The notes beneath the pieces were generated by a model. It ran no database searches, was not told the DNA's origin, and saw only the letters and a program-made list of their open reading frames with translations. Position numbers and translations under genes: made by a program. From IMG/VR virus record IMGVR_UViG_3300010391_000058, positions 19,490 to 83,489 of that record: 64,000 bases of DNA. One strand, 5' to 3'. Within the stretch, counting starts at the first letter, position 1. Every line of letters starts with the position of its first letter. Source of the DNA: a virus. This document shows positions 1 through 64,000 of the stretch, in pieces.

Positions 1-2
1 GT

Positions 3-3000
3 TTCGGACAGAGTGTAATACCTCCATGGGCAAAACCAAATAACAGTTTTGGCACCGTACAAAACGGAATTGCCTTGCAGAGAATTATTCTATTGCCAAC
101 AGGATGCGGTAATCCGGCCCCGCTTGGCGTTAAAGATTCTGCCATGAAGCAGGGGGCATATTACTTCGATAGTTGCGCTCACCGGCCATGGATATGGGAT
201 TCAAAAACAAATGTTTGGGATTCTATTCACCTTGGATCAACGGCATCTGGAGGAAGTAATTGGGGCATCCTTGGTAATACCGGAACCAATCCGACAACAC
301 ACTTTGTTGGAACAACTGATTTGCAGGACTTCGTTGGCAGAACAAATAATATTGAAAGGTTCCGGGTGAAAAGTACCGGCAACTTTTGGATGAAGGATAC
401 AGCGAAGGTGAGTAAGATTATGTCGCTACCAATACCAGAGCCCGATTATGAAATTGCAATATTTCCTGATATTCAGAACATGATCGAGCTGCATCAAGCT
501 GATAGTAGAACTATGTTTCAATGGCTGAAGGACAGCGCAGTATATTACAACGTTAAGGCAATGATACAGGTGGGAGATATTACGAATAGAAATACTACTG
601 CCGAATGGGATACATTAACCTCTCAGTTAAATCTTATAGCTGCAACTGATATTATTCCATATAGTTTTGCGGTTGGGAACCATGATTATGGGAACGGCTT
701 TACACCCGCCCCACGGGATGCAACGAATTACAACAATTATCTTGGTGTTGCACACTATACCGGGAAGTCTTTTTATGGAGGTCACTATGGAAGTACTAAT
801 GAAAATTTCTGGATACAATTTAATGCAGGTACGAGAAAATACCTTGTCATGAATTTGGAATTCCTTCCAAGGGATGCAGTTGTTACCTGGGCCGGAGGGA
901 TATTGGATTCAGTTTATACAGCCGATCCAGCAAGGGAGGTCATAATCAATACCCATGCTGTTATTACTACTTATGGGGAGCTTTCTACTGATACCAGCGT
1001 TTATACCGGTGATACTTATGGGATGAGCGCCGATAATAGCGGTCAGGAGCTTTGGGATAAGCTGATAAAGAAAAAGCCAAATATCAAATGGGTTGTATCG
1101 GGGCACTACCTTATACCGAATGTTTGGCCGAAGTACGGCCTGACAGATCGAATAATTGCAACCGGGGAGAATGGCAACCTGATCAATGCAATCTTTGTCA
1201 ATTACCAGGACGATAGTACAAATGGAGACGGTTATTTTCTCCGTTTGAAATTTCACCCATCATTAGGAACGGTTGATGCAAGATATTATTCATCTGTTAA
1301 GAAGGCTGAAGATCCACGAATACAGTATTCACCTCCATTTGCTTTGCAAGATCCAGCTATACATGTAATCACTTCGATGGCGGTTAAGGGGGATGCTGCT
1401 ATCAATGGTGACTTTCGGGTTGCTGGAGAGCTTAAAAATGAGAAGCTTTCAAAAGATGGCATTGCTTATACTGGTGATGATCATATTATTAATAATTCGC
1501 CAAATCTTTTATTCAACTCAGCGCAAGGATTAAGACTTAAAAATCTTAATAAAGATACTGCTACAATTACCATTACAAAAAACCCATTAGATTCAACCAA
1601 TACTCCTTATATAAAATTTGTTTATGGCCCGGCAGGGCAATCATTTCAGATAAGGGGTGGCACTGAGCAAATATTATATGGTGGCTGGAATAATAATATT
1701 TTCATGGGGGATTCGGCTGGCGCAAAAAATAGAGGCGCAGCCAATTCAGGTTATGGCCCTTTTGCTTTAGCAAGAAATATACAAGGAGACAGAAACTTTG
1801 CGGCTGGCCCATATTCACAAAATGTTGCAGTTGGGAGTGATAATACCACAGTCGGTACTTATACAATGTTAGGTATTGTGAATGGTGGAGACAATACAGT
1901 TATGGGAGATTATTCATTGGTTAATGCTACAGGTACAGTAACAGGAAATTCAATTTTTGGAAATGATGCTTGGGGTACTGAAGGAGCTTTAGTTGCCCCT
2001 ACATGGAATACAACTGTTGGTAAAAACATTGCCAGATTTTCCACTGGTTCACCATCATTTAATACTATTGTTGGAGCCAGAAATGCAACAGCTATTCAGG
2101 GTAGCCATAATCTAATATTAGGGCCAGATTCAGGGAATGGCAGTTTTATATTAGGAGATTATAATGTTTTAATTGGTGGAAATAATGCTGCCGGCATTAA
2201 TGGTAAGAGTAAATGGATTCAAATTTCAGATTGTTTTGGAAATATCCGGGCCGTTTGTGATAGTGTAGGTAATTGGGGTATTGGCACGGTTACGCCAACT
2301 ACATTGCTTCATGTGAATGGCGCAAACGGATTCAGATATGTTGATGGTAACCAGGGAGCAGGGAAAATATTGCAATCTGATGCAAATGGTGTCGGAAGTT
2401 GGCAAGCTGCTGCAGGTGGAGCGCCCGGTGGAAGTAATAAACAGGTACAGTTTAATAACAGCAGTGCTTTTGGCGGGGCTACGGGCTTTGAATACCAAGT
2501 TGGAGCATCCCCTAATGTTTTGATCCAGGCTCAAAATGCTGCATATACACCTTTGCAATTGAAGATGGCTGCAAGTCATAGCGGTAGTTCTTTTGAAATT
2601 GTAACCTCAACGGGAACTCCCGTGGTTTCAGTAGATGCAAATGGAACGATAACCGCAAATGGTGTTATCATGGGTCAATATGGAGGTGCCAAAGGTTTTT
2701 CTCTTACTTCGCCCAATGATTTATATTTTGATGCAGGTGTAAGTCATGACGTTCATATTGTAATGGGAACACAGGGGGCACACTATTATTCCAATGGAGG
2801 TGTAACAACTATCATTAGAAATCAATATGGTGGAAACAGTGCTGATTTTGAAATGGGAAGCAATTTACAGATAACTCCAAGTACAGGATATACAGGAATA
2901 GGCGCTGGTGGAACAAAAGATTATTTAAAAGTAATGACAGGTGGTAATATCGGTGCAGGAGTTACAACCCCAACATCTATATTACATACAACCTCTTTTG

Positions 3001-3278
3001 CAACAGGATATGTAGCAAAGACAGCTAATTATACGGCAACAATTTCTGATTACACCATTAATTGTACCAGCGGCACATTTACTGTCACATTGCCAACAGC
3101 GGTTAGCATTACGGGTAGAATCTATGTGATAAAGAATACCGGTGCCGGTACAATAACCATTGCAACAACTTCATCTCAGACAATAGACGGGGCAACAACA
3201 AAGACATTGAATACGCAGTATTCAGGCTACCAGGTACAGTCAGATGGAGCTAATTGGATAATCATTTCAACTTTTTAA
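3..3278 (+). CDS. Tail fibre with metallophosphoesterase domain (5' partial)
   Basis: The frame is open to the left edge, so the gene starts upstream; the TTG at 75 is only the first possible start inside the window. Counting from that codon, residues about 124-400 form a calcineurin-like metallophosphoesterase: PDIQ (131-134), VGD (166-168), GNHD (201-204), NTH (292-294) and SGHY (342-345). The usual D-x-H is D-x-Q and the usual GHxH is GHYL, so metal binding may differ. After about residue 420 the protein is Gly/Asn/Thr-rich fibre sequence, with a GIGTVTPTTLLHVNG stretch like those of Bacteroidetes fibre proteins. Inferred role: receptor-binding fibre with an enzymatic module acting on surface phosphoesters. 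Substrate unknown. Confidence 0.85.
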   Translation, partial: FGQSVIPPWAKPNNSFGTVQNGIALQRIILLPTGCGNPAPLGVKDSAMKQGAYYFDSCAHRPWIWDSKTNVWDSIHLGSTASGGSNWGILGNTGTNPTTHFVGTTDLQDFVGRTNNIERFRVKSTGNFWMKDTAKVSKIMSLPIPEPDYEIAIFPDIQNMIELHQADSRTMFQWLKDSAVYYNVKAMIQVGDITNRNTTAEWDTLTSQLNLIAATDIIPYSFAVGNHDYGNGFTPAPRDATNYNNYLGVAHYTGKSFYGGHYGSTNENFWIQFNAGTRKYLVMNLEFLPRDAVVTWAGGILDSVYTADPAREVIINTHAVITTYGELSTDTSVYTGDTYGMSADNSGQELWDKLIKKKPNIKWVVSGHYLIPNVWPKYGLTDRIIATGENGNLINAIFVNYQDDSTNGDGYFLRLKFHPSLGTVDARYYSSVKKAEDPRIQYSPPFALQDPAIHVITSMAVKGDAAINGDFRVAGELKNEKLSKDGIAYTGDDHIINNSPNLLFNSAQGLRLKNLNKDTATITITKNPLDSTNTPYIKFVYGPAGQSFQIRGGTEQILYGGWNNNIFMGDSAGAKNRGAANSGYGPFALARNIQGDRNFAAGPYSQNVAVGSDNTTVGTYTMLGIVNGGDNTVMGDYSLVNATGTVTGNSIFGNDAWGTEGALVAPTWNTTVGKNIARFSTGSPSFNTIVGARNATAIQGSHNLILGPDSGNGSFILGDYNVLIGGNNAAGINGKSKWIQISDCFGNIRAVCDSVGNWGIGTVTPTTLLHVNGANGFRYVDGNQGAGKILQSDANGVGSWQAAAGGAPGGSNKQVQFNNSSAFGGATGFEYQVGASPNVLIQAQNAAYTPLQLKMAASHSGSSFEIVTSTGTPVVSVDANGTITANGVIMGQYGGAKGFSLTSPNDLYFDAGVSHDVHIVMGTQGAHYYSNGGVTTIIRNQYGGNSADFEMGSNLQITPSTGYTGIGAGGTKDYLKVMTGGNIGAGVTTPTSILHTTSFATGYVAKTANYTATISDYTINCTSGTFTVTLPTAVSITGRIYVIKNTGAGTITIATTSSQTIDGATTKTLNTQYSGYQVQSDGANWIIISTF

Positions 3279-3280
3279 TT

Positions 3281-3580
3281 ATGCAAAACTTTGTAAAACA
3301 GGTAAGCACAGCAACGAGTGGAACGGTAACTATGCCGGACACGAAACAAGATGTTGTTTTAATTCATGATGCAGAAAGTTTGGCGGAAACGCTGACCATG
3401 GCTTTTCCGGCAAACCCGGTGGATGGACAGAGGGTTGTTATTGCCTCAACTCTTGGAGTAACAGAATTGACACTTTCTTCTGCACTTACTATTGTTGGAG
3501 GGCTTTCAGTTATTGCAGCAGGAGGTTGCGCCGGGTATATCTATGAGGCGGGTCAAAATAAGTGGTTTAAGATTTCATAA
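3281..3580 (+). CDS. Small beta-rich fibre-associated protein
   Basis: Encodes 99 aa; the ATG two bases after the fibre stop is preferred over an upstream TTG that would overlap the fibre gene. Its composition (TATSGTVTMP near the N-terminus, YIYEAGQNKWFKIS at the C-terminus) resembles the last ~80 residues of the preceding fibre, which read as a similar beta-sandwich ending in GANWIIIS. Inferred: a tail-fibre tip or accessory protein, possibly derived from the C-terminal fibre module. No enzymatic motif seen. Confidence 0.7.
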   Translation: MQNFVKQVSTATSGTVTMPDTKQDVVLIHDAESLAETLTMAFPANPVDGQRVVIASTLGVTELTLSSALTIVGGLSVIAAGGCAGYIYEAGQNKWFKIS

Positions 3581-3606
3581 AGAATAACGTACTATGTAAT
3601 TCAATA

Positions 3607-3969
3607 ATGAAAAGCTTTTTACATATCGCTGTATTGTTATTCTTTTTTTCTTTTACTGTCTCCGGGCAGCAAGGAGAAAACACGGTAACGATGAAGGAGT
3701 ATATTGACAAGCAGGTGGATATGCTTTTAAAAATATCCGATATCAGATATGATAATATTGAAAGTAATGTTAGAACAGCAAACTCAGCAATGGATAAAAG
3801 AATGGATGGGGTTAATGAGTTCCGAGCACAGCTAAAAGATCAGGTTGCTACATTTCCAACCAGAAAAGAATTGTGGGGATACCTGGTTGCGGTTATTACT
3901 ACCATGATTGCAATTATGAATTTTCTTCAAAAGAAAAAAGAAACAGAAAAAACCAAAGCTCATGAATAA
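3607..3969 (+). CDS. Signal peptide / C-terminal TM protein, lysis region
   Basis: 120 aa. The N-terminus is a signal peptide (MKSFLHIAVLLFFFSFTVSGQ), followed by a helical stretch with NEFRAQLKDQVATFPTRKE and a hydrophobic segment (LWGYLVAVITTMIAIMNFL), ending in a Lys/Glu-rich tail. The NEFRxQLKDQ motif recurs in small phage membrane proteins near lysis genes. Overlaps the next gene by 8 bp. Likely an inner-membrane protein of the lysis module (holin or accessory); not proven. Confidence 0.7.
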   Translation: MKSFLHIAVLLFFFSFTVSGQQGENTVTMKEYIDKQVDMLLKISDIRYDNIESNVRTANSAMDKRMDGVNEFRAQLKDQVATFPTRKELWGYLVAVITTMIAIMNFLQKKKETEKTKAHE

Positions 3970-4447
3970 AGAATCAATCATTGTAATAATTCTTGGCCTG
4001 ATCGGGGTCGCTTATGGCTGTTTGAGAAAGATGGGGAAGCTTCAGGCTGAAGCTGATAGCGCCAATGTAAAGTTCAACCGGAAGATATATTGGACGAAAG
4101 ACCGGATTTCAATTATCAGCTCTGTATTATCAGTTGCGATCTGGTATGCCATATTCGGTGAATGGGCTAAGAAGTACCCAGGGATCATTGATATCAAAAG
4201 AACGCTGTTTGTGGTAGCAGGATATTCCGGAACCTCAATAATCCAGGATGCTTTTGATGGCTTCACCCAAAGCGCAAAAAAGTATATCCGGAGCTATGTA
4301 GATGTAAAGACAAACACAGCTGATATGATGACAGGGGTATCGAAGGCAGCGCCGATTGATAAGGTAATTGAGAAGGGCAATGAAATTACAGGGGCAGACG
4401 TAACGAAGGCCCCGCCTGCTCCAAAAGATGTAGAAACGAAACCTTAA
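3962..4447 (+). CDS. Putative holin-like membrane protein
   Basis: 161 aa with an N-terminal hydrophobic helix (SIIVIILGLIGVAYGCL), a second (ISIISSVLSVAIWYAIFG) and a third weaker one around LFVVAGYSGTSIIQ, then an Ala/Lys-rich hydrophilic tail. Starts inside the end of the upstream membrane gene. The topology and position before the endolysin suggest a holin, but no family was recognised with certainty. Confidence 0.65.
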   Translation: MNKESIIVIILGLIGVAYGCLRKMGKLQAEADSANVKFNRKIYWTKDRISIISSVLSVAIWYAIFGEWAKKYPGIIDIKRTLFVVAGYSGTSIIQDAFDGFTQSAKKYIRSYVDVKTNTADMMTGVSKAAPIDKVIEKGNEITGADVTKAPPAPKDVETKP

Positions 4448-4450
4448 CCG

Positions 4451-4621
4451 ATGGAGACAACGAAGCAACAATGGTTGGAGCACTTGATGAAACTAAAAGA
4501 GTATGAAAAGGAATTATATATATGGTTAAAAAAACGAATGAAAAAGGCTGGAGAGGTAATAGTTATTGATGAAAGCAATACGCCTCCGCTGCCTCCAAAA
4601 TCACCGATAGAAACAAAATAG
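4451..4621 (+). CDS. Small charged protein (56 aa)
   Basis: Short ORF starting four bases after the previous stop and ending with TAG, filling an otherwise empty 195-bp gap. The protein is a basic amphipathic helix (WLEHLMKLKEYEKELYIWLKKRMKKAG) with a Pro-rich tail TPPLPPKSP. The Pro/Lys tail resembles that of the preceding membrane protein (KAPPAPKDVETKP), suggesting related functions or a duplicated end. Function unknown. Confidence 0.6.
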   Translation: METTKQQWLEHLMKLKEYEKELYIWLKKRMKKAGEVIVIDESNTPPLPPKSPIETK

Positions 4622-4642
4622 TTAACCTTAAACCTAAATGTC

Positions 4643-4834
4643 ATGGCACGCAATCTGTATGTAGTAAAATTCAATGAGACAACGGATCTATTCATGATTC
4701 ATTACGATCCGAATTATTCTCTTTGTGAGTGGGGTGGCCCCAATCACCCGGACGTAATGACCTGGGAAACGCTGGCTGCAGCTCAGCAGGTGGCCGCATC
4801 AATTAACGGAGGCACAGTAGGCACTCCAAAATAA
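4643..4834 (+). CDS. Hypothetical small protein
   Basis: 63 aa, ATG start in an A-rich context. Aromatic and Cys/Trp-containing (YDPNYSLCEWGGPNHPDVMTWETLAAAQQVAASING), with no signal peptide or membrane helix. It reads like a compact alpha/beta fold. Located between membrane proteins of the lysis region, seven bases before the next gene. Function not recognised. Confidence 0.65.
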   Translation: MARNLYVVKFNETTDLFMIHYDPNYSLCEWGGPNHPDVMTWETLAAAQQVAASINGGTVGTPK

Positions 4835-4840
4835 TATTGA

Positions 4841-5326
4841 ATGAGAAAGTATAAGAAGGGGTTTATAGTTTATTTCCCGGTTACACTGGTTGCAATCCAG
4901 GTAATGATTAACCTTTTGTCTTTTATAGACAAGGGGCTTTACCTATCAACGGGATTCTATTTGAACATGCTATTTGGCACCAATGTATATTTCGCTTTGT
5001 TTCTGATCATTCTTACATTCAGTATCAAAGCCTGTTCAGTTAGTAAGTGGGCCGCAATAGCCGAATGTGCTTTTGCAGTAAACTATATGGTCATTCAGCA
5101 GGATAACCTTTATAATATTCTATTCCAGGTTATTGTAGGTGTCTTGGCGATCTTTGCAACCTTCTATCATTTCATAAGGAAATTTCCGCTTTGCAGGCTG
5201 AGCTTGCTGGCTAAGTTTTATAAGAAATTAATAAAAAGCGGATGTAATTGGAATAAAGCATTTGAGGCATGGCAGAAAGATTTAGATAATAAACTTGAAA
5301 AACAATACCATGAATTTAAGCATTGA
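4841..5326 (+). CDS. Multi-pass membrane protein
   Basis: 161 aa with about four hydrophobic segments (FIVYFPVTLVAIQVMINLL; YFALFLIILTFSIKAC; a middle segment around AAIAECAFAVNYMVI; ILFQVIVGVLAIFATFYHF) and a basic C-terminal helix. Arrangement fits a phage inner-membrane protein. Its 3' end overlaps the next gene by 17 bp, implying translational coupling. Candidate holin or antiholin; family not recognised. Confidence 0.7.
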   Translation: MRKYKKGFIVYFPVTLVAIQVMINLLSFIDKGLYLSTGFYLNMLFGTNVYFALFLIILTFSIKACSVSKWAAIAECAFAVNYMVIQQDNLYNILFQVIVGVLAIFATFYHFIRKFPLCRLSLLAKFYKKLIKSGCNWNKAFEAWQKDLDNKLEKQYHEFKH

Positions 5327-5519
5327 AACAGTAGTAACCCTACTAACCGGCATCGGCGTTATTGCCGGCATATTTTCATGGTGGCTATCTAAATTTCTTT
5401 CTGACAAAAAAGAAAGCACTGAGTTGCGTATTGAGGTAAAGTATCTGGAGGAAGATGTTCGTAAATTAGAGAGGGATGTTGAGGACTTGAAAAATAAAAA
5501 TAGAAATTCTCACAGATAA
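5310..5519 (+). CDS. Single-TM coiled-coil protein
   Basis: 69 aa from the ATG at 5310 (a TTG at 5295 is less likely). One hydrophobic helix (TVVTLLTGIGVIAGIFSWWL) is followed by a heptad-like coiled coil (ELRIEVKYLEEDVRKLERDV). This layout is found in small phage lysis accessories and spanin-like inner-membrane subunits. Inferred membrane-anchored coiled coil; exact role unknown. Confidence 0.65.
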   Translation: MNLSIETVVTLLTGIGVIAGIFSWWLSKFLSDKKESTELRIEVKYLEEDVRKLERDVEDLKNKNRNSHR

Positions 5520-5530
5520 AATAAACTATT

Positions 5531-5986
5531 ATGGCACTTGACCTTGGCAAACTAAATGAGATCCTGAAAACTGTATCTACAAATAAGTGGCTGCTTATAT
5601 GCCTCACGGCAATCACGCTAACCTACTTTGCTACAAAGTTGTTTGGCCCAGGCAAAAGCGATCCGGAGGCAGTAAAGGTGCTGCAAAAGCAGAATGATCA
5701 GTGCTCCACAGAAAAGCAACAGTTTGTGGATTACATTCTGAAGATGAATAATAGCCTCAAAGAGATGGCCGGCCAGCCGACTTCTTTTAATAACATAAAT
5801 TCGGTTGAAGTCACTTTATTGGATGATGATTTCATGTTTGCTGTTTACGATACTACCAAGAAGCCAATGACCAGGAACCAGCAGCAACAACAGCTTTTAA
5901 AATGGATATCCAGCAACGATTCAGTGCTCAGAAGAGCGCATGTTGATTCGCTGAGGCGGGCCGATTCCATAAAAAAGAGGGGGTGA
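5531..5986 (+). CDS. Membrane-anchored periplasmic protein
   Basis: 151 aa: short cytoplasmic start, one TM segment (WLLICLTAITLTYFATKLF), then a Gln/Lys-rich helical ectodomain containing CSTEKQQFVDYILKMNNSLKE and a C-terminal charged helix. Gene order (after several TM proteins, before the endolysin) makes an i-spanin-like role possible, but no lipoprotein partner was seen overlapping it. Confidence 0.6.
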   Translation: MALDLGKLNEILKTVSTNKWLLICLTAITLTYFATKLFGPGKSDPEAVKVLQKQNDQCSTEKQQFVDYILKMNNSLKEMAGQPTSFNNINSVEVTLLDDDFMFAVYDTTKKPMTRNQQQQQLLKWISSNDSVLRRAHVDSLRRADSIKKRG

Positions 5987-5992
5987 AATAGA

Positions 5993-6021
5993 TTTGGTGT
6001 GAACGAATTTTCCTATATTTA
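5993..6021 (+). promoter_or_regulatory. Bacteroidetes-type promoter
   Basis: TTTG (5993-5996), 17 nt, then TATATTTA (6014-6021), seven of eight matches to TAnnTTTG. It lies in a 73-bp gap upstream of the ATG at 6060. Expected transcription start about 6027. Inferred from sequence only. Confidence 0.55.
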
Positions 6022-6059
6022 ACTATTCTTACTTTATTTATAATCTATAAAACTTCCTT

Positions 6060-6428
6060 ATGACTGACATTGCAACTCCCATTCCAACATCCCCTGTAAT
6101 TGGTATTGATCATTTAAAATCGGGGTTGAAAACGGTATCTGACTTCAGAAACCAGGTAGCACAAACCAAAAGATTCAACATTCTTGCATTGCTTGGCTTT
6201 GTAGATGATCTGGCTGCCATTGGCGAAACGATCACAGCCTGGAAGGATATCATTGCTGAGGCAAAGGATCTTGACAGCAATGAAAGCAAAGAGCTTGCTA
6301 CCTATGCATTGGAGGTGTTGAAAATACCAGCGACTAAAGTGGCAAAATTCGTTTCCGATGCGTTGCAGTGGTTGATAACAACTATTGACCTGGTAGAACA
6401 AGCCAGGCATTTGAAAGATCCTGCATAA
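6060..6428 (+). CDS. Hypothetical helical protein
   Basis: 122 aa, mainly amphipathic helices (FNILALLGFVDDLAAIGETI; LATYALEVLKIPATKVAKFV), no signal peptide. Preceded by a good promoter and overlapping the next start by one base (taATGa arrangement), so it probably leads a transcript that continues through the endolysin. Function not recognised. Confidence 0.65.
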   Translation: MTDIATPIPTSPVIGIDHLKSGLKTVSDFRNQVAQTKRFNILALLGFVDDLAAIGETITAWKDIIAEAKDLDSNESKELATYALEVLKIPATKVAKFVSDALQWLITTIDLVEQARHLKDPA

Positions 6429-7072
6429 TGAAAAATGTAAACTGGTGGAAGATTGGCATTGTTGCTGCCATAGCGGTTGCCCTATTTTGGGGAGGCTGTA
6501 AGTATGACCAGTGGAAAACAAAAAAATCAGTTGGCACAGTAAAGACGGTCACACATGATTCGCTTGTTTACCGGGATACGGGCCGGATAGTTCCTTTCAG
6601 GGTGGATCATTATGCAAAGGGAAAAGATGGCAAGCCATATCCGGTGCATGATACAGTTCCGGGTGTTCCAGAAATAATTATTGAGCCCACCGATACGGCA
6701 GCGATCCTTGCCAGGTATAATGAAACAGCATACTATCATCACCAGGTAGATACGGGCCGCTGGAAGATAACGGTGGATGAATCGGTAACACAAAACAGAA
6801 TTAAAGATTGGTCACTGAAGGCTGTAAGCAGCGATACCACTACAAAAACCACAACGATAATACAGCCCCCAAAAAACTTTGTAGCCTATTTCACATTTTC
6901 CACAATGGGAAATTTCAATAACCCTTTATATGCACAGTCATTGGGGTTGGCTTTAAAATTACCGAATGATAAAGTATATCAGGTGGCAATAGTCAGGGCA
7001 GGCAATCACCGGCCAATGGTACAGGCAACATACTTGGCACCACTTCGAAACCCATTTAGAAAAAGGAAATAA
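6428..7072 (+). CDS. Membrane-anchored periplasmic protein
   Basis: 214 aa with an N-terminal TM anchor (IGIVAAIAVALFWGGCKYDQW) and a large Thr/Asp-rich exported part ending in a beta-rich segment (NFVAYFTFSTMGNFNNPLYA) and a basic tail. The FWGGC sequence is only a weak lipobox, so a lipoprotein is not claimed. Its place before the endolysin suggests an envelope-spanning lysis component. Family not recognised. Confidence 0.6.
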   Translation: MKNVNWWKIGIVAAIAVALFWGGCKYDQWKTKKSVGTVKTVTHDSLVYRDTGRIVPFRVDHYAKGKDGKPYPVHDTVPGVPEIIIEPTDTAAILARYNETAYYHHQVDTGRWKITVDESVTQNRIKDWSLKAVSSDTTTKTTTIIQPPKNFVAYFTFSTMGNFNNPLYAQSLGLALKLPNDKVYQVAIVRAGNHRPMVQATYLAPLRNPFRKRK

Positions 7073-7074
7073 CC

Positions 7075-7272
7075 ATGGCAGAGATTCAGATTGAAACCAT
7101 TATGGATATCAATAAGTTTAAAAAGGATTGCAGGCGAATGGTCAAAGTGCTGAAGATCATGAGATGGTTGATAATCTTTAATCATCGGCCATTGTCATGG
7201 CTTATTAAACCGGTTCTAACAATCTGGATGAGATTAACCATAAACAGAGCAATGCATGTCAGAACAATTTGA
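7075..7272 (+). CDS. Small basic hydrophobic protein
   Basis: 65 aa, rich in Arg/Lys and bulky hydrophobics (CRRMVKVLKIMRWLIIFNHRPLSWL), likely membrane-associated. The 3' end overlaps the endolysin start by 17 bp, suggesting coupled translation. Could be a holin-like or pinholin-like peptide; evidence is position and hydrophobicity only. Confidence 0.5.
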   Translation: MAEIQIETIMDINKFKKDCRRMVKVLKIMRWLIIFNHRPLSWLIKPVLTIWMRLTINRAMHVRTI

Positions 7273-7945
7273 TGGCGTAATAGGATCGCTTGCCTTCGAT
7301 CCGATAGAGATACCGGCGCTGCCGGAGAAATTGCCAGTGCTTAATGTAACCCTGGAGCAGTTCGGGCCTATGACAGAAATAGTGATTGATAATTTCGAAG
7401 GCGGCTATTACAATCCGAACATGCTGAAAAACTTCAAGGCAGCTGATCAGGCATTATTGAAATCATCCGGAGAAACGATGTTTGGCTTGGACAAGAAGGC
7501 CGGAGCCAGTTTGCAGCAATACCCGGAATGGAATCAGTTCTGGAAGATCGTGGATGAGGACAGGGCTAAAAACATTTGGAAGTATAATTACAAGGGCGGG
7601 GGAGTAGCTGCTGAGCTGAAAAGGCTGGCTGCGGCACTGATGTATCGGTGGTTTAGTTACTTAGCCGGCAAGTATATTTTGATATCATCAATGGACGAGA
7701 TAACCAATGACCAGCGGCTTATTATTCATTTTAGTTACGCATGCTGGAATGGAGAATCTTGGTTCAAAAAATATTCTGATGCATTAAATAAAGCCATTTC
7801 AAAATTCAGTGGTAACAAAGATGCAATCTTTGAGGAAGCGATTAAAGCCAGAACACAGGCAACAAATAAATTTGGTCTTCCCAATAGAGCCATAAGACAA
7901 CAAGGAGAGCACATGTTAGCCTTATTCGCCAACCTACATTTATAG
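7256..7945 (+). CDS. Endolysin, GH108-like peptidoglycan hydrolase
   Basis: 229 aa. Residues about 30-150 match phage muramidases of the GH108 type: FEGGYYNP with candidate catalytic Glu48, then GETMFGLDKKAG and YPEWNQFWKIVD, and a helical C-terminal half. No signal peptide, so export would need the upstream membrane proteins. It follows at least six small membrane-protein genes, typical of a lysis cassette. Inferred to cleave host peptidoglycan at the end of infection. Confidence 0.75.
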   Translation: MSEQFDGVIGSLAFDPIEIPALPEKLPVLNVTLEQFGPMTEIVIDNFEGGYYNPNMLKNFKAADQALLKSSGETMFGLDKKAGASLQQYPEWNQFWKIVDEDRAKNIWKYNYKGGGVAAELKRLAAALMYRWFSYLAGKYILISSMDEITNDQRLIIHFSYACWNGESWFKKYSDALNKAISKFSGNKDAIFEEAIKARTQATNKFGLPNRAIRQQGEHMLALFANLHL

Positions 7946-8005
7946 AAAAACCTCACATTTCTGCAAGGCTTTTCATATCTTTATTGTGACTAAACTTTAA
8001 AGATA

Positions 8006-8491
8006 TTGGCAAAGATAATAGTTCATTCAAAAAAATATGGTGAAAAAATTATCCTTATAGATAAGGCTGATTTTGAACAGCTTAAACAATATAGTTGGTA
8101 TGTTGATAAGGTTAAGAATAAATTCTACGCAACCAGAAGTGGATATCCAGGATCGCCAATAAGGATGCATAGGGTTATAATGGGTGTCTCAGACCCTAAA
8201 ATACAAGTTGATCACCGAGATAAAAATGGGCTAAATAATAAAAGAAGCAATCTTAGATTATGCACAAACAGACAAAATAGTTGTAATAAAATTGCTATTA
8301 AAAATAGAACTTCTAAATATCTTGGAGTTTGGTTCAATAAAAGAAAAGGCAGCTGGAAGTGCGAAATAATGAAAGATGGGAAAAAGGTTTATTCTCGATC
8401 ATTTAAAACAGAAGATGAGGCAGCATTAGCATATAACCGAAATGCCCCTAAGTTTCACGGGGAATTTGTAAGCCTAAATATCATTCCATAG
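8006..8491 (+). CDS. Free-standing HNH-AP2 homing endonuclease
   Basis: 161 aa from a TTG start. Residues about 45-90 hold an HNH core: MHRVIM, VDHRDKNGLNNKRSNLRLCT. The C-terminal part (SKYLGVWFNKRKGSWKCEI ... FKTEDEAALAYNRNA) is an AP2 DNA-binding domain. This architecture is typical of mobile phage homing endonucleases. It stands alone between the endolysin and a small membrane-protein gene; no intron boundaries were seen, so it is probably intergenic and self-spreading. Confidence 0.9.
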   Translation: MAKIIVHSKKYGEKIILIDKADFEQLKQYSWYVDKVKNKFYATRSGYPGSPIRMHRVIMGVSDPKIQVDHRDKNGLNNKRSNLRLCTNRQNSCNKIAIKNRTSKYLGVWFNKRKGSWKCEIMKDGKKVYSRSFKTEDEAALAYNRNAPKFHGEFVSLNIIP

Positions 8492-8556
8492 CTCCAGGCA
8501 GCTACCTGCACAAAAATATTTTTGGGTTAAATCAGAAACTCTTTACCTTTAACCTT

Positions 8557-8691
8557 ATGGTATTGTTTATTATTTTCCTTGTACTTGCAGCTTTCACAGG
8601 TGGAATATATCTCGGTAAATATCTTGAAAGAAAAAAGAAGCCGCCTGTAAAAGATGAGCAAGCAGTGAAAATAAATATAGTAGCAGATTAA
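8557..8691 (+). CDS. Small single-TM protein (44 aa)
   Basis: Short ORF: hydrophobic N-terminal helix (MVLFIIFLVLAAFTGGIYLG) followed by a basic tail (KYLERKKKPPVKDEQ) and the ending KINIVAD. The next gene, a soluble protein, ends in the same seven residues. Likely a real membrane mini-protein filling a 240-bp gap. Function unknown. Confidence 0.55.
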   Translation: MVLFIIFLVLAAFTGGIYLGKYLERKKKPPVKDEQAVKINIVAD

Positions 8692-8729
8692 ATTTGTCTC
8701 GTATTTTCTAATCAATAAATGTAAATCAA

Positions 8730-9095
8730 ATGAAACTTTTAAAAACCGATTTCACTTCCGGAGACAACGGCTTGCAAAAAAATTATCACATTGAGCCTGT
8801 AACTTCCGAAAACGTTTTGGACACAGTACAGGACGGTTCACAAAACTTTATTACTGTTGATCCCGTTGCCGATGATGCAGATCCAACCGCCAATGTAGTT
8901 GTTGAGACAGTGGCAAAGGTTGTTCCTAACGGAGATGATAAAAACAAATTCGGCCTTGTATGGGTAGGCGAAGGAAATGTAAGGGTGAAGGCGAAGGCCG
9001 ATGCTGATATGGGATCTGAAGTAAAGATCATTACCGGCCAGGCTGATTTTGAGCTGGTGGATGAAGCCACGAAGATCAATATCGTAGCCGACTAA
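8730..9095 (+). CDS. Hypothetical acidic beta-rich protein
   Basis: 121 aa, acidic (DGSQNFITVDPVADDADPTA), with alternating hydrophobics suggesting an Ig-like or beta-sandwich fold (RVKAKADADMGSEVKIITG). Ends in TKINIVAD, sharing its last seven residues with the adjacent 44-aa membrane protein. Followed by a strong terminator. It could be a structural or decoration protein; not recognised. Confidence 0.65.
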   Translation: MKLLKTDFTSGDNGLQKNYHIEPVTSENVLDTVQDGSQNFITVDPVADDADPTANVVVETVAKVVPNGDDKNKFGLVWVGEGNVRVKAKADADMGSEVKIITGQADFELVDEATKINIVAD

Positions 9096-9126
9096 GAATT
9101 TTCATAAAAGTTGGTTTTGGTGAAAG

Positions 9127-9160
9127 AAGCCTTGGGCGAAAGCTCAGGGCTTTTTGTTTT
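9127..9160 (+). terminator. Intrinsic terminator
   Basis: A 10-bp stem with two G-U pairs (AGCCTTGGGC / GCTCAGGGCT) closes a GAAA tetraloop and is followed by a T-rich run. It ends the transcript carrying the gene at 8730. Confidence 0.8.
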
Positions 9161-9200
9161 GTCACGCTTCAGGATTTATATATAGGAGGCAAGCCGGACT

Positions 9201-9226
9201 ATGCAGCAAGTCAGTATATACTGCAT
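9201..9226. promoter_or_regulatory. Palindrome, possible operator
   Basis: A perfect 12-bp palindrome CAGTATATACTG (9212-9223) is nested in ATGCAG...CTGCAT. It sits in the 137-bp gap between a terminator and the gene at 9298, so it could be a repressor site. No matching regulator can be assigned. Confidence 0.3.
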
Positions 9227-9297
9227 GTGGATAAATAAACTTATAGGTTGACGGCAAAAATGTAACGCTTAGGAGCATTATATAGTTAAAGGACTGT

Positions 9298-9597
9298 ATG
9301 AAAGAGACAAAACACAAACTTACCAGGGATGGCCGGTTATACTACTGGTGCCAGGTAATGAAGGATCAGGGCCGGGAATTATTTTTCAGAAGGGGCAAGG
9401 TTAACATGATCCTGCTCATTGAGGAAGGCGATATTATTTCCGTTGGGATATCCGTTGTAAGCATGCAGGATGCTATTCACCGGTGCCGGGAACGGTTTGG
9501 AATTCGCAACCTGGAGATCATGATAAGGCAGGAAATTAATATGGATGAAGTACGGAGAATTCTTAACCTGCCTGATAATGAAGATGATATTAGTTGA
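9298..9597 (+). CDS. Hypothetical protein
   Basis: 99 aa from ATG: a basic N-terminus (KETKHKLTRDGRLYYWCQVM), a beta hairpin (MILLIEEGDIISVGISVV) and an acidic helical C-terminus (MDEVRRILNLPDNEDD). No known motif. It stands alone downstream of the palindrome at 9212 and ends about 110 bp before the next start. Confidence 0.6.
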   Translation: MKETKHKLTRDGRLYYWCQVMKDQGRELFFRRGKVNMILLIEEGDIISVGISVVSMQDAIHRCRERFGIRNLEIMIRQEINMDEVRRILNLPDNEDDIS

Positions 9598-9704
9598 ATA
9601 GGAATTATGCAAAAGAGGCATAGGAATTGTGTAATAACTCAATAGTCTTTTTCAATTACATTTGTTTTGTTATTGAATTATTTATAAATAAAACTTTATC
9701 TAAA

Positions 9705-9911
9705 ATGACCGACATTAAAAAACCCGTCCTTTCAAAAGAGGATGCAGAGAAAGCAGAAGCTACAAAGCAAAAAGAAACCGGCAGGATCAAGGGTTTGATT
9801 GATGCTAAGAAAAAAGAACTCAACCTGGCAGTGAACGCAAGTAACACCGATGATGTTGCACGGATCAAAGAGGAAATCGGAAAGCTTGAAGAAGAGATTT
9901 TAAACCTGTAA
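9705..9911 (+). CDS. Small coiled-coil protein
   Basis: 68 aa from the internal ATG at 9705; the longer open frame upstream has an unlikely hydrophobic N-terminus. Sequence is Lys/Glu/Ala-rich with heptads (VARIKEEIGKLEEEILNL). Followed directly by an intrinsic terminator, so this is a monocistronic unit. Function unknown. Confidence 0.65.
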   Translation: MTDIKKPVLSKEDAEKAEATKQKETGRIKGLIDAKKKELNLAVNASNTDDVARIKEEIGKLEEEILNL

Positions 9912-9933
9912 CGGGCCCGGATCAAAAATTTAC

Positions 9934-9961
9934 CCCGCTGCCTTTCCGGAGCGGGTTTTTT
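9934..9961 (+). terminator. Intrinsic terminator
   Basis: CCCGCT and AGCGGG form a six-base GC-rich stem around a 10-nt loop, followed by TTTTTTG. It ends the coiled-coil gene just upstream. Confidence 0.8.
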
Positions 9962-10005
9962 GTATATTGCATTGTTAACCCATTTTTACTAACCATTCAA
10001 ACAAA

Positions 10006-10062
10006 ATGGCTACTAAGAAAAAAGCTGCAAAGGCCCCGGTAATTCGGGGCTTTCTTTTTTAA
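10006..10062 (+). CDS. 18-codon mini-ORF with embedded terminator
   Basis: ATG in an A-rich context, coding MATKKKAAKAPVIRGFLF. Its first 11 bases equal the start of the gene at 10120, which also begins MATK. The second half is an intrinsic terminator, so transcription would end at its stop codon. It may be a leader peptide, a decayed copy of the downstream gene start, or a micro-protein. Confidence 0.4.
   Translation: MATKKKAAKAPVIRGFLF
10030..10060 (+). terminator. Terminator inside mini-ORF
   Basis: GCCCCG - gtaatt - CGGGGC, extended by AAAG/CTTT with a bulged G, followed by TTTCTTTTTT. A strong Rho-independent terminator whose arms are codons of the 18-aa ORF, an arrangement that allows attenuation. 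Confidence 0.8.
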
Positions 10063-10081
10063 ATGATTTGACTTACTTTTG
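10053..10081 (+). promoter_or_regulatory. Promoter downstream of terminator
   Basis: TACTTTTG (10074-10081) is a full match to TAnnTTTG. At the -33 position only T-rich sequence is seen. It lies directly after the terminator and 38 bp before the ATG at 10120, so it would restart transcription. Confidence 0.55.
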
Positions 10082-10119
10082 TTTCAAAGCAGGAACCGGC
10101 TAAGCGGTTCAGACATATT

Positions 10120-10614
10120 ATGGCTACTAAACGCAAGCGCAACCCTGCGCCAAAGAAACAATCCATTTCAAAAAAAGTTATTGATCCACCGCATGATGAT
10201 TGCGAAGTAATTTCCAGGTTTGAAGCAACCGGCAAACCTTTTTCAGTGAAGAGAAAACAAGATGGCGTATTATTTTACATTCAAGACAGGGTGTCCAATG
10301 GTACGGCTATGTGCGGATTTATTACAGGGTTTAATTTTTTAGAGGGTAAAACATTTGTTGAACACACTTATTCCGGAGTTGGGATGAACCTTGATTCATT
10401 GGTGAAAGTGCCAACACTGCCATCGAGATTTCAGATCGGTGATAGTGTCGCTATTAAATTCAAAGAATTATCTATTCCGAGAGCTGCTGTAACCAAGGTG
10501 CATTTCAACAATAACAAAGTGTTGTATGATCTGCAGGTATGGTTTGGTGGAGGTACGGGTGCTTCTACCAGGATTCACAATGTAGATTCAGCTATTGTAG
10601 AAAACCCGGAATAA
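10120..10614 (+). CDS. Hypothetical protein, basic N-terminus
   Basis: 164 aa. The first 20 residues are strongly basic (MATKRKRNPAPKKQSISKK), then a globular part, and residues about 105-160 look like an SH3/KOW-type small beta barrel (FQIGDSVAIKFKEL ... KVLYDLQVWFGGG). Nucleic-acid binding is plausible from the charge. Flanked by its own promoter and a terminator. Confidence 0.65.
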   Translation: MATKRKRNPAPKKQSISKKVIDPPHDDCEVISRFEATGKPFSVKRKQDGVLFYIQDRVSNGTAMCGFITGFNFLEGKTFVEHTYSGVGMNLDSLVKVPTLPSRFQIGDSVAIKFKELSIPRAAVTKVHFNNNKVLYDLQVWFGGGTGASTRIHNVDSAIVENPE

Positions 10615-10659
10615 TAAAGATGGTTTTAGGTGTGGGTTCAAGTACCCCGCCACGGTACG

Positions 10660-10685
10660 GCCCTTGTTTCAACAGGGGCTTTTTT
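10660..10685 (+). terminator. Intrinsic terminator
   Basis: GCCCTTGT / ACAGGGGC (8 bp, one G-U) with a TTCA loop, followed by six T. Terminates the gene at 10120. Confidence 0.85.
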
Positions 10686-10712
10686 CATGGTAACGGTTTT
10701 AGTATTATAAGT

Positions 10713-10898
10713 ATGACACAGAAAGAATGGGAAAACTTATTAGTACCCGGAGCCACATTTGAAGCCAGGGAATTGACCAAAGAAGAGGTGAGTGAAATGA
10801 TTAAAGTCATAGAGGAATATGAGCAGGAACAGGAAAGAAGAAGGATATACTTGAATGAACACTGGTGGGAAATAATGAATAGGAGGATAACTATATAA
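10713..10898 (+). CDS. Small acidic helical protein
   Basis: 61 aa from the ATG at 10713. The open frame extends further upstream only across the terminator, so the internal start is preferred. Sequence is Glu-rich helix (TKEEVSEMIKVIEEYEQEQE) ending in aromatic and basic residues. Function unknown. Confidence 0.6.
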   Translation: MTQKEWENLLVPGATFEARELTKEEVSEMIKVIEEYEQEQERRRIYLNEHWWEIMNRRITI

Positions 10899-10914
10899 AA
10901 AATCAGGAATAATA

Positions 10915-10947
10915 TTTGGATAATTCCGGAAATTTATTTTACCTTTT
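10915..10947 (+). promoter_or_regulatory. Bacteroidetes-type promoter
   Basis: TTTG (10915-10918), 21 nt, TACCTTTT (10940-10947). The surrounding TTGGATAAT...TTACCTT pattern recurs at 18484-18516 with the same 21-nt spacing, supporting a common promoter type. Drives the secreted protein at 10980. Confidence 0.55.
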
Positions 10948-10979
10948 CACTACCTAATTACCACTTTTAAGTGACACTT

Positions 10980-11324
10980 ATGAAATGGACTAAAATTTTA
11001 CCTCTGATGCTATGCTTTACGCTGGTGTTATGTACGGTAGGAAGATCGGCCCCTGCTGAAAGGGGCAATGATCCCTCTCCGCAAATCAAAAAGTATGTAG
11101 CTGAAAAAAGCTGTTCTGAGATCACTACAATTCAGGTTGCTGCTATCCAGGCGGGAGACTTCCAGGATATACAGATCACAACCGATGCCGGGGAGAAGCC
11201 GGTGGATTGTTTGAAGATCGAAGTGGCAAGCAAAGAAACATACCCGGTGTACCCGGTTGATCTTCGAAGGCGGCTACCTGATATGAGTTACAAAATAAAC
11301 AAGCCCCCGGATCAGTTGGAATAA
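10980..11324 (+). CDS. Secreted hypothetical protein
   Basis: 114 aa from ATG (an in-frame GTG lies 9 bp upstream). N-terminal signal peptide (WTKILPLMLCFTLVLCTVG), then a small mature domain with two Cys (CSEITTIQ, VDCLKIEV) that could form a disulfide. Own promoter and terminator, so independently expressed. Possibly acts in the host periplasm; no family recognised. Confidence 0.65.
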   Translation: MKWTKILPLMLCFTLVLCTVGRSAPAERGNDPSPQIKKYVAEKSCSEITTIQVAAIQAGDFQDIQITTDAGEKPVDCLKIEVASKETYPVYPVDLRRRLPDMSYKINKPPDQLE

Positions 11325-11348
11325 ATTTCTTACTAACTCAATTCGTAT

Positions 11349-11384
11349 AAAAAAGCCTTTGTGGATATTTCACAGAGGTTTTTT
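11349..11384. terminator. Probable bidirectional terminator
   Basis: AAAAAAGCCTTTGTG and CACAGAGGTTTTTT form an imperfect stem flanked by A and T runs on opposite sides, so it can work on both strands. Ends the gene at 10980 and backs up the minus-strand terminator. Confidence 0.7.
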
Positions 11385-11452
11385 GTTTGGATACTCCCTA
11401 CATTTACCTCAGAATTTAATGGAATGTTAAGTGTTTCCGCTTAACTGTAAGT

Positions 11453-11489
11453 AAAAAGACAAGCCCGCTGTTTCTACAGGGGGCTTGTC
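11453..11489 (-). terminator. Minus-strand terminator
   Basis: A 14-bp stem with one mismatch (GACAAGCCCGCTGT / ACAGGGGGCTTGTC). Read on the minus strand it is followed by TTTTTAC, and it lies just downstream of the minus-strand gene at 11521-11766. Confidence 0.8.
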
Positions 11490-11520
11490 GCTTGAATAAG
11501 GTCCGTTTTCCCGTGGAACC

Positions 11521-11766
11521 CTATGTATCTTCCTTTTTATCAATTGTTTGCGGATTTTCATCTTCCTGCATTAACTCTTTGAGACGGGCAATGTATTTAT
11601 CAAGCTCTTCCCTTGTTGGGATATATTGGCGCTTTGCTCTGATTGGCATGCCATCCAGCCCGCATGTATGAGGGATGTATTTGCGTGTCTTAACTCCGGC
11701 CCTGGCAAAAGAACATGACTGACAGTAGTTTTTTCTCATGTTTATATTTCCAGATTTTTTATACAT
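11521..11766 (-). CDS. Small Cys-containing protein on minus strand
   Basis: 81 aa (alternative start MRKNYC at 11739). Contains CQSC near the N-terminus and a later HTCG, which with a His could bind zinc, then a helical acidic C-terminus (REELDKYIARLKELMQEDE). Its own terminator supports real expression. One of only two convincing minus-strand genes, so it may belong to a separate regulatory or accessory unit. Confidence 0.65.
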   Translation of the reverse strand: MYKKSGNINMRKNYCQSCSFARAGVKTRKYIPHTCGLDGMPIRAKRQYIPTREELDKYIARLKELMQEDENPQTIDKKEDT

Positions 11767-12178
11767 ATAATTTTGATGTGTTGATCTAATATGTATAATG
11801 CATTGAGGTTACAAAAAGTGGAAATTCCCCGCAACCGTTAAACGGGGGTTGTATAGAAAAGAATGTAAAAAGGGAGATTTCCACCAAAAATATGCCCACA
11901 TTATGATAACAATATGGGCTGAAGGAAACAGGGCTATTTTTGAATATCTTGGCATTGAGAAGGGTAACGGATCAACCAGCCGGGAGGCCCTTAAATTGGT
12001 TCCTATTGGTTTTAAGGCTGTTTTTCAGGCCTAAAGGTAAAGGACGGATCAAAGGGGGCCCGGTCCAGGTTGTGTTTGGAAATAGCCCGGAATTGACTAA
12101 AAACCACCGTTTTACAAACTATTTTCAAAAAACCCTAAAAAAATACCACAAAATAACACTTTTAACCGTTTACCTTGC
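11767..12178. other. Intergenic region, no confident gene
   Basis: About 410 bp between the divergent gene at 11521 and the promoter at 12160. Open frames here read poorly and lack good starts. It holds a TATTTTTG box (11935-11942) and a hairpin 11988-12018 (CCCTTAAA ... TTTTAAGG) followed by CTGTTTTTC. A small transcript is possible but not supported further. Confidence 0.4.
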
Positions 12179-12186
12179 TATATTTG
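12160..12186 (+). promoter_or_regulatory. Promoter of the TTGCTATATTTG type
   Basis: CCTTGCTATATTTG, with TATATTTG at 12179-12186; the -33 region is TTTT with 15-nt spacing. The same TTGCTATATTTG string occurs before the genes at 44420 and 46581. All three genes carry the CTTCGCA leader element. Confidence 0.65.
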
Positions 12187-12236
12187 GATATCATTTAAAG
12201 GGGGCGGCAACCCGGTACAATTCGGCAAACAAAAAA

Positions 12237-12575
12237 ATGACTACTCAAAACTTCGCAACAACTACAGTTACCTGGAAAGTGAATAAAAAGGTAAGCGCCT
12301 TAAAAACATCCCTTGCAAAAGAGCTGCCAGGTATCACAAACGAAACTATTAAAAAACTATTTGGCCGGCTTCCTTCAGGATGTAACCCCCGTGAAAAGTA
12401 CAGCGGTTTTATTACATTAACCAACGATTCAGAACCGGTAAAAGAGGCAAACAGCCCTTTTGAAGGTTCCGGTATATATACCCTATACTGTGCAAATGGT
12501 AAATGGAGGATAGGGGGGTTTTTCAAAAATCAATTTACGGATCAGCTTGCTGAGTATATAAACAGCAATAAATAA
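12237..12575 (+). CDS. Hypothetical protein (motif within the 5' coding end)
   Basis: 112 aa from the ATG at 12237. The longer frame back to 11940 would start upstream of the promoter and reads poorly. Sequence: WKVNKKVSALKTSLAKELPG, then a globular part with LYCANGKWRIGGFFKNQF. The element AACTTCGCA lies at codons 5-7 rather than before the start. Function unknown. Confidence 0.6.
   Translation: MTTQNFATTTVTWKVNKKVSALKTSLAKELPGITNETIKKLFGRLPSGCNPREKYSGFITLTNDSEPVKEANSPFEGSGIYTLYCANGKWRIGGFFKNQFTDQLAEYINSNK
12249..12257 (+). promoter_or_regulatory. CTTCGCA element inside CDS
   Basis: AACTTCGCA 13-21 bases into the gene at 12237, within the expected ribosome footprint. Nine bases complementary to the RNA loop at 48736-48746. 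Confidence 0.5.
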
Positions 12576-12592
12576 ATTTCATTCACTTCAAA

Positions 12593-12603
12593 AACTTCGC
12601 ACA
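12593..12603 (+). promoter_or_regulatory. CTTCGCA leader element
   Basis: AACTTCGCACA, all 11 bases complementary to the RNA loop at 48736-48746; one base separates it from the ATG at 12605. Confidence 0.75.
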
Positions 12604-12604
12604 A

Positions 12605-12835
12605 ATGAAAGTCATAAAACAGCCCTTTATCGGGCAACCTACAAACCAGGCAACCGGGTGCAGCGGCATTCAGGCGCTGGTGGAATCCATTTACATTCCA
12701 TACAGGGGCCAATTAATTGAACGGACATTAACCGGGTTTTCAGTAGATGGTGCCCCGGTGGGATCAGTGGAGGCAGCTAAGGAGCTGATAGATGGAAAGC
12801 GGGCATGGCAGGGGAAATCAGTAGTTAACTTTTAA
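12605..12835 (+). CDS. Hypothetical protein with CTTCGCA leader
   Basis: 76 aa. Contains GQPTNQATGCSGIQALVESI and a C-terminal DGKRAWQGKSVVNF. No recognisable domain. The start is fixed by the leader element. It ends just before the leader of the next gene, so both are probably co-transcribed from the promoter at 12160 but individually controlled at translation. Confidence 0.65.
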   Translation: MKVIKQPFIGQPTNQATGCSGIQALVESIYIPYRGQLIERTLTGFSVDGAPVGSVEAAKELIDGKRAWQGKSVVNF

Positions 12836-12843
12836 ACTTCGCA
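12835..12843 (+). promoter_or_regulatory. CTTCGCA leader element
   Basis: AACTTCGCA overlapping the stop of the previous gene, two bases before the ATG at 12846. Nine bases complementary to the RNA loop at 48736-48746. Confidence 0.7.
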
Positions 12844-12845
12844 AA

Positions 12846-13229
12846 ATGAAAATAACAGATACAGAAAAAAGAATATTGCAGAACCTACATTTGAAAGGAT
12901 GCACCGGAAAGATGGGATCACTTAATAAGGATCAACGGGGGAAGATATTAAAAGGCCTCCAGGATAAAGGATTGCTGGACAAAAATTGCCGGCCAACGCA
13001 AAAAGGCATTGAAGTTTCAGCCCCCTTTTATGTAGCGACAAATGAAGATAATTATGATGAGTGGGAGGGTGTTGTAATAGATAAGATCGAAGAGTTTTGC
13101 GAAGTAAGCCGGTCCGATGCTCAGGGTATTGTCGAAGCTCAGCCGTTTTACATGCAGCAGTGTTGGGCAAAAGGAATGACCGGCGAAGAGACAGCAAGGT
13201 TTATAGATGCAAGAAGTGTTGTAAAATAA
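12846..13229 (+). CDS. Winged-helix-like protein
   Basis: 127 aa. N-terminal half (TEKRILQNLHLKGCTG ... RGKILKGLQDKGLLDKN) looks like a helix-turn-helix/winged helix with LTxxG spacing. The C-terminal half is a separate small helical domain (SRSDAQGIVEAQPFYMQQCW). Possibly DNA-binding. Carries the CTTCGCA leader. Confidence 0.55.
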   Translation: MKITDTEKRILQNLHLKGCTGKMGSLNKDQRGKILKGLQDKGLLDKNCRPTQKGIEVSAPFYVATNEDNYDEWEGVVIDKIEEFCEVSRSDAQGIVEAQPFYMQQCWAKGMTGEETARFIDARSVVK

Positions 13230-13254
13230 TTTCGTAACAAATAAATTTTTTTAT

Positions 13255-13728
13255 ATGAATAAGCTTGGAGAAAGAAACTATCTTTTGCTCAGCCAGGGCG
13301 CAAAGACAACCGGCAACTATGTAGAGGCTTTTCACTATGCACAGGAGAGCTTGTATGTTCATGAGGCCGAAACCATTTATGCATTTTGTAAGTGGTGCCA
13401 GGAAGATACAGCAAACAGGTCATGGGGATCAGTTAACTATGAAATGAGATTTAAGCAGTTTTTGGAAGCAACGTTATCCAAAAACAAGTGTATGATATTT
13501 GAAGTTAAGAGAATAGAGCAAACCGTTGAAACCACTTTGATCGAAGCGGATAGCTTGGCAGAGGCAGAAGCTATTGCTGAAAAGGATCATGTATCATTCG
13601 GGAAAAATGAAGTTGTCAGTGCTGAAATTACCGCTGAGGAAGTAAATAAATTTCCAAAGGGCCGGATCATTTACACAGCTACAGGCTACAAAGATGCATC
13701 AGGAAAACAGCATGTTATAACAGGATAA
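13255..13728 (+). CDS. Hypothetical protein
   Basis: 157 aa. N-terminal TPR-like helices (GNYVEAFHYAQESLYVHEAETIYAFCKWC), then a beta segment (MIFEVKRIEQTVETTLIEADSLAEAEAIAEKD) like small phage DpnD/PcfM-type domains. No leader element. Located 10 bp before the cytosine methyltransferase. Confidence 0.6.
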   Translation: MNKLGERNYLLLSQGAKTTGNYVEAFHYAQESLYVHEAETIYAFCKWCQEDTANRSWGSVNYEMRFKQFLEATLSKNKCMIFEVKRIEQTVETTLIEADSLAEAEAIAEKDHVSFGKNEVVSAEITAEEVNKFPKGRIIYTATGYKDASGKQHVITG

Positions 13729-13737
13729 AAATTTTAT

Positions 13738-14532
13738 ATGTTTAAACCTACAGCGAAAGGATACTTCAGCGGATGCGGCGGCATGGAATTAGGAATGATG
13801 CAGGCCGGTGTAAATATTATTCAGTCGCTTGACCTGGACAAACGGGCCACAGATACAATGATTGCCAACCCCCATTATTTCAATCACCCCATTTTGCACA
13901 AGGACATAAAAGATATAACGGTATTGCAGCAACATAGAAGTGATATCATTATTGGCACTTATCCATGCACTAAGTATTCAACCATTGCAGATATTCACGG
14001 ATGCAGAACCGGTGATGATCTGTTTTTACATTTCTTCAGGCACATTGCAATAGAGCAACCGGAAATGTATGTGGTTGAGAATGTACCAGGGATGAAAAAG
14101 TTTCCTATTGTAATGGAAGCCATGACACGGCTACCACAGTACTACATTAACGTTTTTTGCCCGATGAAAACAACCAATTGGCTACCACAGAAAAGGGACC
14201 GGCTAATTTTGATAGGGACAAAGAAGCCATTTTTTATAATGGAGCCTTCACAGATAGCAAACCGTCCCAGGATCAAAGATCTTATGGAATCAAACCCGGA
14301 TATTAATATACCAAAGAATGTGCTGAGCCGATTGAAGGGTAAATACCGGGACCTCCCGATTATAGTTGATCCTGACCAGCCGGGAGCAATGGCCCCGACA
14401 TGTGTAGCTCATTATGCAAAGGATCAGGGCACACGGTTGGTAAAGGATAAGAAAGGGCATTTTGTAAATGTTCTGAATGTAAGAAGATGGCTTACTATGA
14501 CTTTGTTCCGAACAGTCTCAGTACACCGATAA
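13738..14532 (+). CDS. C5-cytosine DNA methyltransferase
   Basis: 264 aa with motif I FSGCGGMELG (10-19), motif IV TYPC with catalytic Cys77, motif VI ENV (114-116) and motif VIII PQKRDR (150-155). It would methylate C5 of cytosine in DNA, protecting phage DNA or priming it for further modification. It is short for the family, and motif X (GN-V) is not visible at the C-terminus; the last ~20 residues (RRWLTMTLFRTVSVHR) look out of frame with the family. A C-terminal frameshift or truncation is possible, so activity is uncertain. Confidence 0.85.
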   Translation: MFKPTAKGYFSGCGGMELGMMQAGVNIIQSLDLDKRATDTMIANPHYFNHPILHKDIKDITVLQQHRSDIIIGTYPCTKYSTIADIHGCRTGDDLFLHFFRHIAIEQPEMYVVENVPGMKKFPIVMEAMTRLPQYYINVFCPMKTTNWLPQKRDRLILIGTKKPFFIMEPSQIANRPRIKDLMESNPDINIPKNVLSRLKGKYRDLPIIVDPDQPGAMAPTCVAHYAKDQGTRLVKDKKGHFVNVLNVRRWLTMTLFRTVSVHR

Positions 14533-14589
14533 TAACCACTCCATGTTCACATGATTTTAAACAATATTGGAAACATTTTTAAATAATAA

Positions 14590-14600
14590 AACTTCGCACA
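14590..14600 (+). promoter_or_regulatory. CTTCGCA leader element
   Basis: AACTTCGCACA, one base before the ATG at 14602; all 11 bases complementary to the RNA loop at 48736-48746. Confidence 0.75.
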
Positions 14601-14601
14601 A

Positions 14602-15375
14602 ATGACAAAACAAGATGTATTAAAACAGTGTACCATTGAGGGTAATATAGTTCGCCTTCCAAACATTAAGCTGGACAGAAAACTTTATTTGGAAGTATCT
14701 ACAGCCCTTGGAGGCATAGCCGCTGGAGGGATCGGTGGCACATGGAACCGGCAGTTAAAAGGCTTTGTATTTGAAAAAGGATATGAGGATGAGCTTGCTT
14801 CACTCATGGCCAAAATATCGGGGGGAGAAAAAATAAACCTGCAGCAAGAATTTCAGTTTTTTGAAACACCGGATTTACTTGCTAATTGGCTGGTTGAATT
14901 AGCTGATCCTAAAATGACCGATTTTATACTGGAGCCCTCAGCAGGCCGGGGCGCAATTGTCAGGGCAATATGGAAAAGATTACCGGAAAAGATAATTTTT
15001 GGTTGTGAGATACAGCCATCTAATGTAAAAGCATTGAAGGCCATGGGTCCTTTCTATTCCAATATTACAGAAGATTTTTTGGAATTGGAGCCTTCATTAG
15101 AGTTATTCGATAAGATCATTGCAAACCCGCCTTTCAATAAGAACCAGGATATTGATCACATACAGCACATGTATAAATGCTGCAAACCAGGGGGCCGGAT
15201 CGTTTCAGTTGCAAGCAACCATTGGATGGAAGGGGGCAATAAAAAGGAAGCTGAATTCAGGGCCTGGTTATTCGGATTGAAAGCCAAAGTGCATGATATC
15301 GAAGAGGGAATATTTAAAGACAGCGGCACCATGGTAAGTACATGTGTGATCGTTATTGATAAACCTTTAAAATGA
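14602..15375 (+). CDS. Class I SAM methyltransferase, probable N6-adenine
   Basis: 257 aa. SAM-binding motif EPSAGRGAI (111-119) and catalytic NPPF (175-178) identify an amino-methyltransferase fold, most likely DNA adenine N6. N-terminal ~85 residues form a separate domain. It follows the C5 methyltransferase and carries a perfect CTTCGCA leader, so it may be switched off separately from its neighbour. Confidence 0.8.
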   Translation: MTKQDVLKQCTIEGNIVRLPNIKLDRKLYLEVSTALGGIAAGGIGGTWNRQLKGFVFEKGYEDELASLMAKISGGEKINLQQEFQFFETPDLLANWLVELADPKMTDFILEPSAGRGAIVRAIWKRLPEKIIFGCEIQPSNVKALKAMGPFYSNITEDFLELEPSLELFDKIIANPPFNKNQDIDHIQHMYKCCKPGGRIVSVASNHWMEGGNKKEAEFRAWLFGLKAKVHDIEEGIFKDSGTMVSTCVIVIDKPLK

Positions 15376-16016
15376 AAACTACACATTATACTAACGGATA
15401 TGGCGGGAAACTGAATTATGTAACCACTTGTGGTAAGGAAATTCACAGCCACAGCGAAACAGAATCAGCAACTATTGATCCATACAAAGTGACTTGCAAA
15501 GCCTGTAAGAAGTCGTTTGACTTTTTGGAGGATCTTTTACGAAAAGAAAGCGACCTTCCAGGCGTGAAGCGTAGAATATATCTTGAATCAGACGTTTTGC
15601 ATGCTACGGAATTAAGTAGAGCCCAAGATGAAGTTGGAGATTTGTGTTTAGAGAAAGGAGACAAATTTATCAGGCGGGTTTTTTCTGATGTGCTTGAATA
15701 TGCCTGGCATGATCTACCCGGAACATGGGAAGCAGTAAAAAAAGCAGATGAAATTTACTCCGATTCATCTTTGATCCCATTGGTTGGCGGTTCTTATTCA
15801 GGAGCTCCCGTTATTTTCAACGGTATGTGTGAGAGAGCAGTAAAAGAAAATATAAAAGGCAAGGACGTTTATATTCTGAATGAATTGAGTAATATATATT
15901 GGGATATGATTGATATTCCGATGATGAAAAAGGCATTTAAGTATAACAACCTGTTCATGTATAACAAAGAAAGAGAAATGATTAAAGTAGATATTTCCAA
16001 AATAAAAAAGAAATGA
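15372..16016 (+). CDS. Hypothetical protein with Cys pairs
   Basis: 214 aa; the start overlaps the methylase stop by 4 bases (ATGA). Residues 20-50 contain CGKEIHSHS and CKACKK, probably a zinc-binding site. The remainder is mixed helical with no known motif. Function unknown. Confidence 0.6.
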   Translation: MKTTHYTNGYGGKLNYVTTCGKEIHSHSETESATIDPYKVTCKACKKSFDFLEDLLRKESDLPGVKRRIYLESDVLHATELSRAQDEVGDLCLEKGDKFIRRVFSDVLEYAWHDLPGTWEAVKKADEIYSDSSLIPLVGGSYSGAPVIFNGMCERAVKENIKGKDVYILNELSNIYWDMIDIPMMKKAFKYNNLFMYNKEREMIKVDISKIKKK

Positions 16017-16017
16017 A

Positions 16018-16302
16018 ATGGCATTAGTAAGCTATGCAAAACAAATGTCTGAATTAGCAATAAAGGGGGCGAAGATTGCTAAGGAAAAAGGTATATTAGG
16101 CCAGTGTGGGAAGATGTGTGATACATGTGCCTTCAAATTGGATCAGAAACATAACCTTGATTACTTATTTGCAGCTGATCAGGCAGCCTTTCAGTTAATG
16201 TCAGAAGGTGAATTTTATTGTCATACACATGATTTCAAATGTGCTGATAAACCCTGTGCCGGCTTCACATTAGCAAAGCTTGTATTTGAAAAAGACGAAT
16301 GA
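16018..16302 (+). CDS. Cys-rich small protein
   Basis: 94 aa. CGKMCDTCAFK and a second cluster (CHTHDFKCADKPCAGF) give six Cys and two His, enough for one or two zinc ions or an iron-sulfur cluster. Overlaps the PAPS-reductase-like gene by 4 bases, suggesting a partnership, for example as a cofactor or electron-carrying subunit. Function not established. Confidence 0.6.
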   Translation: MALVSYAKQMSELAIKGAKIAKEKGILGQCGKMCDTCAFKLDQKHNLDYLFAADQAAFQLMSEGEFYCHTHDFKCADKPCAGFTLAKLVFEKDE

Positions 16303-17153
16303 GTTTAGAGTTAATCAATATGGCAATAGATCAGGGCGCTGTCCTTTACCCGAATGTTTCAGGGGGAAAGGACGGGCAGGCTATGGTAAAAACGATGATG
16401 AACAACGGCATTCCTATTGAAGGCCTTATCCATGCAGACCTTGGCAGGACAGAGTGGAAGGAGAGCATTGGCATGTGTGAAAAGCTTTCCAGGGAGACAG
16501 GGAAGCCGCTGCATGTAGTGAGAAGATCTGATGGCCGGGATATGATTGATCACTGGAGGCACCGGTTGAATCAATTGAAGGGCACCGGGAAACCTTTTTG
16601 GAGTAGTTCACAAAGCCGTTATTGCACCAGCGATATGAAGCGGGACCCTATAGATAAGTTTTACCGGAATTGCGGGCACAATTTTATAGTCAGCTGCGAA
16701 GGGATCAGGGGAGGCGAAAGCAAGCCACGGGCAAAGAAGATACCGTTAACAATTCGGACCAGGATAACGGCCCCGTATTACAAAGGAATGACCGTACAGG
16801 AAGCAATTGCAGCCTATAACCCTAAGCACCGTTTGGCGCTTACCTGGTACCCGATATTTCATTTTAGCCTGGAAGATGTTTTGGCCACATACGGCATGAA
16901 TTCGGCGGCGCTCCAGGTGTACCGGGATATTTACAAAGGGATCGGTAAAGTAATGGGTGGTTGGCCTTTTCATCCGGCATACGTTTATGGTAATAACCGG
17001 GTGAGTTGCGTGTTCTGCATCCTTGGTTGTAATAATGATCTGAAGGTAGGTGCAAAGCACCGGCCAGAGCTATTGAACATGATGATCGAAATGGAAGAGG
17101 AAGGGCAGGCAACTTTCAAAAATAACTTTTCACTCAAAGAATTATTGCAATGA
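16299..17153 (+). CDS. PAPS-reductase-like (PP-loop) protein
   Basis: 284 aa. N-terminal PP-loop SGGKDG (21-26; classical members have SGGKDS) in an adenine-nucleotide alpha-hydrolase fold, then YCTSDMKRDPID and a C-terminal CVFCILGC cluster. Phages often carry such phosphoadenosine-phosphosulfate-reductase-family proteins; some family members (DndC-like) take part in DNA sulfur modification, but no other Dnd gene is visible. Role: sulfur transfer or nucleotide activation, unproven. Confidence 0.8.
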   Translation: MSLELINMAIDQGAVLYPNVSGGKDGQAMVKTMMNNGIPIEGLIHADLGRTEWKESIGMCEKLSRETGKPLHVVRRSDGRDMIDHWRHRLNQLKGTGKPFWSSSQSRYCTSDMKRDPIDKFYRNCGHNFIVSCEGIRGGESKPRAKKIPLTIRTRITAPYYKGMTVQEAIAAYNPKHRLALTWYPIFHFSLEDVLATYGMNSAALQVYRDIYKGIGKVMGGWPFHPAYVYGNNRVSCVFCILGCNNDLKVGAKHRPELLNMMIEMEEEGQATFKNNFSLKELLQ

Positions 17154-17476
17154 AAGATAAGAACCCAAAACCATTGTCAGCAGAAATGCAAAGGGTATTG
17201 GCTATGCTGTCTGAATATGGATGCCTTGTTAGATACAAGGGAGGTTTTTGGCATAAAGAAAATGCTGAAATGGAACCATTATCAGGTGGTGGCCGTTCAC
17301 CCGATGGCGGGCAATACCCTCCAGGATATTGCGGCACACTTACAATTCAGGCTTTATTGAAAAGAGATCTGATAAAGGTTGATGAATCGAAGCCAATAAA
17401 TATGTTTCGGACTTTTCCGGTAAAAGTATCACTTAAAAAAGAAGCGAATGAAAAGAAGGAAAATGATAAGAGCTGA
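17150..17476 (+). CDS. Hypothetical protein
   Basis: 108 aa, starting within the stop of the PP-loop gene (4-bp overlap). Reads as a small winged-helix-like domain (MQRVLAMLSEYGCLVRYKGGFW) with a Gly-rich middle and a Lys-rich tail. Possibly DNA-binding; not recognised. Confidence 0.55.
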   Translation: MKDKNPKPLSAEMQRVLAMLSEYGCLVRYKGGFWHKENAEMEPLSGGGRSPDGGQYPPGYCGTLTIQALLKRDLIKVDESKPINMFRTFPVKVSLKKEANEKKENDKS

Positions 17477-17576
17477 GCGCCAATTTATCAGGGCTGGCAG
17501 AAAGCCATTATTGAGAAGGATAATTTATGAAGAGATAAAATATTGGAGACAGTTTAAAGACGGATTACCATTTTAA
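17448..17576 (+). CDS. Small very basic protein (42 aa)
   Basis: ORF overlapping the previous gene by 29 bp. The protein MKRRKMIRAERQFIRAGRK... is rich in Arg/Lys and ends FKDGLPF. A comparable basic micro-protein occurs at 30696-30806. Its position fits a real gene, but overlap and small size limit certainty. Confidence 0.45.
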   Translation: MKRRKMIRAERQFIRAGRKPLLRRIIYEEIKYWRQFKDGLPF

Positions 17577-17586
17577 AATCAATTTT

Positions 17587-17994
17587 ATGGATATAAAACT
17601 TATACCGATATCGGAACAAGATGGCCGGGCAATTTTTTTCCCGGAAGAATTACCAATAGGTGAATTCATTTCAATGAGGTTGCTTGAAAAGCATACTGAA
17701 AGCGGTAAAACAGCCGTTGCATGGCTTATAGAATTCCCGGAAGAGATTCATGCTAAAAGAGTAATGGTAAAAGCCACGGCTAAAATTGCTGATGGAATGT
17801 TAGGAGCTGTCCGGGGAGCATGCCTAAAGTTTGGCGATTGGGATAACTATAAAGACAAAATGGAATTTGAAAATCAAATGGTAGCCAGTTTTGTTGCTTC
17901 CATGACAGATGAGCAGAGGGTAGAATTGTTTTCGAAATACTGTAAGCACTGCGGCAGTGATGATCCGGGATGCCAGTGTATGAACGATGAATAG
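17587..17994 (+). CDS. Hypothetical protein with C-terminal zinc knuckle
   Basis: 135 aa. Globular N-terminus (GRAIFFPEELPIGEFISMRL ...), C-terminus CKHCGSDDPGCQC, a probable zinc-binding cluster. Ends with TAG. The next gene starts within or just after its stop. Function unknown. Confidence 0.6.
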   Translation: MDIKLIPISEQDGRAIFFPEELPIGEFISMRLLEKHTESGKTAVAWLIEFPEEIHAKRVMVKATAKIADGMLGAVRGACLKFGDWDNYKDKMEFENQMVASFVASMTDEQRVELFSKYCKHCGSDDPGCQCMNDE

Positions 17995-17995
17995 T

Positions 17996-18196
17996 ATGGA
18001 TGATCAAAAACCTATATTGGATGAGGAACGGAATAAGAAGATCTGTGTTAACCCGGATTGCGGAGTAGTTGTATTAAACCATGATTGGCACGAAAAGCAT
18101 TGCCGGGATTGCGGAACGATATTGGTAAAAATCAATCAAAGGACTTTTGAAAAGAAGTTCACAGGCAACCGGCAGGCTTATTATCTTGAATGTTAA
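17996..18196 (+). CDS. Zinc-ribbon protein
   Basis: 66 aa from the ATG at 17996 (17987 is also possible). CVNPDC, then HEKHCRDC: two Cys pairs with His form a zinc ribbon. Small phage zinc ribbons often bind nucleic acid or polymerase; no specific assignment. Confidence 0.6.
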   Translation: MDDQKPILDEERNKKICVNPDCGVVVLNHDWHEKHCRDCGTILVKINQRTFEKKFTGNRQAYYLEC

Positions 18197-18205
18197 AATC
18201 ACTAT

Positions 18206-18481
18206 ATGACTGAAGAGCAATTAAACCAAGAACGTGCAAAGATCGCTGAAGAGCTGAGAGCCCGGCGAAGGCACCTGAAATTGACACAGCGGGAGCTGGC
18301 TGAGCAGGTTGGCATGCAGGAGGCAACGATCAGTAAAATAGAAAATGGCGCTTTTTGGCCCAATATGAAGCAGTACGTTCTAATATTGAATGCCTTGCGG
18401 TTGGAGCGGTTGGAACCACTATGGCTGCCGGAAAGTTATTTGCCGCAATTACAAAAAAGATATCAAAAAAACATTAAATAG
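18206..18481 (+). CDS. XRE-family HTH regulator
   Basis: 91 aa. A Cro/CI-type helix-turn-helix spans about residues 14-67: LRARRRHLKLTQRELAEQVG, then MQEATISKIENGAFWPN. The short C-terminus has no ligand domain. A transcription regulator of phage genes; it is followed by a promoter and a gene with the CTTCGCA leader, which may be a target. Confidence 0.85.
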   Translation: MTEEQLNQERAKIAEELRARRRHLKLTQRELAEQVGMQEATISKIENGAFWPNMKQYVLILNALRLERLEPLWLPESYLPQLQKRYQKNIK

Positions 18482-18483
18482 TA

Positions 18484-18516
18484 CTTGGATAATACCACAA
18501 AATAACATTACCTTCA
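18484..18516 (+). promoter_or_regulatory. Promoter after XRE gene
   Basis: CTTG (18484-18487), 21 nt, TACCTTCA (18509-18516). It matches the layout of the promoter at 10915-10947, including the TTGGATAAT extension. The predicted transcript starts only about 15 nt before the ATG at 18539, so its leader consists mainly of the CTTCGCA element. Confidence 0.5.
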
Positions 18517-18526
18517 ATCTTTCAAA

Positions 18527-18535
18527 AACTTCGCA
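18527..18535 (+). promoter_or_regulatory. CTTCGCA leader element
   Basis: AACTTCGCA, three bases before the ATG at 18539; nine bases complementary to the RNA loop at 48736-48746. Confidence 0.7.
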
Positions 18536-18538
18536 TGC

Positions 18539-18781
18539 ATGGAAATACCTATTCAAATACTCGATAGCTGGAAGAAATTACGGAGCCATGGTGACGGTAA
18601 AAAGATCGTTAAAGCTAATAGTGGAAAGATTGGTGAAATAGACATTACCAGAGCTTTTAAAAATGGCAAGTGCTCAGATGATGTATTTGAGATCATAGGT
18701 AATTTTTACAAAGAAAAAGAACAACGGGTAGAAAAATATATGCCAGTGGTGGAGGATAAAGAAGAAGGGCCGGATGGCTAA
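18539..18781 (+). CDS. Hypothetical protein with CTTCGCA leader
   Basis: 80 aa. SHGDGKKIVKANSGKIGEID followed by TRAFKNGKCSDDVFEIIGNF and an acidic tail. Size and helix pattern resemble small phage DNA-associated proteins, but no family is recognised. Own promoter right after the XRE regulator. Confidence 0.6.
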   Translation: MEIPIQILDSWKKLRSHGDGKKIVKANSGKIGEIDITRAFKNGKCSDDVFEIIGNFYKEKEQRVEKYMPVVEDKEEGPDG

Positions 18782-18824
18782 AATTATAAATGGCGGTTGA
18801 ATTCCGACAGAGCCACAGATAACA

Positions 18825-19004
18825 ATGGCACGTTATTTTGTTCGCATTGAAGCCGGAAGTATACACCTAAGAGCTGCAAAGGTTATAGTAACGTTTATCC
18901 TGCAGTTGTATGCCGACACAAACACAAAGACAGCCTGCCACTGGAAAGACAGTGTACCGGGTGACCGGGGAAACAGGTCACTCCCGCAAGGGATCAAATT
19001 ATAA
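18825..19004 (+). CDS. Hypothetical small protein (59 aa)
   Basis: ATG-initiated ORF filling the gap between 18781 and 19008. Contains FVRIEAGSIHLRAAKVIVTF and a hydrophilic C-terminal half. Ends four bases before the next ATG, as expected for an operon gene. Moderate support only. Confidence 0.45.
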   Translation: MARYFVRIEAGSIHLRAAKVIVTFILQLYADTNTKTACHWKDSVPGDRGNRSLPQGIKL

Positions 19005-19007
19005 GTA

Positions 19008-19214
19008 ATGGGTGGAGATAAAATAAAGTTCAGTGAGATACCGGAGGGGGTAAAAAAGCTTCTTTCAAATTTTGAGCTATATGCCGGTGAAAGATACGGG
19101 GATATCATTTTTTCGGAAACCAGGAAACAGGGCATTATTGCTTATCTTAGGAATAAAAAAAAGGTAGATTTGTTAAACGAATTCAATGCAATATTTCCAG
19201 TAAAAGTTAAATAA
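19008..19214 (+). CDS. Hypothetical small protein
   Basis: 68 aa: KFSEIPEGVKKLLSNFELYA, then a basic helix KKKVDLLNEFNAIF. Cytosolic, no known motif. Precedes a TM mini-protein in the same short operon. Confidence 0.55.
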   Translation: MGGDKIKFSEIPEGVKKLLSNFELYAGERYGDIIFSETRKQGIIAYLRNKKKVDLLNEFNAIFPVKVK

Positions 19215-19220
19215 AAACCT

Positions 19221-19418
19221 ATGGATAAAGAACTACAAATACCCGCTGAAACTTCGATCTTTACGATCATGGCAATAATTATAATCCTTGGGATGATATG
19301 GATTGTTGTTTACTACAAGGCAGTGCATGATAAAAAGAAAATGAGAAAGGAAGTTGATGCCTGGCCTAGTGCGACAACAAAAAGACATGGATTATATTAT
19401 ATAAAGAAATTCCCTTAG
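19221..19418 (+). CDS. Single-TM small protein
   Basis: 65 aa with one transmembrane helix (IFTIMAIIIILGMIWIVVYY) and a basic cytoplasmic tail. Followed by a clear terminator. Function unknown. Confidence 0.6.
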   Translation: MDKELQIPAETSIFTIMAIIIILGMIWIVVYYKAVHDKKKMRKEVDAWPSATTKRHGLYYIKKFP

Positions 19419-19442
19419 GTGGAAGGGAATATGGTGGCTTGT

Positions 19443-19475
19443 AAGGGGGCCGTGGTTCAGCGGCTCCCTTCTTTA
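19443..19475 (+). terminator. Intrinsic terminator
   Basis: AAGGGGGCCG / CGGCTCCCTT, a 10-bp stem with one G-U pair, followed by CTTT. Ends the operon upstream of the ERF gene. Confidence 0.75.
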
Positions 19476-19491
19476 AAATTAAAAAAGAAAA

Positions 19492-19520
19492 CCCCCTGAC
19501 TGCTAATCAGGAGGCTATTT
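19492..19520 (+). terminator. Second hairpin, terminator or leader
   Basis: CCCCCTGACT / AATCAGGAGG stem with two mismatches, then CTATTT, 13 bases before the ATG of the ERF gene. Could terminate read-through or shape the ERF mRNA leader. Confidence 0.5.
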
Positions 19521-19532
19521 AAAACTTATCAA

Positions 19533-20534
19533 ATGAGTGATACCAAAGATAATGAAAATAAGGAACTGGCAATAGTGCCGGCAGAAACGACCCCTGCAGC
19601 ACTTCTACAGCTTGCAATACAAAAGGATCTTGATATCACAAAGCTTGAAAAGCTTATGGAGCTTCAGGAACGATGGCAGGCAGGAATAGCCCGGAAAGAT
19701 TTTCTGACTGCTATCAGTAAATTTCAATTACAGTGCCCACAATTAAAAAAATCAAAAGAAGTTGTTGTTAGAACAAAGGATGGGGGAAGCTATAAATATA
19801 AATATTCTCCACTTGGAGATATTGATGATCAGATTAAAAAGCCACTGAATGAGAATAGTCTTTCAAAGCGTTGGGAGATTAAAGATGAGGGAGATCAAAT
19901 ACTTGTAGCATGTATTATTTCACATGCTAATGGACACTCAGAGCGTACTGAAATGAGAGGGCCAAAGGATAGTAGTGGTAGTAAGAATGCGATCCAGGCA
20001 AGCGGCAGCACAGTTACTTATTTGCAGCGTTACTCTCTGATTGCAGCACTTGGCCTGAGTACGGCAGATGAAGATATTGAAGGGGCACAGCCTCCAATAC
20101 AAAAGAAAAACCAGCCAAAGCCTGAGCCTAAAAACGAAGGGCCTGTAGTTGAAATACCGGATGTATGGAAGAAAAAGGCCGCTGCCTGCAAAACTCCAGC
20201 TGATGTTGATTTGGTGATCGAAAAAAATAAGGAGACGGTGAACCGGCATAAGCCATTAAAAGATTTTCTTTTGAAAAGAAAAGACGAACTTTCAGGTAGT
20301 AGCATTGTTGACGGGCCCGCTCATCAGCTGGATGAAATACCAGAGCTGAATGCTGAAAAAGGCGGGAAGCCGGTTATTACAAATGAACAGTTTAAAAGTT
20401 CAATAAAACTAATTGAGGGAGGGGATTTGCAGGAGTATTACCGGGTGTTGGCAGATTACTTGATGGATAGAAACCAAACAACGGCCATGAAAAATGCTTA
20501 TACAATTGCTAAGGACAAAAAAAATCAGAAATGA
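19533..20534 (+). CDS. erf: ERF-family single-strand annealing protein
   Basis: 333 aa. The ERF core spans about residues 40-200, with YKYSPLGDIDDQIKKPLNE and SGSTVTYLQRYSLIAALGLS, features of phage P22 Erf-type annealing proteins. The Pro/Lys linker and C-terminal domain vary between phages. Binds single-stranded DNA and promotes annealing for recombination-dependent replication. Overlaps the next gene by 4 bases and starts the recombination/replication region. Confidence 0.9.
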   Translation: MSDTKDNENKELAIVPAETTPAALLQLAIQKDLDITKLEKLMELQERWQAGIARKDFLTAISKFQLQCPQLKKSKEVVVRTKDGGSYKYKYSPLGDIDDQIKKPLNENSLSKRWEIKDEGDQILVACIISHANGHSERTEMRGPKDSSGSKNAIQASGSTVTYLQRYSLIAALGLSTADEDIEGAQPPIQKKNQPKPEPKNEGPVVEIPDVWKKKAAACKTPADVDLVIEKNKETVNRHKPLKDFLLKRKDELSGSSIVDGPAHQLDEIPELNAEKGGKPVITNEQFKSSIKLIEGGDLQEYYRVLADYLMDRNQTTAMKNAYTIAKDKKNQK

Positions 20535-20974
20535 ACAGGTTAAATATTACCGATAAGGTTTTAGATAAGCTTGGTTTTTCCGAATATTGGGATGAGCATT
20601 GTACATGGGGCGGCAGGACACTGGTTTTTAGCAATGGCACGAAGTTTAGAATAATTGACCAGGAGGAAATGGATGATGATAGCCAGGGATACGCAAATAA
20701 TGGAAGGTATGTCGCTCAACACGTTTATTTTGCCGGGTGGTTTGCTATGCCTAAAGTAAACATGGTGCACCATGATTTATTTTTCTTACATGAAATGTAT
20801 GAATGTATTGAAAAATATTACCCTGCTTGTTTGCCAGAATTTTTAGAGAAGTGTAAGGCATTAAAAATGGATGGATATATAGAAGATTATTTAAAAGAAA
20901 AAAAAGTTCTTTTTCCGGGCTGGTGTTCATCCGTGGGGGAAGCAGAAAGAAACAGGGCCACAAACGATACATAA
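20531..20974 (+). CDS. Hypothetical protein downstream of ERF
   Basis: 147 aa, start within the ERF stop. Contains WDEHCTWGGRTLVFSNGTKF and HHDLFFLHEMYECIEKYYP. Resembles small phage proteins found next to recombination genes, but no family is assigned. Ends before a ~500-bp noncoding region. Confidence 0.6.
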   Translation: MNRLNITDKVLDKLGFSEYWDEHCTWGGRTLVFSNGTKFRIIDQEEMDDDSQGYANNGRYVAQHVYFAGWFAMPKVNMVHHDLFFLHEMYECIEKYYPACLPEFLEKCKALKMDGYIEDYLKEKKVLFPGWCSSVGEAERNRATNDT

Positions 20975-21470
20975 GTGGTGGACTTCGAAACATGGTAATA
21001 AGATCTGAATGCCGAAGAGTATCAACGCTACCCATTCGCCTGATAATTCTGTTTCCCCACAGGTGAATGATCAAGTTCTTTAAAGTTAAAACCAGGAAAG
21101 CCTCCGTAACATAAAGTGTGCGGCTTAGCCGGAAGTGCCGGCTTTTTAAAGTTCTTTAACACCGGTTGGCTGATGATAAACCATTGAACCCTGATCCGGC
21201 CAACTAGATGCCCGGCGAAGCAATGGACTAGGGGCTGTACCTGGTATTCGTGAAGGCATGAGTTAGTAATTCTGCAGAGGAAGGATAAAGCTGCCTGAGA
21301 AAAGTGGAAGCGATTGGGCCATATCAATTCAGGACAGTGTGAAGGATTGATCGGGTTTAAAAACTAATTGTTTTCAGCAATTAACGGCGGCAATTGAGAT
21401 CTGAAGCGGGGTGAACAGTTACCATAGCCAGGGCCGGTGTTAATTTTTAACCAGTAAAAAAGTAAATATT
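20975..21470 (+). other. Noncoding region, possible structured RNA
   Basis: 496 bp without a credible ORF on either strand. Besides the terminator at 21127, the right part holds several pairable arms: GTTGGC with GCCAAC, ATCAATTC with GGATTGAT, GCAG with CTGC, AATTG-ttttcag-CAATT, and GTTAA-TTTTTAAC near the end. The string AAGTTCTTTAA occurs twice. This suggests a structured leader or independent RNA upstream of 21471, but no known RNA class is recognised. Confidence 0.45.
21127..21147 (+). terminator. Intrinsic terminator
   Basis: AGCCGG - aagtg - CCGGCT perfect 6-bp stem followed by five T. Lies 150 bp downstream of the ERF operon's last gene. Confidence 0.75.
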
Positions 21471-21716
21471 ATGGCAGCAAAGTGGTATTACGCTCAACAG
21501 AAAAAGGCAATGGAAATTCTGAAATCAAAGTTTGAAAACTTCCCGTGTAACTTTCAAGCCTTTACTGATAACCGGATAGTAGAAAACTATACGTGTTTCA
21601 ATCCAAAGGAAGGCGCTGGTTATCCAAGTGGAACGATTATGGAGGTACATATAACCAAAGGAGCCAAGAAGCCGGTAATGGTTATTTATGAGCTCAAATT
21701 GGTGGCATCAAATTAA
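21471..21716 (+). CDS. Hypothetical protein
   Basis: 81 aa: MAAKWYYAQQKKAMEILKSK, then a beta-rich part VHITKGAKKPVMVIYELKLV. No motif recognised. First gene after the ~500-bp noncoding region. Confidence 0.6.
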   Translation: MAAKWYYAQQKKAMEILKSKFENFPCNFQAFTDNRIVENYTCFNPKEGAGYPSGTIMEVHITKGAKKPVMVIYELKLVASN

Positions 21717-21723
21717 AAGTACT

Positions 21724-21885
21724 ATGGAGATATTCATTCTTGTAGTCCTGATCTTGCTCACAATATTTGTGATTATAGGATTTATTGGGGCGGTAATGTC
21801 AGGGGTAGTATGGCAATCAATAGTCATGGGTATCCTTTCAGCTCTTGGAGTAATAGCTGTTATTTTCAAAATACTTCAAACTTAA
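21724..21885 (+). CDS. Two-TM small membrane protein
   Basis: 53 aa from the ATG at 21724. Nearly all hydrophobic, with two predicted helices (IFILVVLILLTIFVIIGFIG and WQSIVMGILSALGVIAVIF). Function unknown. Confidence 0.55.
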   Translation: MEIFILVVLILLTIFVIIGFIGAVMSGVVWQSIVMGILSALGVIAVIFKILQT

Positions 21886-21889
21886 ATTT

Positions 21890-22294
21890 ATGCTAACCAC
21901 AGAACAATTAATGAAGCCCAGGTATAAGGTTATTGCTTATTACCCAGGTTGCCCGTTTAATGTTGGCAATATTTTGATGCAAGCAGTAGATAATGGGAAA
22001 CTGTTTTGGAGTAAGTTGGAAACAGGGGAGTGGGGTGCACAGGTTAACGATATTCACCTTTACCCTCACCTATTCCAACCCCTCCAATGGTGGCAGGAAC
22101 GGGATGTGAAAGATATGCCGGAGTATGTAAAACACATACAAACAGGAAGGGTTTGTCGGGTGGCAGATGCTAACGAAAAGTATCCTAGTGGGTTTATGAT
22201 TGATTATCCAATGACAGAATGTTGGATTGTATATAAAGACTGTATACCGTGTACTGAAGCAGAATATCAACAATACATAAAGTCAAAACAATGA
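21890..22294 (+). CDS. Conserved phage hypothetical protein
   Basis: 134 aa. The KPRYKVIAYYPGCPFNVGNIL start and the later PLQWWQERDVKDMPEYV are typical of a family of small Bacteroidetes phage proteins. Two Cys pairs near the end (CWIVYKDCIPC). Overlaps the next gene by 4 bases. Function unknown. Confidence 0.65.
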   Translation: MLTTEQLMKPRYKVIAYYPGCPFNVGNILMQAVDNGKLFWSKLETGEWGAQVNDIHLYPHLFQPLQWWQERDVKDMPEYVKHIQTGRVCRVADANEKYPSGFMIDYPMTECWIVYKDCIPCTEAEYQQYIKSKQ

Positions 22295-22542
22295 AAGCAC
22301 TTCTTATAAATAATAAGGAGATAATTCTGGATGGCGTAAAATATACTGGTTGTCCTGAATTAGAAGAGTATAAGGAATATACCATTGTTGACGAAATTCC
22401 GGCATTTTGCGGTCACGCACCTCTTTATGTAATAGAGGAAAGTGATCGTTGGTTGCTACAAATGAGATTTGTTGTTATGACTAATCGGGCTGAAGAGGAA
22501 GAAGGGATCACACTGGATGAATGGCTTTTACAAATAAAATAA
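22291..22542 (+). CDS. Hypothetical protein
   Basis: 83 aa, coupled by ATGA overlap to the previous gene. Contains GVKYTGCPELEEYKEYTIVD and a C-terminal EEEEGITLDEWLLQIK. Acidic, cytosolic, small beta-fold pattern. Function unknown. Confidence 0.6.
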   Translation: MKALLINNKEIILDGVKYTGCPELEEYKEYTIVDEIPAFCGHAPLYVIEESDRWLLQMRFVVMTNRAEEEEGITLDEWLLQIK

Positions 22543-22552
22543 AACTAGCAAT

Positions 22553-22978
22553 ATGAGTGTTTTCAGATTACCAAAAGACCTGCAACCGGGGGATATATCA
22601 ATTAATCATGGGTTATGGCCGGGGCCAAACTATAACCTGATCGAACAGATCATGAAGGATCACATGGAGAAAGCAGCCAAAAAGAAAGATGATTTTATTA
22701 AAAGTAAGATCATTGAAAAGGGATACGGTCACTTGCTTGAAGGGATCGAAAAACGGATATTTCCAAAAATTGTCTGCATAAGAGACGATAGTATGCCAAC
22801 CTGGATTTATTACTACGCTGACAATAACACGGATGAAGGTGATTTTATTGTCGCAATTCAGGATTACACTTTTGACACGAACACTGATCCGAATAATTTT
22901 GGTGTAATGATGAATTGTTCCTTTAAGTGGCAGGACACAGAGCCACTAAAAATAACCCGGAAAAACATGGCTGAATAG
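22553..22978 (+). CDS. Hypothetical protein
   Basis: 141 aa, ends with TAG. N-terminal LPKDLQPGDISINHGLWPGP, central helix of Lys/Asp, C-terminal beta strands (FIVAIQDYTFDTNTDPNNFG). No recognisable family. Followed by a CTTCGCA leader belonging to the next gene. Confidence 0.6.
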   Translation: MSVFRLPKDLQPGDISINHGLWPGPNYNLIEQIMKDHMEKAAKKKDDFIKSKIIEKGYGHLLEGIEKRIFPKIVCIRDDSMPTWIYYYADNNTDEGDFIVAIQDYTFDTNTDPNNFGVMMNCSFKWQDTEPLKITRKNMAE

Positions 22979-23007
22979 AATAATATTGTTAACTTCAAAC
23001 ATCTAAA

Positions 23008-23017
23008 AACTTCGCAC
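23008..23017 (+). promoter_or_regulatory. CTTCGCA leader element before GTG
   Basis: AACTTCGCAC, one base before the GTG at 23019; 10 bases complementary to the RNA loop at 48736-48746. It supports GTG as the true start. Confidence 0.75.
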
Positions 23018-23018
23018 C

Positions 23019-23276
23019 GTGAGCAAGAAAAAAAGGGTAACACTGAATATAAACCTTGATGATATCAGGGCTCAGTACACGGGGTTTGTTTTTCATATCT
23101 TCCGCAACGGGACTAAAAGATTATTTAGAACTGTTAAGGTGACAGGCAATACAACTATTTTTAATCTTCCTGCCGGGGAGTATTTGTTTAAGCTTATTGT
23201 CCTCCATAGGAAAAAACATTGGTGGGAGGCAAGGGTTAAAACCGAAATTAAGTCCGGATATATAGCGGTACCATGA
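23019..23276 (+). CDS. Hypothetical protein, GTG start
   Basis: 85 aa: SKKKRVTLNINLDDIRAQYT and a beta-rich body (TVKVTGNTTIFNLPAGEYLF) resembling a small Ig-like or carboxypeptidase-regulatory-like fold. The start codon is supported by the leader element. Overlaps the NinB-like gene by 4 bases. Confidence 0.6.
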   Translation: MSKKKRVTLNINLDDIRAQYTGFVFHIFRNGTKRLFRTVKVTGNTTIFNLPAGEYLFKLIVLHRKKHWWEARVKTEIKSGYIAVP

Positions 23277-23704
23277 CTGAGTTTTTTATAGATATAGAGA
23301 ATGGCGGGATCGTACAGAAGCGGTTGATGAGGGCAAAGTTTGATGAATTGATTGATGGGGCATATAAAATAATAATTGAGAAGGGGAAAAAGCGGAGCTT
23401 AAAGCAAAATGCATACCTTCATTTCATTCTTATCCCTGAGTTCAGGAAGGCACTGAATAGTGTAGGATACCGGGTAAAAGATGATGAGCAGGCAAAGCAG
23501 ATATTCAAAGCAACGTTTTGTACCCGGCATATTGATAATGAAAATAAAGAATCTGATTTACCCCAGGTTGCATTGGTAAGGGATACAAGCTCAATGTCAA
23601 CAAAAGAGCTGTCAGAACTATTTGAAGAGGTAATCCAGTTTTGCGTTGAGCACATGAATTACCAAATTCCGTTTCCAGGCGAGAAGTTAATGCTTGATAT
23701 ATGA
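23273..23704 (+). CDS. NinB-like recombination protein
   Basis: 143 aa. KKRSLKQNAYLHFILIPEF and later TSSMSTKELSELFEEVIQF are arranged as in NinB/Orf-family proteins (RSxxQNxxxW ... TSxMSxxEmxxLie). Known NinB proteins bind single-stranded DNA and help recombination mediators. The ERF gene 3 kb upstream fits. Similarity is by motif only. Confidence 0.6.
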   Translation: MTEFFIDIENGGIVQKRLMRAKFDELIDGAYKIIIEKGKKRSLKQNAYLHFILIPEFRKALNSVGYRVKDDEQAKQIFKATFCTRHIDNENKESDLPQVALVRDTSSMSTKELSELFEEVIQFCVEHMNYQIPFPGEKLMLDI

Positions 23705-24060
23705 ACTCAGAAATTTACGATAGAATTAAGGCCGCACATGATGAAATTAAATTAGCGGAGGCGAAATTTAAGTATAGCTGCAATCCAAGTATCCGGGTGA
23801 TTATAAATCACATGTTGGCAAAGGGAGAAATGTACATGAATTATGAGAAAAACCCGGCAGAGCTGAATGTAGCTTATGATGATATCTTTAAATTCGTTTT
23901 TTTAAACAGCGTTGTTGATGATGATACGGTACAAATGGCAATGACAATAGCCAGGAACCGGGTGTATGCATTTATTGATCGGATGGCAGACGGATATTTA
24001 GAGAATAAACAAATGAAGATCTTCGATGAAACGGGGGTGCTTCCTTATCATGGTAACTAA
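23701..24060 (+). CDS. Hypothetical helical protein
   Basis: 119 aa, start overlapping the NinB-like stop. All-helical pattern (YDRIKAAHDEIKLAEAKFKY; VQMAMTIARNRVYAFIDRMA). No motif recognised; position suggests replication or recombination support. Confidence 0.55.
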   Translation: MNSEIYDRIKAAHDEIKLAEAKFKYSCNPSIRVIINHMLAKGEMYMNYEKNPAELNVAYDDIFKFVFLNSVVDDDTVQMAMTIARNRVYAFIDRMADGYLENKQMKIFDETGVLPYHGN

Positions 24061-24084
24061 TTACTCATTATAAAAACACAACTC

Positions 24085-24834
24085 ATGGCTACAAAAGAAA
24101 AGGGTGATAAAAAAACACCCGCAAAAAAAACCGACAAACCAAAAATGAAAGCCTTAAAAGGAAAAGGCGGTGTTAATCCTGAAGAGAATGGAACTGAAGA
24201 TATTTCAGAATTCCAGGAAACTGAAAAGACAGGACGGAAATCCACCGATGATCTGCTGAAAGAGCAGGATGCTAAAAAGAAAAAGAAGGCTGGAACAACA
24301 ATTAAAAAAGTTACATTGGCTAAAAAAGGTAGCCCAGGACTATCTGTTTCATTGGAGACTATTGAATCGGATGGGTCAATTACAAAAGATCCAAATAAAT
24401 CATTTACCAGACCTGTACATCAAAACCTTAAAAATGCTATGGCCGCCTTTGCAATACACTGGTTAATACTGAATGATTATCTCAGTACCAGATCGGTACC
24501 TGATATCAAAAAATATGATCCGGCGCTGATAGAAGGGGTTAATGTATCCGGCATCAGCATTGGAGGTAACGATGGTGAGGAAGGAATAATGATCACCGGG
24601 CAAAAAACAAGCCGGAGAAAAAAATCAATTGGGATCAATACCCCATTTGAAAGGTTTGAAGAGGTGGCAGAAACCAGGTATAAGTACATGGATGATATTG
24701 AAGCTATTGTAAAGAATATCATGACCAGGGTAGATAAATACCTAAGTGGGGAAGAGGTTGGTGAGGACAACCAGATTGAAATGAAGTTTGACGAAAACCA
24801 AACTGCAGATGAAATCAATGAGCCCGTAGATTAA
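24085..24834 (+). CDS. Lys-rich hypothetical protein with acidic tail
   Basis: 249 aa. The first ~75 residues are disordered and Lys-rich (KKTPAKKTDKPKMKALKGK), followed by a folded domain (residues about 90-220) and an acidic C-terminus. An acidic tail is common in single-strand DNA-binding proteins, but no fold was recognised. Overlaps the next gene by one base (TAATG). Confidence 0.55.
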   Translation: MATKEKGDKKTPAKKTDKPKMKALKGKGGVNPEENGTEDISEFQETEKTGRKSTDDLLKEQDAKKKKKAGTTIKKVTLAKKGSPGLSVSLETIESDGSITKDPNKSFTRPVHQNLKNAMAAFAIHWLILNDYLSTRSVPDIKKYDPALIEGVNVSGISIGGNDGEEGIMITGQKTSRRKKSIGINTPFERFEEVAETRYKYMDDIEAIVKNIMTRVDKYLSGEEVGEDNQIEMKFDENQTADEINEPVD

Positions 24835-25229
24835 TGGGTGTAAAAAAAATCATATCAAAGCAGCCTGAGCTATTTGATAAACCTGCGCTGGCAGTCATTC
24901 TCAGCATTGAGGGTGGCTGCCTTAACCGGGATGCAGGCATAGATAAAGCTGTAACCCATGCTGATAATGAAATACCCGATTGGAGCCGAAAAGCATACAT
25001 GTTTTTAATAGACAAGTATCTTAAAAATAATGACGGGGAGTTTCAATGTGAGGATGTAAGAAGCTATGCGGCCCTGGTTGACTTCCCACTTCCCCCGCAT
25101 GCACGGGCATGGGGTGGAATAATTGCGAAAGCAGCAAAGGACGGATTTATTCAGCATACAGGAATTGGGCCGGTAAGAAACGCAAAGGCCCACAGAGCAA
25201 ATGCAGCTATATGGATCAGGATAAAGTAA
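24834..25229 (+). CDS. Hypothetical protein, possible winged helix
   Basis: 131 aa. The C-terminal half (EDVRSYAALVDFPLPPHARAWG, then GFIQHTGIGPVRNAKAHRA) reads as a winged-helix domain found in phage replication regions. Function not assigned. Confidence 0.6.
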   Translation: MGVKKIISKQPELFDKPALAVILSIEGGCLNRDAGIDKAVTHADNEIPDWSRKAYMFLIDKYLKNNDGEFQCEDVRSYAALVDFPLPPHARAWGGIIAKAAKDGFIQHTGIGPVRNAKAHRANAAIWIRIK

Positions 25230-25387
25230 TACCGGATAACACACAAAAGAAAACTTACATTCTATTGGATTGGGGTGGCAATATCGAAGATAGATGTGAA
25301 ATGACAGAGGCCCAAGCAAAGAAAGTGAATGAAGATCTTTGGACCAAAGAACCAAGGCTAATAAGATGGGCACCAATAAAATACTGA
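25211..25387 (+). CDS. Small hypothetical protein
   Basis: 58 aa from the ATG at 25211, overlapping the previous gene by 19 bp; a longer frame to 25109 lies entirely in that gene and is unlikely. Contains YILLDWGGNIEDRCEMTEAQ. Function unknown. Confidence 0.5.
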   Translation: MDQDKVIPDNTQKKTYILLDWGGNIEDRCEMTEAQAKKVNEDLWTKEPRLIRWAPIKY

Positions 25388-25423
25388 AATGGCAAACGTC
25401 AAAAAAAATCAAGGTTCACCACT

Positions 25424-25555
25424 TTGAGAAAGGCTGTTTATACTCTTTGGTATTATGGCTTCATAAGTGAGTTTGAAAAGGACAGTTTTAATATGCGGAT
25501 TGATACTTCAAAGAGGCAGGATAAAATCAGGAAGCAGCAAAATAAAAGGAAATGA
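25424..25555 (+). CDS. Possible TTG-initiated small basic protein
   Basis: 43 codons from TTG to a TGA that overlaps the next ATG (ATGA). Protein RKAVYTLWYYGFISEFEKDS followed by a Lys/Gln-rich basic tail. The same frame is open back to the TGA that ends the previous gene, so readthrough is also conceivable. Weak support. Confidence 0.35.
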   Translation: MRKAVYTLWYYGFISEFEKDSFNMRIDTSKRQDKIRKQQNKRK

Positions 25556-26244
25556 AAAAGGGAATGGGCGGGCATCAATCCGCTGACAGTCGCACAATGA
25601 ATTGGCTTACGCCTAGGGAAGTTATTATGCAGTTGGGAGAATTCGATCTTGATCCCTGCAGCCCTATTAAACGGCCCTGGGATACAGCTAAGAAGCATTA
25701 CACTATTGAGGACAACGGATTGTTATTGCCATGGATCGGGAGGGTATGGCTGAACCCGCCTTATGGTGATCAGCTGGAAGCCTGGATGAAGTTAATGGCA
25801 GCTCATAACAACGGGATCGCATTGACGTTTGCCAGGACGGATACAGATGTATTTCACCGGTACATTTTCCCTGTTGCAGACAGCATATTTTTTTTAAAAA
25901 GCCGCTTATCTTTTGTTAACTTGGGAGGGATAAAAGCAAAGTCAGATGGCGGGGCCCCTTCAGTGTTTATTGCATACGGTGAATACAATAGTCAGGTTCT
26001 TGCTGATACGAAATTTGTAGGCAAACATGTACCCTTAAACTATACACCCTTCATTGTGGTTGGTATTTCGCCAACGTGGATATCGGTGGTAACGATAGCT
26101 GTAAGGCATTGCGGGGATGCAGAGCTGAAGCCGGTTTATGATATGGTTGAACGGTTGGCACCGGATAAGGTGGCCGGCAATCAGCACTGGAAAGAAAAGA
26201 TAAGGCAACAAATTCAAATAATCAGGAAAAATGGAAGTAGGTAA
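25552..26244 (+). CDS. Phage Dam-like DNA N6-adenine methyltransferase
   Basis: 230 aa. WLTPREVIMQLGEFDLDPC at residues 18-36 and the catalytic NPPY at about residue 69 match the phage DNA N-6-adenine-methyltransferase family. It methylates adenines in phage DNA, probably against host restriction. The third DNA methylase in the window. Overlaps the following small gene by 14 bp. Confidence 0.85.
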   Translation: MKKGMGGHQSADSRTMNWLTPREVIMQLGEFDLDPCSPIKRPWDTAKKHYTIEDNGLLLPWIGRVWLNPPYGDQLEAWMKLMAAHNNGIALTFARTDTDVFHRYIFPVADSIFFLKSRLSFVNLGGIKAKSDGGAPSVFIAYGEYNSQVLADTKFVGKHVPLNYTPFIVVGISPTWISVVTIAVRHCGDAELKPVYDMVERLAPDKVAGNQHWKEKIRQQIQIIRKNGSR

Positions 26245-26443
26245 TAAAATAAGTATTTTGGAATACGATCTAGGCGAAGTCAGAGAAGCAGAAATTTTGA
26301 ATATATTTAAAGAGAACGAAGATACACGCATGGATATTATTACTTATAGATACTTTGGTAAAATTTTAAAAGTTTGGCATTATAGAATAAGAAGAAGATT
26401 TGAGTTTGAGTCTGCAATTGAGCAAGCTGAAAAATATAAATAA
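26231..26443 (+). CDS. Hypothetical small protein
   Basis: 70 aa: KISILEYDLGEVREAEILNI and a basic RIRRRFEFESAIEQAEKYK end. Directly abutting the next gene. Function unknown. Confidence 0.55.
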   Translation: MEVGNKISILEYDLGEVREAEILNIFKENEDTRMDIITYRYFGKILKVWHYRIRRRFEFESAIEQAEKYK

Positions 26444-26743
26444 ATGAGTATAGAGATTACAGATAATCTATTAAAGGAATTGATTGAATTATGTAAGTGC
26501 GAAGTTTCAATCTCGGTGAATACTCATCGAAATTATTATGAAACAGTAGAAGATAACTTGCGTGATGTTATTGACAATAAGGAAGTATCTGATGAGGTGT
26601 ACCAGGAAATGAAAAGAAGAGACACTGTTATTCGTGTCCAAGCTTATCCGGATACTCCAGTCGGTTTTTACTCAGCATACCATTGGGATATCAGTATAGC
26701 ACTGCAGGAAGTTATTGAATCAATTAAAGCAGAAAGGAAGTAA
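26444..26743 (+). CDS. Hypothetical protein
   Basis: 99 aa. LLKELIELCKCEVSISVNTH, then VEDNLRDVIDNKEVSDEVYQ. Acidic, mixed alpha/beta. Its last base overlaps the helicase start. No family recognised. Confidence 0.55.
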   Translation: MSIEITDNLLKELIELCKCEVSISVNTHRNYYETVEDNLRDVIDNKEVSDEVYQEMKRRDTVIRVQAYPDTPVGFYSAYHWDISIALQEVIESIKAERK

Positions 26744-28455
26744 TGGGAGCTATAATTACAGAAACTCAGAAAGGTTTTGAAGTGAAGATCATTCCCTATG
26801 ACGAAGGGATAAAGAATGCATTTAAAGGCATTAAGTATTCATGGTACCGGGGCCAGGATAAGACTTGGGTTGTTCCAAAATACCAGCAAGATGAGCTTGA
26901 AAGGGTAAAAAAGAGATTGGGAATCATGAACGATCCGGTTATTGAAATGGAAGAGCAGTATGGTGTAATACCACCACATCCCGATCTTAATATTGATTTG
27001 AAATTAAAAAGGCCATTGCTTAAATTTCAGGAACCGGGAGTTGCTATAGCTATCCAATGGAAAAAATCTATTTGCGGGGATGATATGGGCCTTGCAAAAT
27101 CAAGCACAGCAATAGCAGTAGCCAAGGCGCTGAACAGTAAATGTGTCCTGGTTATCTGCACGAACCTTGCAAAATACAATTGGCAGAATGAGATTATGAT
27201 TGCTGACGGGCAAAAAAGCATGGTGATCAGCGATTCAGGAGTAAGCAGCTGGCAGCTTTATTACAAAAATGGTAATATCAAATACTTTATAGTCAACTAT
27301 GAATCGTTAAAAAAATACTTTGTTAAACCAGGCTGGAAAAAACCACCGGGCCAATTCAGGTTATCAGCTATTCCTTTCCGGGAATGCATCAGCTTATTTG
27401 ATTTTGTTATTGTAGATGAAAGTCATAATTGTGCCAACCCGGAGACACTACAGAGCCGGTTTGTCCGGGGTATTTGCAAGGATAAGCCTGCAGTAATATG
27501 TTTGACGGGCACAATCTTAACCAATAGTGTAAAGGATATCGCAAACCAGCTATTGATCGTTGACAGGCTGAAGGACGTTGTTTCTCATATACCACACCCG
27601 GTTGATCAATATGGCAGGCCAACAGACAGGGATGGATATACTAGATTCTTAAACAGGTATTGCAATGGCGGGAACGGAGAAAGCAATTTGAATGAGCTGC
27701 AGTATAGGTTACGGATGATATGTTATTTCCGGAGACAGAAGTCAGAGGTGTTGAAGGATCTGCCTGACAAGATAAGGAATGTAATGTATTGCGATATCAC
27801 AAACAGGGAAGAGTACGATAAGTTTGAAAAGGAATTCATTGCTTACCTGAAAGAGATAAAGGCCTCAAATAATCCGAATAAAAAGGCCATGCTTGCCGGG
27901 CAGATGTTGGTTAAATTAGGAGCACTCAGAGAAATAGCTGCCCGGGGAAAGATTGGAGCAGCAAAAGAGTATGTTGATCAAGTAACCAGCTCAGGGAAAA
28001 AGGTTGTGATATTCGCTCACCACAGATCAGTGATTACCGAATTAAAAAAGAATTTTGGTTCATGTTCAATAACCGGGGAAGATGATAGTGACCACCGGCA
28101 GCGGTCAATAAAAAGTTTTCAGAACAACCCAAAAGAAAATAAAATTACCTGCAGCCTGAAAGTGGCAGGTGAATCTATTACTCTTACAGCGGCTTCTGAT
28201 GTTCTTTCAGTAGAACAACCGTTGACCGATGCCCGGCTGGAGCAGTGTATTGACAGGCTTCACAGGATAGGGCAGGTAAATAAAGTTATGGCAGCTATTC
28301 TTTTGGCCCGGAAAACAGTTGATGTGTATGTATATCACAATATCATTTTAAAGAAAAGGGATTTGCTGCAGGCAGTAACCGGTGATCATGGGCAGGGCCC
28401 GGATCAGATAATTGATGATATGCTGGAATACTTTTCAAAGAGAGAAAAAGAGTAA
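26743..28455 (+). CDS. SNF2-family (HARP-like) DNA helicase/translocase
   Basis: 570 aa. Motif I is GDDMGLAKSS (112-121) instead of the usual GLGKT, motif II DESH (225-228), motif III LTGT (254-257), motif VI near residue 510 DRLHRIGQ. The N-terminal ~95 residues (SWYRGQDKTWVVPK) resemble the HARP-like start of phage SMARCAL1-type proteins. Predicted ATP-dependent DNA translocase for fork remodelling or replication. The altered Walker A deserves attention. Confidence 0.9.
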   Translation: MGAIITETQKGFEVKIIPYDEGIKNAFKGIKYSWYRGQDKTWVVPKYQQDELERVKKRLGIMNDPVIEMEEQYGVIPPHPDLNIDLKLKRPLLKFQEPGVAIAIQWKKSICGDDMGLAKSSTAIAVAKALNSKCVLVICTNLAKYNWQNEIMIADGQKSMVISDSGVSSWQLYYKNGNIKYFIVNYESLKKYFVKPGWKKPPGQFRLSAIPFRECISLFDFVIVDESHNCANPETLQSRFVRGICKDKPAVICLTGTILTNSVKDIANQLLIVDRLKDVVSHIPHPVDQYGRPTDRDGYTRFLNRYCNGGNGESNLNELQYRLRMICYFRRQKSEVLKDLPDKIRNVMYCDITNREEYDKFEKEFIAYLKEIKASNNPNKKAMLAGQMLVKLGALREIAARGKIGAAKEYVDQVTSSGKKVVIFAHHRSVITELKKNFGSCSITGEDDSDHRQRSIKSFQNNPKENKITCSLKVAGESITLTAASDVLSVEQPLTDARLEQCIDRLHRIGQVNKVMAAILLARKTVDVYVYHNIILKKRDLLQAVTGDHGQGPDQIIDDMLEYFSKREKE

Positions 28456-28457
28456 TT

Positions 28458-28736
28458 ATGAAAAGATATTTAATTGCAGTTGATAAACAGGTTACAACAA
28501 CAAACCGTTTGGGTAGCCCGTTAATGCTATTTGAAATTACAGACGGTGTGATTAGACTTATGTCCTCTAGGATTATTGAGGCAATGCCAACAGAATTTGC
28601 ATTTATAATGGAGGTAGAAAAAACAATTCATGATCTTAAACGACTTTATAAGTTTGAAATGAACCAGGTCTATTTATTGTCCGATTTTCCAGTTGTATTA
28701 AAGGATAGGGATGTTAAAAACAGATTCGTACTTTAA
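28458..28736 (+). CDS. Hypothetical protein
   Basis: 92 aa following the helicase by two bases. MKRYLIAVDKQVTTTNRLGS and FIMEVEKTIHDLKRLYKFEM suggest a compact alpha/beta fold. Unknown. Confidence 0.55.
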   Translation: MKRYLIAVDKQVTTTNRLGSPLMLFEITDGVIRLMSSRIIEAMPTEFAFIMEVEKTIHDLKRLYKFEMNQVYLLSDFPVVLKDRDVKNRFVL

Positions 28737-28738
28737 AG

Positions 28739-29056
28739 GTGGGAAATAATTCAACGATATCAGGATTGGAGCGAAGGGTTTTTAAATATGACAGCTCAAA
28801 GGCAGATAAAAGATTTTTTAAGCAAAAGATCGTTGATTTTGTAAGGGAAAAGCCAGATGGCAAGAGCTATACTCAGTATCTTATTGATGCAATTTGGTTA
28901 AGGAATAATAAGGGTGAGACAACAAAGTACATGTATTTCAATGACCGGATACAGCAATTATTTATTGACAGATATTTTTACAGTTGGGCTAGAAAGATGA
29001 TTGGTTTTATCGAAGAGGAAGCTGAACGTGCATACGGGAAAAATACATCGGCATAA
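28739..29056 (+). CDS. Hypothetical protein, GTG start
   Basis: 105 aa from GTG. Basic: RRVFKYDSSKADKRFFKQKI, YSWARKMIGFIEEEAERAYG. No ATG is available near the 5' end. Its stop is followed by the HNH-like gene. Unknown function. Confidence 0.5.
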   Translation: MGNNSTISGLERRVFKYDSSKADKRFFKQKIVDFVREKPDGKSYTQYLIDAIWLRNNKGETTKYMYFNDRIQQLFIDRYFYSWARKMIGFIEEEAERAYGKNTSA

Positions 29057-29107
29057 GTGCGGAATGGATCAATTAAATGTTTAAATTTAAAGAGCAAAAA
29101 AGTTACT

Positions 29108-29623
29108 ATGCTTACTGATTATTTAAAAAAGAGACAGGAACATATTTTTGCAGGCAGGCCGTTGCGGGAAAAGAAAGTTCATACATTAAACCAGGTATCG
29201 CCAAAGACAGCTGCAAAAAAAGCCGAACAGAAAAAGGAAGAAAAAAAGAAACAAGCTAATGGAACCGGTAAACTATCGTTGAAGAAATGGTTTTTGGATA
29301 TTGAAGAAAAACATTGGTCAAGCGGAATGTGTTGTTGTATGGAATGTGGAGTAGCAATTCCAAGATCATTTGCTAAGTTCGCAACGGCTCATTTATTACC
29401 AAAGAAACTTTTTAATTCAATAAAAACACATGAGCTTAATTATCTCATATTGGGTGCCGGTTGCGGATGCCACGATAAAACAGATCGGGTAGATAAATTC
29501 AGTCAAATGAAAGTATGGCCGGAGGCAGCACGAAGGATTAAAGAAATGATACCCTTACTTCCATTTGATGAACTTAAATATTTATCAGGACAATTAATGA
29601 CAGCACTAGAAAATACGCCATGA
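29108..29623 (+). CDS. HNH-like zinc-containing protein
   Basis: 171 aa from the ATG at 29108 (GTG at 29057 possible). After a Lys-rich linker, residues about 75-140 contain CCCMECG, then TAHLLPKKLF and CGCHDKTD, the spacing of a zinc-stabilised HNH/NinG-like nuclease core. Probably a structure-specific nuclease of the recombination region. Overlaps the next gene by 4 bases. Confidence 0.6.
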   Translation: MLTDYLKKRQEHIFAGRPLREKKVHTLNQVSPKTAAKKAEQKKEEKKKQANGTGKLSLKKWFLDIEEKHWSSGMCCCMECGVAIPRSFAKFATAHLLPKKLFNSIKTHELNYLILGAGCGCHDKTDRVDKFSQMKVWPEAARRIKEMIPLLPFDELKYLSGQLMTALENTP

Positions 29624-29997
29624 TAAACGCAAGTGAATTAAGAATCGGAAATTTTGTATTGAACGGAAACGGTAAGTATACAAAAATCACTTACCATGAA
29701 ATAAGGTACGCCCAAATTTATCCAGATAATAATTACAACCCAATTCCGCTTACCCCTGAAATATTAGAAAAAAGTGGGTTTAAAAAGATTCAGGACTCTT
29801 TTGACCGTGCGGAATGGAGTAAATTAACCACTGGTAAAATTGTGAGCCTTCAACAAGATGGAGTGCCTGGTAATTTTGAAGCCATTAAACAGCCTTTTAT
29901 TTTTAAGTGGGATTGGCTTGAAGAAGCGAAGATTCAAATTACACACTTACACCAACTTCAAAACCTTTACTTTGCATTAACAAATTCTGAATTATAG
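29620..29997 (+). CDS. Conserved phage protein (LRIGN family)
   Basis: 125 aa. Starts NASELRIGNFVLNG, has PIPLTPEILEKSGFKK and ends LHQLQNLYFALTNSEL. This pattern is very common in Bacteroidetes phages and mobile elements, usually annotated hypothetical. A host-range clue rather than a functional one. Confidence 0.75.
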   Translation: MINASELRIGNFVLNGNGKYTKITYHEIRYAQIYPDNNYNPIPLTPEILEKSGFKKIQDSFDRAEWSKLTTGKIVSLQQDGVPGNFEAIKQPFIFKWDWLEEAKIQITHLHQLQNLYFALTNSEL

Positions 29998-30004
29998 TAA
30001 ACTT

Positions 30005-30427
30005 ATGAGTACAAAGGAACTAACATTTAATAGAGAAAGGTTTGCTACTGCAAGTCTTATTTACAGAAATGAAAATGAACTTACTGTAGAGAAATTCGCA
30101 GAACGAATGGGCGTTTCCAGCTATGTTATTAATGCCTACGAATTGAAGAGAAGCGGGCCCACCTTACATACTGCAATCAACTTCTGCAGGATTACAGGAA
30201 ACGATTTCTATTCTTTTATAGATGAGGGATCAAAAAAAAATCCGCAGTGTAGTTTAACCGATATTAATAAAATTGATACCGGTTGCGATTTTAATTTTAA
30301 GCCAGAAACTATTAAACTTGAAATGAAGGAAGAGAAGGGAAAGTATTTTGTAAGAATTAATGGCGGCGGGGATTGGATTGCTGCCGATTGGAACAAGGGG
30401 GAAAGCACCGTTAGAATTCATTATTAA
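30005..30427 (+). CDS. HTH (XRE-like) protein
   Basis: 140 aa. Residues about 10-65 form a Cro/CI-type helix-turn-helix (VEKFAERMGVSSYVINAYEL, then RITGNDFYSF). C-terminal ~50 residues are a beta domain. Possible regulator of middle or late genes; distinct from the XRE protein at 18206. Confidence 0.65.
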   Translation: MSTKELTFNRERFATASLIYRNENELTVEKFAERMGVSSYVINAYELKRSGPTLHTAINFCRITGNDFYSFIDEGSKKNPQCSLTDINKIDTGCDFNFKPETIKLEMKEEKGKYFVRINGGGDWIAADWNKGESTVRIHY

Positions 30428-30442
30428 AACCAAAATAAGACT

Positions 30443-30736
30443 ATGACCAAGTGGATAAGCATTACAGAGGTTAAACCTTTTGTAATTAAAAAGACTAAGA
30501 CTTTTTGGATCGTAACAAAAGAAGGTAATCAGCATTTAGGAATAATACAATGGTATGCTCCTTGGCGTAAATATTCTTTCTTTCCAAAGCCGGATACTGT
30601 TTGGGAGACACAATGCCTGAAAGATGTAACGGCCTTCATTGAAAACCTTATGGTTGAGCACAAAAAAGAATTACAAAACAGAAAAAAGCAAGATCATGGG
30701 ATTACCAGTAAAAACAAAAGGCGGCCAAATGAATAA
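30443..30736 (+). CDS. Conserved phage protein (WRKYxFxP family)
   Basis: 97 aa. LGIIQWYAPWRKYSFFPKPD and CLKDVTAFIENL match a small family frequent in Bacteroidetes phages. Basic tail. Probably a compact beta fold of unknown role. Overlaps a basic mini-ORF. Confidence 0.7.
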   Translation: MTKWISITEVKPFVIKKTKTFWIVTKEGNQHLGIIQWYAPWRKYSFFPKPDTVWETQCLKDVTAFIENLMVEHKKELQNRKKQDHGITSKNKRRPNE

Positions 30737-30806
30737 GGCCCAAAAAAAGAAAAGGAATCACAGAGAGAAGATGAAAAAGAATTCACGAAGAGCAAACCGG
30801 CGCTGA
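30696..30806 (+). CDS. Small very basic protein (36 aa)
   Basis: ORF from ATG 30696 to TGA 30806, coding a Lys/Arg-rich peptide (NKAQKKKRNHREKMKKNSRR). Similar in kind to the 42-aa basic ORF at 17448. It overlaps the genes on both sides (ATGAT junction at 30804), as real phage genes do here. Possibly nucleic-acid-binding. Confidence 0.45.
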   Translation: MGLPVKTKGGQMNKAQKKKRNHREKMKKNSRRANRR

Positions 30807-31024
30807 TGAGGCATTTTAATTGTCATGCCAGGAGTAGGCAGAATCGGAAACGGCTGATAGATAAAAGTACTCACCGGAATTTAATACCGATGAAAATAAC
30901 CCCGGTGCCCAAAGTGGTGAATGAGAAACTTATAAATTATAGTCTAAAGGACTGTATTATCATTATTGATACTCCAGGATGTTGGGGATCAAACTTCGAT
31001 CATGGTATGCATGGAAGAAGGTAA
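30806..31024 (+). CDS. Hypothetical small protein
   Basis: 72 aa from 30806; ATG at 30890 (MKITPVPKVV) is an alternative start and may be better, as the first 28 residues look like out-of-frame Arg/His-rich sequence. The C-terminal part KDCIIIIDTPGCWGSNFDHG is beta-rich. Unknown. Confidence 0.4.
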   Translation: MRHFNCHARSRQNRKRLIDKSTHRNLIPMKITPVPKVVNEKLINYSLKDCIIIIDTPGCWGSNFDHGMHGRR

Positions 31025-31036
31025 ATATAAAGAGAT

Positions 31037-31387
31037 ATGTGTTGTAATATTCCAGCTAATATAATGGATTGTTGTTCAAAACCTGATTGGGCTGGTACAG
31101 TCAAGATGATTGAAGATTGCGGGTTTGAAATTCCCACTTGGAGCAGGCATGCTATTTTAGACGGCAAATGTACCTCAGTAAATATCGGCCCGGATAACGG
31201 CGAAGGAATTCCGTTTGTTGATATTGAAGAAAGGGGCTGGAAAAGTCAGAGGTTCCTGCATCCATATAAACAACTTGCAAAGGCTATTGTATTTAACATT
31301 CTGAACCCGGATTGGGCTGAACGAAAAAAGCAGGAAATAAAAGAATGGATGGATGAAAAAATACCGGAGTTTATCCGGCCAATATAA
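31037..31387 (+). CDS. Hypothetical protein
   Basis: 116 aa. Cys-containing N-terminus (MCCNIPANIMDCC), middle VDIEERGWKSQRFLHPYKQL, helical C-terminus. No family recognised. Precedes a HTH-like gene by five bases. Confidence 0.55.
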   Translation: MCCNIPANIMDCCSKPDWAGTVKMIEDCGFEIPTWSRHAILDGKCTSVNIGPDNGEGIPFVDIEERGWKSQRFLHPYKQLAKAIVFNILNPDWAERKKQEIKEWMDEKIPEFIRPI

Positions 31388-31392
31388 AATAT

Positions 31393-31653
31393 ATGATACA
31401 AGAAAAGGTTAGAAAAAAGAGGCTGGAGCTGCCGGATGATGCGAAGGAATTTATTATGGCTAATTATCAAAGCATGTCCGTTCCGGATATGGCAAAGAAG
31501 ATGAAGCGGGGCAGTACAACGGTATATGGCTGGATGAAAGATCTGCAGCTGAAGCCCAAAGGCCTTACGATTACAAATGATCACCCCTTTAAAAAGAGTA
31601 ACCGGAACCTGGAGGCATTTTTAACCAGCTGCAGGAACGATAGAATAAAATAA
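31393..31653 (+). CDS. Homeodomain-like HTH protein
   Basis: 86 aa. LPDDAKEFIMANYQSMSVPD MAKKMKRGSTTVYGWMKDLQ form three helices of a terminase- or transposase-type helix-turn-helix. Probably DNA-binding and regulatory. Confidence 0.6.
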   Translation: MIQEKVRKKRLELPDDAKEFIMANYQSMSVPDMAKKMKRGSTTVYGWMKDLQLKPKGLTITNDHPFKKSNRNLEAFLTSCRNDRIK

Positions 31654-31657
31654 AACG

Positions 31658-31930
31658 ATGCCAAAAAACAAACTTTACGGTGTGCAGCAAGCAATGGCTC
31701 AGGTAGAACAATCTAAGTCCAGAAGAGCAGCTGAATATAAAAGGGCTTTTCTTGCTGTTGCAGCCTTATCAAAGTTGACCAGGATTAGTATTAAGCCCAC
31801 TCATGGATATCAGGGAAATTGCAGGTGGCAGGTTAATGCTTTTGGAAAGATATTTTATAATTACGATTTGATTGAAGCTTTAAGAGAAGTCGCAATTTTA
31901 GGAAGTAAACTATATGAGAAACAGCACTAA
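31658..31930 (+). CDS. Hypothetical protein
   Basis: 90 aa. Basic helix (AQVEQSKSRRAAEYKRAFLA) and a C-terminal WQVNAFGKIFYNYDLIEALR segment. The next gene, overlapping by 17 bp, shows a loosely similar layout (WQMSIINFKTKERYQV), so the two may be distant paralogues. Confidence 0.5.
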   Translation: MPKNKLYGVQQAMAQVEQSKSRRAAEYKRAFLAVAALSKLTRISIKPTHGYQGNCRWQVNAFGKIFYNYDLIEALREVAILGSKLYEKQH

Positions 31931-32105
31931 ACTTAAAAAGATATTGGAGGATAATACCATAGGTTTATCTACTTCAAATCACAATTGGCAAATGTCAATC
32001 ATCAATTTCAAAACCAAAGAAAGATATCAGGTGGAAGGAAAAAGTTTTACGGAAGTAATAAATAAAGCATTTAAACAATATGGCATCGGCAGGCGCAGAC
32101 TTTAG
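31914..32105 (+). CDS. Hypothetical small protein
   Basis: 63 aa: STKLKKILEDNTIGLSTSNH then WQMSIINFKTKERYQVEGKS. Overlaps both neighbours, by 17 and 26 bp. Unknown. Confidence 0.5.
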   Translation: MRNSTKLKKILEDNTIGLSTSNHNWQMSIINFKTKERYQVEGKSFTEVINKAFKQYGIGRRRL

Positions 32106-32580
32106 TAATGATCGAAAGTACAGGTACAGACTTTGGAGAATATGGGATGATTCTCTTCCAAGGGCTATGCTTATTGGTTTGAACCCATCCACTGCAAACG
32201 AAAATAAAAACGATAACACCATTAATATTTTAATTCGTGTTATGACAACTTTGGGATATGGTGGATTTTATATGATGAACTGTTTTGCTTTTATAGCCAG
32301 CAAACCAGAACTACTTAAACACAACCAGCTGTCCGATGAATGGAACAATAATTTTCTTATAGTAACAGCCGGGGAATGTTCAGATGTAATTTTCGCATGG
32401 GGAAGCTTTGAGATCATTAAAGAGACGGGCAGAGATAAAGAGCTTATGGAGCTATTTCCGAATGCATTATGTTTCGGCCATAATCAAAATGGAACACCGT
32501 TTCATCCCAGGGCACTTAGTTATAAAGGATTACTTAACAAACCTGAACTTATAAAATTTTCATCAAATGGCAGAGAATAG
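32080..32580 (+). CDS. DUF1643 family protein
   Basis: 166 aa. RYRLWRIWDDSLPRAMLIGLNPSTAN, then NCFAFIASKP and FCFGHNQNGTPFHPRALSY follow DUF1643, a uracil-DNA-glycosylase-like family widespread in phages. Biochemical role not established. Ends with TAG, overlapping the interrupted gene by 14 bp. Confidence 0.8.
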   Translation: MASAGADFSNDRKYRYRLWRIWDDSLPRAMLIGLNPSTANENKNDNTINILIRVMTTLGYGGFYMMNCFAFIASKPELLKHNQLSDEWNNNFLIVTAGECSDVIFAWGSFEIIKETGRDKELMELFPNALCFGHNQNGTPFHPRALSYKGLLNKPELIKFSSNGRE

Positions 32581-32833
32581 ATTTATAGTTGCTGAAGTTT
32601 CTAAAAATTGGGAGCAAGGCAATTTTTAGCAAGGAGACAATAAAGAACTTGAATTGTTGTCTCAAAGGTTTGAACTGGTTATCAATACCAATTTTGAAAG
32701 AGGGTATAAATTATCAGATTGGAAAACCAGCGTGTTTGTTCATGATGGAGTAGTAAGCGAAACTATTATTGCGATTTTCGAAAAAATTGTTGATTTCACT
32801 TATAAAGGCTTTAAAGAACAGGAGGAAAATTAA
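32567..32833 (+). pseudogene. Small gene interrupted by in-frame TAG
   Basis: ATG at 32567 opens MAENRFIVAEVSKNWEQGNF, then TAG at 32627-32629, then the same frame continues with coding-like sequence (SQRFELVINTNFERGYKLSD; AIFEKIVDFTYKGFKEQEEN) to TAA at 32831. Both halves belong to one small protein type typical of Bacteroidetes phages. TAG ends other genes here, so this is a nonsense mutation, a sequence error or a readthrough site (context TAG CAA). Confidence 0.65.
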
Positions 32834-32859
32834 TGGCAGAGAGTAACAAAAGGTAACGG

Positions 32860-32887
32860 TTTGTGTCCACTGTATTTTGTATCTTTG
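32860..32887 (+). promoter_or_regulatory. Possible promoter
   Basis: TTTG (32860-32863), 16 nt, TATCTTTG (32880-32887), a full TAnnTTTG match. It ends only three bases before the ATG at 32891, so either the transcript is leaderless or starts downstream, or the match is fortuitous. Confidence 0.35.
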
Positions 32888-32890
32888 ATT

Positions 32891-33454
32891 ATGGCTCAAA
32901 CTCACAATGGAAGGATATTACAGTTTTGTAATAAACATGGCTTAGATTATGAGTTTTACAAAAAACAAAGAAAAGCTGGATTAAAATGGTGTACGGGTTG
33001 TAAGGAGTGGCATGCATTTAAAGAGTTTGGGAAAGATAAAACACGGTATGACGGGTTTGCGGCAATGTGTCTTGATTACAGGAGCAGATTTGACAAACGT
33101 AGGTATGTTCCAAAAACAAGAGTTTCTAAAAAGGGGGCTCGGTTTGTTCCAGCAAGGGATAATGATAAAAACCAGGCAAGAGCAAGAGTAAACAGATTTG
33201 TTCGTGTCGGGATTCTACCAAACCCAAACGAACTTCCCTGTGTAGATTGTGGACACACTAAAGAAAGTAAAGAAAAAAGAAGGCATGAATATGATCATTA
33301 TAAGGGATATAAAGCCGAACACCAAGAAACAGTAGAAGTGGTTTGTAGTATTTGTCACAAAAAAAGAACAAACAAATTATATGGGAAAAGAAACCGGAAT
33401 AAGTTGGACGGACGCTACATGGAACATAGCAAGGGGATGTACAAAAGTGGATGA
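32891..33454 (+). CDS. HNH endonuclease
   Basis: 187 aa from the ATG at 32891. N-terminal Cys pair WCTGCKEWHAFKEF, then a C-terminal HNH core: CVDCG (C-x2-C), EYDHYKGY, CSICHKKR. The layout is of phage free-standing HNH nucleases. Its 3' end runs 74 bp into the next gene, unlike normal 4-20 bp overlaps here, suggesting insertion next to the DUF5131 gene. Confidence 0.8.
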   Translation: MAQTHNGRILQFCNKHGLDYEFYKKQRKAGLKWCTGCKEWHAFKEFGKDKTRYDGFAAMCLDYRSRFDKRRYVPKTRVSKKGARFVPARDNDKNQARARVNRFVRVGILPNPNELPCVDCGHTKESKEKRRHEYDHYKGYKAEHQETVEVVCSICHKKRTNKLYGKRNRNKLDGRYMEHSKGMYKSG

Positions 33455-34235
33455 AGATTGTAAATTCTGTTATATGTACCGGGATAGTATGAATGGCACA
33501 AGGTATAAACCAGCTCAGGTTGTCAGAACAAAAACAGTCTTTGATTTTCCTTTAAAATACAAGGAAACAAAAAGTAGTTGTTGGGATGGGAAGCCGCTAA
33601 TATTTACCAGTAGCCTAACAGATTTTTTCCATGAAGATATTGATGGGTACAGGAATGAGGCCTGGGATATCATTCGAAAGTGCCCTCACCTTATTTTTCA
33701 AATTCTTACCAAAAGGCCTGAAAGAATCTTGAAGCATTTACCTGATGATTGGGGAGATGGATGGGATAACGTTTGGTTAGGAACGTCTGCCGGCAGCGGT
33801 GGAGAAAAACAGATGAAAAGAATTGAAGATCTAATGGAGGTAAAACTTTCCGGAAAGGCTAAAGTTATTTTCCTTTCCTTGGAACCACTACACGGGCCAA
33901 TTGATCTAAATAATGAGTTTGATTTTTCTCCTATTGATTGCAGCGCCAATATTTTAGAGTACTGCGATTGGGTGATTGTTGGTGGAGAGAGCGGTAATGA
34001 TGTAGGTAAATACCGGTACCGGCCCTGCAGCATTGAGTGGATTCATAAGATCGTTTATGACTGCCAGGAAAACGTGGTTCCAGTATTCGTTAAACAGCTT
34101 GGCACTCATCTATCAAAAGAATTAAAAATGTCTGATCGGCATGGTGGGAATATTGATGAGTTCCCGGAACATTTACAGTTTCGGCAATTCCCTGGTTGGT
34201 ATGATTCCGAAAAAAGTTCTTTGCAGATAAAATAA
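33381..34235 (+). CDS. DUF5131 (phage Gp37/Gp68) family, radical-SAM-like
   Basis: 284 aa. Begins ETGISWTDATWNIARGCTKV with a Cys cluster (GCTKVDEDCKFCYMY) and continues PLIFTSSLTDFF, WDIIRKCPHL, FQILTKRP and VIVGGESG: the Gp37/Gp68 phage family, related to radical SAM/spore-photoproduct-lyase-like proteins. Possibly acts on nucleic acid; reaction unknown. The Cys pattern fits a 4Fe-4S cluster. Confidence 0.85.
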   Translation: MGKETGISWTDATWNIARGCTKVDEDCKFCYMYRDSMNGTRYKPAQVVRTKTVFDFPLKYKETKSSCWDGKPLIFTSSLTDFFHEDIDGYRNEAWDIIRKCPHLIFQILTKRPERILKHLPDDWGDGWDNVWLGTSAGSGGEKQMKRIEDLMEVKLSGKAKVIFLSLEPLHGPIDLNNEFDFSPIDCSANILEYCDWVIVGGESGNDVGKYRYRPCSIEWIHKIVYDCQENVVPVFVKQLGTHLSKELKMSDRHGGNIDEFPEHLQFRQFPGWYDSEKSSLQIK

Positions 34236-34250
34236 TTCCTGTTATCTTCG
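34220..34250 (+). promoter_or_regulatory. Bacteroidetes-type promoter
   Basis: TTTG (34220-34223), 19 nt, TATCTTCG (34243-34250), seven of eight matches. It lies at the end of the DUF5131 gene and directs transcription into the small RNA or leader region at 34256. Confidence 0.6.
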
Positions 34251-34255
34251 AATTA

Positions 34256-34351
34256 TAACAGTCTGGTATTATTCGGTAGCACGGATATTGCCAGGTAAAA
34301 GATGAAACAGTCTTTTTCCCTTACCTCCAGTGCTACATGGAGGTTTTTTTT
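34256..34351 (+). ncRNA. Candidate small RNA or attenuator with kissing loops
   Basis: Between the promoter and a perfect terminator (ACCTCCA / TGGAGGT plus eight T, 34323-34351) lies a ~95-nt segment without a gene. A first hairpin pairs CTGGTA (34263-34268) with TGCCAG (34289-34294). Its loop contains GTAGCAC (34276-34282), the exact complement of GTGCTAC (34330-34336) in the terminator loop. The loops could kiss or form an anti-terminator. It precedes the replication genes by 20 bp. Confidence 0.55.
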
Positions 34352-34370
34352 ATCTTCTAAAACAAGTCAA

Positions 34371-34649
34371 ATGAAAAAACTTCTCACACTCATCATTCTT
34401 TCTATTGCCTTTACCGTTTCCTGCCATGCACAAAAAGACAGCCTGAATAAGAAAGTTCAGGACACCGTTGCAGTAGAAACAACTCCTTTGTTATCTTATA
34501 ACGATATAAATTTACTTTTTGAAAAAGTTCTATTGGACATGCCTCTTCGATATGCCGGCCCTATTCGGGATGCTTTAATTACTTTACTCAGCCAAAGGGA
34601 AGTTGAGTATAATGCAAAAAAGAAGCTCCAGAAAAAGCAGAATAAATAA
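34371..34649 (+). CDS. Small secreted protein
   Basis: 92 aa from ATG 34371; the longer frame from 34302 crosses the terminator. N-terminal signal peptide (KKLLTLIILSIAFTVSCHAQ), with a Cys that could also be a lipobox, then a helical Lys-rich mature part. Export role unknown. Confidence 0.6.
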   Translation: MKKLLTLIILSIAFTVSCHAQKDSLNKKVQDTVAVETTPLLSYNDINLLFEKVLLDMPLRYAGPIRDALITLLSQREVEYNAKKKLQKKQNK

Positions 34650-34668
34650 CCTTTAAACAAAAAATCAA

Positions 34669-35025
34669 ATGATTACTGTTTTCCAGCAGCTAAGCCTGTA
34701 TTGTCAGGCGAAGGGCTTGACAGCCCCTACAAAGGACGATCTTACCAATGCCGGCAATATTGTATCACATCATTTCAGGCGATTTTGGGTGCCTAAGAAG
34801 TACATTGAAGTTGGTTCTATAATTCCCGATGCCGGGTTTATAGTGCAACAGGAAGGTGATAACAAGCATGTAGTGGCTGGATACCCTGATATTTTTAAGG
34901 ATGAAATGAATAGCAGGTTTGATATGTACTTTGAGAATAAGGCAAAGGAAAAGCCAGTGATCAAAGAAAAGAAACCCCCAAAGCCGGGTGCCTATCTTGC
35001 TTATCAAGCCAAACCAGGAAAGTGA
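34669..35025 (+). CDS. Hypothetical protein, replication region
   Basis: 118 aa. LSLYCQAKGLTAPTKDDLTN, then FRRFWVPKKYIEVGSIIPDA, ending in a Lys/Pro-rich tail. Directly upstream of the replication-initiator-like gene. No family assigned. Confidence 0.55.
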   Translation: MITVFQQLSLYCQAKGLTAPTKDDLTNAGNIVSHHFRRFWVPKKYIEVGSIIPDAGFIVQQEGDNKHVVAGYPDIFKDEMNSRFDMYFENKAKEKPVIKEKKPPKPGAYLAYQAKPGK

Positions 35026-35026
35026 A

Positions 35027-35782
35027 ATGGCCGAAAAAAATTCAGGGTGGGTTAAAATCCACCGGAAAATTATGGAAAGTGCCGGGTACTTTTCAGAACC
35101 TTTCTGCAGGAATGCAGCATGGTTTGATCTTATCCTTTTGGCTAACCATGATGAGAATTATTTTCGGGCCAGGGGGATCAGGATTACAGTAAAAAGGGGT
35201 CAGGTTGGGTATGGTATGAGAGAATTAAGTAAGCGTTGGAGGTGGTCAAGGGGTAAGGTTGAGCGATTCATGAAAGAGCTTGAATTTGATAAGAAGATAG
35301 TAAGGCAGAAAAACAATGTAACTACTTTAATATCATTGGTTAACTATTCAAAGTATAATAGCAATGATACCACAGACAAAAACCCAAGTGAACAGCAAGC
35401 AGAAAACCAGACGGGCCTAAACAAGAATGATAAGAATGTAAAGAATGGTAAGAAGTATATACATAAAAAACGAAAAAAGGATGTGTTGGCTGATACGAAT
35501 ACAATTCTGTTAATAGATTTTGCCTTTGAAGATGAGGCGTTTAAAGAAAAATATTTACGGTGGGTTGATCATTTAACAGCAAAAGGAAAGCGACCAACTG
35601 AAGCAACGATCATTGAGCACATGCAGTTTTTAAAAGAGTATGAAGTTGATAAAGCAATACAGATAATTGGTTATTCACTGAATGGTGGATATCCAGTTTT
35701 ATATGAACCAAAAGAAAATGGAAAACAATCAAATAGCCCAGGTTCAGAAACTACCAGATCGGTTACTGATCTATTGTCCTGA
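35027..35782 (+). CDS. Phage replication initiator-like protein
   Basis: 251 aa from the ATG at 35027. N-terminal ~110 residues (SGWVKIHRKIMESAGYFSEP; RGQVGYGMRELSKRWRWSRG; KVERFMKELEFD) match the winged-helix domain of lambda-O/DnaD-like phage replication proteins; then a Lys-rich linker and a C-terminal helical domain (residues about 165-235). Likely binds the phage origin and recruits replication enzymes. Overlaps the next gene by 65 bp. Confidence 0.75.
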   Translation: MAEKNSGWVKIHRKIMESAGYFSEPFCRNAAWFDLILLANHDENYFRARGIRITVKRGQVGYGMRELSKRWRWSRGKVERFMKELEFDKKIVRQKNNVTTLISLVNYSKYNSNDTTDKNPSEQQAENQTGLNKNDKNVKNGKKYIHKKRKKDVLADTNTILLIDFAFEDEAFKEKYLRWVDHLTAKGKRPTEATIIEHMQFLKEYEVDKAIQIIGYSLNGGYPVLYEPKENGKQSNSPGSETTRSVTDLLS

Positions 35783-36656
35783 AATGATGGATGAGGTCGG
35801 GCTGGTAGAGACATGGATCGGAACCAAGGTAAAGGATATGAGCCTGGAAGAGTTTACCAGGGGCCTTGCTAAGGTATTGGCTGAGGTAGTATTTATTACC
35901 GGGGGAAAGATGTATGACAAAAATAAAGCGGATCAAAAGAAGTTCTATGATCTTCAGCTGCAGACTATCAGCAAATTTATTATCACTACTTTTAGCTTCT
36001 TTACCCTGGCTGAGATATCAAAGGCATTTTACCTGAATGCAGCCGGGAAGTTCTCAGAAATTTACTCCCATTATAACCGGGAAATAAATATTGAATTTGT
36101 CGGTAAGGTTCTGGCAGGATATAAGGAATATAAGCAGGGCCTATTCAATGTCCATGGTGAAAAGCTTTACAATGCGATCCATCCACCAAAACAACTTCCC
36201 CCGGCCAAAGTATTAACCGATGAAGATTACCTGAATGATAAGCGCCTGATGATCGAACAGGCCTATCAGAATTTAATTACCAACCTTGATATGAACGATG
36301 AGTTATTTCCAGCATTTTTCTATGATACGCTGGAAGCTGATGGGGCCTTTCCTGTAGGTTTATATCAAAAGAAGATGAAAGAAGCAAAGGAAAGGATTGC
36401 TCATAACGAACAGGTTAAAATCATGTATGCTCAGATGCAGGAGCATAAGGATGGAGAGAAAAGATATCATGACACGGTTCACATTTCAGCGGCTTTGGAA
36501 ACAGTGCGGAGAATGGTGAAAGCCGGGAAAATCGAAGAGCTGCACCCGGTCCGGCTGGTGAGTAAGCAAATGATTGTGAAAGAGTATTTCCTTAAACTAT
36601 ATTCAGCTGGAAGGAAAAATATTTATGCAGTAGAGAAAGCAGAAAAGGCAGAGTGA
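35718..36656 (+). CDS. Helical replication-region protein
   Basis: 312 aa from the ATG at 35718. All-helical: DMSLEEFTRGLAKVLAEVVF, FFTLAEISKAFYLNAAGKFS, NIEFVGKVLAGYKEYKQGLF. Gene order after the initiator suggests a helicase-loader or primosome-type role, but no ATPase motif is visible. Unproven. Confidence 0.6.
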   Translation: MENNQIAQVQKLPDRLLIYCPEMMDEVGLVETWIGTKVKDMSLEEFTRGLAKVLAEVVFITGGKMYDKNKADQKKFYDLQLQTISKFIITTFSFFTLAEISKAFYLNAAGKFSEIYSHYNREINIEFVGKVLAGYKEYKQGLFNVHGEKLYNAIHPPKQLPPAKVLTDEDYLNDKRLMIEQAYQNLITNLDMNDELFPAFFYDTLEADGAFPVGLYQKKMKEAKERIAHNEQVKIMYAQMQEHKDGEKRYHDTVHISAALETVRRMVKAGKIEELHPVRLVSKQMIVKEYFLKLYSAGRKNIYAVEKAEKAE

Positions 36657-37336
36657 TGAAAACTACTGCAAGGACAATACAGGATGCGCTGAGAAGCTAT
36701 GCAACAAACCATAAATATGTACTACAGAATAGTTATGTTTTTAATTGGGAAAGCGATTTCTTTTCAATGACAAAAACCGGGAATGTATATGAATATGAGG
36801 TCAAGATCAGCAAGGCAGATTTTAAAAAGGACTTTGATAAGCGGAAACATTATTTTTTAAGCAATTACAATACCGGCAGGATCATTGAAAAAGACACGAA
36901 GGAAAGGGATGATTTTATACTTTGGACAGGCAATAAAGTTTGTGCAGATAATTATAATAAAAACGGCGCTGGCACAAGAAATAATTTTCCTTACTGCAAA
37001 GTAGAATGGCATGATTCAAACAAGTTCTTTATTCCAAACAGGTTTTATTTTGTTTGTCCACAGGGACTGCTATCTAAGTACCAGGTGCCGGCTTATGCCG
37101 GGTTAATTATTGTGAGCGGCTACAGTGCCACAGAAATTAAGCGGGCCCCGATACTACACAAAAGGAACCTGTTTGATGATCATGGGCTGACAAAGATCTT
37201 GCTGGAAAAGTTTTATTATCTGTCAGAGAATATTCGGAGGGATATAAGTTTTGCTAAGCATGAATTGTGGGAGGCAAAAGAGAAAGTAAAAAACCTTACC
37301 AAGTTAATTGAAGAGAATAATATTCAACATGGATAA
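36656..37336 (+). CDS. MmcB-like DNA repair protein
   Basis: 226 aa from the ATG at 36656, overlapping the TGA before it. YEYEVKISKADFKKDFDKRK (about residue 46) is the core of MmcB/PD-(D/E)xK-like proteins, followed by NRFYFVCPQGLL and VPAYAGLIIV. Predicted nuclease-fold DNA repair protein, fitting the replication region. Confidence 0.7.
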   Translation: MKTTARTIQDALRSYATNHKYVLQNSYVFNWESDFFSMTKTGNVYEYEVKISKADFKKDFDKRKHYFLSNYNTGRIIEKDTKERDDFILWTGNKVCADNYNKNGAGTRNNFPYCKVEWHDSNKFFIPNRFYFVCPQGLLSKYQVPAYAGLIIVSGYSATEIKRAPILHKRNLFDDHGLTKILLEKFYYLSENIRRDISFAKHELWEAKEKVKNLTKLIEENNIQHG

Positions 37337-37541
37337 GAAAAATTCATATTTCGTAAGGTATAAAATAAGAGAGCATGAGCACATGACTGCCTTCGATTTA
37401 ATAATCAAGCCGGGAACATGTGCAACATATATTATGAATCCATTGATGATAGATAAAATACTTGAAATATCAATAAAAGGAATAGAAAGAAAAGAGGTAC
37501 AATTTTTATCAATATGCTTACTGAATTCGGAAAAGATATAA
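37329..37541 (+). CDS. Hypothetical small protein
   Basis: 70 aa from the ATG at 37329, overlapping the previous stop by 8 bp. FVRYKIREHEHMTAFDLIIK, then ILEISIKGIERKEVQFLSIC. No motif. Confidence 0.5.
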   Translation: MDKKNSYFVRYKIREHEHMTAFDLIIKPGTCATYIMNPLMIDKILEISIKGIERKEVQFLSICLLNSEKI

Positions 37542-37542
37542 A

Positions 37543-37962
37543 ATGGAAAGGATAACAGAAAAGCAGCTGGAGCGGTTGCTGAGATCAGGGAAGATCAAGG
37601 GATATGTTGTAAACAACCATGGTAAAGGGAAAAATTTAGGTAAAAATAAGTATGGTGCCAGGAAGGTAATTATTGACGGTAATGTTTTCGATAGTAAAAA
37701 GGAGGGGAACCGGTATTTTGAATTGAAGATCAGAAAGTGTGCAGGTGAAATAAAAGGGCTGAGATTACAGGTAGAATATACGTTTGAAGTTGAGAGACAT
37801 AAGATAGCATCTTATTTTGCTGATTTTGTTTATACCGTAGTCAGGTCCGGAGAAACGATCGTAGAGGATGTAAAGAGTTCAGCTACCAGGAAGCTGCCGG
37901 TGTTTAGGTTAAAAAAGAAGCTTATGATGGCGCTGCATGGTATCGAAATAAAAGAAGTATGA
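37543..37962 (+). CDS. DUF1064 nuclease-fold protein
   Basis: 139 aa. NKYGARKVIIDGNVFDSKKEGNR, then YFADFVYTVVRSGETIVEDVKS match DUF1064, a phage family with a restriction-endonuclease-like (PD-(D/E)xK) fold; E-x-K-like residues are visible as EDVKS. Predicted structure-specific nuclease in recombination. Overlaps the next start by 4 bases. Confidence 0.8.
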   Translation: MERITEKQLERLLRSGKIKGYVVNNHGKGKNLGKNKYGARKVIIDGNVFDSKKEGNRYFELKIRKCAGEIKGLRLQVEYTFEVERHKIASYFADFVYTVVRSGETIVEDVKSSATRKLPVFRLKKKLMMALHGIEIKEV

Positions 37963-38192
37963 GGATCACCCAGGATGGACATACAGTATTGAACAGCGAT
38001 CAGGTGTATGAAATCCTTTGGGCATATTGTAATGATGAGATATCAGAGGCCTTTCCGCATAAGACAAAAGTTGTTGATGTACCCGAAGAGTGGAGAATAT
38101 GGAAGGCAGAATTAAGGTGTCGGGGTGAGTGTTGGAGGTTGAATAAAGCAAACAGGGAAAGAGTTGATCAAATGATAAATAATAACCGATGA
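37959..38192 (+). CDS. Hypothetical small protein
   Basis: 77 aa. VLNSDQVYEILWAYCNDEIS, EEWRIWKAELRCRGECWRLN. Acidic-to-basic small domain, coupled to the DUF1064 gene. Unknown. Confidence 0.5.
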   Translation: MRITQDGHTVLNSDQVYEILWAYCNDEISEAFPHKTKVVDVPEEWRIWKAELRCRGECWRLNKANRERVDQMINNNR

Positions 38193-38438
38193 ATGAGCAA
38201 ACCGTTTGATATAGCTTGGAAAAATCCGGATGAACCGATTAAATCAGATGGAAGAGATAAGGTAAAGTGCGGTGTTTGCGAAAAAGAAGGATTGCCATTT
38301 GGTGATTGGGGGTATTCAGAACTTGTAATTAGACCTGGGGAGATTTCAGGGTATGAGTATCAATTTTGGACTTGTTCAAAGGAGTGTGAAAGGAAGTCAA
38401 AGCCATTTAAGGATAAAAAAATAAAAGAACTTACATGA
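38193..38438 (+). CDS. Zinc-binding small protein
   Basis: 81 aa. CGVCEKEGLPFGDW and WTCSKECERKSK make a four-Cys zinc site. Overlaps the ASCH gene by 4 bases. Unknown role. Confidence 0.55.
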   Translation: MSKPFDIAWKNPDEPIKSDGRDKVKCGVCEKEGLPFGDWGYSELVIRPGEISGYEYQFWTCSKECERKSKPFKDKKIKELT

Positions 38439-39214
38439 AAGAGCATCCAATTTTGTTCAGTACCGATATGGTCAAAGCCATATTAGAGGATCGGAAAACA
38501 ATGACAAGGCGAATAGTAAACCCTCAGCCTGTATTTGATGAGGACAGCGGAAGGGTATTCAGTGGTCATGTGCCGGCCAAAAGAAGCCCCTTTGATATAC
38601 ACAATTGGAAGGAACCGTTTGCAGAATTCTTTTCAAAAACGAAGCCAGGGGATGCTATGTGGGTAAGGGAAACATGGAGCCCAACTATAAACATTCCAGA
38701 AACAAAGAATTGGTATAAAGCCTCTGCAGATGAAGTGGCAGCAATGATGATAACATGGAAGCCCTCTATTTTTATGCTAAAAGAAGATGCACGGATATGG
38801 CTAGAGGCAATAAGTGAGAAAGTTGAACGGATAGCAGAGATCAGTGATGAGGATTGCATTAGAGAGGGGATTTTATTTTATGATGATGATATCCTGGAGG
38901 AAAGAAGATACAAAGACTATTTTAATACCCCTGAAGGATTTGGGCATCCCGACTTTGATTACTTATCATTTGATAATCCAAGAGAATTTTTCAGATCGTT
39001 GTGGCAAAAGATAAATGGAAAGCCAAAGCCAGTTCAGAAAAAGGTTAATGGAAAACTAAAAACGGTTGGTTATATAGTATATCCATTTGATGCTGAGGCT
39101 GGAAAAGAATTCAAAGGTAAAAAAACATGGAGAGGAAAGCCGCTAACAGTAGTTATTAATCCAGTGGTAAGGATCATTGAGTTCAATACGCTCAGCAAAA
39201 CCGGTAAGCCATGA
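38435..39214 (+). CDS. ASCH-domain-like protein
   Basis: 259 aa. HPILFSTDMVKAILEDRKTMTRR at the N-terminus and WVRETWSP are typical of phage ASCH/PUA-like proteins; the C-terminus includes YIVYPFDAEAGKEFKGKKTW. ASCH domains bind RNA or nucleotides and can be hydrolases. Function in the phage unknown. Confidence 0.75.
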   Translation: MKEHPILFSTDMVKAILEDRKTMTRRIVNPQPVFDEDSGRVFSGHVPAKRSPFDIHNWKEPFAEFFSKTKPGDAMWVRETWSPTINIPETKNWYKASADEVAAMMITWKPSIFMLKEDARIWLEAISEKVERIAEISDEDCIREGILFYDDDILEERRYKDYFNTPEGFGHPDFDYLSFDNPREFFRSLWQKINGKPKPVQKKVNGKLKTVGYIVYPFDAEAGKEFKGKKTWRGKPLTVVINPVVRIIEFNTLSKTGKP

Positions 39215-39552
39215 AAGCGCCAATAGTAAAAGTAATCCGTGCCTGGAGTTGTTTTCTTAATTACAAGAGAACAGAAAGCCAGATTGATGTACCGGAGCAT
39301 AAAGCTTTTCCGGATCAAAAGACTTACCACTCTGGCGAAGGGTATTATTGGGGCAAAACAAGATGTGTAAAGATCTATGCTTTTGGCCCTTACAATACCA
39401 GGAAGCATTATACAACCAGGCTGGAGGTCCGGATAGATGGCAAGGAATATGAAAGGACTTATTTGCGTGTGTTTACTGATCGGGGCCTATGCCTTATTTG
39501 TTCCCGGTTAATTCGTGATGCAGAAAAACTTCATAGGAGGCGGCGCTCATGA
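39211..39552 (+). CDS. Hypothetical protein
   Basis: 113 aa. RAWSCFLNYKRTESQIDVPE, YYWGKTRCVKIYAFGPYNTR and a basic C-terminus (AEKLHRRRRS). Overlaps both neighbours by 4 bases. Unknown. Confidence 0.5.
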   Translation: MKAPIVKVIRAWSCFLNYKRTESQIDVPEHKAFPDQKTYHSGEGYYWGKTRCVKIYAFGPYNTRKHYTTRLEVRIDGKEYERTYLRVFTDRGLCLICSRLIRDAEKLHRRRRS

Positions 39553-39950
39553 TCACTGCAGATGGATATAGCAAAGAGCCAAAGGAGAATGCTGAAGGTA
39601 TTGTGGTTACATTCGGAAAGGAAATGATGATTGAACAGGGAGGGGCCAAACAGTTCCTGAAAGATTTTCTGGAATGTATGGCCGATGAAAACGCCTGGTG
39701 GATGCATAAGATGAAAAACAGGCCAACAGTAGAAGTGGCAACGGTTTACATTATCGCATTGAACCGGTTATATGGCAAGGTAAATTTCGGCTGGTTTGAA
39801 AACGGTATAACCACCGGAGGCACGGCAGATGGAGGGGAAAAAGAATTTGATTGGGCCCGGATGTGTTTGGTTGGCCCGTTTATCAGGTGTCCTTTTAAAA
39901 GAACGCTGAGGGGCTTCCAGGGATTTCGTTATGCAACTAAATTGTTTTGA
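39549..39950 (+). CDS. Hypothetical protein
   Basis: 133 aa. IVVTFGKEMMIEQGGAKQFL, AWWMHKMKNRPTVEVATVYI. The C-terminal FKRTLRGFQGFRYATKLF is basic. No family recognised. Confidence 0.5.
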   Translation: MITADGYSKEPKENAEGIVVTFGKEMMIEQGGAKQFLKDFLECMADENAWWMHKMKNRPTVEVATVYIIALNRLYGKVNFGWFENGITTGGTADGGEKEFDWARMCLVGPFIRCPFKRTLRGFQGFRYATKLF

Positions 39951-39972
39951 GATAAGTTAAAAATAAAATCAA

Positions 39973-41664
39973 ATGAGTAACATTAAATTAGGGTATGAAA
40001 TACCCACTGCTAAACCCGTGTATGTAAGTCCTTCGCATCTTATTGTTACAGGCATTACACAGCTATCCGGGAAAACAACTACATTGGAAGCCCTGTTATT
40101 GCGAAGCCCTTTTAAATCCATTGTGTTCAAAACAAAGGTTGGTGAGAAAAGTTTTTCTGAAGGCACTACAGTGGCACCGTTTTTCCGTGACCGGTCAGAT
40201 TATGAATTTGTAAGATCTTTGATCGAAGCCTATGCCAAAGAGAAAATGACAATTGAAAAAGGCACCCTTATGTCTCTTTGCAAGGGATCGAAAAATCTTA
40301 TTGAGATCAAAAAGAGGGTTGATGATGAACTGACTGAAGGTAAAATCCGGGGAATAATTTTAGAGATATATACCCGCCTTCAGCACTACCTGGAGAACCT
40401 TATACCACAAATCCAATATGCAAATTTTTCCAGCACACTAAACATAGTGGATGGAATTAACATCATGAACCTGGAGAGGTTTTCTGAAGAGGCCCAAAGC
40501 TTAATTATTCAATCGGTTGCCGATGAAGTGCTGAAACACCAGCATGATATCGTTATTGTAATCCCGGAGGCATGGAAGTTCCTGCCGCAGAAATATAACA
40601 ACCCATGTAAAAGAGTTGTTGAAAGTTATATCCGGCAGGGAGCGGCCAATAATAATTTTATTTGGCTGGACAGTCAGGACATGGCCGGAGTAGATAAAAT
40701 TCCTTTGAAACAGATCAGCACATGGATATTGGGATACCAGGCAGAAAGGAATGAGGTTAAACATACGCTTGATCAAATTTCATTGCCCAAAGCATCGAAG
40801 CCAAAGGAAGATGATATCATGGGTTTGGGGATCGGGCAATTTTTCCTTTCAGATCGGGAAGGGGTTGTAAAGGTATATGTACAGCCCGATTGGATTCATG
40901 ATGATCTGGCTATTGAGGTTGCAAAAGGGCTTGTTGATTCGGCTGAAGTAGCATTAAAAAAGCCTCTGCAAAAAATAAATATTCCGGTAAGAAATGAGGC
41001 GGTAAAACCAGGGGCGGCTGAAGCTGGCTATGCTACCAAAAAAGAGTTGACACAAATAAGGATTGATTTCTTTAATAAGATTCAGAACCTTACTGAGGAT
41101 GTAAATAACGCAATCAACAATTATATCAACTCTAATAACCAAGAACCAGTTGACTATGATCATGTAGTAGGCCTTGTACTTCAAAAAATACCGGCAAGAT
41201 CAGCTGATACCTCAGCACCGGTTGATATCAATGCTATTGTAACACAGGTGTTATCCAAGATACCGGCATCTCAGGGCAATGTAACATACACGGTGGCCCC
41301 GCTGGAGAAGATCAAGAAAGATTTTTTGAATGAGGCGAAGGGTAAAATAATATCAACCATAACCGGGTTTGATGAGCAGCAAAGAAAGATTTTGAAATGG
41401 ATTGAACAGAACGGAAAGAATACAACCAAGGCCCAGGTATTTGAAAATTGCTTTGGCAAGGCTTCCACTTCAGGGGGTACATATCAAGCCCTGGTTAAAA
41501 AGGTAACGGATATGAAGGGCGCTGAGATGATCAGGGTTGATACAGCTCAGCGGATATTCCCGAACCTTAAAGACAGGATCAGGGAAATGATAGGGCAGTA
41601 TGAAGCCACGGAGCCGGAAATAAATAACCTGTACAACCACATTTTAATGGAGCTGCTGAAATAA
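39973..41664 (+). CDS. HerA/FtsK-like ATPase
   Basis: 563 aa. Walker A GITQLSGKTT (27-36), a Walker B-like HDIVIVIPEAWKFL (191-204) with PE in place of DE, and FIWLDSQDMAGVD (sensor-like). The C-terminal ~200 residues form a coiled coil and a helical DNA-binding-like part. The family includes HerA-type translocases. Possible role: DNA translocation or end processing. No NurA partner was recognised nearby. Confidence 0.75.
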   Translation: MSNIKLGYEIPTAKPVYVSPSHLIVTGITQLSGKTTTLEALLLRSPFKSIVFKTKVGEKSFSEGTTVAPFFRDRSDYEFVRSLIEAYAKEKMTIEKGTLMSLCKGSKNLIEIKKRVDDELTEGKIRGIILEIYTRLQHYLENLIPQIQYANFSSTLNIVDGINIMNLERFSEEAQSLIIQSVADEVLKHQHDIVIVIPEAWKFLPQKYNNPCKRVVESYIRQGAANNNFIWLDSQDMAGVDKIPLKQISTWILGYQAERNEVKHTLDQISLPKASKPKEDDIMGLGIGQFFLSDREGVVKVYVQPDWIHDDLAIEVAKGLVDSAEVALKKPLQKINIPVRNEAVKPGAAEAGYATKKELTQIRIDFFNKIQNLTEDVNNAINNYINSNNQEPVDYDHVVGLVLQKIPARSADTSAPVDINAIVTQVLSKIPASQGNVTYTVAPLEKIKKDFLNEAKGKIISTITGFDEQQRKILKWIEQNGKNTTKAQVFENCFGKASTSGGTYQALVKKVTDMKGAEMIRVDTAQRIFPNLKDRIREMIGQYEATEPEINNLYNHILMELLK

Positions 41665-41758
41665 GTGGGGTAAAAATGCACGACTTTTTTCAAACTGAAC
41701 TTTCGATGCTTGACACCTACATGTTATTGATTGTAAGAATGATGTAAAAGAATTTGGA

Positions 41759-41842
41759 ATGTCAAGTGGAATATCAAAACAAAAGTGGTGTAAGAATACA
41801 GGAGAAAAAAACAAACTGACCAAAATGCTTGACCAGAGATGA
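41759..41842 (+). CDS. Very short ORF in gap (27 aa)
   Basis: ATG to a TGA that overlaps the next ATG (ATGA). Basic peptide SSGISKQKWCKNTGEKNKLT. Together with a 23-codon ORF just upstream (41676-41747) it may be what is left of one gene. The 174-bp gap holds nothing else recognisable. Confidence 0.3.
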   Translation: MSSGISKQKWCKNTGEKNKLTKMLDQR

Positions 41843-42042
41843 GCGCAGAAACAAAAGAGATAGTATTAATAGCGGATCGGAGTTGTAAGACATGTATCAA
41901 GAACGAAGTGTGCAGGCATTATTTCGATCTTCATAAATTAATAGGTGAAATGCCACAGCACGGAGCCCCGCATAAAACAGATATCTTATATGACTGTTTA
42001 GCAAATTCATGTTTGTTATTCCAAAAAAAGAAAACAAAATAA
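41839..42042 (+). CDS. Cys-rich small protein
   Basis: 67 aa. CKTCIKNEVCRHYFDLHKLI and later DCLANSC: five Cys and His, probably zinc-binding. Unknown function. Confidence 0.55.
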   Translation: MSAETKEIVLIADRSCKTCIKNEVCRHYFDLHKLIGEMPQHGAPHKTDILYDCLANSCLLFQKKKTK

Positions 42043-42049
42043 GTTCTAT

Positions 42050-42358
42050 ATGCTACTACAATTAGAAATGGATATTGATAAGGCAGATCAGCATTTCCAA
42101 CATGCCCCGCAATCTGTTATTGATGCTCATTTAAAAGAAAGGTGGACTAAGGAGTTTACAAAAGCAGTTTTCCCGATGGCCCCCTTTGCGCTTGTAAAAG
42201 GGGCACCGGGCAATGTTACCAGGTATCGAAGCGGTATATGTATTTTGGCTGAATCTCAGTTAAACCATACCTTAGACATGCTGAAGATATTGAAGGGGGT
42301 AAGTCCTGAGAGAGACAATATCATTGATGCGATCCGGGAAGAGCTTTTAAACCGATGA
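42050..42358 (+). CDS. Hypothetical protein
   Basis: 102 aa. IDKADQHFQHAPQSVIDAHL, GNVTRYRSGICILAESQLNH. Helical. A base separates it from the next ATG. Unknown. Confidence 0.5.
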   Translation: MLLQLEMDIDKADQHFQHAPQSVIDAHLKERWTKEFTKAVFPMAPFALVKGAPGNVTRYRSGICILAESQLNHTLDMLKILKGVSPERDNIIDAIREELLNR

Positions 42359-42359
42359 A

Positions 42360-42635
42360 ATGACAGCTGAACAAAAATATTCGAAAGCAATTGCAATAGC
42401 TGAATCGGTTACTGAGACGGCCACGGGGATTGTTCGTGAATTAAAGAAGCTACCGAAAGGGAAGCATAAGCGGAATGTATTTATAAAAACATACAATAGA
42501 AGGCCTGGCAATAAAAGGAAGCGGGCAATTGTTATGATGAATTCAAGCATGTCGGCAATGATGGGAGCTATGCAGGTGGCAATGATCATGCAGACACCAA
42601 TACCCAAATTAAAACCTGGAGGAATTGCGATATGA
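42360..42635 (+). CDS. Hypothetical protein
   Basis: 91 aa. SVTETATGIVRELKKLPKGK, basic KTYNRRPGNKRKRAIVMMNS, a Met/Ala-rich stretch (MSAMMGAMQVAMIMQTP) that could be an amphipathic membrane helix. Overlaps the following TM mini-gene by 4 bases. Confidence 0.5.
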   Translation: MTAEQKYSKAIAIAESVTETATGIVRELKKLPKGKHKRNVFIKTYNRRPGNKRKRAIVMMNSSMSAMMGAMQVAMIMQTPIPKLKPGGIAI

Positions 42636-42730
42636 AGGTTAAAAGCAAATGGTATTGGCATGGGTTATTCATCTTACTGATCCTTTGCTTAACATTTTTT
42701 GTTTTACTATTAACTGGAGCACTAAAATAA
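42632..42730 (+). CDS. Single-TM mini-protein (32 aa)
   Basis: ORF with ATGA overlap to the previous gene. Sequence is KVKSKWYWHG followed by a hydrophobic helix LFILLILCLTFFVLLLTG. The neat overlap and TM pattern argue for a real gene. Unknown role. Confidence 0.5.
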   Translation: MKVKSKWYWHGLFILLILCLTFFVLLLTGALK

Positions 42731-42739
42731 ACTTTATAT

Positions 42740-43363
42740 ATGAGTGAAGAGACTAATCAACCAGCTGCAACAGCCCTGGCACCGATTACATGGGAGCCAA
42801 AAAAAGTGTATGTAAAGGATTTGAAAGAAAATCCACAGAACCCCAAAATAATTACTGAAGCAGGTAGGCGGCGCTTGCATTTGTCTTTGGATAAATTCGG
42901 GTTGGCCGGCACCATGTCAGTGAATGATGATCTTACAATTATAGACGGTCATAGCCGAAAATCAGAATTGGAAATGAGGGGTATTGAAGAGGTTTGGGTA
43001 TCAGTTCCATCCAGGCCGTTGACAGATGAAGAGTATAAAGAAATGAATGCAATGTTTGATCATGCCAGGGCCGGAGAAGTAGATAAATTCATGACTGAAA
43101 ACCTTTTCAGGGATGAAATGCTGATTGAATGGGATTTGAAGAGCCCAAAAAAAGAGGCTGGAGAAAAAGGGTTGTTCCCGATTGTGCCGAAGTTCGATGA
43201 AAAGCATGATGCATTCGTTATAATCTGTCAAACGGAAAGTGAGATATCTTTTATTCAGAATGCATTGATGCTGGAAGAGAATAGCAGCTACAAAAATAAA
43301 AACACCGGTATCACATTTGTAACCACTGGAAAAAACTTTATTAAGGTATGGCAATCGAAATAA
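42740..43363 (+). CDS. ParB-like nuclease-domain protein
   Basis: 207 aa. VYVKDLKENPQNPKIITEAG, then DDLTIIDGHSRKSELEMRGI is a ParB/Srx-like core (NP-x-hydroxyl region and the GHxR-type loop). Phage ParB-like proteins often sit with DNA-modification genes. Overlaps the glycosyltransferase gene by 16 bp. Role uncertain. Confidence 0.75.
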   Translation: MSEETNQPAATALAPITWEPKKVYVKDLKENPQNPKIITEAGRRRLHLSLDKFGLAGTMSVNDDLTIIDGHSRKSELEMRGIEEVWVSVPSRPLTDEEYKEMNAMFDHARAGEVDKFMTENLFRDEMLIEWDLKSPKKEAGEKGLFPIVPKFDEKHDAFVIICQTESEISFIQNALMLEENSSYKNKNTGITFVTTGKNFIKVWQSK

Positions 43364-44076
43364 AGGTGGTGATCCCTTCAGCTGGAAGGCCCCATAGACA
43401 GAGCACAATAAAACATGTAGCCAATGCAATCATTTGTGTTCCGGAAAAGCAAAAGGCGCTGTATGAAGAGCGGAATAAGGATAATGAGATTGTGGCCCAC
43501 CCGGACAGCATTCTTGGTTTGGGGCCTAAAAGGAATTGGATCTATGAGAAGTTTGGAAACGTGTTTATGATAGATGATGATACCCATGGTTTGCAGCGGC
43601 TATATGAAACCAGGGTAACGATCTGCAGCCCTGAGCAGGCTTATGATATCATTCAGAGCCTTGGCAACCTGGCAAAGATATCCGGCAATTATTTATATGG
43701 CTTTTCGAAGTATGCAAACACCCTCCAATATACAGGCCTGAAGCCATTTGCGTTGACCGGTTACATCAATGGAGTTGGTATTGGGTTGATCGAAAAGAGC
43801 CTGTTGAAGTTTTCAGATAAAATAACATGCAACAACGATGTTTTCATTTCATGTTTGAATGCTCACTATTACCATACATGCTTTATTGATACCAGGTTTT
43901 CATTTAAACAGGATGGAGTGAATAAGGGTGTTGGTGGTATGTCGTTGATCAGGAACCCGGAAACTGATAAAAATGATATTGAATTTTTAAAAAAGTCATT
44001 TGGCAGTGTGCTAAAGTTTAAGCAGCGGGCAGGATCAGCGAAGCAATGGAACATAATGTTGAAACTTCCTTTTTAA
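43348..44076 (+). CDS. TET-associated-type glycosyltransferase
   Basis: 242 aa. VVIPSAGRPHRQSTIKHVAN, IVAHPDSILGLGPKRNWIYE and VFMIDDDTHGL (DDD metal-binding motif) match the GT-A-like phage family known as TET-associated glycosyltransferases, which decorate hydroxymethylated bases in phage DNA. The upstream ParB-like gene and the C5 methyltransferase at 13738 fit base hypermodification, but no TET-type oxygenase was found in the window. Confidence 0.7.
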   Translation: MAIEIKVVIPSAGRPHRQSTIKHVANAIICVPEKQKALYEERNKDNEIVAHPDSILGLGPKRNWIYEKFGNVFMIDDDTHGLQRLYETRVTICSPEQAYDIIQSLGNLAKISGNYLYGFSKYANTLQYTGLKPFALTGYINGVGIGLIEKSLLKFSDKITCNNDVFISCLNAHYYHTCFIDTRFSFKQDGVNKGVGGMSLIRNPETDKNDIEFLKKSFGSVLKFKQRAGSAKQWNIMLKLPF

Positions 44077-44107
44077 GGGCTGCACTCAGCAATTGTGCTA
44101 AAATCTG

Positions 44108-44266
44108 ATGCAAGAAATGTGGCTTCCTTGGACGATCAGGCAATTTTCAGCATTACCTACACAAAAGAAAGTGCTTGCTAGAATTGAAGCTAATGGCCTC
44201 CCAGGTCATTTTTGGGGGTTTAGGGCCCCCGGAACCGGTCAAAATATGACTTCCCCCGGCAATTGA
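44108..44266 (+). CDS. Possible small gene (52 aa)
   Basis: ORF in the 343-bp gap before control module A: LPWTIRQFSALPTQKKVLAR then a Gly/Pro/Phe-rich end (GLPGHFWGFRAPGTGQN). Its stop codon lies inside the first 16-bp repeat of the module. Composition looks protein-like, but there is no further support. Confidence 0.3.
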   Translation: MQEMWLPWTIRQFSALPTQKKVLARIEANGLPGHFWGFRAPGTGQNMTSPGN

Positions 44267-44301
44267 TTCATTTTCAGGGCCTCATAATTGATTCATTTTC
44301 A
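44261..44301 (+). repeat. Paired 16-bp operator-like repeats, module A
   Basis: AATTGATTCATTTTCA at 44261-44276 and again at 44286-44301: identical copies, 25-bp period. Module B at 46420-46460 has the same pair with the same period. The second copy starts 72 bp before TATATTTG in both modules, as expected for regulator binding sites. Confidence 0.7.
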
Positions 44302-44339
44302 ATAAAGAATTTACTATAATTTATTGATTTACAATAGTA

Positions 44340-44398
44340 TTGGATCAATCAGGTTGCTATATTTGATTTATCAAAGAGGGATAAAGACCCCGATTTTT
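44340..44398 (+). promoter_or_regulatory. Module A promoter and leader hairpin
   Basis: TTGG (44340-44343) and TATATTTG (44358-44365) within GGTTGCTATATTTG. The leader then holds GGG - ataaaga - CCC followed by CGATTTTT (44378-44398), a small attenuator-like hairpin, before the CTTCGCA-type element and the ATG at 44420. Confidence 0.65.
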
Positions 44399-44407
44399 AA
44401 ACTTAAA

Positions 44408-44416
44408 AACTCCGCA
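44408..44416 (+). promoter_or_regulatory. CTTCGCA-type leader element (variant)
   Basis: AACTCCGCA, three bases before the ATG at 44420. One base differs from the other copies, leaving an interrupted match to the RNA loop at 48736-48746. Confidence 0.6.
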
Positions 44417-44419
44417 ATC

Positions 44420-44656
44420 ATGTCAACGAAAATCATTTTAAAAAAAGAGTGGACTTCAAAAGTAACTTTGTCAAATAGCCAGGTGCTAGTTGTAAAATGG
44501 GTTGCTGCCCTTTCAAAGAAAGGTTCTTTCATTATAGCCAATTTCGTAGGTGACAGTAAAAAAATGTCAGTATATCAGCGGGGAATGTCTTGGTCAAAAG
44601 ATCACTTCTTTTTCTTTGATGCCGTAAAAAGAGCCAAAAAAAACTTACCCCGATAA
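44420..44656 (+). CDS. Hypothetical protein, first gene of module A operon
   Basis: 78 aa from the ATG at 44420, fixed by the leader element. KEWTSKVTLSNSQVLVVKWV, FIIANFVGDSKKMSVYQRGM: a small beta-rich basic protein. Strong dedicated control region suggests a dose-critical product. Function unknown. Confidence 0.65.
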   Translation: MSTKIILKKEWTSKVTLSNSQVLVVKWVAALSKKGSFIIANFVGDSKKMSVYQRGMSWSKDHFFFFDAVKRAKKNLPR

Positions 44657-44674
44657 TCAATTTATAAACCTAAA

Positions 44675-44685
44675 AACTTCGCACA
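44675..44685 (+). promoter_or_regulatory. CTTCGCA leader element
   Basis: AACTTCGCACA, one base before the ATG at 44687; all 11 bases complementary to the RNA loop at 48736-48746. Confidence 0.75.
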
Positions 44686-44686
44686 A

Positions 44687-44998
44687 ATGAAAAATACACC
44701 TCAAAAAACCTTTACGGCAATAATGAATGTTTGCCAGGTAAACAACTTCCTTTCTTCAGCCACAAACATGTGGTGCAATTCAGTAGATGAACTCAGGACG
44801 TTCAAAAAGTTCATCCGCATTGAAGAGACAAAACCGTATGACCAGTTGACTGATAAAAATACATTCGTTTCCGCTCAGGAATTACGGGAGTACATGCCGG
44901 CGCAATTATTCAGAGAAATGGAATGTGTGGTTGTCACCTGTCTTATTGAACAGCGGTGGATTGTTGAAATTAAACCTATAAACTCAGTTGTATGTTAG
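44687..44998 (+). CDS. Hypothetical protein with CTTCGCA leader
   Basis: 103 aa. MNVCQVNNFLSSATNMWCNS, TFKKFIRIEETKPYDQLTDK, CVVVTCLIEQRWIVEIKPIN. Mixed alpha/beta, several Cys without zinc spacing. Unknown. The following 44-aa gene overlaps by 7 bp. Confidence 0.6.
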   Translation: MKNTPQKTFTAIMNVCQVNNFLSSATNMWCNSVDELRTFKKFIRIEETKPYDQLTDKNTFVSAQELREYMPAQLFREMECVVVTCLIEQRWIVEIKPINSVVC

Positions 44999-45126
44999 TA
45001 GTTAAAACCCAGGCCGAAATTGATGAAATGAAAGAAACGGATAGCTATAAAAATGGTGATATCAAGATTATCAGCACAAAAGATATTGGAAACGGCCTGT
45101 TTGAATTGATATTGGAAATCAATTAA
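44992..45126 (+). CDS. Hypothetical small protein (44 aa)
   Basis: ORF overlapping the previous stop: KTQAEIDEMKETDSYKNGDI, then IISTKDIGNGLFELILEIN. The alternation of charge and hydrophobics is protein-like. Unknown function. Confidence 0.55.
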   Translation: MLVVKTQAEIDEMKETDSYKNGDIKIISTKDIGNGLFELILEIN

Positions 45127-45163
45127 CCTTCAAAGTGTCTCTTATTTTTAAACCATAAATAAA

Positions 45164-45172
45164 AACTTCGCA
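45164..45172 (+). promoter_or_regulatory. CTTCGCA leader element
   Basis: AACTTCGCA directly abutting the ATG at 45173; nine bases complementary to the RNA loop at 48736-48746. Confidence 0.7.
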
Positions 45173-46294
45173 ATGAAAAAAACAAGTAAGGCCCCTGCAG
45201 CCAAAAGTGCAGGAAAAAAAGTGATCAATGTAAAGACAGTGGTGACTACCACAACCAAGATGCCCAAAGCCAAAAAGGAAAAGAGCACGGTGCCAGGGTT
45301 TGAAAACCTTCCTGCCGATGCGGTTGAATTCGAAACTCCGGCCCTGGTAGTTGATATGCTACAAACCAATGATGTAAGCGGTGGATCAGTGCTTACCCAG
45401 GTGCCTGAGCCGGAACCAAAAACAGCTCAGGAAATATTTTTGGCAAAGGAGAAAAAGGCAGCTTTGAAAAATGATAACATCTTTATTGATGTTAAGCTGG
45501 AAAACCTTTCTAATCTTACCGGGTTGAAAGTAAGGAAGGGCTTCAGTAAGGTAGTTGTGGCTGAGGGTGAAATAGTAAATGTAGTTAGTCCGAATTACTT
45601 CCTTTTAAAGAATGAAGATTTTTTCCTGGAAGTCGAAAAGAAGTTGATGGAGGCTGATATCAAATACATCAGCAGATCAATTAACCGGCAGAACAGTGAT
45701 TTTGCAGTTGATTACATTTTAGCTGATGAGAATTACCATGTGGATGTAAAAGGCGGGAAAGATAAAATTATCCCGATGCTGAGATTTACGAACATGTACG
45801 GTGGTGGCCCATGTACCGGGAAGTTCGGATTTTTCAGGGAAGTATGTGCCAACGGATTGCATGTTGCCGAAACTAAAGTTGGCTTCAGGATTGGACACAG
45901 GATCAACAGATCAGAGTTGATAATGCCGAACATTAAAGAGCTGGTGGGCCAGTTTTTAAGCAATGAATTTTATAGCCTGCACAAAAAGTTCAAAGTACTT
46001 GCTGAAACCCCGATCACAGACCTGAGTGAATTCGTAAAGTTCACATGTACAAAAATGGATCTGTTTAAGTATGAAGCCAGTGAAAAGAACCCGGATACCC
46101 CAAGTGCAAAAGCTCAGTTGGTGATGGATACCATTTTAGCTGAAAGTAAGGAGTTGGGTGTTGAACCGAATCTTTGGATTGGATACAATGCCTTCAATGT
46201 AGCGGTGCATAGCAGCAATAAGAAGGCCTTCAGTAAGCAAATGAAAACTGATGGTGTTTTATTCAATACGGTTTATGAAATGGCTGCGAATTAA
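45173..46294 (+). CDS. DUF932-like protein
   Basis: 373 aa. After a Lys/Thr/Ala-rich leader (residues 1-80) the folded region has LTGLKVRKGFSKVVVAEGEI, FRIGHRINRSELIMPNIKEL and FGFFREVCANGLHVAET, the conserved CxNGL-type core of DUF932 phage/plasmid proteins. Function of the family is unknown; it is often highly expressed in mobile elements. Followed by a strong terminator. Confidence 0.75.
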   Translation: MKKTSKAPAAKSAGKKVINVKTVVTTTTKMPKAKKEKSTVPGFENLPADAVEFETPALVVDMLQTNDVSGGSVLTQVPEPEPKTAQEIFLAKEKKAALKNDNIFIDVKLENLSNLTGLKVRKGFSKVVVAEGEIVNVVSPNYFLLKNEDFFLEVEKKLMEADIKYISRSINRQNSDFAVDYILADENYHVDVKGGKDKIIPMLRFTNMYGGGPCTGKFGFFREVCANGLHVAETKVGFRIGHRINRSELIMPNIKELVGQFLSNEFYSLHKKFKVLAETPITDLSEFVKFTCTKMDLFKYEASEKNPDTPSAKAQLVMDTILAESKELGVEPNLWIGYNAFNVAVHSSNKKAFSKQMKTDGVLFNTVYEMAAN

Positions 46295-46318
46295 TTAGGA
46301 CGGTCAATAGTAGATGAA

Positions 46319-46346
46319 ACCCCTGGCAGTTTGCCGGGGGTTTTTT
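46319..46346 (+). terminator. Strong intrinsic terminator
   Basis: ACCCCTGGCA / TGCCGGGGGT, 10 bp with one G-U, followed by TTTTTT. Ends the module A operon. Confidence 0.9.
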
Positions 46347-46419
46347 ATTCAGGTAAGGCACAATAAAGAGGGCCGGGAAACGGCAGGAAACAGGCCTAAA
46401 ACCAGGTAAAAGTGTGTTT

Positions 46420-46460
46420 AACTGATTCATTTTTAAGGCTTCATAACTGATTCATTCTCA
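46420..46460 (+). repeat. Paired 16-bp operator-like repeats, module B
   Basis: AACTGATTCATTTTTA (46420-46435) and AACTGATTCATTCTCA (46445-46460), 25-bp period, near-copies of the module A pair at 44261-44301. Confidence 0.7.
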
Positions 46461-46497
46461 ATCCGTGTTTTTATATAATATATTGAAATACAGGTAC

Positions 46498-46559
46498 TTT
46501 GGATTAAAAGCCTTGCTATATTTGAAAGATCAAAGGGGGAAAAGAAAACCCCGATTTTT
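46498..46559 (+). promoter_or_regulatory. Module B promoter and leader hairpin
   Basis: TTTG (46498-46501), 15 nt, TATATTTG (46517-46524) in CCTTGCTATATTTG. The leader contains GGGG - gaaaagaaa-type loop - CCCC (46536-46552) followed by GATTTTT, again attenuator-like. The arrangement parallels module A at 44340-44398. Confidence 0.65.
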
Positions 46560-46569
46560 AAACCTCAAA

Positions 46570-46579
46570 AACTTCGCAC
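46570..46579 (+). promoter_or_regulatory. CTTCGCA leader element
   Basis: AACTTCGCAC, one base before the ATG at 46581; 10 bases complementary to the RNA loop at 48736-48746. Confidence 0.75.
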
Positions 46580-46580
46580 T

Positions 46581-46934
46581 ATGTTACATTATTCAAAAAT
46601 GATAGACCTTCTGGAAATGCCAGGTACAAAGCAAATGCTGATTAATTATTATACGGGCAAAGCTTCAGGAACGGATGTAAAAAAATACTTTGCGGATCAT
46701 ATAGCCGGGATGGATGATTTTTACCGGAATGCCTTTAATTCATATTTAAGCGATTTGCCGGAAAGTTATTTGGATGATGATTCAATTGAATCGTCAAATT
46801 CAAAGCTAAGTGGTATTTACGATTTTGATTTTGATGAAGCTCCGGAAGGATTGCAGGATAGGGCCGAAATTATCCGGTGGGATATATGCCGTGTTGTTAT
46901 ATCATTTTACCAGGGCCAAAAACAAACAGTATAA
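46581..46934 (+). CDS. Hypothetical acidic protein, module B operon
   Basis: 117 aa. MIDLLEMPGTKQMLINYYTG, then acidic SYLDDDSIESSNSK and GIYDFDFDEAPEGLQDRAEI. The strong negative charge is seen in DNA-mimic or inhibitor proteins, but that is speculation. Function unknown. Confidence 0.6.
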   Translation: MLHYSKMIDLLEMPGTKQMLINYYTGKASGTDVKKYFADHIAGMDDFYRNAFNSYLSDLPESYLDDDSIESSNSKLSGIYDFDFDEAPEGLQDRAEIIRWDICRVVISFYQGQKQTV

Positions 46935-46949
46935 TTATCAACCTCTAAA

Positions 46950-46959
46950 AACTTCGCAC
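46950..46959 (+). promoter_or_regulatory. CTTCGCA leader element
   Basis: AACTTCGCAC, one base before the ATG at 46961; 10 bases complementary to the RNA loop at 48736-48746. Confidence 0.75.
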
Positions 46960-46960
46960 C

Positions 46961-47275
46961 ATGGCAAAGCCGACACTATTACCGGATGAAACTTTTTCAG
47001 TAGTAACCTTTTCCAGGGAATCACTTGAAAAACAAACTGATACTTTATTAACGGACACGTTGATAAATTTCGAAACCAATTATGCGCCTCTTTATCTGCA
47101 TAATGAAATTGGATCTGGAGTACATTTATTCAGCAGGGAGGTGTTAACCAGGCTTTGCGAAGGCAAAGAGGATGTTATGGCAATACCGGGCTATGCTGAG
47201 ATGAAAGCAGACCTGGAAGAGATAGGCCGGATCATGGATGAGCAGAAAGCCACTTATTTCCGGGTGGTAAAATAA
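46961..47275 (+). CDS. Hypothetical protein with CTTCGCA leader
   Basis: 104 aa. FSRESLEKQTDTLLTDTLIN, APLYLHNEIGSGVHLFSREV, MKADLEEIGRIMDEQKATYF. Cytosolic, helical C-terminus. Unknown. Confidence 0.6.
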   Translation: MAKPTLLPDETFSVVTFSRESLEKQTDTLLTDTLINFETNYAPLYLHNEIGSGVHLFSREVLTRLCEGKEDVMAIPGYAEMKADLEEIGRIMDEQKATYFRVVK

Positions 47276-47290
47276 AATATTAATCATTAA

Positions 47291-47301
47291 AACTTCGCAC
47301 A
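47291..47301 (+). promoter_or_regulatory. CTTCGCA leader element
   Basis: AACTTCGCACA whose last A is the A of the ATG at 47301; all 11 bases complementary to the RNA loop at 48736-48746, so pairing would cover the start codon. Confidence 0.75.
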
Positions 47302-47945
47302 TGAAAGTAGTAACCAAAAAGGGCTATGACTTTTTCGTAGTAACCAGCGCATTTCAGAAAGCCATTAGAAGAGGGGATGAAACTGTAGCCGTATATCTTC
47401 TGGTGGAATTATTCAACTCAGGGTATGAAAAGTATTTATGGAAGCGGCTAAAGATCATTTCCAGTGAGGATATCGGTTTAGCGGTTCCAAATATGCCGGC
47501 AATCATTCAGGCCCTATATACCAGCTACCAGGAAACGATGAAGGACAGCGAAACAACGGCAAAGGAAGGGATGAGTAGCAGGCCGGAGAGAATGTTTTTA
47601 CTTCATGCGGTATTACTTCTTACCAGGTGCAAGAAGTCCAGGCTAGTTGATTGGGTGTTAATCGAAGCATGGAGAACCCATGATGAGAATCACATGAAAA
47701 TTCCGGACTATGCTTATGATATGCATAACTTTAAGGGCAAGCAGATGAACCGGGGGATAGATCATTTTTACGATGAAGGGACTTTATTAGGAAACTTTTG
47801 TGAGCAACCAGGTGAAAAGGAATGGAAGGAGAAAGCCAGAACAGCACACAAAACAAAGCCGGGCAAATTAAAGTTTGCAGTAGTAAAGAAGGCAAATATT
47901 TCACAGCAACAGGTTATGTTTGAGCCGGAAGAAGATGCAAAATAG
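47301..47945 (+). CDS. MgsA/RarA C-terminal-domain-like protein
   Basis: 214 aa. FVVTSAFQKAIRRGDETVAV, YLWKRLKIISSEDIGLAVPN and IPDYAYDMHNFKGKQMNRGIDHF follow the C-terminal tetramerisation/DNA-binding part of MgsA (RarA) clamp-loader-like ATPases. The AAA+ domain is absent, so it may bind replication forks or interfere with host RarA. Ends with TAG. Confidence 0.7.
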   Translation: MKVVTKKGYDFFVVTSAFQKAIRRGDETVAVYLLVELFNSGYEKYLWKRLKIISSEDIGLAVPNMPAIIQALYTSYQETMKDSETTAKEGMSSRPERMFLLHAVLLLTRCKKSRLVDWVLIEAWRTHDENHMKIPDYAYDMHNFKGKQMNRGIDHFYDEGTLLGNFCEQPGEKEWKEKARTAHKTKPGKLKFAVVKKANISQQQVMFEPEEDAK

Positions 47946-47999
47946 GACGGTTATTATTTATTCATTCGAAATTATTTAACTTCTAAAAAATAAACTTAT

Positions 48000-48254
48000 A
48001 TGAAAAAACTATTATCAGCAGTTATCCTTACACTGCTATTTGCATCCTGCAAAAAGGAAGCTTGCAAAAGAGTAACCATTGAAACAATTAATGGTTGTGA
48101 CAGTCCAATTAAGATCACATATATTATGAAAGATCAAGTTGTATGTGGATCAGAGCTGGCAGATATCCAAAGACGAAACCCGAATACTTATGTTGATATG
48201 CCAGGCCCCGGTGGTGGTACATGTAGAATAACCACGCTAATTATTATACAATAA
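48000..48254 (+). CDS. Small lipoprotein
   Basis: 84 aa. Signal peptide KKLLSAVILTLLFASC with lipobox FASC (Cys17), then a small Cys-containing mature domain (CKRVTIETINGCDSP; GGGTCRITTLIIIQ). Probably anchored in the host envelope; could take part in exclusion or envelope change. Unknown. Confidence 0.7.
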   Translation: MKKLLSAVILTLLFASCKKEACKRVTIETINGCDSPIKITYIMKDQVVCGSELADIQRRNPNTYVDMPGPGGGTCRITTLIIIQ

Positions 48255-48273
48255 TTTCAGTAAAAAAAGTTTT

Positions 48274-48690
48274 ATGAAAATAATCGGATCAACAATAACA
48301 GGGGCCCAAACCTATGTTTGTGTATCAACTGTTTACAATGACAAAGAAATAGACTTCATAGTGAAGGCAGATGCCAATGGTATCGTTGTTGGTAATTATA
48401 AAAGCGGCATGGAAACATCTTACCACCCGTATTTCAATGAAACCAGCGCTGAGAATAAGAAGGCACATTTTAAGTTCATAAAAGATTATGTGGAAAAGAA
48501 GATGAAGCCTACCATGAATCTTGATGTTTACGAAAAGGAAACGATCATTGATGTTGAATTCAAAAGCATGGACAAGCATTTCAAATGGAGCGGGACCCCT
48601 TCGCAGCTTTATAGTGCATTAAAGGCAGAACAATTGATGAATAATTTCAATAAGCAAACCGCTGAAAAAAATAACAGGTCCGATGCCTGA
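48274..48690 (+). CDS. Hypothetical protein
   Basis: 138 aa. STITGAQTYVCVSTVYNDKE, HFKFIKDYVEKKMKPTMNLD, FKSMDKHFKWSGTPSQLYSA. Soluble alpha/beta. Converges with the minus-strand Glf gene across the small-RNA unit. Unknown. Confidence 0.55.
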   Translation: MKIIGSTITGAQTYVCVSTVYNDKEIDFIVKADANGIVVGNYKSGMETSYHPYFNETSAENKKAHFKFIKDYVEKKMKPTMNLDVYEKETIIDVEFKSMDKHFKWSGTPSQLYSALKAEQLMNNFNKQTAEKNNRSDA

Positions 48691-48707
48691 TTAAAATTTC
48701 ATTGCAC

Positions 48708-48715
48708 TATATTTG
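48708..48715 (+). promoter_or_regulatory. Small-RNA promoter -7 box
   Basis: TATATTTG, a full match to TAnnTTTG, preceded by GATTAAAATTTCATTGCAC. GATTAAAA also lies upstream of the TATATTTG of module B. No clear TTTG at -33. Expected transcription start about 48722. Confidence 0.6.
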
Positions 48716-48721
48716 TATTTC

Positions 48722-48786
48722 TACTCCCTGGTTACTGTGCGAAGTTCCCAGGGACGGGAGCCCGGCTGAAAAGCGGGGCTTTTTTT
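48722..48786 (+). ncRNA. Candidate antisense small RNA against CTTCGCA leaders
   Basis: A gene-free unit between convergent genes: TATATTTG promoter, hairpin 1, then an intrinsic terminator. Hairpin 1 pairs CCCTGG (48726-48731) with CCAGGG (48748-48753), and its 16-nt loop carries TGTGCGAAGTT (48736-48746), the exact reverse complement of AACTTCGCACA before the genes at 12605, 14602, 44687 and 47301 (9-10 bases of match at most others). Hairpin 2 is AGCCC..GCT-gaaa-AGC..GGGCT plus seven T. Inferred role: loop-initiated pairing at start codons that blocks, or possibly helps, translation. Confidence 0.75.
48759..48786 (+). terminator. Terminator of the small RNA
   Basis: AGCCC/GGGCT and GCT/AGC stem segments around one G-G mismatch, a GAAA tetraloop, then seven T. 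The T-run overlaps the last codon of the minus-strand Glf gene. Confidence 0.8.
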
Positions 48787-49876
48787 ATTGGCTGAGTGCA
48801 AGCCTGGAAGCCTTCAGTGCTGCAGCAATTACCTGATGCATGTCATAGTACCGATATGAGGCAAGGCGGCCCCCGAATATTATGTTTTCCTCCAGCTGGG
48901 CAAGGTCATTATAAGCCTTAAATTTACGGCTGTTTTTCATATCGTTAACCGGGTAATATTGTTCCATTCCCCGGCTCCAGGCTTGCGGAAATTCGTATGT
49001 AACAACGGTGGCAGGGGAGACGGTATTTTCAAAATGCTTATGTTCTATGGATCTTGTATAAGGTTCCAGGTGGCTGGTGTAATTCATTACAGCACAACCC
49101 TGGAAGTTTTCTACAGGCTTAACCATGGTATCAAAGCGAAGTGACCTGTATTCAAGATCACCGAATTGGTAGCTGTAGAATTGATCCAGGGGCCCGGTGT
49201 ACACAATCTTGCGGGCAATATTTTTCCAGTGCTCAGTATTGGTAAAATAATCAATCTTTAGAATCAGATCAACACCGGAAAGCAGGCCCTTAATGAGCGG
49301 GTTATAGCCTCCAATTGGGATCCCCTGGTAACGATCATTAAAGTAGTTGTTATTGAAAGTGAATCGAACCGGGAGGCGCTTAATGATGAAGGCGGGGAGC
49401 TCAGAACATTGCCGGCCCCATTGTTTTTCCGTGTATTCCTTTATGAGACGGTTATATATGTCATAGCCAACTAATTTCAAGGCCTGTTGTTCCAGGTTAG
49501 CAGGGATACCAGCAAATGATTGCATTAGAATTCTTTGCTTTGCGGCTGCCGGATCAGTGATACCCCAAATCTGGTAAAAGGTATTCATGTTGAAAGGCAG
49601 GTTATAAAGCTTTCCCCCGGTGGTAGCCATTACGGTATGAATGTAGTTATTGAATGAGACGAACTGGTTAACGAATTTCCAGATCGTTTCATCATTGGTG
49701 TGGAAGATATGAGCGCCATGCATGTGTACGTTGATCCCTTCTATATTTTCGCAGGCAATGTTTCCACCGGCCACGGATCGTTTATCAATTACCAGGCAGG
49801 ATTTACCAGCTTGTTTTGCCTGATGAGCAAAAACAGAACCGAAAAGGCCGGAGCCAACTATTAAAAAATCGTACAT
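48785..49876 (-). CDS. glf: UDP-galactopyranose mutase
   Basis: 363 aa, full length for the family. FAD-binding DFLIVGSGLFGSVFA at the N-terminus, GGNIACENIEGINVHMHGAHIFHT, YTEKQWG and RFTFNNNYFNDRYQGIPIGG are Glf hallmarks. Converts UDP-galactopyranose to UDP-galactofuranose for surface glycans. On the opposite strand to nearly all phage genes, with the cargo block beyond it, so it looks like an acquired moron that could alter host surface sugars. Confidence 0.93.
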   Translation of the reverse strand: MYDFLIVGSGLFGSVFAHQAKQAGKSCLVIDKRSVAGGNIACENIEGINVHMHGAHIFHTNDETIWKFVNQFVSFNNYIHTVMATTGGKLYNLPFNMNTFYQIWGITDPAAAKQRILMQSFAGIPANLEQQALKLVGYDIYNRLIKEYTEKQWGRQCSELPAFIIKRLPVRFTFNNNYFNDRYQGIPIGGYNPLIKGLLSGVDLILKIDYFTNTEHWKNIARKIVYTGPLDQFYSYQFGDLEYRSLRFDTMVKPVENFQGCAVMNYTSHLEPYTRSIEHKHFENTVSPATVVTYEFPQAWSRGMEQYYPVNDMKNSRKFKAYNDLAQLEENIIFGGRLASYRYYDMHQVIAAALKASRLALSQ

Positions 49877-49882
49877 AAAAAT

Positions 49883-49912
49883 TTTGTGGGTGAATTCAAA
49901 ACACTACATTTA
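49883..49912 (+). promoter_or_regulatory. Bacteroidetes-type promoter
   Basis: TTTG (49883-49886), 18 nt, TACATTTA (49905-49912), in the divergent gap between glf and the gene at 49991. It would drive the rightward cargo and packaging genes. Confidence 0.55.
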
Positions 49913-49990
49913 CGGGAGAAATGTAATTGTAATCGGGTGAAAAGATAGTGATAACGGGTAATTAGCACAAATTTTTTAAACATAAACCGC

Positions 49991-50263
49991 ATGAAAAATA
50001 AAAAACATTACCCGATAGCCTTGTATAAGGGCCGTGGTAAGCAGCCCTTCTATTGGGTAAAGACAATGGTTAAAAATGGCAGGCAGATATCCAAATCTTC
50101 CGAAAACTATTTGACCAAACAAAAAGCCCTGCAGGGGTTGGCAGCTGATGTGAAAATAACATTTGCAGCTATGAGCCTTGCACCTAATGTAAGCCTTGTG
50201 TACCAGGATTGCACAAATAAAATATCTACAGCGGAGGTATTATTTATTAAAGTGGCTGGTTAA
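49991..50263 (+). CDS. Small basic protein
   Basis: 90 aa. HYPIALYKGRGKQPFYWVKT, MVKNGRQISKSSENYLTKQK resembles small DUF1508/YegP-like domains. The last base overlaps the next gene. Role unknown. Confidence 0.55.
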   Translation: MKNKKHYPIALYKGRGKQPFYWVKTMVKNGRQISKSSENYLTKQKALQGLAADVKITFAAMSLAPNVSLVYQDCTNKISTAEVLFIKVAG

Positions 50264-51012
50264 TGGGCTTGTTATTAATATTATCGCAATCAAATAGCGG
50301 CAGTACATGGCTGTCCAGCTGTTTAAAGGATCAGTATAAATTATTCCCCAAAGAGTATTTTAATTCTATTTTAAACTATGAAATTCAGCAATATGCTGAT
50401 ACGATCCTTGGCAATGAACAGGAGTACTTCAATCTTGCTGTAAAGGCAAGTAAAAATTCATTTGAATACATGATGCGTTATACATGGTTAGCCCAAAACA
50501 CCTATAATGCAACAAAGGAAAATTACCTGGCATTCAATATACAGAATATAAAGCCATACTTCAAAGAGGTGGTGATGCTATTCAGATCAGTTAAGTATTG
50601 CTTCCCGCCTCAAAGGAGCCGGGTGAAGGTATGGTATAACCAGTGGTATCAATCGTTATTAGCCCATTCCAAGATATGCCCTGAGATAACAAAATTCAAT
50701 AATTGTATTATTCTTACTCATCAAAAAAAAGCTTTACTGGCCTGGCAGGTAGTTAGATGGCAGCTGGAGCTTGAAGCAGACAGGTTGTATATCCCGACAA
50801 TTGACTATGATCGTTTGATGAACTATAGTAAGGAAGAGATAGATTTTAATTATGGGAAGTGGCTTGATGCGGATAAGATCGTTGAAACCAGGAAGCCATG
50901 TACAGTGCCAACACCGGAGCAGCTTAAATTCACTGATGAGTGGAGTGAGGCGCTAATTTATTTTAAGGAAATTCAGCAGTTCCAAATAGTACAAAAACAA
51001 TGGATGTATTAA
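50263..51012 (+). CDS. Sulfotransferase-like P-loop protein
   Basis: 249 aa. The N-terminal ILSQSNSGSTWLSSCL (residues 6-21) corresponds to the 5'-phosphosulfate-binding loop of sulfotransferases (PxSGSTWL). Later MLFRSVKYCFPP could be the 3'-phosphate region. Suggests transfer of sulfate from PAPS to a glycan or other acceptor. Coupled to the methyltransferase gene by a 13-bp overlap. Confidence 0.65.
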   Translation: MGLLLILSQSNSGSTWLSSCLKDQYKLFPKEYFNSILNYEIQQYADTILGNEQEYFNLAVKASKNSFEYMMRYTWLAQNTYNATKENYLAFNIQNIKPYFKEVVMLFRSVKYCFPPQRSRVKVWYNQWYQSLLAHSKICPEITKFNNCIILTHQKKALLAWQVVRWQLELEADRLYIPTIDYDRLMNYSKEEIDFNYGKWLDADKIVETRKPCTVPTPEQLKFTDEWSEALIYFKEIQQFQIVQKQWMY

Positions 51013-51686
51013 GGCAATCAGTAGTTGAAGCGGTAAATAAGATCAAGGGCCTGCAGGTGCCTGGATCTTCAACCAGGGATGGCATTGCATATCAGCCATT
51101 ACCTGACTTCTTTGGCTTTAAATATATTGATTCTCAGAAAGGTGCCACTGTTAAAGATGTTTTGCGCCTGATCCAGCCGCTTATTCATAGTGGTAAAACC
51201 CTTCTTGATATCGGGGCAAACGTTGGCTATTATTCTTTTATGCTTACTGAGGATAAGGATATGACCTGCACGGTGATCGAAAAGGATCAAAACAACGTTG
51301 CTGTAATACAGGCTTTGAACGAAATGATGATTGCTACAAACCGGGCCCCGGTAAATATCAAAAGCATGCTGGTATCAGGCAAAGACAGGTTTGATTATAT
51401 ACTTATGCTCAATGTTCACCACTGGATAGAGAAAGAGCTTGGCATGGTTGGAACGATCAAATATATGACTGAGGTAGCCGGATGCTGCCAGGCCATGTTT
51501 TTTCAAACTGCACATCAACAAAGCAGATCATCATATAGAGTTGGTTATCTGAAGGATGAAAGAGATATTGAAAGGTATTTGAATGCATGTGGTTGGGAGT
51601 ATGTAATCAGGTTAGGGAATACACAACCAGAAGAGCCACGTTATTTATTTTATTGCCATCATGGTGAAAATAGTATTATAAGTTAA
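51000..51686 (+). CDS. FkbM-like SAM methyltransferase
   Basis: 228 aa. SAM motif TLLDIGANVGYYSFMLTEDK (about residues 66-85), then ILMLNVHHW, a class I methyltransferase of the FkbM/small-molecule type. With Glf and the sulfotransferase it fits sugar or surface modification. Substrate unknown. Confidence 0.7.
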   Translation: MDVLRQSVVEAVNKIKGLQVPGSSTRDGIAYQPLPDFFGFKYIDSQKGATVKDVLRLIQPLIHSGKTLLDIGANVGYYSFMLTEDKDMTCTVIEKDQNNVAVIQALNEMMIATNRAPVNIKSMLVSGKDRFDYILMLNVHHWIEKELGMVGTIKYMTEVAGCCQAMFFQTAHQQSRSSYRVGYLKDERDIERYLNACGWEYVIRLGNTQPEEPRYLFYCHHGENSIIS

Positions 51687-51693
51687 AAAGTTT

Positions 51694-52191
51694 ATGATAC
51701 CAGTATTTCAAACGAAGTTCGGCCCAAGAAACGGGAACTGCATGCAGGCAGTAGTAGCATCATTACTTGAATTACCATTGAGTGAAGTACCGGAATTCAG
51801 GGGAACAGAAAGTCAGGATGCATGGTTTGATAAGTACTGCGACTGTTTAAGGTCACATGGTTATGAGTATGATCAGATATTGAGTAATCCCCGTCAGTTA
51901 GGGGGTTATGGAGCTAACATGTTTGAAGAAATAAAAGATGGAAAGCACTCAGGGATAAAAGGAGATTTTTTTTATGCAAGCGTATATTCTCCAGGTCTTT
52001 TTGATCGGGTTCAGTATATCTGCAATCCCCTTTACAGAGGGCCTTTACGTGCGGTAGTAATTGACAGAGATTTTAATATCATTCATGACCCACATCCGCA
52101 TTATCAAGGTGTAAAGCAGTATCCATTGCATGAAAGGATTGAGTACAATGGTGTAATCGGAGTTGATATTTTCAAACCAATAATAAAGTAA
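51694..52191 (+). CDS. C39-like papain-fold protein
   Basis: 165 aa. GNCMQAVVASLLELPLSEVPEF carries a candidate catalytic Cys; a later His-Asp (NIIHDPHPHYQG) could complete a C39/papain-like triad. Small phage proteins of this type are common and their substrates unknown. Possibly a peptidase or amidase. Confidence 0.6.
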   Translation: MIPVFQTKFGPRNGNCMQAVVASLLELPLSEVPEFRGTESQDAWFDKYCDCLRSHGYEYDQILSNPRQLGGYGANMFEEIKDGKHSGIKGDFFYASVYSPGLFDRVQYICNPLYRGPLRAVVIDRDFNIIHDPHPHYQGVKQYPLHERIEYNGVIGVDIFKPIIK

Positions 52192-52200
52192 AAATATTTT

Positions 52201-53193
52201 ATGAATAGAATATACACAACCTGCAACGGGCACACAGTTGACCTTCTGAATAACGAAAGAATTTATGAATGTACTAATTCCCCGGTGGCATATAAGATCA
52301 GGCTGAAGGGTGGTGAATTACTTGAAGTGTATCACCGTGATTATACATTAGAAAAGCTATGCTTGACCGAAATAAAAAGGCAGTGGGATGAGGCGCTAAA
52401 AAGCAAAGCGGTAAATTTAGGTGGAACCGGTGGTGAAGATATACCACCCGGCAGCTGGAGAGATCAGAAGCAAAAGGAGTTCATCAAAAAAATGAATGAT
52501 GATTTTGAAAAGATATGGGTGATGGAGGGGGAGGCCCTGGCAAATTATTTAAAAGACTTACCAGCCGGGCAAACTACTTTCCGGGGGTTTTTCCGGCCTG
52601 CAAGGGAAAGCGGGAAGGAATATGAGCAACAAAGAATTAAGGACACAATAGATCAAATCAATGTTGTTTTTGGTGAGGCGAATAAAGTAATTGATGAGTT
52701 CCTGCGGGCAAAAAAAGAATTTGAAAAAACAAAGCGCATCAACTATTCATTTGACTTCAATAGTATTGGTCTAGCCAATAAACTAAAAAACTTTAATCAG
52801 GAAAAGCCGAAGAGCCTGGAGCAGCTGCGTGAAGATCTGAAACAGGCAATAAAAGAACGTGATGCATTTGAGAACCATTCTCAGCATAGGTATTATCCGC
52901 TTTCACTAAACAGCTTAAATAAGAAAATTTCAGATATCACTGATGAAATAAAAAAGATGGAGCCCCGGAAAAGGCTTTTACGGATAAGGTGTAATGAGAA
53001 TGCAGGGCCTTCTTACCGGTATAAATGGATAGTGATGCGGGAAGATTTTACGGAGGAACTAGCGGAAAGCGTTGAAATAAAGGTGCCTACCTTTACGACA
53101 TTCGAAAAACTGCCTGATGGAATAGAAAAAGCACATATCAGCATGTACTATATTAATCTTCAATGGATTGATAGAAAATTAATCGTATCTTAG
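52201..53193 (+). CDS. Coiled-coil protein upstream of terminase
   Basis: 330 aa. The N-terminal part (HTVDLLNNERIYECTNSPVA) is globular, residues about 140-250 are charged coiled coil (DEFLRAKKEFEKTKRI; REDLKQAIKERDAFENH), and the C-terminus is beta-rich. A Shine-Dalgarno-like AGGAGG follows its stop, before the small terminase. Packaging or head-assembly role possible; unknown. Confidence 0.55.
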   Translation: MNRIYTTCNGHTVDLLNNERIYECTNSPVAYKIRLKGGELLEVYHRDYTLEKLCLTEIKRQWDEALKSKAVNLGGTGGEDIPPGSWRDQKQKEFIKKMNDDFEKIWVMEGEALANYLKDLPAGQTTFRGFFRPARESGKEYEQQRIKDTIDQINVVFGEANKVIDEFLRAKKEFEKTKRINYSFDFNSIGLANKLKNFNQEKPKSLEQLREDLKQAIKERDAFENHSQHRYYPLSLNSLNKKISDITDEIKKMEPRKRLLRIRCNENAGPSYRYKWIVMREDFTEELAESVEIKVPTFTTFEKLPDGIEKAHISMYYINLQWIDRKLIVS

Positions 53194-53204
53194 GAGGTAA
53201 ATAA

Positions 53205-53693
53205 ATGACTGAAGTAGATAAAAATATCAGCACAAACCCGCAAAATGCGGGTGGATCACGGGAAAAAACTTATGATGTTGGTCATGCAAAGCCTCCTGTA
53301 CAGCATCAATTTTCATCAACAAACCAGCCTGATCCTTCAAAATCAGCGGAGACAAAAAGGCGAAAAAGATTTACCAGAGAAACGCTAAAAGAGCTGCTGA
53401 ACAGGCGATATACATTTGATGATGCTAGTCAGGTAAAAGCTCAGCTGGTAAAAGCGTATGGTGAAAAGGCAGTTATGAAAATGACGGTCATGGAAATTGC
53501 TACGATCATGCAGATGCATAAGGCAATAATTAAAGGTGATACTCAGGCTTTTAATTCATTAATGGTCAATACATTTGGACAGCCAAAACAACCACTGGAA
53601 CATTCAGGGCCCGGTGGTGCCCCGATTCAGCATGCTCAAACGATCACTCAGGTCATTATAAATAATCCACATAAGAAAAAACCTACCGAATAA
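53205..53693 (+). CDS. Terminase small subunit-like (DUF5681-type)
   Basis: 162 aa. A flexible N-terminus, basic SAETKRRKRFTRETLKELLN, then helical IATIMQMHKAIIKGDTQAFNSL ending FGQPKQPLEHSGPGG, the layout of DUF5681/small terminase proteins. It would recognise packaging DNA. Eight bases before the large subunit; its AGGAGG (53193-53198) is one of few strong ribosome binding sites here. Confidence 0.7.
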   Translation: MTEVDKNISTNPQNAGGSREKTYDVGHAKPPVQHQFSSTNQPDPSKSAETKRRKRFTRETLKELLNRRYTFDDASQVKAQLVKAYGEKAVMKMTVMEIATIMQMHKAIIKGDTQAFNSLMVNTFGQPKQPLEHSGPGGAPIQHAQTITQVIINNPHKKKPTE

Positions 53694-53701
53694 TAACATG
53701 T

Positions 53702-55366
53702 ATGCAGGATGTGATCATAAATCAAAAGATGGTAGAGCCCTCATGTCCTCAGTTTGATATCATTACAAGCCCTCAGCAAGTAAATCTGTTCATGGCCGGG
53801 CAGGGATCAGGAAAAACCTTTGTTGGCGGGGTTGTTTCCGGCAGATTGATTACCAGGTTCCCTAAAGTGCATGGCTTCATTGGTGCCAATACTCATCTTC
53901 AGCTATCAGATTCAACACTATTCCGGATCAGGAAGGTATGGAAGGAAGATTTTGCCTGGACTGAATGGAGTAAGGACAACCCGAATGGATGCTATGTAGT
54001 GAACATACAGCCCCCGGCCCATTTCAATACCGATGATCATGAATACACGACTTACCGGGGAAAGATATGCTTCAGTTGGGGTACTGTAGTGTTCATGGGT
54101 AGCCTTGCGAATTACGAAGCTCATGAAGGAAAAGAATTTGCCTGGGCTATCCTGGATGAGACAAAGGACACTAAAGAAGAGGCGGTGAAGGAAGTAATAA
54201 CCGGCAGGCTTCGTGAACAGGGGGTGTACCTGGATGAAGATGATGAATTTGCGGATAAGGAAACTTTGTCAGTGGATGCTGAAGGCAATATCACTGAGAG
54301 GAAAATAAACAGGCCCTTCAACCCTTTATATATTCTAACATCCCCGGCAAAGGTTCAGTGGATTAATGAATGGTTTAACCTGGATGAGCATACAAAAGAA
54401 ATCACTGAATCAATTTATAGTAAGGATACATACTTTTTAAAAGATATTGGCAATAAGCGTGTAACGATCAGCTCAGTATATCACAATGAGCATAACCTAC
54501 CTTCCACCTTCATCCCAAACCAGCTGATGAACCTGCATTCGGGCCTGCAGGATATGTTGATATATGGAAATCCTTTCAGCAATACCGGGGGAGAGTTTTA
54601 TAAGTGTTTCCAGCGAACAAAGAACGTGATCAATGTAAGAAAGCTACTGGTTAATATCGCAAAGGATAATGAACCGGAAAACCTTCAGCCTATTTTCGAT
54701 GATGTGGAAGGCAACCGGGCTTATTGTAAGAGTTTGGCGCTGCATATTTCCTTTGACTTCAACGTAAATCCGTACATGACCTGCACAATATGGCAGATAA
54801 AAGGAAAGCTTGCAGTGCAGATAGATGAGATCTGTTTACCAAACCCCCGCAATACAACGGTTGATGTATGTAGGGAATTTATTCGAAGATACCAGGGGCA
54901 TACTGCTGGCCTTCTAATTTACGGTGATCCATCCGGCAGGCATGAAGATACCAGGACAGAAAAAGGCTTTAATGATTTTACAGTAATTGTAAAGGCCCTG
55001 GTACAGTTCAGGCCTGCATTAAGAATAATGAGTGTGGCCCCGGCAGTAGTTATGAGAGGCAATTTTATAAATACAATATTTGAAAAAGGGTATGAAGGGA
55101 TACAGATATTCATTCATGAGAAGTGCCCGAAGTCAATAGATGATTTTGTTTATCTGAAGGAGGCCAGTGATGCTACAAAGCTTAAAGAGAAAGTAAAAAA
55201 TCCAGATACCAACGTGACTTATGAGAAGTTCGGACATACCAGTGATTCGGCAGATTATTTCCTTTGTGTTGCATTCTCCACAGAGTTCAATAAGTACAAA
55301 AGCGGTGGAACAGCCAGCATGCCGGCATCAAGTGGTAAGACTGCTCCATCAAAGAATACTTACTAA
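53702..55366 (+). CDS. terL: Terminase large subunit
   Basis: 554 aa. ATPase: Walker A GQGSGKT (33-39), Walker B AILDE (149-153). Nuclease: SFDFNVNP (Asp352), YGDPSG (Asp409), and a late DSADY. The ATP-driven motor that packages and cuts phage DNA. Marks the start of the virion structural region. Confidence 0.93.
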   Translation: MQDVIINQKMVEPSCPQFDIITSPQQVNLFMAGQGSGKTFVGGVVSGRLITRFPKVHGFIGANTHLQLSDSTLFRIRKVWKEDFAWTEWSKDNPNGCYVVNIQPPAHFNTDDHEYTTYRGKICFSWGTVVFMGSLANYEAHEGKEFAWAILDETKDTKEEAVKEVITGRLREQGVYLDEDDEFADKETLSVDAEGNITERKINRPFNPLYILTSPAKVQWINEWFNLDEHTKEITESIYSKDTYFLKDIGNKRVTISSVYHNEHNLPSTFIPNQLMNLHSGLQDMLIYGNPFSNTGGEFYKCFQRTKNVINVRKLLVNIAKDNEPENLQPIFDDVEGNRAYCKSLALHISFDFNVNPYMTCTIWQIKGKLAVQIDEICLPNPRNTTVDVCREFIRRYQGHTAGLLIYGDPSGRHEDTRTEKGFNDFTVIVKALVQFRPALRIMSVAPAVVMRGNFINTIFEKGYEGIQIFIHEKCPKSIDDFVYLKEASDATKLKEKVKNPDTNVTYEKFGHTSDSADYFLCVAFSTEFNKYKSGGTASMPASSGKTAPSKNTY

Positions 55367-55425
55367 AGTGGCACACTTTTTTACCTGATATCAGAAAACC
55401 ATTATATTTACTCAAACTTTTATGC

Positions 55426-55974
55426 ATGGCTGCAACGTTTGATTGACAAGAAGATACCGGTACTGCCACCGGATCGCCTGCAAAGGGAACAACCAGGACA
55501 ACAGGTGTAACAGATGTTAACTGGAAAAACAGCGGTGTTCAAGGTGATGCATATAGCTCATTCCCGATATCTGCCGGCAACAATTCATTTGAGAAGTGGC
55601 AGTTTGGTAAATTCACCGGAACATTCAACCAGATATTAGGCGGCTTGTTTGCACATACAGCAACAGCATTTGGAACCGGGCTTACATTGAAAGGCCCTCC
55701 AGCGTGTACCGGTGATGGAGACAGGTTGCTTTATACCACTCCTTCAGCAACAACGAATGCGAACCTTACAAACAATATGACTTCAGTCATTGCGATAGGT
55801 TCAGGTGTTGCAGTATTTTTCAGTGCCACCGGCCCTGAAGCAACTGGTAAGGCAGCTTCAACAACTTCAAACCCCGGATATACAAACTTTTTGACAACGC
55901 AATTACAGACCACAACGCCTGCTGCAGGTGATACGGCAACTGTAACTTTAACTTTGGAGTATCAGGAGAATTAA
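55426..55974 (+). CDS. Structural protein gene with in-frame TGA
   Basis: ATG at 55426 opens MAATFD, then TGA at 55444-55446, then uninterrupted coding sequence QEDTGTATGSPAKGTTRTTG ... to TAA at 55974 (182 codons plus stop). The downstream part (WKNSGVQGDAYSSFPISAGN; EKWQFGKFTGTFNQILGG; TTPSATTNANLTNNMTS) is clearly one protein, and a Trp would fit at the TGA. Without readthrough no good start exists before about 55645. A TGG-to-TGA change, sequence error or programmed readthrough are alternatives. Likely a virion protein given its place. Confidence 0.7.
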
Positions 55975-55984
55975 AACTTTCTTT

Positions 55985-56206
55985 ATGGCAACAGAAACAT
56001 TAATTTGCGAATGCGGTGATGATAAGAATCACGTGCAGTATGTTGATAAGAACAAAGACACCGTTATAACGTGTACAGTATGTGAAATGTTTTTAAAGCA
56101 AAAAGATAAGCAGCCTGGCATTCCTGAAACAACACTTGATGCAGTGAAAGAAGCAAAAAAAGTAAAAGAAGTCGGCGCTGACAAGATCAAGGAAGCAACT
56201 GAGTAG
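55985..56206 (+). CDS. Zinc-ribbon small protein
   Basis: 73 aa. LICECGDDKNHVQYVD and CTVCEMFLK give four Cys for one zinc. C-terminal Lys/Val helix. In the structural region; function unknown. Confidence 0.55.
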   Translation: MATETLICECGDDKNHVQYVDKNKDTVITCTVCEMFLKQKDKQPGIPETTLDAVKEAKKVKEVGADKIKEATE

Positions 56207-56233
56207 CTATTATTAACCAGATAGGGCAATACA

Positions 56234-56680
56234 ATGCCCGAAACGCAATACAATGCAATGTCTGAACCTCTAAAATACCTCTTCAAGGCCCTTTTCAAAG
56301 ATGGAAAGGGATACGAACAAAACCCCGATGATGTTTCCGTTAATGATCCCACTACATCATGCTATGCCGATATCAAGGATAAAGAGATAGAGCTATTCAT
56401 GCTCAGCGAAGGCGGTAAGTTCGATACAAATACATACCTGGTAAACTTAATTGACGGTCATTTTGAAATAAATGATATCGTTTTTTTCATGCATGATGAA
56501 AGATACCTAACTGATTACAAATTAATATACTTCAGGCGGGTAAGGGAATCAATACAGATGAATGCAGGAACCGGTGAATTAGATCGGAGTACCAGGAAGC
56601 GTGAAGTGACGTTTCGTTTTGGATGGGAGGCAAAAGATAAGGACGGAAATGTGTTTAAGCGAATAATGGAAATTGAGTAA
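56234..56680 (+). CDS. Hypothetical virion-region protein
   Basis: 148 aa. SEPLKYLFKALFKDGKGYEQ, FDTNTYLVNLIDGHFEINDI, RKREVTFRFGWEAKDKDGN. Beta-rich, possibly a head-tail or tail-assembly protein. No family assigned. Confidence 0.6.
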   Translation: MPETQYNAMSEPLKYLFKALFKDGKGYEQNPDDVSVNDPTTSCYADIKDKEIELFMLSEGGKFDTNTYLVNLIDGHFEINDIVFFMHDERYLTDYKLIYFRRVRESIQMNAGTGELDRSTRKREVTFRFGWEAKDKDGNVFKRIMEIE

Positions 56681-56709
56681 TATATCAATCCTAACATAAA
56701 CCCATTAAC

Positions 56710-57591
56710 ATGAAAAAGATTCTCATCTCAGTTTTGTTACTTGTTTTTTTTACAAGCATAAATTCTCAACCAGCCAAAAATCCTTTGGACAGCATTAAAG
56801 CACTTGCTGGTGGAAACCTTTATCAGTACCCGCATGATAAGCCTCCCCGATTTGTAGGAACATTTATTTCTAAAGACAATAATGGGAACATTATTATTGG
56901 GCAAAATCCTACGCTTACAGGTATCACTGTAGATAATTTTATCTATTCGCATGATGCTATAATAGACAACTCTCTCAATAATACTTCGTTTGCCAATCAT
57001 ATTAAAATGTATTCTGTTAGAGGTACATTTTCTGACGGTGCAGATCACCACCTATTAGAAGGCGGGAATTATTCTACTACACTAGGTGATGGTAATTGGC
57101 AAGGCGGGTATGCTGGATATGTTGATGGATCAGGTTGTGAGAACTATGTTACTTACGGAAGAATTGGTGGGCTTATAAGTCGAAATGGTAGAAAGCTATT
57201 TCCTAATGAATTTTCCAATTCGGATATTTATGGGCTTGCAATGGTCAATGAAGGAAATGATAATTTTTCCAGAGGAAAGCAAATAACCACAAGGGGCAAT
57301 AATATTTACGTTTTGGGGTATGGCCCAACCACAGTAACAGAACCGGGATTTCATATCATTTTTGGAACTGAAAAATTTGGTGTGCTTACTGATGGCAGAG
57401 TACGAATAAATGGAATTACCTATACTTTTCCACCACCGGGGCCAGTTACCCCCGGATCGGTACTTACTAATGATGGAAACGGAAATTTGCAATGGACTGT
57501 TCCGGCTGCAGCCCCGCAAATAAAAAGTTTCATGATATACGATACGATGGGTAATATAAGGATTGCTGTACCTGTACCAAAAACTTTCTAA
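56710..57591 (+). CDS. Secreted fibre-like protein
   Basis: 293 aa. A clear signal peptide (KKILISVLLLVFFTSINSQP) is followed by a Gly/Asn-rich beta region (ITVDNFIYSHDAIID; RGTFSDGADHHLLEGGNYST) like tail-fibre or trimeric-adhesin modules, ending PQIKSFMIYDTMGNIRIAVP. A signal peptide is unexpected on a virion fibre; the protein may act at the host surface. The last A of its TAA stop is the A of the next ATG. Confidence 0.65.
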   Translation: MKKILISVLLLVFFTSINSQPAKNPLDSIKALAGGNLYQYPHDKPPRFVGTFISKDNNGNIIIGQNPTLTGITVDNFIYSHDAIIDNSLNNTSFANHIKMYSVRGTFSDGADHHLLEGGNYSTTLGDGNWQGGYAGYVDGSGCENYVTYGRIGGLISRNGRKLFPNEFSNSDIYGLAMVNEGNDNFSRGKQITTRGNNIYVLGYGPTTVTEPGFHIIFGTEKFGVLTDGRVRINGITYTFPPPGPVTPGSVLTNDGNGNLQWTVPAAAPQIKSFMIYDTMGNIRIAVPVPKTF

Positions 57592-60026
57592 TGACCCCGG
57601 TTGCCTGTTGCGGATATGAGTGTGGTGGTATAGACCACGTTACCTTATCGGGAACTGCCTCCATTGATACTACTACAAAAAGAAACGGGGCAAGAGCATT
57701 AAGAGTAAATCCTTCTGCTTCAACAGGTCAGGCAAGTCATACATCACCAAGTGCCAGCGTTATTGTTGTAAGAGGATATATCAGGTTTGCTACTTTACCT
57801 AATGCTGATACCGCTTTAATGTTTATTGCTGGAGGCACTAATGCCGGGGCAGCATTTAAGCAGTCAGATTCAAAAATATATCCTTATGCTAACGGTGTTT
57901 TTGGCAGCACTGGTGTATCAGTAACGACAGGACAATGGTACCGATTAGACATAAAAATAAATATTACAAATAATCCGTGGACAATAGATGTTTCAGTAGA
58001 TGGAACTACTACCACTCAATTAACTCATACTGCTGCTGGTACAGCAATATCGAATTTTAATTGTGGTGCGGCAAGTTCTGTAACTGCAGATATTTATTTT
58101 GATGATTTTGTTATTTCAAATACTACTGGAGATTATCCTATAGGGCCCGGAAAGGTTGAGAATTTCGTTCCTACTGCAGACGGCACACATAATGTGGCCG
58201 GAACGAATGACTTTGAACGGTCATTAACCGGAACGGACATTGATAACACTACCACGACTGCTTATCAGCTTGTTGATGATATTCCGTTAGATGCAGGAAC
58301 GCCAACCGATTTTATAAATCTTATAGCCCCTGTCAACGCAACAGATTATGTAGAGGTAATTTTTGGCCCTGCTCCAGGTATAAGCACACCTACTGTTGCT
58401 CCACGGGGAGTAGAGGTTATTACAGTAAGTGCTGCTTTTGGAACAGGAACAAATAACTTACGATTAGGGTTAAATGATAATGGGACTATTGATGATGTAA
58501 GAAACGCAACCGTTGGTTCAACTACCTGTATTTATAATCGAAAGCATTATGTTGACCCGCCTAGCGCTGCCTCAGCCTGGACAGTAGTTTCTGGAAACGG
58601 AAACTTCAATAATGTACGGATGCGGTGTTACTCCAGTGATGCCAACCCCGATCCGTATTTCGTTGGGGTAATGATTGAAGCGGAGTTCGCTACTACTGAT
58701 AATACAATAGTAGATAAGACCATAACGGGTAAAGCCAGGATTCAAGTCGCTGTTGATCAAACTATCACCGGTAAGTCTCGTATCAGGGTAACTGTTGATC
58801 AAACCACTACAGGTAAATCCAGAATACAAACCACTGTTGATGCAGTAACTACAGGTAAAGCACGTATTCAAAATACTGTTGATGCAGTGCAAACTGGTAA
58901 GGCGAATATCAGGGCTACCACCGATCAAGTTCAGACGGGAAAGGCCAGAATTCAAGTTGTTGTTGATCAAACTATTTCAGGAAAAGCATCTATTATAACT
59001 CCTGTTGCTCAAACTATTACGGGGGTTGCACGGATTACTGTTGTAACCGATAGAACGATATCAGGTGTTGCAAGAATTCGGAACACTGTTGATGCGAATA
59101 TAACTGGTAAAGCACGTATCCAGGCCGTTGTTGATGCAACTGTTACCGGTAAAGCAAGGATAACTGCTGTAACTGCTCAAACTCAACTAGGTAAAGCCCG
59201 TATCACTGCAATAACTGACAGGGCTCAAACAGGTAAGGCACAGATTCGTGTAACGACTGCTCAAACAATATCCGGTGTTTCACGGATTCAGAAAACAGTT
59301 GATGCAGTTATTACAGGCGTTTCCAGGATCACAGCGGCAGTGGATCGTACTCAGACTGGTAAAGCACGCATTCAGGTAACAACCGATGCAACGATATCCG
59401 GAGCTGCTAGGATCATGCAGACCGTTGATGCTACCATAACAGGAAAGGCTAATATCAGAACCACATCTGATGTAACCATAACCGGTGTAAGTAGAATTCA
59501 GTTAACCGTTGATCAAAACATAACTGGAGTATCACGGATTCAAAAAACAACTGATGTAACTCAGCTTGGTAAGGCCAGGATACATGCAACCAGTTCTGCA
59601 ACCATAACAGGTAAAGCATCCATTATTGTTTCCGGTACTACTCAGGTAACAATTACCGGTGTTTCCAGAATACGAGTAACAAATAGTGCTACAATAACGG
59701 GAACCTCCAGGATACAAACTACTGCCGATAAAATACAAACTGGAAAAAGCCGGATACAAAGTACAAGTGATGCTGTTATTACAGGGGTAGCTAGAATTCG
59801 AATGGTAGTTGCAGCGACAATTTCAGGAAAGGCCCGCATTCAATTGGTTGTTATGGTTAATCAGCAAGGACGGGCCCGGATACAAAGGACAGTGGCAGTA
59901 ACCCAAACAGGTAAAGCTAGGATTACCGGCGGCGCTGTAATACCGGATATAAAAGTCAACATGGATGGATCTCTTAATGCAGAGTTCAAAAGAAATTCTA
60001 CTTTTACACAAATCGTTAAGCTATGA
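57591..60026 (+). CDS. Large repeat-containing fibre protein
   Basis: 811 aa. Residues about 1-200 form a LamG/concanavalin-like domain (ASVIVVRGYIRFATLPNADT; WYRLDIKINITNNPWTID). A second globular domain reaches about residue 365. Then about 29 copies of a 14-residue repeat run almost to the end, which has a short non-repeat tail. Inferred: fibre or stalk whose repeats build a beta-solenoid or beta-spiral shaft. No reverse transcriptase or DGR template was seen nearby. Confidence 0.8.
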   Translation: MTPVACCGYECGGIDHVTLSGTASIDTTTKRNGARALRVNPSASTGQASHTSPSASVIVVRGYIRFATLPNADTALMFIAGGTNAGAAFKQSDSKIYPYANGVFGSTGVSVTTGQWYRLDIKINITNNPWTIDVSVDGTTTTQLTHTAAGTAISNFNCGAASSVTADIYFDDFVISNTTGDYPIGPGKVENFVPTADGTHNVAGTNDFERSLTGTDIDNTTTTAYQLVDDIPLDAGTPTDFINLIAPVNATDYVEVIFGPAPGISTPTVAPRGVEVITVSAAFGTGTNNLRLGLNDNGTIDDVRNATVGSTTCIYNRKHYVDPPSAASAWTVVSGNGNFNNVRMRCYSSDANPDPYFVGVMIEAEFATTDNTIVDKTITGKARIQVAVDQTITGKSRIRVTVDQTTTGKSRIQTTVDAVTTGKARIQNTVDAVQTGKANIRATTDQVQTGKARIQVVVDQTISGKASIITPVAQTITGVARITVVTDRTISGVARIRNTVDANITGKARIQAVVDATVTGKARITAVTAQTQLGKARITAITDRAQTGKAQIRVTTAQTISGVSRIQKTVDAVITGVSRITAAVDRTQTGKARIQVTTDATISGAARIMQTVDATITGKANIRTTSDVTITGVSRIQLTVDQNITGVSRIQKTTDVTQLGKARIHATSSATITGKASIIVSGTTQVTITGVSRIRVTNSATITGTSRIQTTADKIQTGKSRIQSTSDAVITGVARIRMVVAATISGKARIQLVVMVNQQGRARIQRTVAVTQTGKARITGGAVIPDIKVNMDGSLNAEFKRNSTFTQIVKL
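58698..59932 (+). repeat. About 29 x 42-bp repeat array
   Basis: Tandem 42-bp units coding a 14-aa repeat of the form TVDQTITGKARIQV, with T/S, G-K/V-A/S-R-I best conserved. One unit has two extra residues (SGTTQVTITGVSRIRV). Copies differ in sequence, suggesting old duplications rather than recent slippage. Confidence 0.85.
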
Positions 60027-60307
60027 TTACAGTAACCCAGGTGTTCATGTTTGATGATATCAGAATATCTATCAACCTAAAACAAGATTTATCCAGTGCA
60101 ACGGGAACAAAAATATTATATAAAAAGCCCGATGGAACTGTTGGAGAATGGACTGGAACAGTAAGCGGAGAAACATTATATTTCGATTGTGTTTTAGGGG
60201 AAATAGATCAACCGGGTCACTGGCAATTTGAGGGAAGAGCGGTGATAAGCGGTAAGCAAAGTTCAGGGATATTAACATTGTGGGTTGATCAGCGGCTAGA
60301 TGTATAG
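60023..60307 (+). CDS. Small baseplate/fibre accessory protein
   Basis: 94 aa. RISINLKQDLSSATGTKILYK, then GTVSGETLYFDCVLGEIDQP, GHWQFEGRAVISGKQSSGIL: a beta-sandwich like BppU/fibre attachment domains. Overlaps the fibre gene by 4 bases. Role inferred. Confidence 0.6.
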   Translation: MITVTQVFMFDDIRISINLKQDLSSATGTKILYKKPDGTVGEWTGTVSGETLYFDCVLGEIDQPGHWQFEGRAVISGKQSSGILTLWVDQRLDV

Positions 60308-60341
60308 TGCCGTAATTGAAAATTAATATTATATTTGGTCT

Positions 60342-61244
60342 ATGGGGTACTTAATTCAATTTGACTATGAACGGTTAATACAGGATGTTACCCTGAAGCA
60401 AATCATTTCAACAAATGGTAAGCTTATACCTCCCGCTGAGCTTGCAGCAATTACTGAAGTACGATCTTACCTGAAAGCGAAGTACGATGTCGATTCAGAA
60501 TTCACTGATACATCATTATACAACCATGGTGCTACTTACAAGGCAGCAAACCGGGTGTATCTGAATGCAGCTTTTTATAATGAAAAGATCACCTATGCCC
60601 TAAATATATTAACACTCCGGCAGGGAAAAGTGTATGTATGTACAACAGCTATTACCGTTGCTGAAGAATTTGATGCAGATCATTGGCTGCTATTGGGAGA
60701 TCAGTACGATATTTTTTATTGCATATATCCTAAAGAGGTATTTGAATTATCGAAGTTGTATGAAAAAGATGATCAGGTATTTTGGAAAGGGAAAGTTTAC
60801 ATCTGCCAAATTGCAAGCCGGGATATCAACCATGATGAAAGTATTCAATACAACTCAACAAACAGCTTCCCTTATCCAAATGTTTTTCCCGATGATCCAA
60901 AGAACGGGGTTAAATATTGGGGCGCTGGTACAACTTACACGGTGCCTGCAGGCAGCTTAATACCAGAGGACATACCGGAGCCAGATATATATTGGGCAAA
61001 GGGAGACAACCGGAATCAGCAATTGATATTGTTTGTTTTGGATATCCTTATTTATCATTTGTATCGCAGAATACCACCGGCCATTGTTCCTGAAATACGC
61101 ATCTTTGCATATCAGCAAGCGATAGCATGGCTGAAAAACGTTTCGAAAGGGAATGATATTGTTGCAGAGATAACCAGGAATCAGCCGCCTGCCGGTAATA
61201 TGATACGGTTCGGGAGTAGGCCCAAATTGGAGAATTTTTATTAA
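60342..61244 (+). CDS. Mu gp36-like (DUF1320) connector with insert
   Basis: 300 aa. N-terminal ITEVRSYLKAKYDVDSEFTD and C-terminal QQLILFVLDILIYHLYRRIP ... AYQQAIAWLKNVSKGNDI are the two halves of a DUF1320 protein. About 150 residues (around 75-220) are inserted, including two similar segments (RQGKVYVCTTAITVAEEFDA; WKGKVYICQIASRDINHDES) like carbohydrate-binding modules. Inferred head-tail connector with a surface-exposed decoration. Confidence 0.75.
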   Translation: MGYLIQFDYERLIQDVTLKQIISTNGKLIPPAELAAITEVRSYLKAKYDVDSEFTDTSLYNHGATYKAANRVYLNAAFYNEKITYALNILTLRQGKVYVCTTAITVAEEFDADHWLLLGDQYDIFYCIYPKEVFELSKLYEKDDQVFWKGKVYICQIASRDINHDESIQYNSTNSFPYPNVFPDDPKNGVKYWGAGTTYTVPAGSLIPEDIPEPDIYWAKGDNRNQQLILFVLDILIYHLYRRIPPAIVPEIRIFAYQQAIAWLKNVSKGNDIVAEITRNQPPAGNMIRFGSRPKLENFY

Positions 61245-61253
61245 AATATTTTT

Positions 61254-61493
61254 ATGCGGCAACCAGGAACAAAGAACAGGGAAAAGGAAATTTCGGAGGT
61301 GATTGGAAAGGATATTGATAATGAAGATAAGTTTTTAGCTGAGTTGATCGCTGGTAAAGCAAGGTGGGCCAGGATAGCCAATGAATTACAGAAAGAAGGC
61401 AAGCCGAATGAAAGGGAAAAGGAATATTCAGAGGCATATAAAGTGCTGATAAATAAATTTTCGGAAATAGAACCTCCTGAAAAAGCATCATGA
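61254..61493 (+). CDS. Small helical structural-region protein
   Basis: 79 aa. EVIGKDIDNEDKFLAELIAG, ARIANELQKEGKPNEREKEY: charged helices, overlapping the portal gene by 4 bases. Possibly a scaffold or connector partner. Unknown. Confidence 0.55.
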   Translation: MRQPGTKNREKEISEVIGKDIDNEDKFLAELIAGKARWARIANELQKEGKPNEREKEYSEAYKVLINKFSEIEPPEKAS

Positions 61494-62959
61494 GCAAACA
61501 GTTAAACGGTGTAAAAGATTATTTCCAGCCTACATTGAGGCCTGTAACTATTCAGCAACCTGCAAATGAAGCAAAGAACCAGGCTGCTGTATTCCGTATA
61601 TCCCCGGTACAGTTTGAAAGAATCAGGCAGGACATGCAATCATGGCGGGAGGCATGCACTGAAGCAGAAAATGCTTGGTACCCTCATCGGATTAGGATGC
61701 AGCGGATGTATCTCGATACGAATTTGAATGAACATATTGATGCTTGTGTAGTGAGAAGGAAAAATTTAACAACGCTAAGGAAGTTTAAGATCTGTGATGA
61801 AAAGGGTAATGTAGATGAAGAGGCAACCAAAATATTTAAAGCTACTTGGTTCAGAAACTTTCAGTCGTATGCCATTGATGCACTACTTTATGGGTATAAT
61901 TTAATCAACCTTGGTGATATCATTAAAGATGCATTCCCGAATATACATTTTGTAAAGAGGCAGAATGTTTCACCTGACAGGCTGGTAGTAACGAATTATG
62001 TTTATTCCCTTTCCGGGCAACCGTTCCTTAATCCTGATTATGATATTGATGGCAAAAAGCCATTTGATTGGACAGTATATGTAACAACTCCTTCAGAGAC
62101 AGGAGCGGGGCCATGTGGTTATGGTTTGTTTTATAAAATAGCCAAAGCTGAGATCATTTTAAGGAATAACCTTGGTCAGAATGCAGATTACAATGAAGTG
62201 TTTGGGCAGCCGGTACGGAAAGGAACAACAAACAAAACCGGGGTTGAAAGAGATTCTTTTGAAAATGCCCTTCGAACAATGGGATCGAATGCGTACATTC
62301 TTATGGATGAAGGATCTGATACTCTTGAATTGGTGGCGGATAGTGGGAGAGGTTCTGCCCATAAAACATATTCTGATCTTGAAGAGAGGCTGGAGAAGAA
62401 AATCAGTAAAGTTCTTTTGGGCCATGCGGATGGATTGGATAGCACACCTGGTAAGCTTGGTGGTGGCCAGGATGGAGAGGAAAGCCCGGTTGGTAGTGCT
62501 TTAAAAGATACACAAACAAGTGATGCGGAATTCCTTCAGCCTATAATAAATGAGCAGCTAATATCAAAGATGCGGAATCTTGGTTTTATCATTGGTGACG
62601 GGTTACATTTTGAATATATCAACGATGCTGAAAAAGAAGAGTTCAGGGAGAAAGAAGATAAAAGCAATAAAGCCACGGCAGATCTGATGAAAGCCATTAA
62701 AGATGCTGGTGGGGAGCCTGATTGGAATTATTTTAATGAACGCACAGGCATGCAGGTAGAAAAAGCAGAACCACCTGAACCGGCTGCAATGAAGCTAGGA
62801 CTTAATGGTAACAACGGGGTGCCTCCTTTTATGGTAAAGGGAAAAGAAAAAGAGGAGGAAAAAGAAAAAAAGATTGCAGCTATTCAAAGACAGCTGAACA
62901 AGGCAACCGGGTATAAAAAAGAAAGCCTTCAGAACAGATTGTTATTGCTAAAACAATAA
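61490..62959 (+). CDS. Portal protein, Mu gp29-like (DUF935)
   Basis: 489 aa. Contains YPHRIRMQRMYLDTNLNEHI, ATWFRNFQSYAIDALLYGYN, LRNNLGQNADYNEVFGQPVR, GSNAYILMDEGSDTLELVAD, and SKVLLGHADGLDSTPGKLGG, in the order of DUF935 portals. Forms the ring through which DNA enters the head. C-terminus is Lys/Glu-rich. With the gp36-like protein upstream it suggests a Mu-like head module. Confidence 0.8.
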   Translation: MSKQLNGVKDYFQPTLRPVTIQQPANEAKNQAAVFRISPVQFERIRQDMQSWREACTEAENAWYPHRIRMQRMYLDTNLNEHIDACVVRRKNLTTLRKFKICDEKGNVDEEATKIFKATWFRNFQSYAIDALLYGYNLINLGDIIKDAFPNIHFVKRQNVSPDRLVVTNYVYSLSGQPFLNPDYDIDGKKPFDWTVYVTTPSETGAGPCGYGLFYKIAKAEIILRNNLGQNADYNEVFGQPVRKGTTNKTGVERDSFENALRTMGSNAYILMDEGSDTLELVADSGRGSAHKTYSDLEERLEKKISKVLLGHADGLDSTPGKLGGGQDGEESPVGSALKDTQTSDAEFLQPIINEQLISKMRNLGFIIGDGLHFEYINDAEKEEFREKEDKSNKATADLMKAIKDAGGEPDWNYFNERTGMQVEKAEPPEPAAMKLGLNGNNGVPPFMVKGKEKEEEKEKKIAAIQRQLNKATGYKKESLQNRLLLLKQ

Positions 62960-62969
62960 TTATATAACT

Positions 62970-63485
62970 ATGCTAAAGCCACAATCGTTACCAGCAAAGA
63001 GTATTGAAATACTTTTGGCTCGCCTCAAAAATGAGCAGGAAGCATTTTACTTTTATGTTTCAGCAATGGCATGGTGCCGGTTGAATAGCTATGAGTGCTG
63101 TTCCAGGTATTTCGAAGTAGAATCTTATGGGGAGCAGTGGCATTACAAAAAGATATTAAACTTCCTTGCCGATTGGAATACAGCAGCATATTATTCCCCA
63201 CTGCCTGAGCAAATAAAACCCTTTGTAAGTCTCCAGGATATATTTGAGCAGGCATATAAGCTGGAATTAAAGTTGGGAGAACAATATGAAGATGATGCAA
63301 AGGCGATTTTTCCGATAAGCCAAAACACTTATGCATTCATTCAGACGTTTGTTGAAATTCAAAATGACAGTGTTATTTCATCAAATAACTATTTACAAAA
63401 ACTTTATAAGTATCTTGAAACCGATCCGGGCCTGATGTTATTTGATACGGAAGTTTTCAGCCAATTTAATAACCTAGCATATTGA
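62970..63485 (+). CDS. Ferritin-like protein
   Basis: 171 aa. Four-helix pattern: LARLKNEQEAFYFYVSAMAW (Glu24), SRYFEVESYGEQWHYKKILN with E-x2-H (Glu55, His58), LELKLGEQYEDDAKA, FVEIQND (Glu129). This matches ferritin/DPS-like di-iron proteins. It follows the portal. It may bind iron, protect DNA or serve as a virion component. Confidence 0.65.
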   Translation: MLKPQSLPAKSIEILLARLKNEQEAFYFYVSAMAWCRLNSYECCSRYFEVESYGEQWHYKKILNFLADWNTAAYYSPLPEQIKPFVSLQDIFEQAYKLELKLGEQYEDDAKAIFPISQNTYAFIQTFVEIQNDSVISSNNYLQKLYKYLETDPGLMLFDTEVFSQFNNLAY

Positions 63486-63493
63486 TTTAATTT

Positions 63494-63775
63494 ATGCAGC
63501 ATATACCAATTTGGGCAGAGAAAGCAGAATTGAACCGGGCCATTCAGAGGCAGATGATTGATACGGAAATGACAACCGTTAAAGCGGCATTGCGTAATCA
63601 TTTAAACAGGGAGCCAGATAATGAAGATGCAAAGCTATGTAGCCAGATTCTTTCTGAGCCCTGGGATGGAACATATCGGTTGTTTTATTCAGGAACGGAA
63701 CTTGGTATTATAAAGCATATCTTGGAACCAGAAAGATTCAGAGTTGAATTCATCCCTATACAAAAACTAAATTGA
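63494..63775 (+). CDS. Hypothetical protein
   Basis: 93 aa. AIQRQMIDTEMTTVKAALRN and a C-terminal FYSGTELGIIKHILEPERFR. In the head region; possibly a small head protein. Unknown. Confidence 0.55.
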   Translation: MQHIPIWAEKAELNRAIQRQMIDTEMTTVKAALRNHLNREPDNEDAKLCSQILSEPWDGTYRLFYSGTELGIIKHILEPERFRVEFIPIQKLN

Positions 63776-63778
63776 AAC

Positions 63779-63985
63779 ATGAGCAGCAGTTCACAAGAAA
63801 GGAGGGTTGTTTGTTATCCACATCCTAAGTATTTCAACTTATTCAGCGCCTATGTCAATGTGCAAGGGATAACAGAAAGCCAGGCAGGATCAGAGGCAAT
63901 AAAAAAAATGATTGATGCCTTGCCTCCTGAAGTTAAGCGAAGAGTGGAAGAGAAAGCAAGAAACAACTCAAAAAATAGTTATTAA
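63779..63985 (+). CDS. Small basic protein
   Basis: 68 aa. PHPKYFNLFSAYVNVQGITE, then AIKKMIDALPPEVKRRVEEK. A short ribbon-helix-helix-like layout is possible. Unknown function. Confidence 0.5.
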   Translation: MSSSSQERRVVCYPHPKYFNLFSAYVNVQGITESQAGSEAIKKMIDALPPEVKRRVEEKARNNSKNSY

Positions 63986-63986
63986 T

Positions 63987-64000
63987 ATGTCTGATACTAC
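63987..64000 (+). CDS. Start of next gene (partial)
   Basis: ATG at 63987 opens MSDT at the right edge, two bases after the previous stop. Too short to characterise. Confidence 0.4.

Follow-up and report, generated by a model that had tools for sequence, protein, structure and literature searches.

We found that a phage genome carries a nine-letter tag, AACTTCGCA, directly before the start codons of otherwise unrelated genes and, in the loop of one non-coding hairpin that is followed by a terminator, the exact complement of that tag. Both the start-codon tag and the matching antisense hairpin are real; translational repression of a regulon by their pairing is a likely inference. Our preferred reading is that one antisense RNA occludes the start-proximal tag and represses an early/accessory phage regulon, a reading that we hold with moderate confidence (probability about 0.62) and whose function is untested.

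The window is the whole stretch of DNA that was analysed, 64,000 nucleotides, which are bases 19490-83489 of an 83,489-bp virus record. We found 11 exact + strand copies of the tag in the whole record, and 10 of them end 0-3 nt 5' of an ORF start (nine ATG and one GTG, the latter at 23019). The eleventh lies inside a coding sequence, at codons 5-7 (+13..+21) of gene 12237-12575 (MTTQNFAT...), and a one-mismatch tag, AACTCCGCA, at 44408 precedes the start at 44420. The sites are as follows.

12249..12257, + strand: tag inside a coding sequence, codons 5-7 of gene 12237-12575
12593..12601, + strand: tag 3 nt before ATG 12605; 11-nt sRNA complement
12835..12843, + strand: tag 2 nt before ATG 12846, sharing bases with the stop codon of the gene before it
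14590..14598, + strand: tag 3 nt before ATG 14602 (N6 adenine methyltransferase-like); 11-nt complement
18527..18535, + strand: tag 3 nt before ATG 18539
23008..23016, + strand: tag 2 nt before GTG 23019; 10-nt complement
44408..44416, + strand: variant tag AACTCCGCA 3 nt before ATG 44420; sRNA pairing interrupted
44675..44683, + strand: tag 3 nt before ATG 44687; 11-nt complement
45164..45172, + strand: tag abutting ATG 45173 (DUF932 protein), 0 nt gap
46570..46578, + strand: tag 2 nt before ATG 46581; 10-nt complement
46950..46958, + strand: tag 2 nt before ATG 46961; 10-nt complement
47291..47299, + strand: tag 1 nt before ATG 47301 (MgsA_C-like protein); 11-nt complement

Every instance of the tag followed by 0-3 nt and ATG or GTG is an ORF start (10/10), and the tag stands before no non-start ATG among the 2057 + strand ATGs of the record. 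The identical 9-mer precedes 10 of 134 ORF starts, against at most three in dinucleotide shuffles of the upstream regions (n = 300), and no rival 9-mer comes near this count before starts. The window-wide count with up to one mismatch (22 versus 12.5 expected) is by itself only mildly unusual; the signal is the placement before starts. The - strand has three exact copies and no start follows any of them: one forms the RNA loop at 48738, and those at 26498 and -320 (the latter outside the window) are both within coding sequence.

We found only A/T-rich sequence 5' of the tag and no shared upstream inverted repeat at the tag sites, a common leader being limited to two promoter modules; 3' of the tag, the tenth base is C at seven of the ten start-proximal copies. 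The tag fails as a Shine-Dalgarno sequence (a complement of the 16S 3' tail, 5-10 nt before the start) by both sequence and spacing, and AACTTCGCA lacks a purine-rich core. Tags are confined to 12-23 kb and 44-47 kb and to non-structural genes, which is a criterion of the SAS type of element described below, and most phage genes have none. The tagged proteins are mutually dissimilar; family matches were obtained for the methyltransferase, the DUF932 protein and the protein with an MgsA C-terminal domain, the others being without significant match. Many neighbouring genes are untagged, mostly those overlapping or abutting the preceding gene, and some tags are within operons, 10-30 nt after the preceding gene. 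An earlier note, made from the letters alone, had located these copies, including the one at 44408 with one base changed and the one before GTG 23019, had given the 0-3 nt spacing (held for the 10 exact copies), and had claimed that the element marks true starts, is no Shine-Dalgarno sequence and precedes otherwise unrelated genes. All of these claims held.

The complement of the tag is displayed by a predicted small RNA, whose 5' end is approximate. Its parts are as follows.

48708..48715, + strand: TATATTTG, -7 box of the sRNA promoter
48719..48786, + strand: predicted sRNA of ~68 nt; fold -33.4 kcal/mol, z -3.7
48725..48754, + strand: hairpin UCCCUGG-(16 nt)-CCAGGGA presenting the antisense loop, from the fold
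48738..48746, + strand: TGCGAAGTT, exact tag complement in the loop
48756..48786, + strand: intrinsic terminator (hairpin + U7), resembling terminators of Chitinophagaceae genomes

None of 200 shuffles was as stable as the sRNA fold (-33.4 kcal/mol), which places the antisense bases in the apical loop region. An 11-nt version of the loop, UGUGCGAAGUU, starts at 48736; of the exact tag sites, four are complementary to the loop over 9 nt, three over 10 nt and four over 11 nt, and the tenth tag base C (7/10 sites) matches a loop G. We found TGCGAAGTT anywhere in non-coding sequence in 35 of 2000 shuffles and in a non-coding hairpin in only 9 (~0.5%), and the 11-mer in 1 of 2000. In a partial ranking of + strand non-coding words by their complementarity to start regions, this loop came first, with 10 starts, and the runners-up were mostly A/T-rich words with no more than about six starts. 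Two coding regions likewise contain a 9-nt antisense complement, by chance. A cmscan of the window at gathering thresholds assigned the sRNA to no Rfam family, c4 included.

The computed gain from pairing with the sRNA structure retained is modest (-1 to -7 kcal/mol), and the loop may close a 3-bp inner stem (ACU/AGU), which pairing must open. The tags are fairly unpaired in their own mRNAs, with a mean unpaired probability of 0.52-0.86 compared to a median of 0.59 at other starts. Judged by sequence only, the RNA meets the sequence criteria for a trans-acting antisense sRNA: its own promoter, an intrinsic terminator and an exposed region complementary to initiation regions over 9-11 nt at 11 sites. 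The proposal in the earlier note that the tag is the target of an RNA at about 48722 is thus supported as probable by the promoter box, the hairpin, the terminator and the exact-complement loop; its claim of a common translation control signal is still an inference, with no expression data and no relative that has the system.

The RNA and three tagged operons have the same promoter box, TATATTTG, which matches the Bacteroidota -7 consensus TAnnTTTG (PMC7366714). Of its six + strand copies, three stand before tagged operons, one before the RNA and one before gene 60342; the sixth is inside a coding sequence. The copies upstream of tagged operons are as follows.

12179..12186, + strand: TATATTTG box of the 12.2-kb tagged operon
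44358..44365, + strand: TATATTTG box of the 44.4-kb tagged operon
46517..46524, + strand: TATATTTG box of the 46.6-kb tagged operon

Between promoter and tag, the leaders at 44374-44402 and 46533-46559 have in common a G-run/C-run hairpin and then ATTTTT, which may stabilise the 5' end or act as an attenuator; a related hairpin, GGG/CCC, is present in the 12.2-kb leader. Upstream of the 44.4- and 46.6-kb promoters are TGATTCATTTT-like repeats in tandem pairs 25 bp apart (44264-44310 and 46423-46470), which, as inferred from their sequence, are likely shared operators for a phage regulator.

Since the ends of the record repeat over 99 bp (a direct terminal repeat, record 1-99 = 83391-83489), the assembly is likely circular and probably complete. 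The record encodes a terminase, a portal protein, an Erf recombinase, helicases and several DNA methyltransferases, along with a TET-associated glycosyltransferase and a UDP-galactopyranose mutase; a Pfam scan of the proteins, which did not cover the record's left third, found neither an integrase nor a bS21 family member. Shine-Dalgarno sequences are nearly absent (2/108 phage genes versus 4/108 at a control position), and Shine-Dalgarno pairing is not used by Bacteroidia ribosomes (PMC9976891). Because of the promoter boxes, the scarce Shine-Dalgarno sequences, the terminase kinship and the terminator style, we infer from sequence that the host is likely one of the Bacteroidota; that it belongs to the Chitinophagaceae is a possibility.

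The tag is private to the phage when compared to genomes of its probable host family. We counted AAAACTTCGCA-(0-3 nt)-ATG 8 times in the 83-kb record versus ~76 times in 396 genomes (the family of one Chitinophagaceae assembly), where tag plus ATG was neither clustered nor in excess over a reversed-pattern control. Hence, the tag is a phage device, and a general host start signal is ruled out by these genomes of one family, which stand for the probable host family, the true host not being established. Equal frequency of the motif before non-start ATGs or in unrelated genomes, which would have refuted the start-signal claim, was checked and neither was seen.

We found no relative with the tag or the RNA in IMG/VR, GTDB samples, INPHARED or PLSDB; the collections searched may omit records very near the window. 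No tag cluster was present in 14 records or genomes holding terminase relatives, and relatives reached through the terminase, DUF932, MgsA_C, portal and methyltransferase proteins (best ~40-60% identity) had neither the tag nor an alternative start element in common. Scanning IMG/VR for tag plus ATG gave at least 119 stretches, and no fetched locus had a second convincing tag before a start. The pattern of promoter plus loop gave six matches, five of them one homologous coding sequence. BLAST with the sRNA gave nothing useful against phages and plasmids and, against genomes, nearly only matches to the generic terminator. A copy of GCTCAAAA at one locus (L133) was a coincidence within a coding sequence. 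Without a close relative in these collections, the match of tag and loop rests on this one genome and has no support from co-variation.

In the mechanism that we propose, AACTTCGCA(C) would be a start-proximal address common to ~12 early/accessory genes of a Bacteroidota phage, and a trans-acting RNA of ~68 nt, with a promoter of its own at 48708 and the intrinsic terminator at its end, would display UGUGCGAAGUU in its hairpin loop. The loop would pair over 9-11 nt with mRNA positions of about -12 to -1 (+13 to +21 in gene 12237), and the duplex would block 30S binding and lower translation of all tagged genes together. Pairing at +13 to +21 is still in the region where pairing blocks initiation. 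That the RNA is transcribed, that it pairs in the cell, that it represses and when it does so are all inferred only, with no expression data. We prefer repression for three reasons: a duplex at -12 to -1 would overlap the footprint of the ribosome; structure does not hide the tags; and there are precedents, in that the Bacteroides sRNA GibS acts as a repressor by pairing across start codons (PMC7366714) and the loops of phage c4 RNA block a ribosome-binding site (PMC12197685). The RNA may serve to shut off early genes with a delay, while it builds up, or, alternatively, to silence a further genome of this phage that enters the cell. These are the likeliest uses because the RNA and the three target operons carry the same -7 box; both remain possible, and the data do not separate them.

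One unlikely rival is that the tag boosts translation by pairing with host rRNA outside the anti-Shine-Dalgarno (e.g. 16S UUGCGAAGGC, helix 23a), the hairpin being coincidental; the earlier note had offered rRNA pairing as an alternative. In its favour, a Chitinophagaceae 16S contains TTGCGAAGGCAG, 7-8 nt complementary to CTTCGCA(A) (the match being UUGCGAAG), and Bacteroidia ribosomes do without Shine-Dalgarno pairing (PMC9976891). Against it, genomes of the probable host family do not use the motif before starts, their ~76 tag-plus-ATG places in 396 genomes being unclustered and without excess over the reversed-pattern control, and most phage genes are untagged. In addition, the tenth base is C in 7/10 and so follows the sRNA, whereas 16S would favour A, and mRNA at -12 to -1 sits in the ribosome's own mRNA channel.

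We also consider it unlikely that a phage protein of the RegA kind, which regulates translation by binding RNA, recognises the tag, the hairpin being either unrelated or itself under regulation as a transcript; binding by a phage protein was the other alternative of the earlier note. The position over the initiation region fits a protein repressor, and most phage proteins have no assigned function. However, the one free-standing non-coding hairpin shows the exact complement rather than a copy of the tag, which this rival leaves unexplained. Similarly doubtful is that the pairing is real and activates translation or stabilises the mRNA, e.g. through protection of the message or an accessible start region. 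Some sRNAs do activate, and sequence alone does not give the sign of regulation, but the tags abut starts and are already fairly unpaired, leaving little structure to relieve, and 30S subunits should be unable to bind where a duplex covers -12 to -1. Also unlikely, and the weakest of these rivals, is a DNA-level element (an operator, part of a promoter for leaderless transcripts or a gene-cassette recombination junction), which would suit copies in one orientation at gene boundaries before unrelated genes but conflicts with spacing fixed to the start codon rather than to a promoter, with copies inside operons 10-30 nt after the previous gene and once within a coding sequence, and with the absence of any TATATTTG box at leaderless spacing to the tags, and which leaves the RNA complement unexplained.

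The closest known elements are the Start-Associated Sequences (SAS) of Cluster K mycobacteriophages. SAS GGGATAGGAGCCC is present in 11-19 copies before the starts of non-structural genes and absent from the hosts; its function is unknown, and its authors left open whether RNA or protein binds it (PMC3203893). A SAS-like element is found in Cluster EF Microbacterium phages (PMC7302621). Like the tag, SAS (Cluster K/EF) is short and asymmetric, has ~10-19 copies a few nt before starts in one orientation, precedes unrelated non-structural genes and is absent from the host. Unlike the tag, SAS has a Shine-Dalgarno core (AGGAG) and often an upstream 17-bp inverted repeat (ESAS, at about half of the sites).

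The Cluster K authors noted a single reverse SAS in K1 phages with no gene beside it (PMC3203893). We found that in K1 phages and Amelie the sole reverse copy is in the apical loop of a conserved intergenic hairpin, just as one reverse copy of the tag is in a hairpin loop here. The reverse SAS of Anaya (record 59870, one mismatch) falls exactly in the loop of the hairpin CGCGCGG-CCTCCTATCC-CCGCGC, within an intergenic gap of 385 nt; this region (29843-29914 of locus L189, 59842-59913 of the Anaya record) may be an antisense partner of SAS. Angelica, Ganymede, Murucutumbu, Guanica15, Niklas and Amelie retain both the hairpin and the loop core CTCCTATCC; in Hammy the hairpin is kept and the loop altered. 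The stem bases vary, with 95.7% of cells pairing versus 36-49% for slid versions and two pairs changed on both sides; as covariation this is weak, since the eight sequences, Hammy among them, are related. Likeness of the loop to the 16S anti-Shine-Dalgarno (CCUCCU) is a possible alternative reason for its conservation. No anti-SAS hairpin was found in Keshu, Pixie, Yuna, ZoeJ or AnnaSerena, and SAS itself was confirmed in the last four. Hence, an antisense partner is not universal in SAS systems. A reverse SAS core in ZoeJ was rejected as antisense, as it belongs to a reverse-strand gene. The K1 anti-SAS hairpin was not described in the literature searched, whose coverage was incomplete.

Other systems resemble the RNA or the tag in part. 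The c4 antisense RNA of P1/P7 (PMC12197685) is also phage-encoded, with loops that pair around the ribosome-binding site and block translation, but it is described with one target (ant mRNA), whereas here one loop matches ~11 scattered genes. GibS and other Bacteroides sRNAs (PMC7366714) are likewise trans-acting, with their own promoter and terminator and start-region pairing, and GibS and the phage sRNA alike belong to a phylum in which Shine-Dalgarno sequences are not used. GibS pairs through a long, unstructured seed at its 5' end and has few targets, all in the host, whereas the phage sRNA presents a hairpin loop to one identical target repeated in the phage. The TAACTGA repeats of Beggiatoaceae and some Bacteroidetes, for which a post-transcriptional role was proposed (PMC4679880), also lie just upstream of the starts of unrelated genes; unlike the tag, they are tandem heptamer arrays in cellular genomes, and no complementary RNA is proposed in the relevant sections of that paper.

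What is new here is the combination of two known kinds of element, a start-associated repeat and a phage antisense RNA. Phage start-associated repeats have been known since 2011 without a function, and here a matching RNA is in the same genome. As Bacteroidota ribosomes ignore Shine-Dalgarno sequences, a private tag would let one RNA address the phage genes while sparing those of the host. We use address-and-antisense for a phage-private sequence at many starts together with one complementary-loop hairpin RNA controlling the regulon. A bolder reading, which we can offer only as a possibility, is that such systems evolved repeatedly in phages of unrelated hosts; if this is true, the K1 phages, with SAS and one reverse copy of it, would provide a second example, and this would offer an answer to what SAS does there.

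The sRNA adjoins a phage-carried UDP-galactopyranose mutase gene (PF03275; 48785-49876, - strand). The window also has genes for a C5-cytosine methyltransferase (13738-14532), a TET-associated/HMC-type glycosyltransferase (43348-44076) and a PAPS-reductase-like protein (16299-17153), and these three suggest that the phage DNA may be modified.
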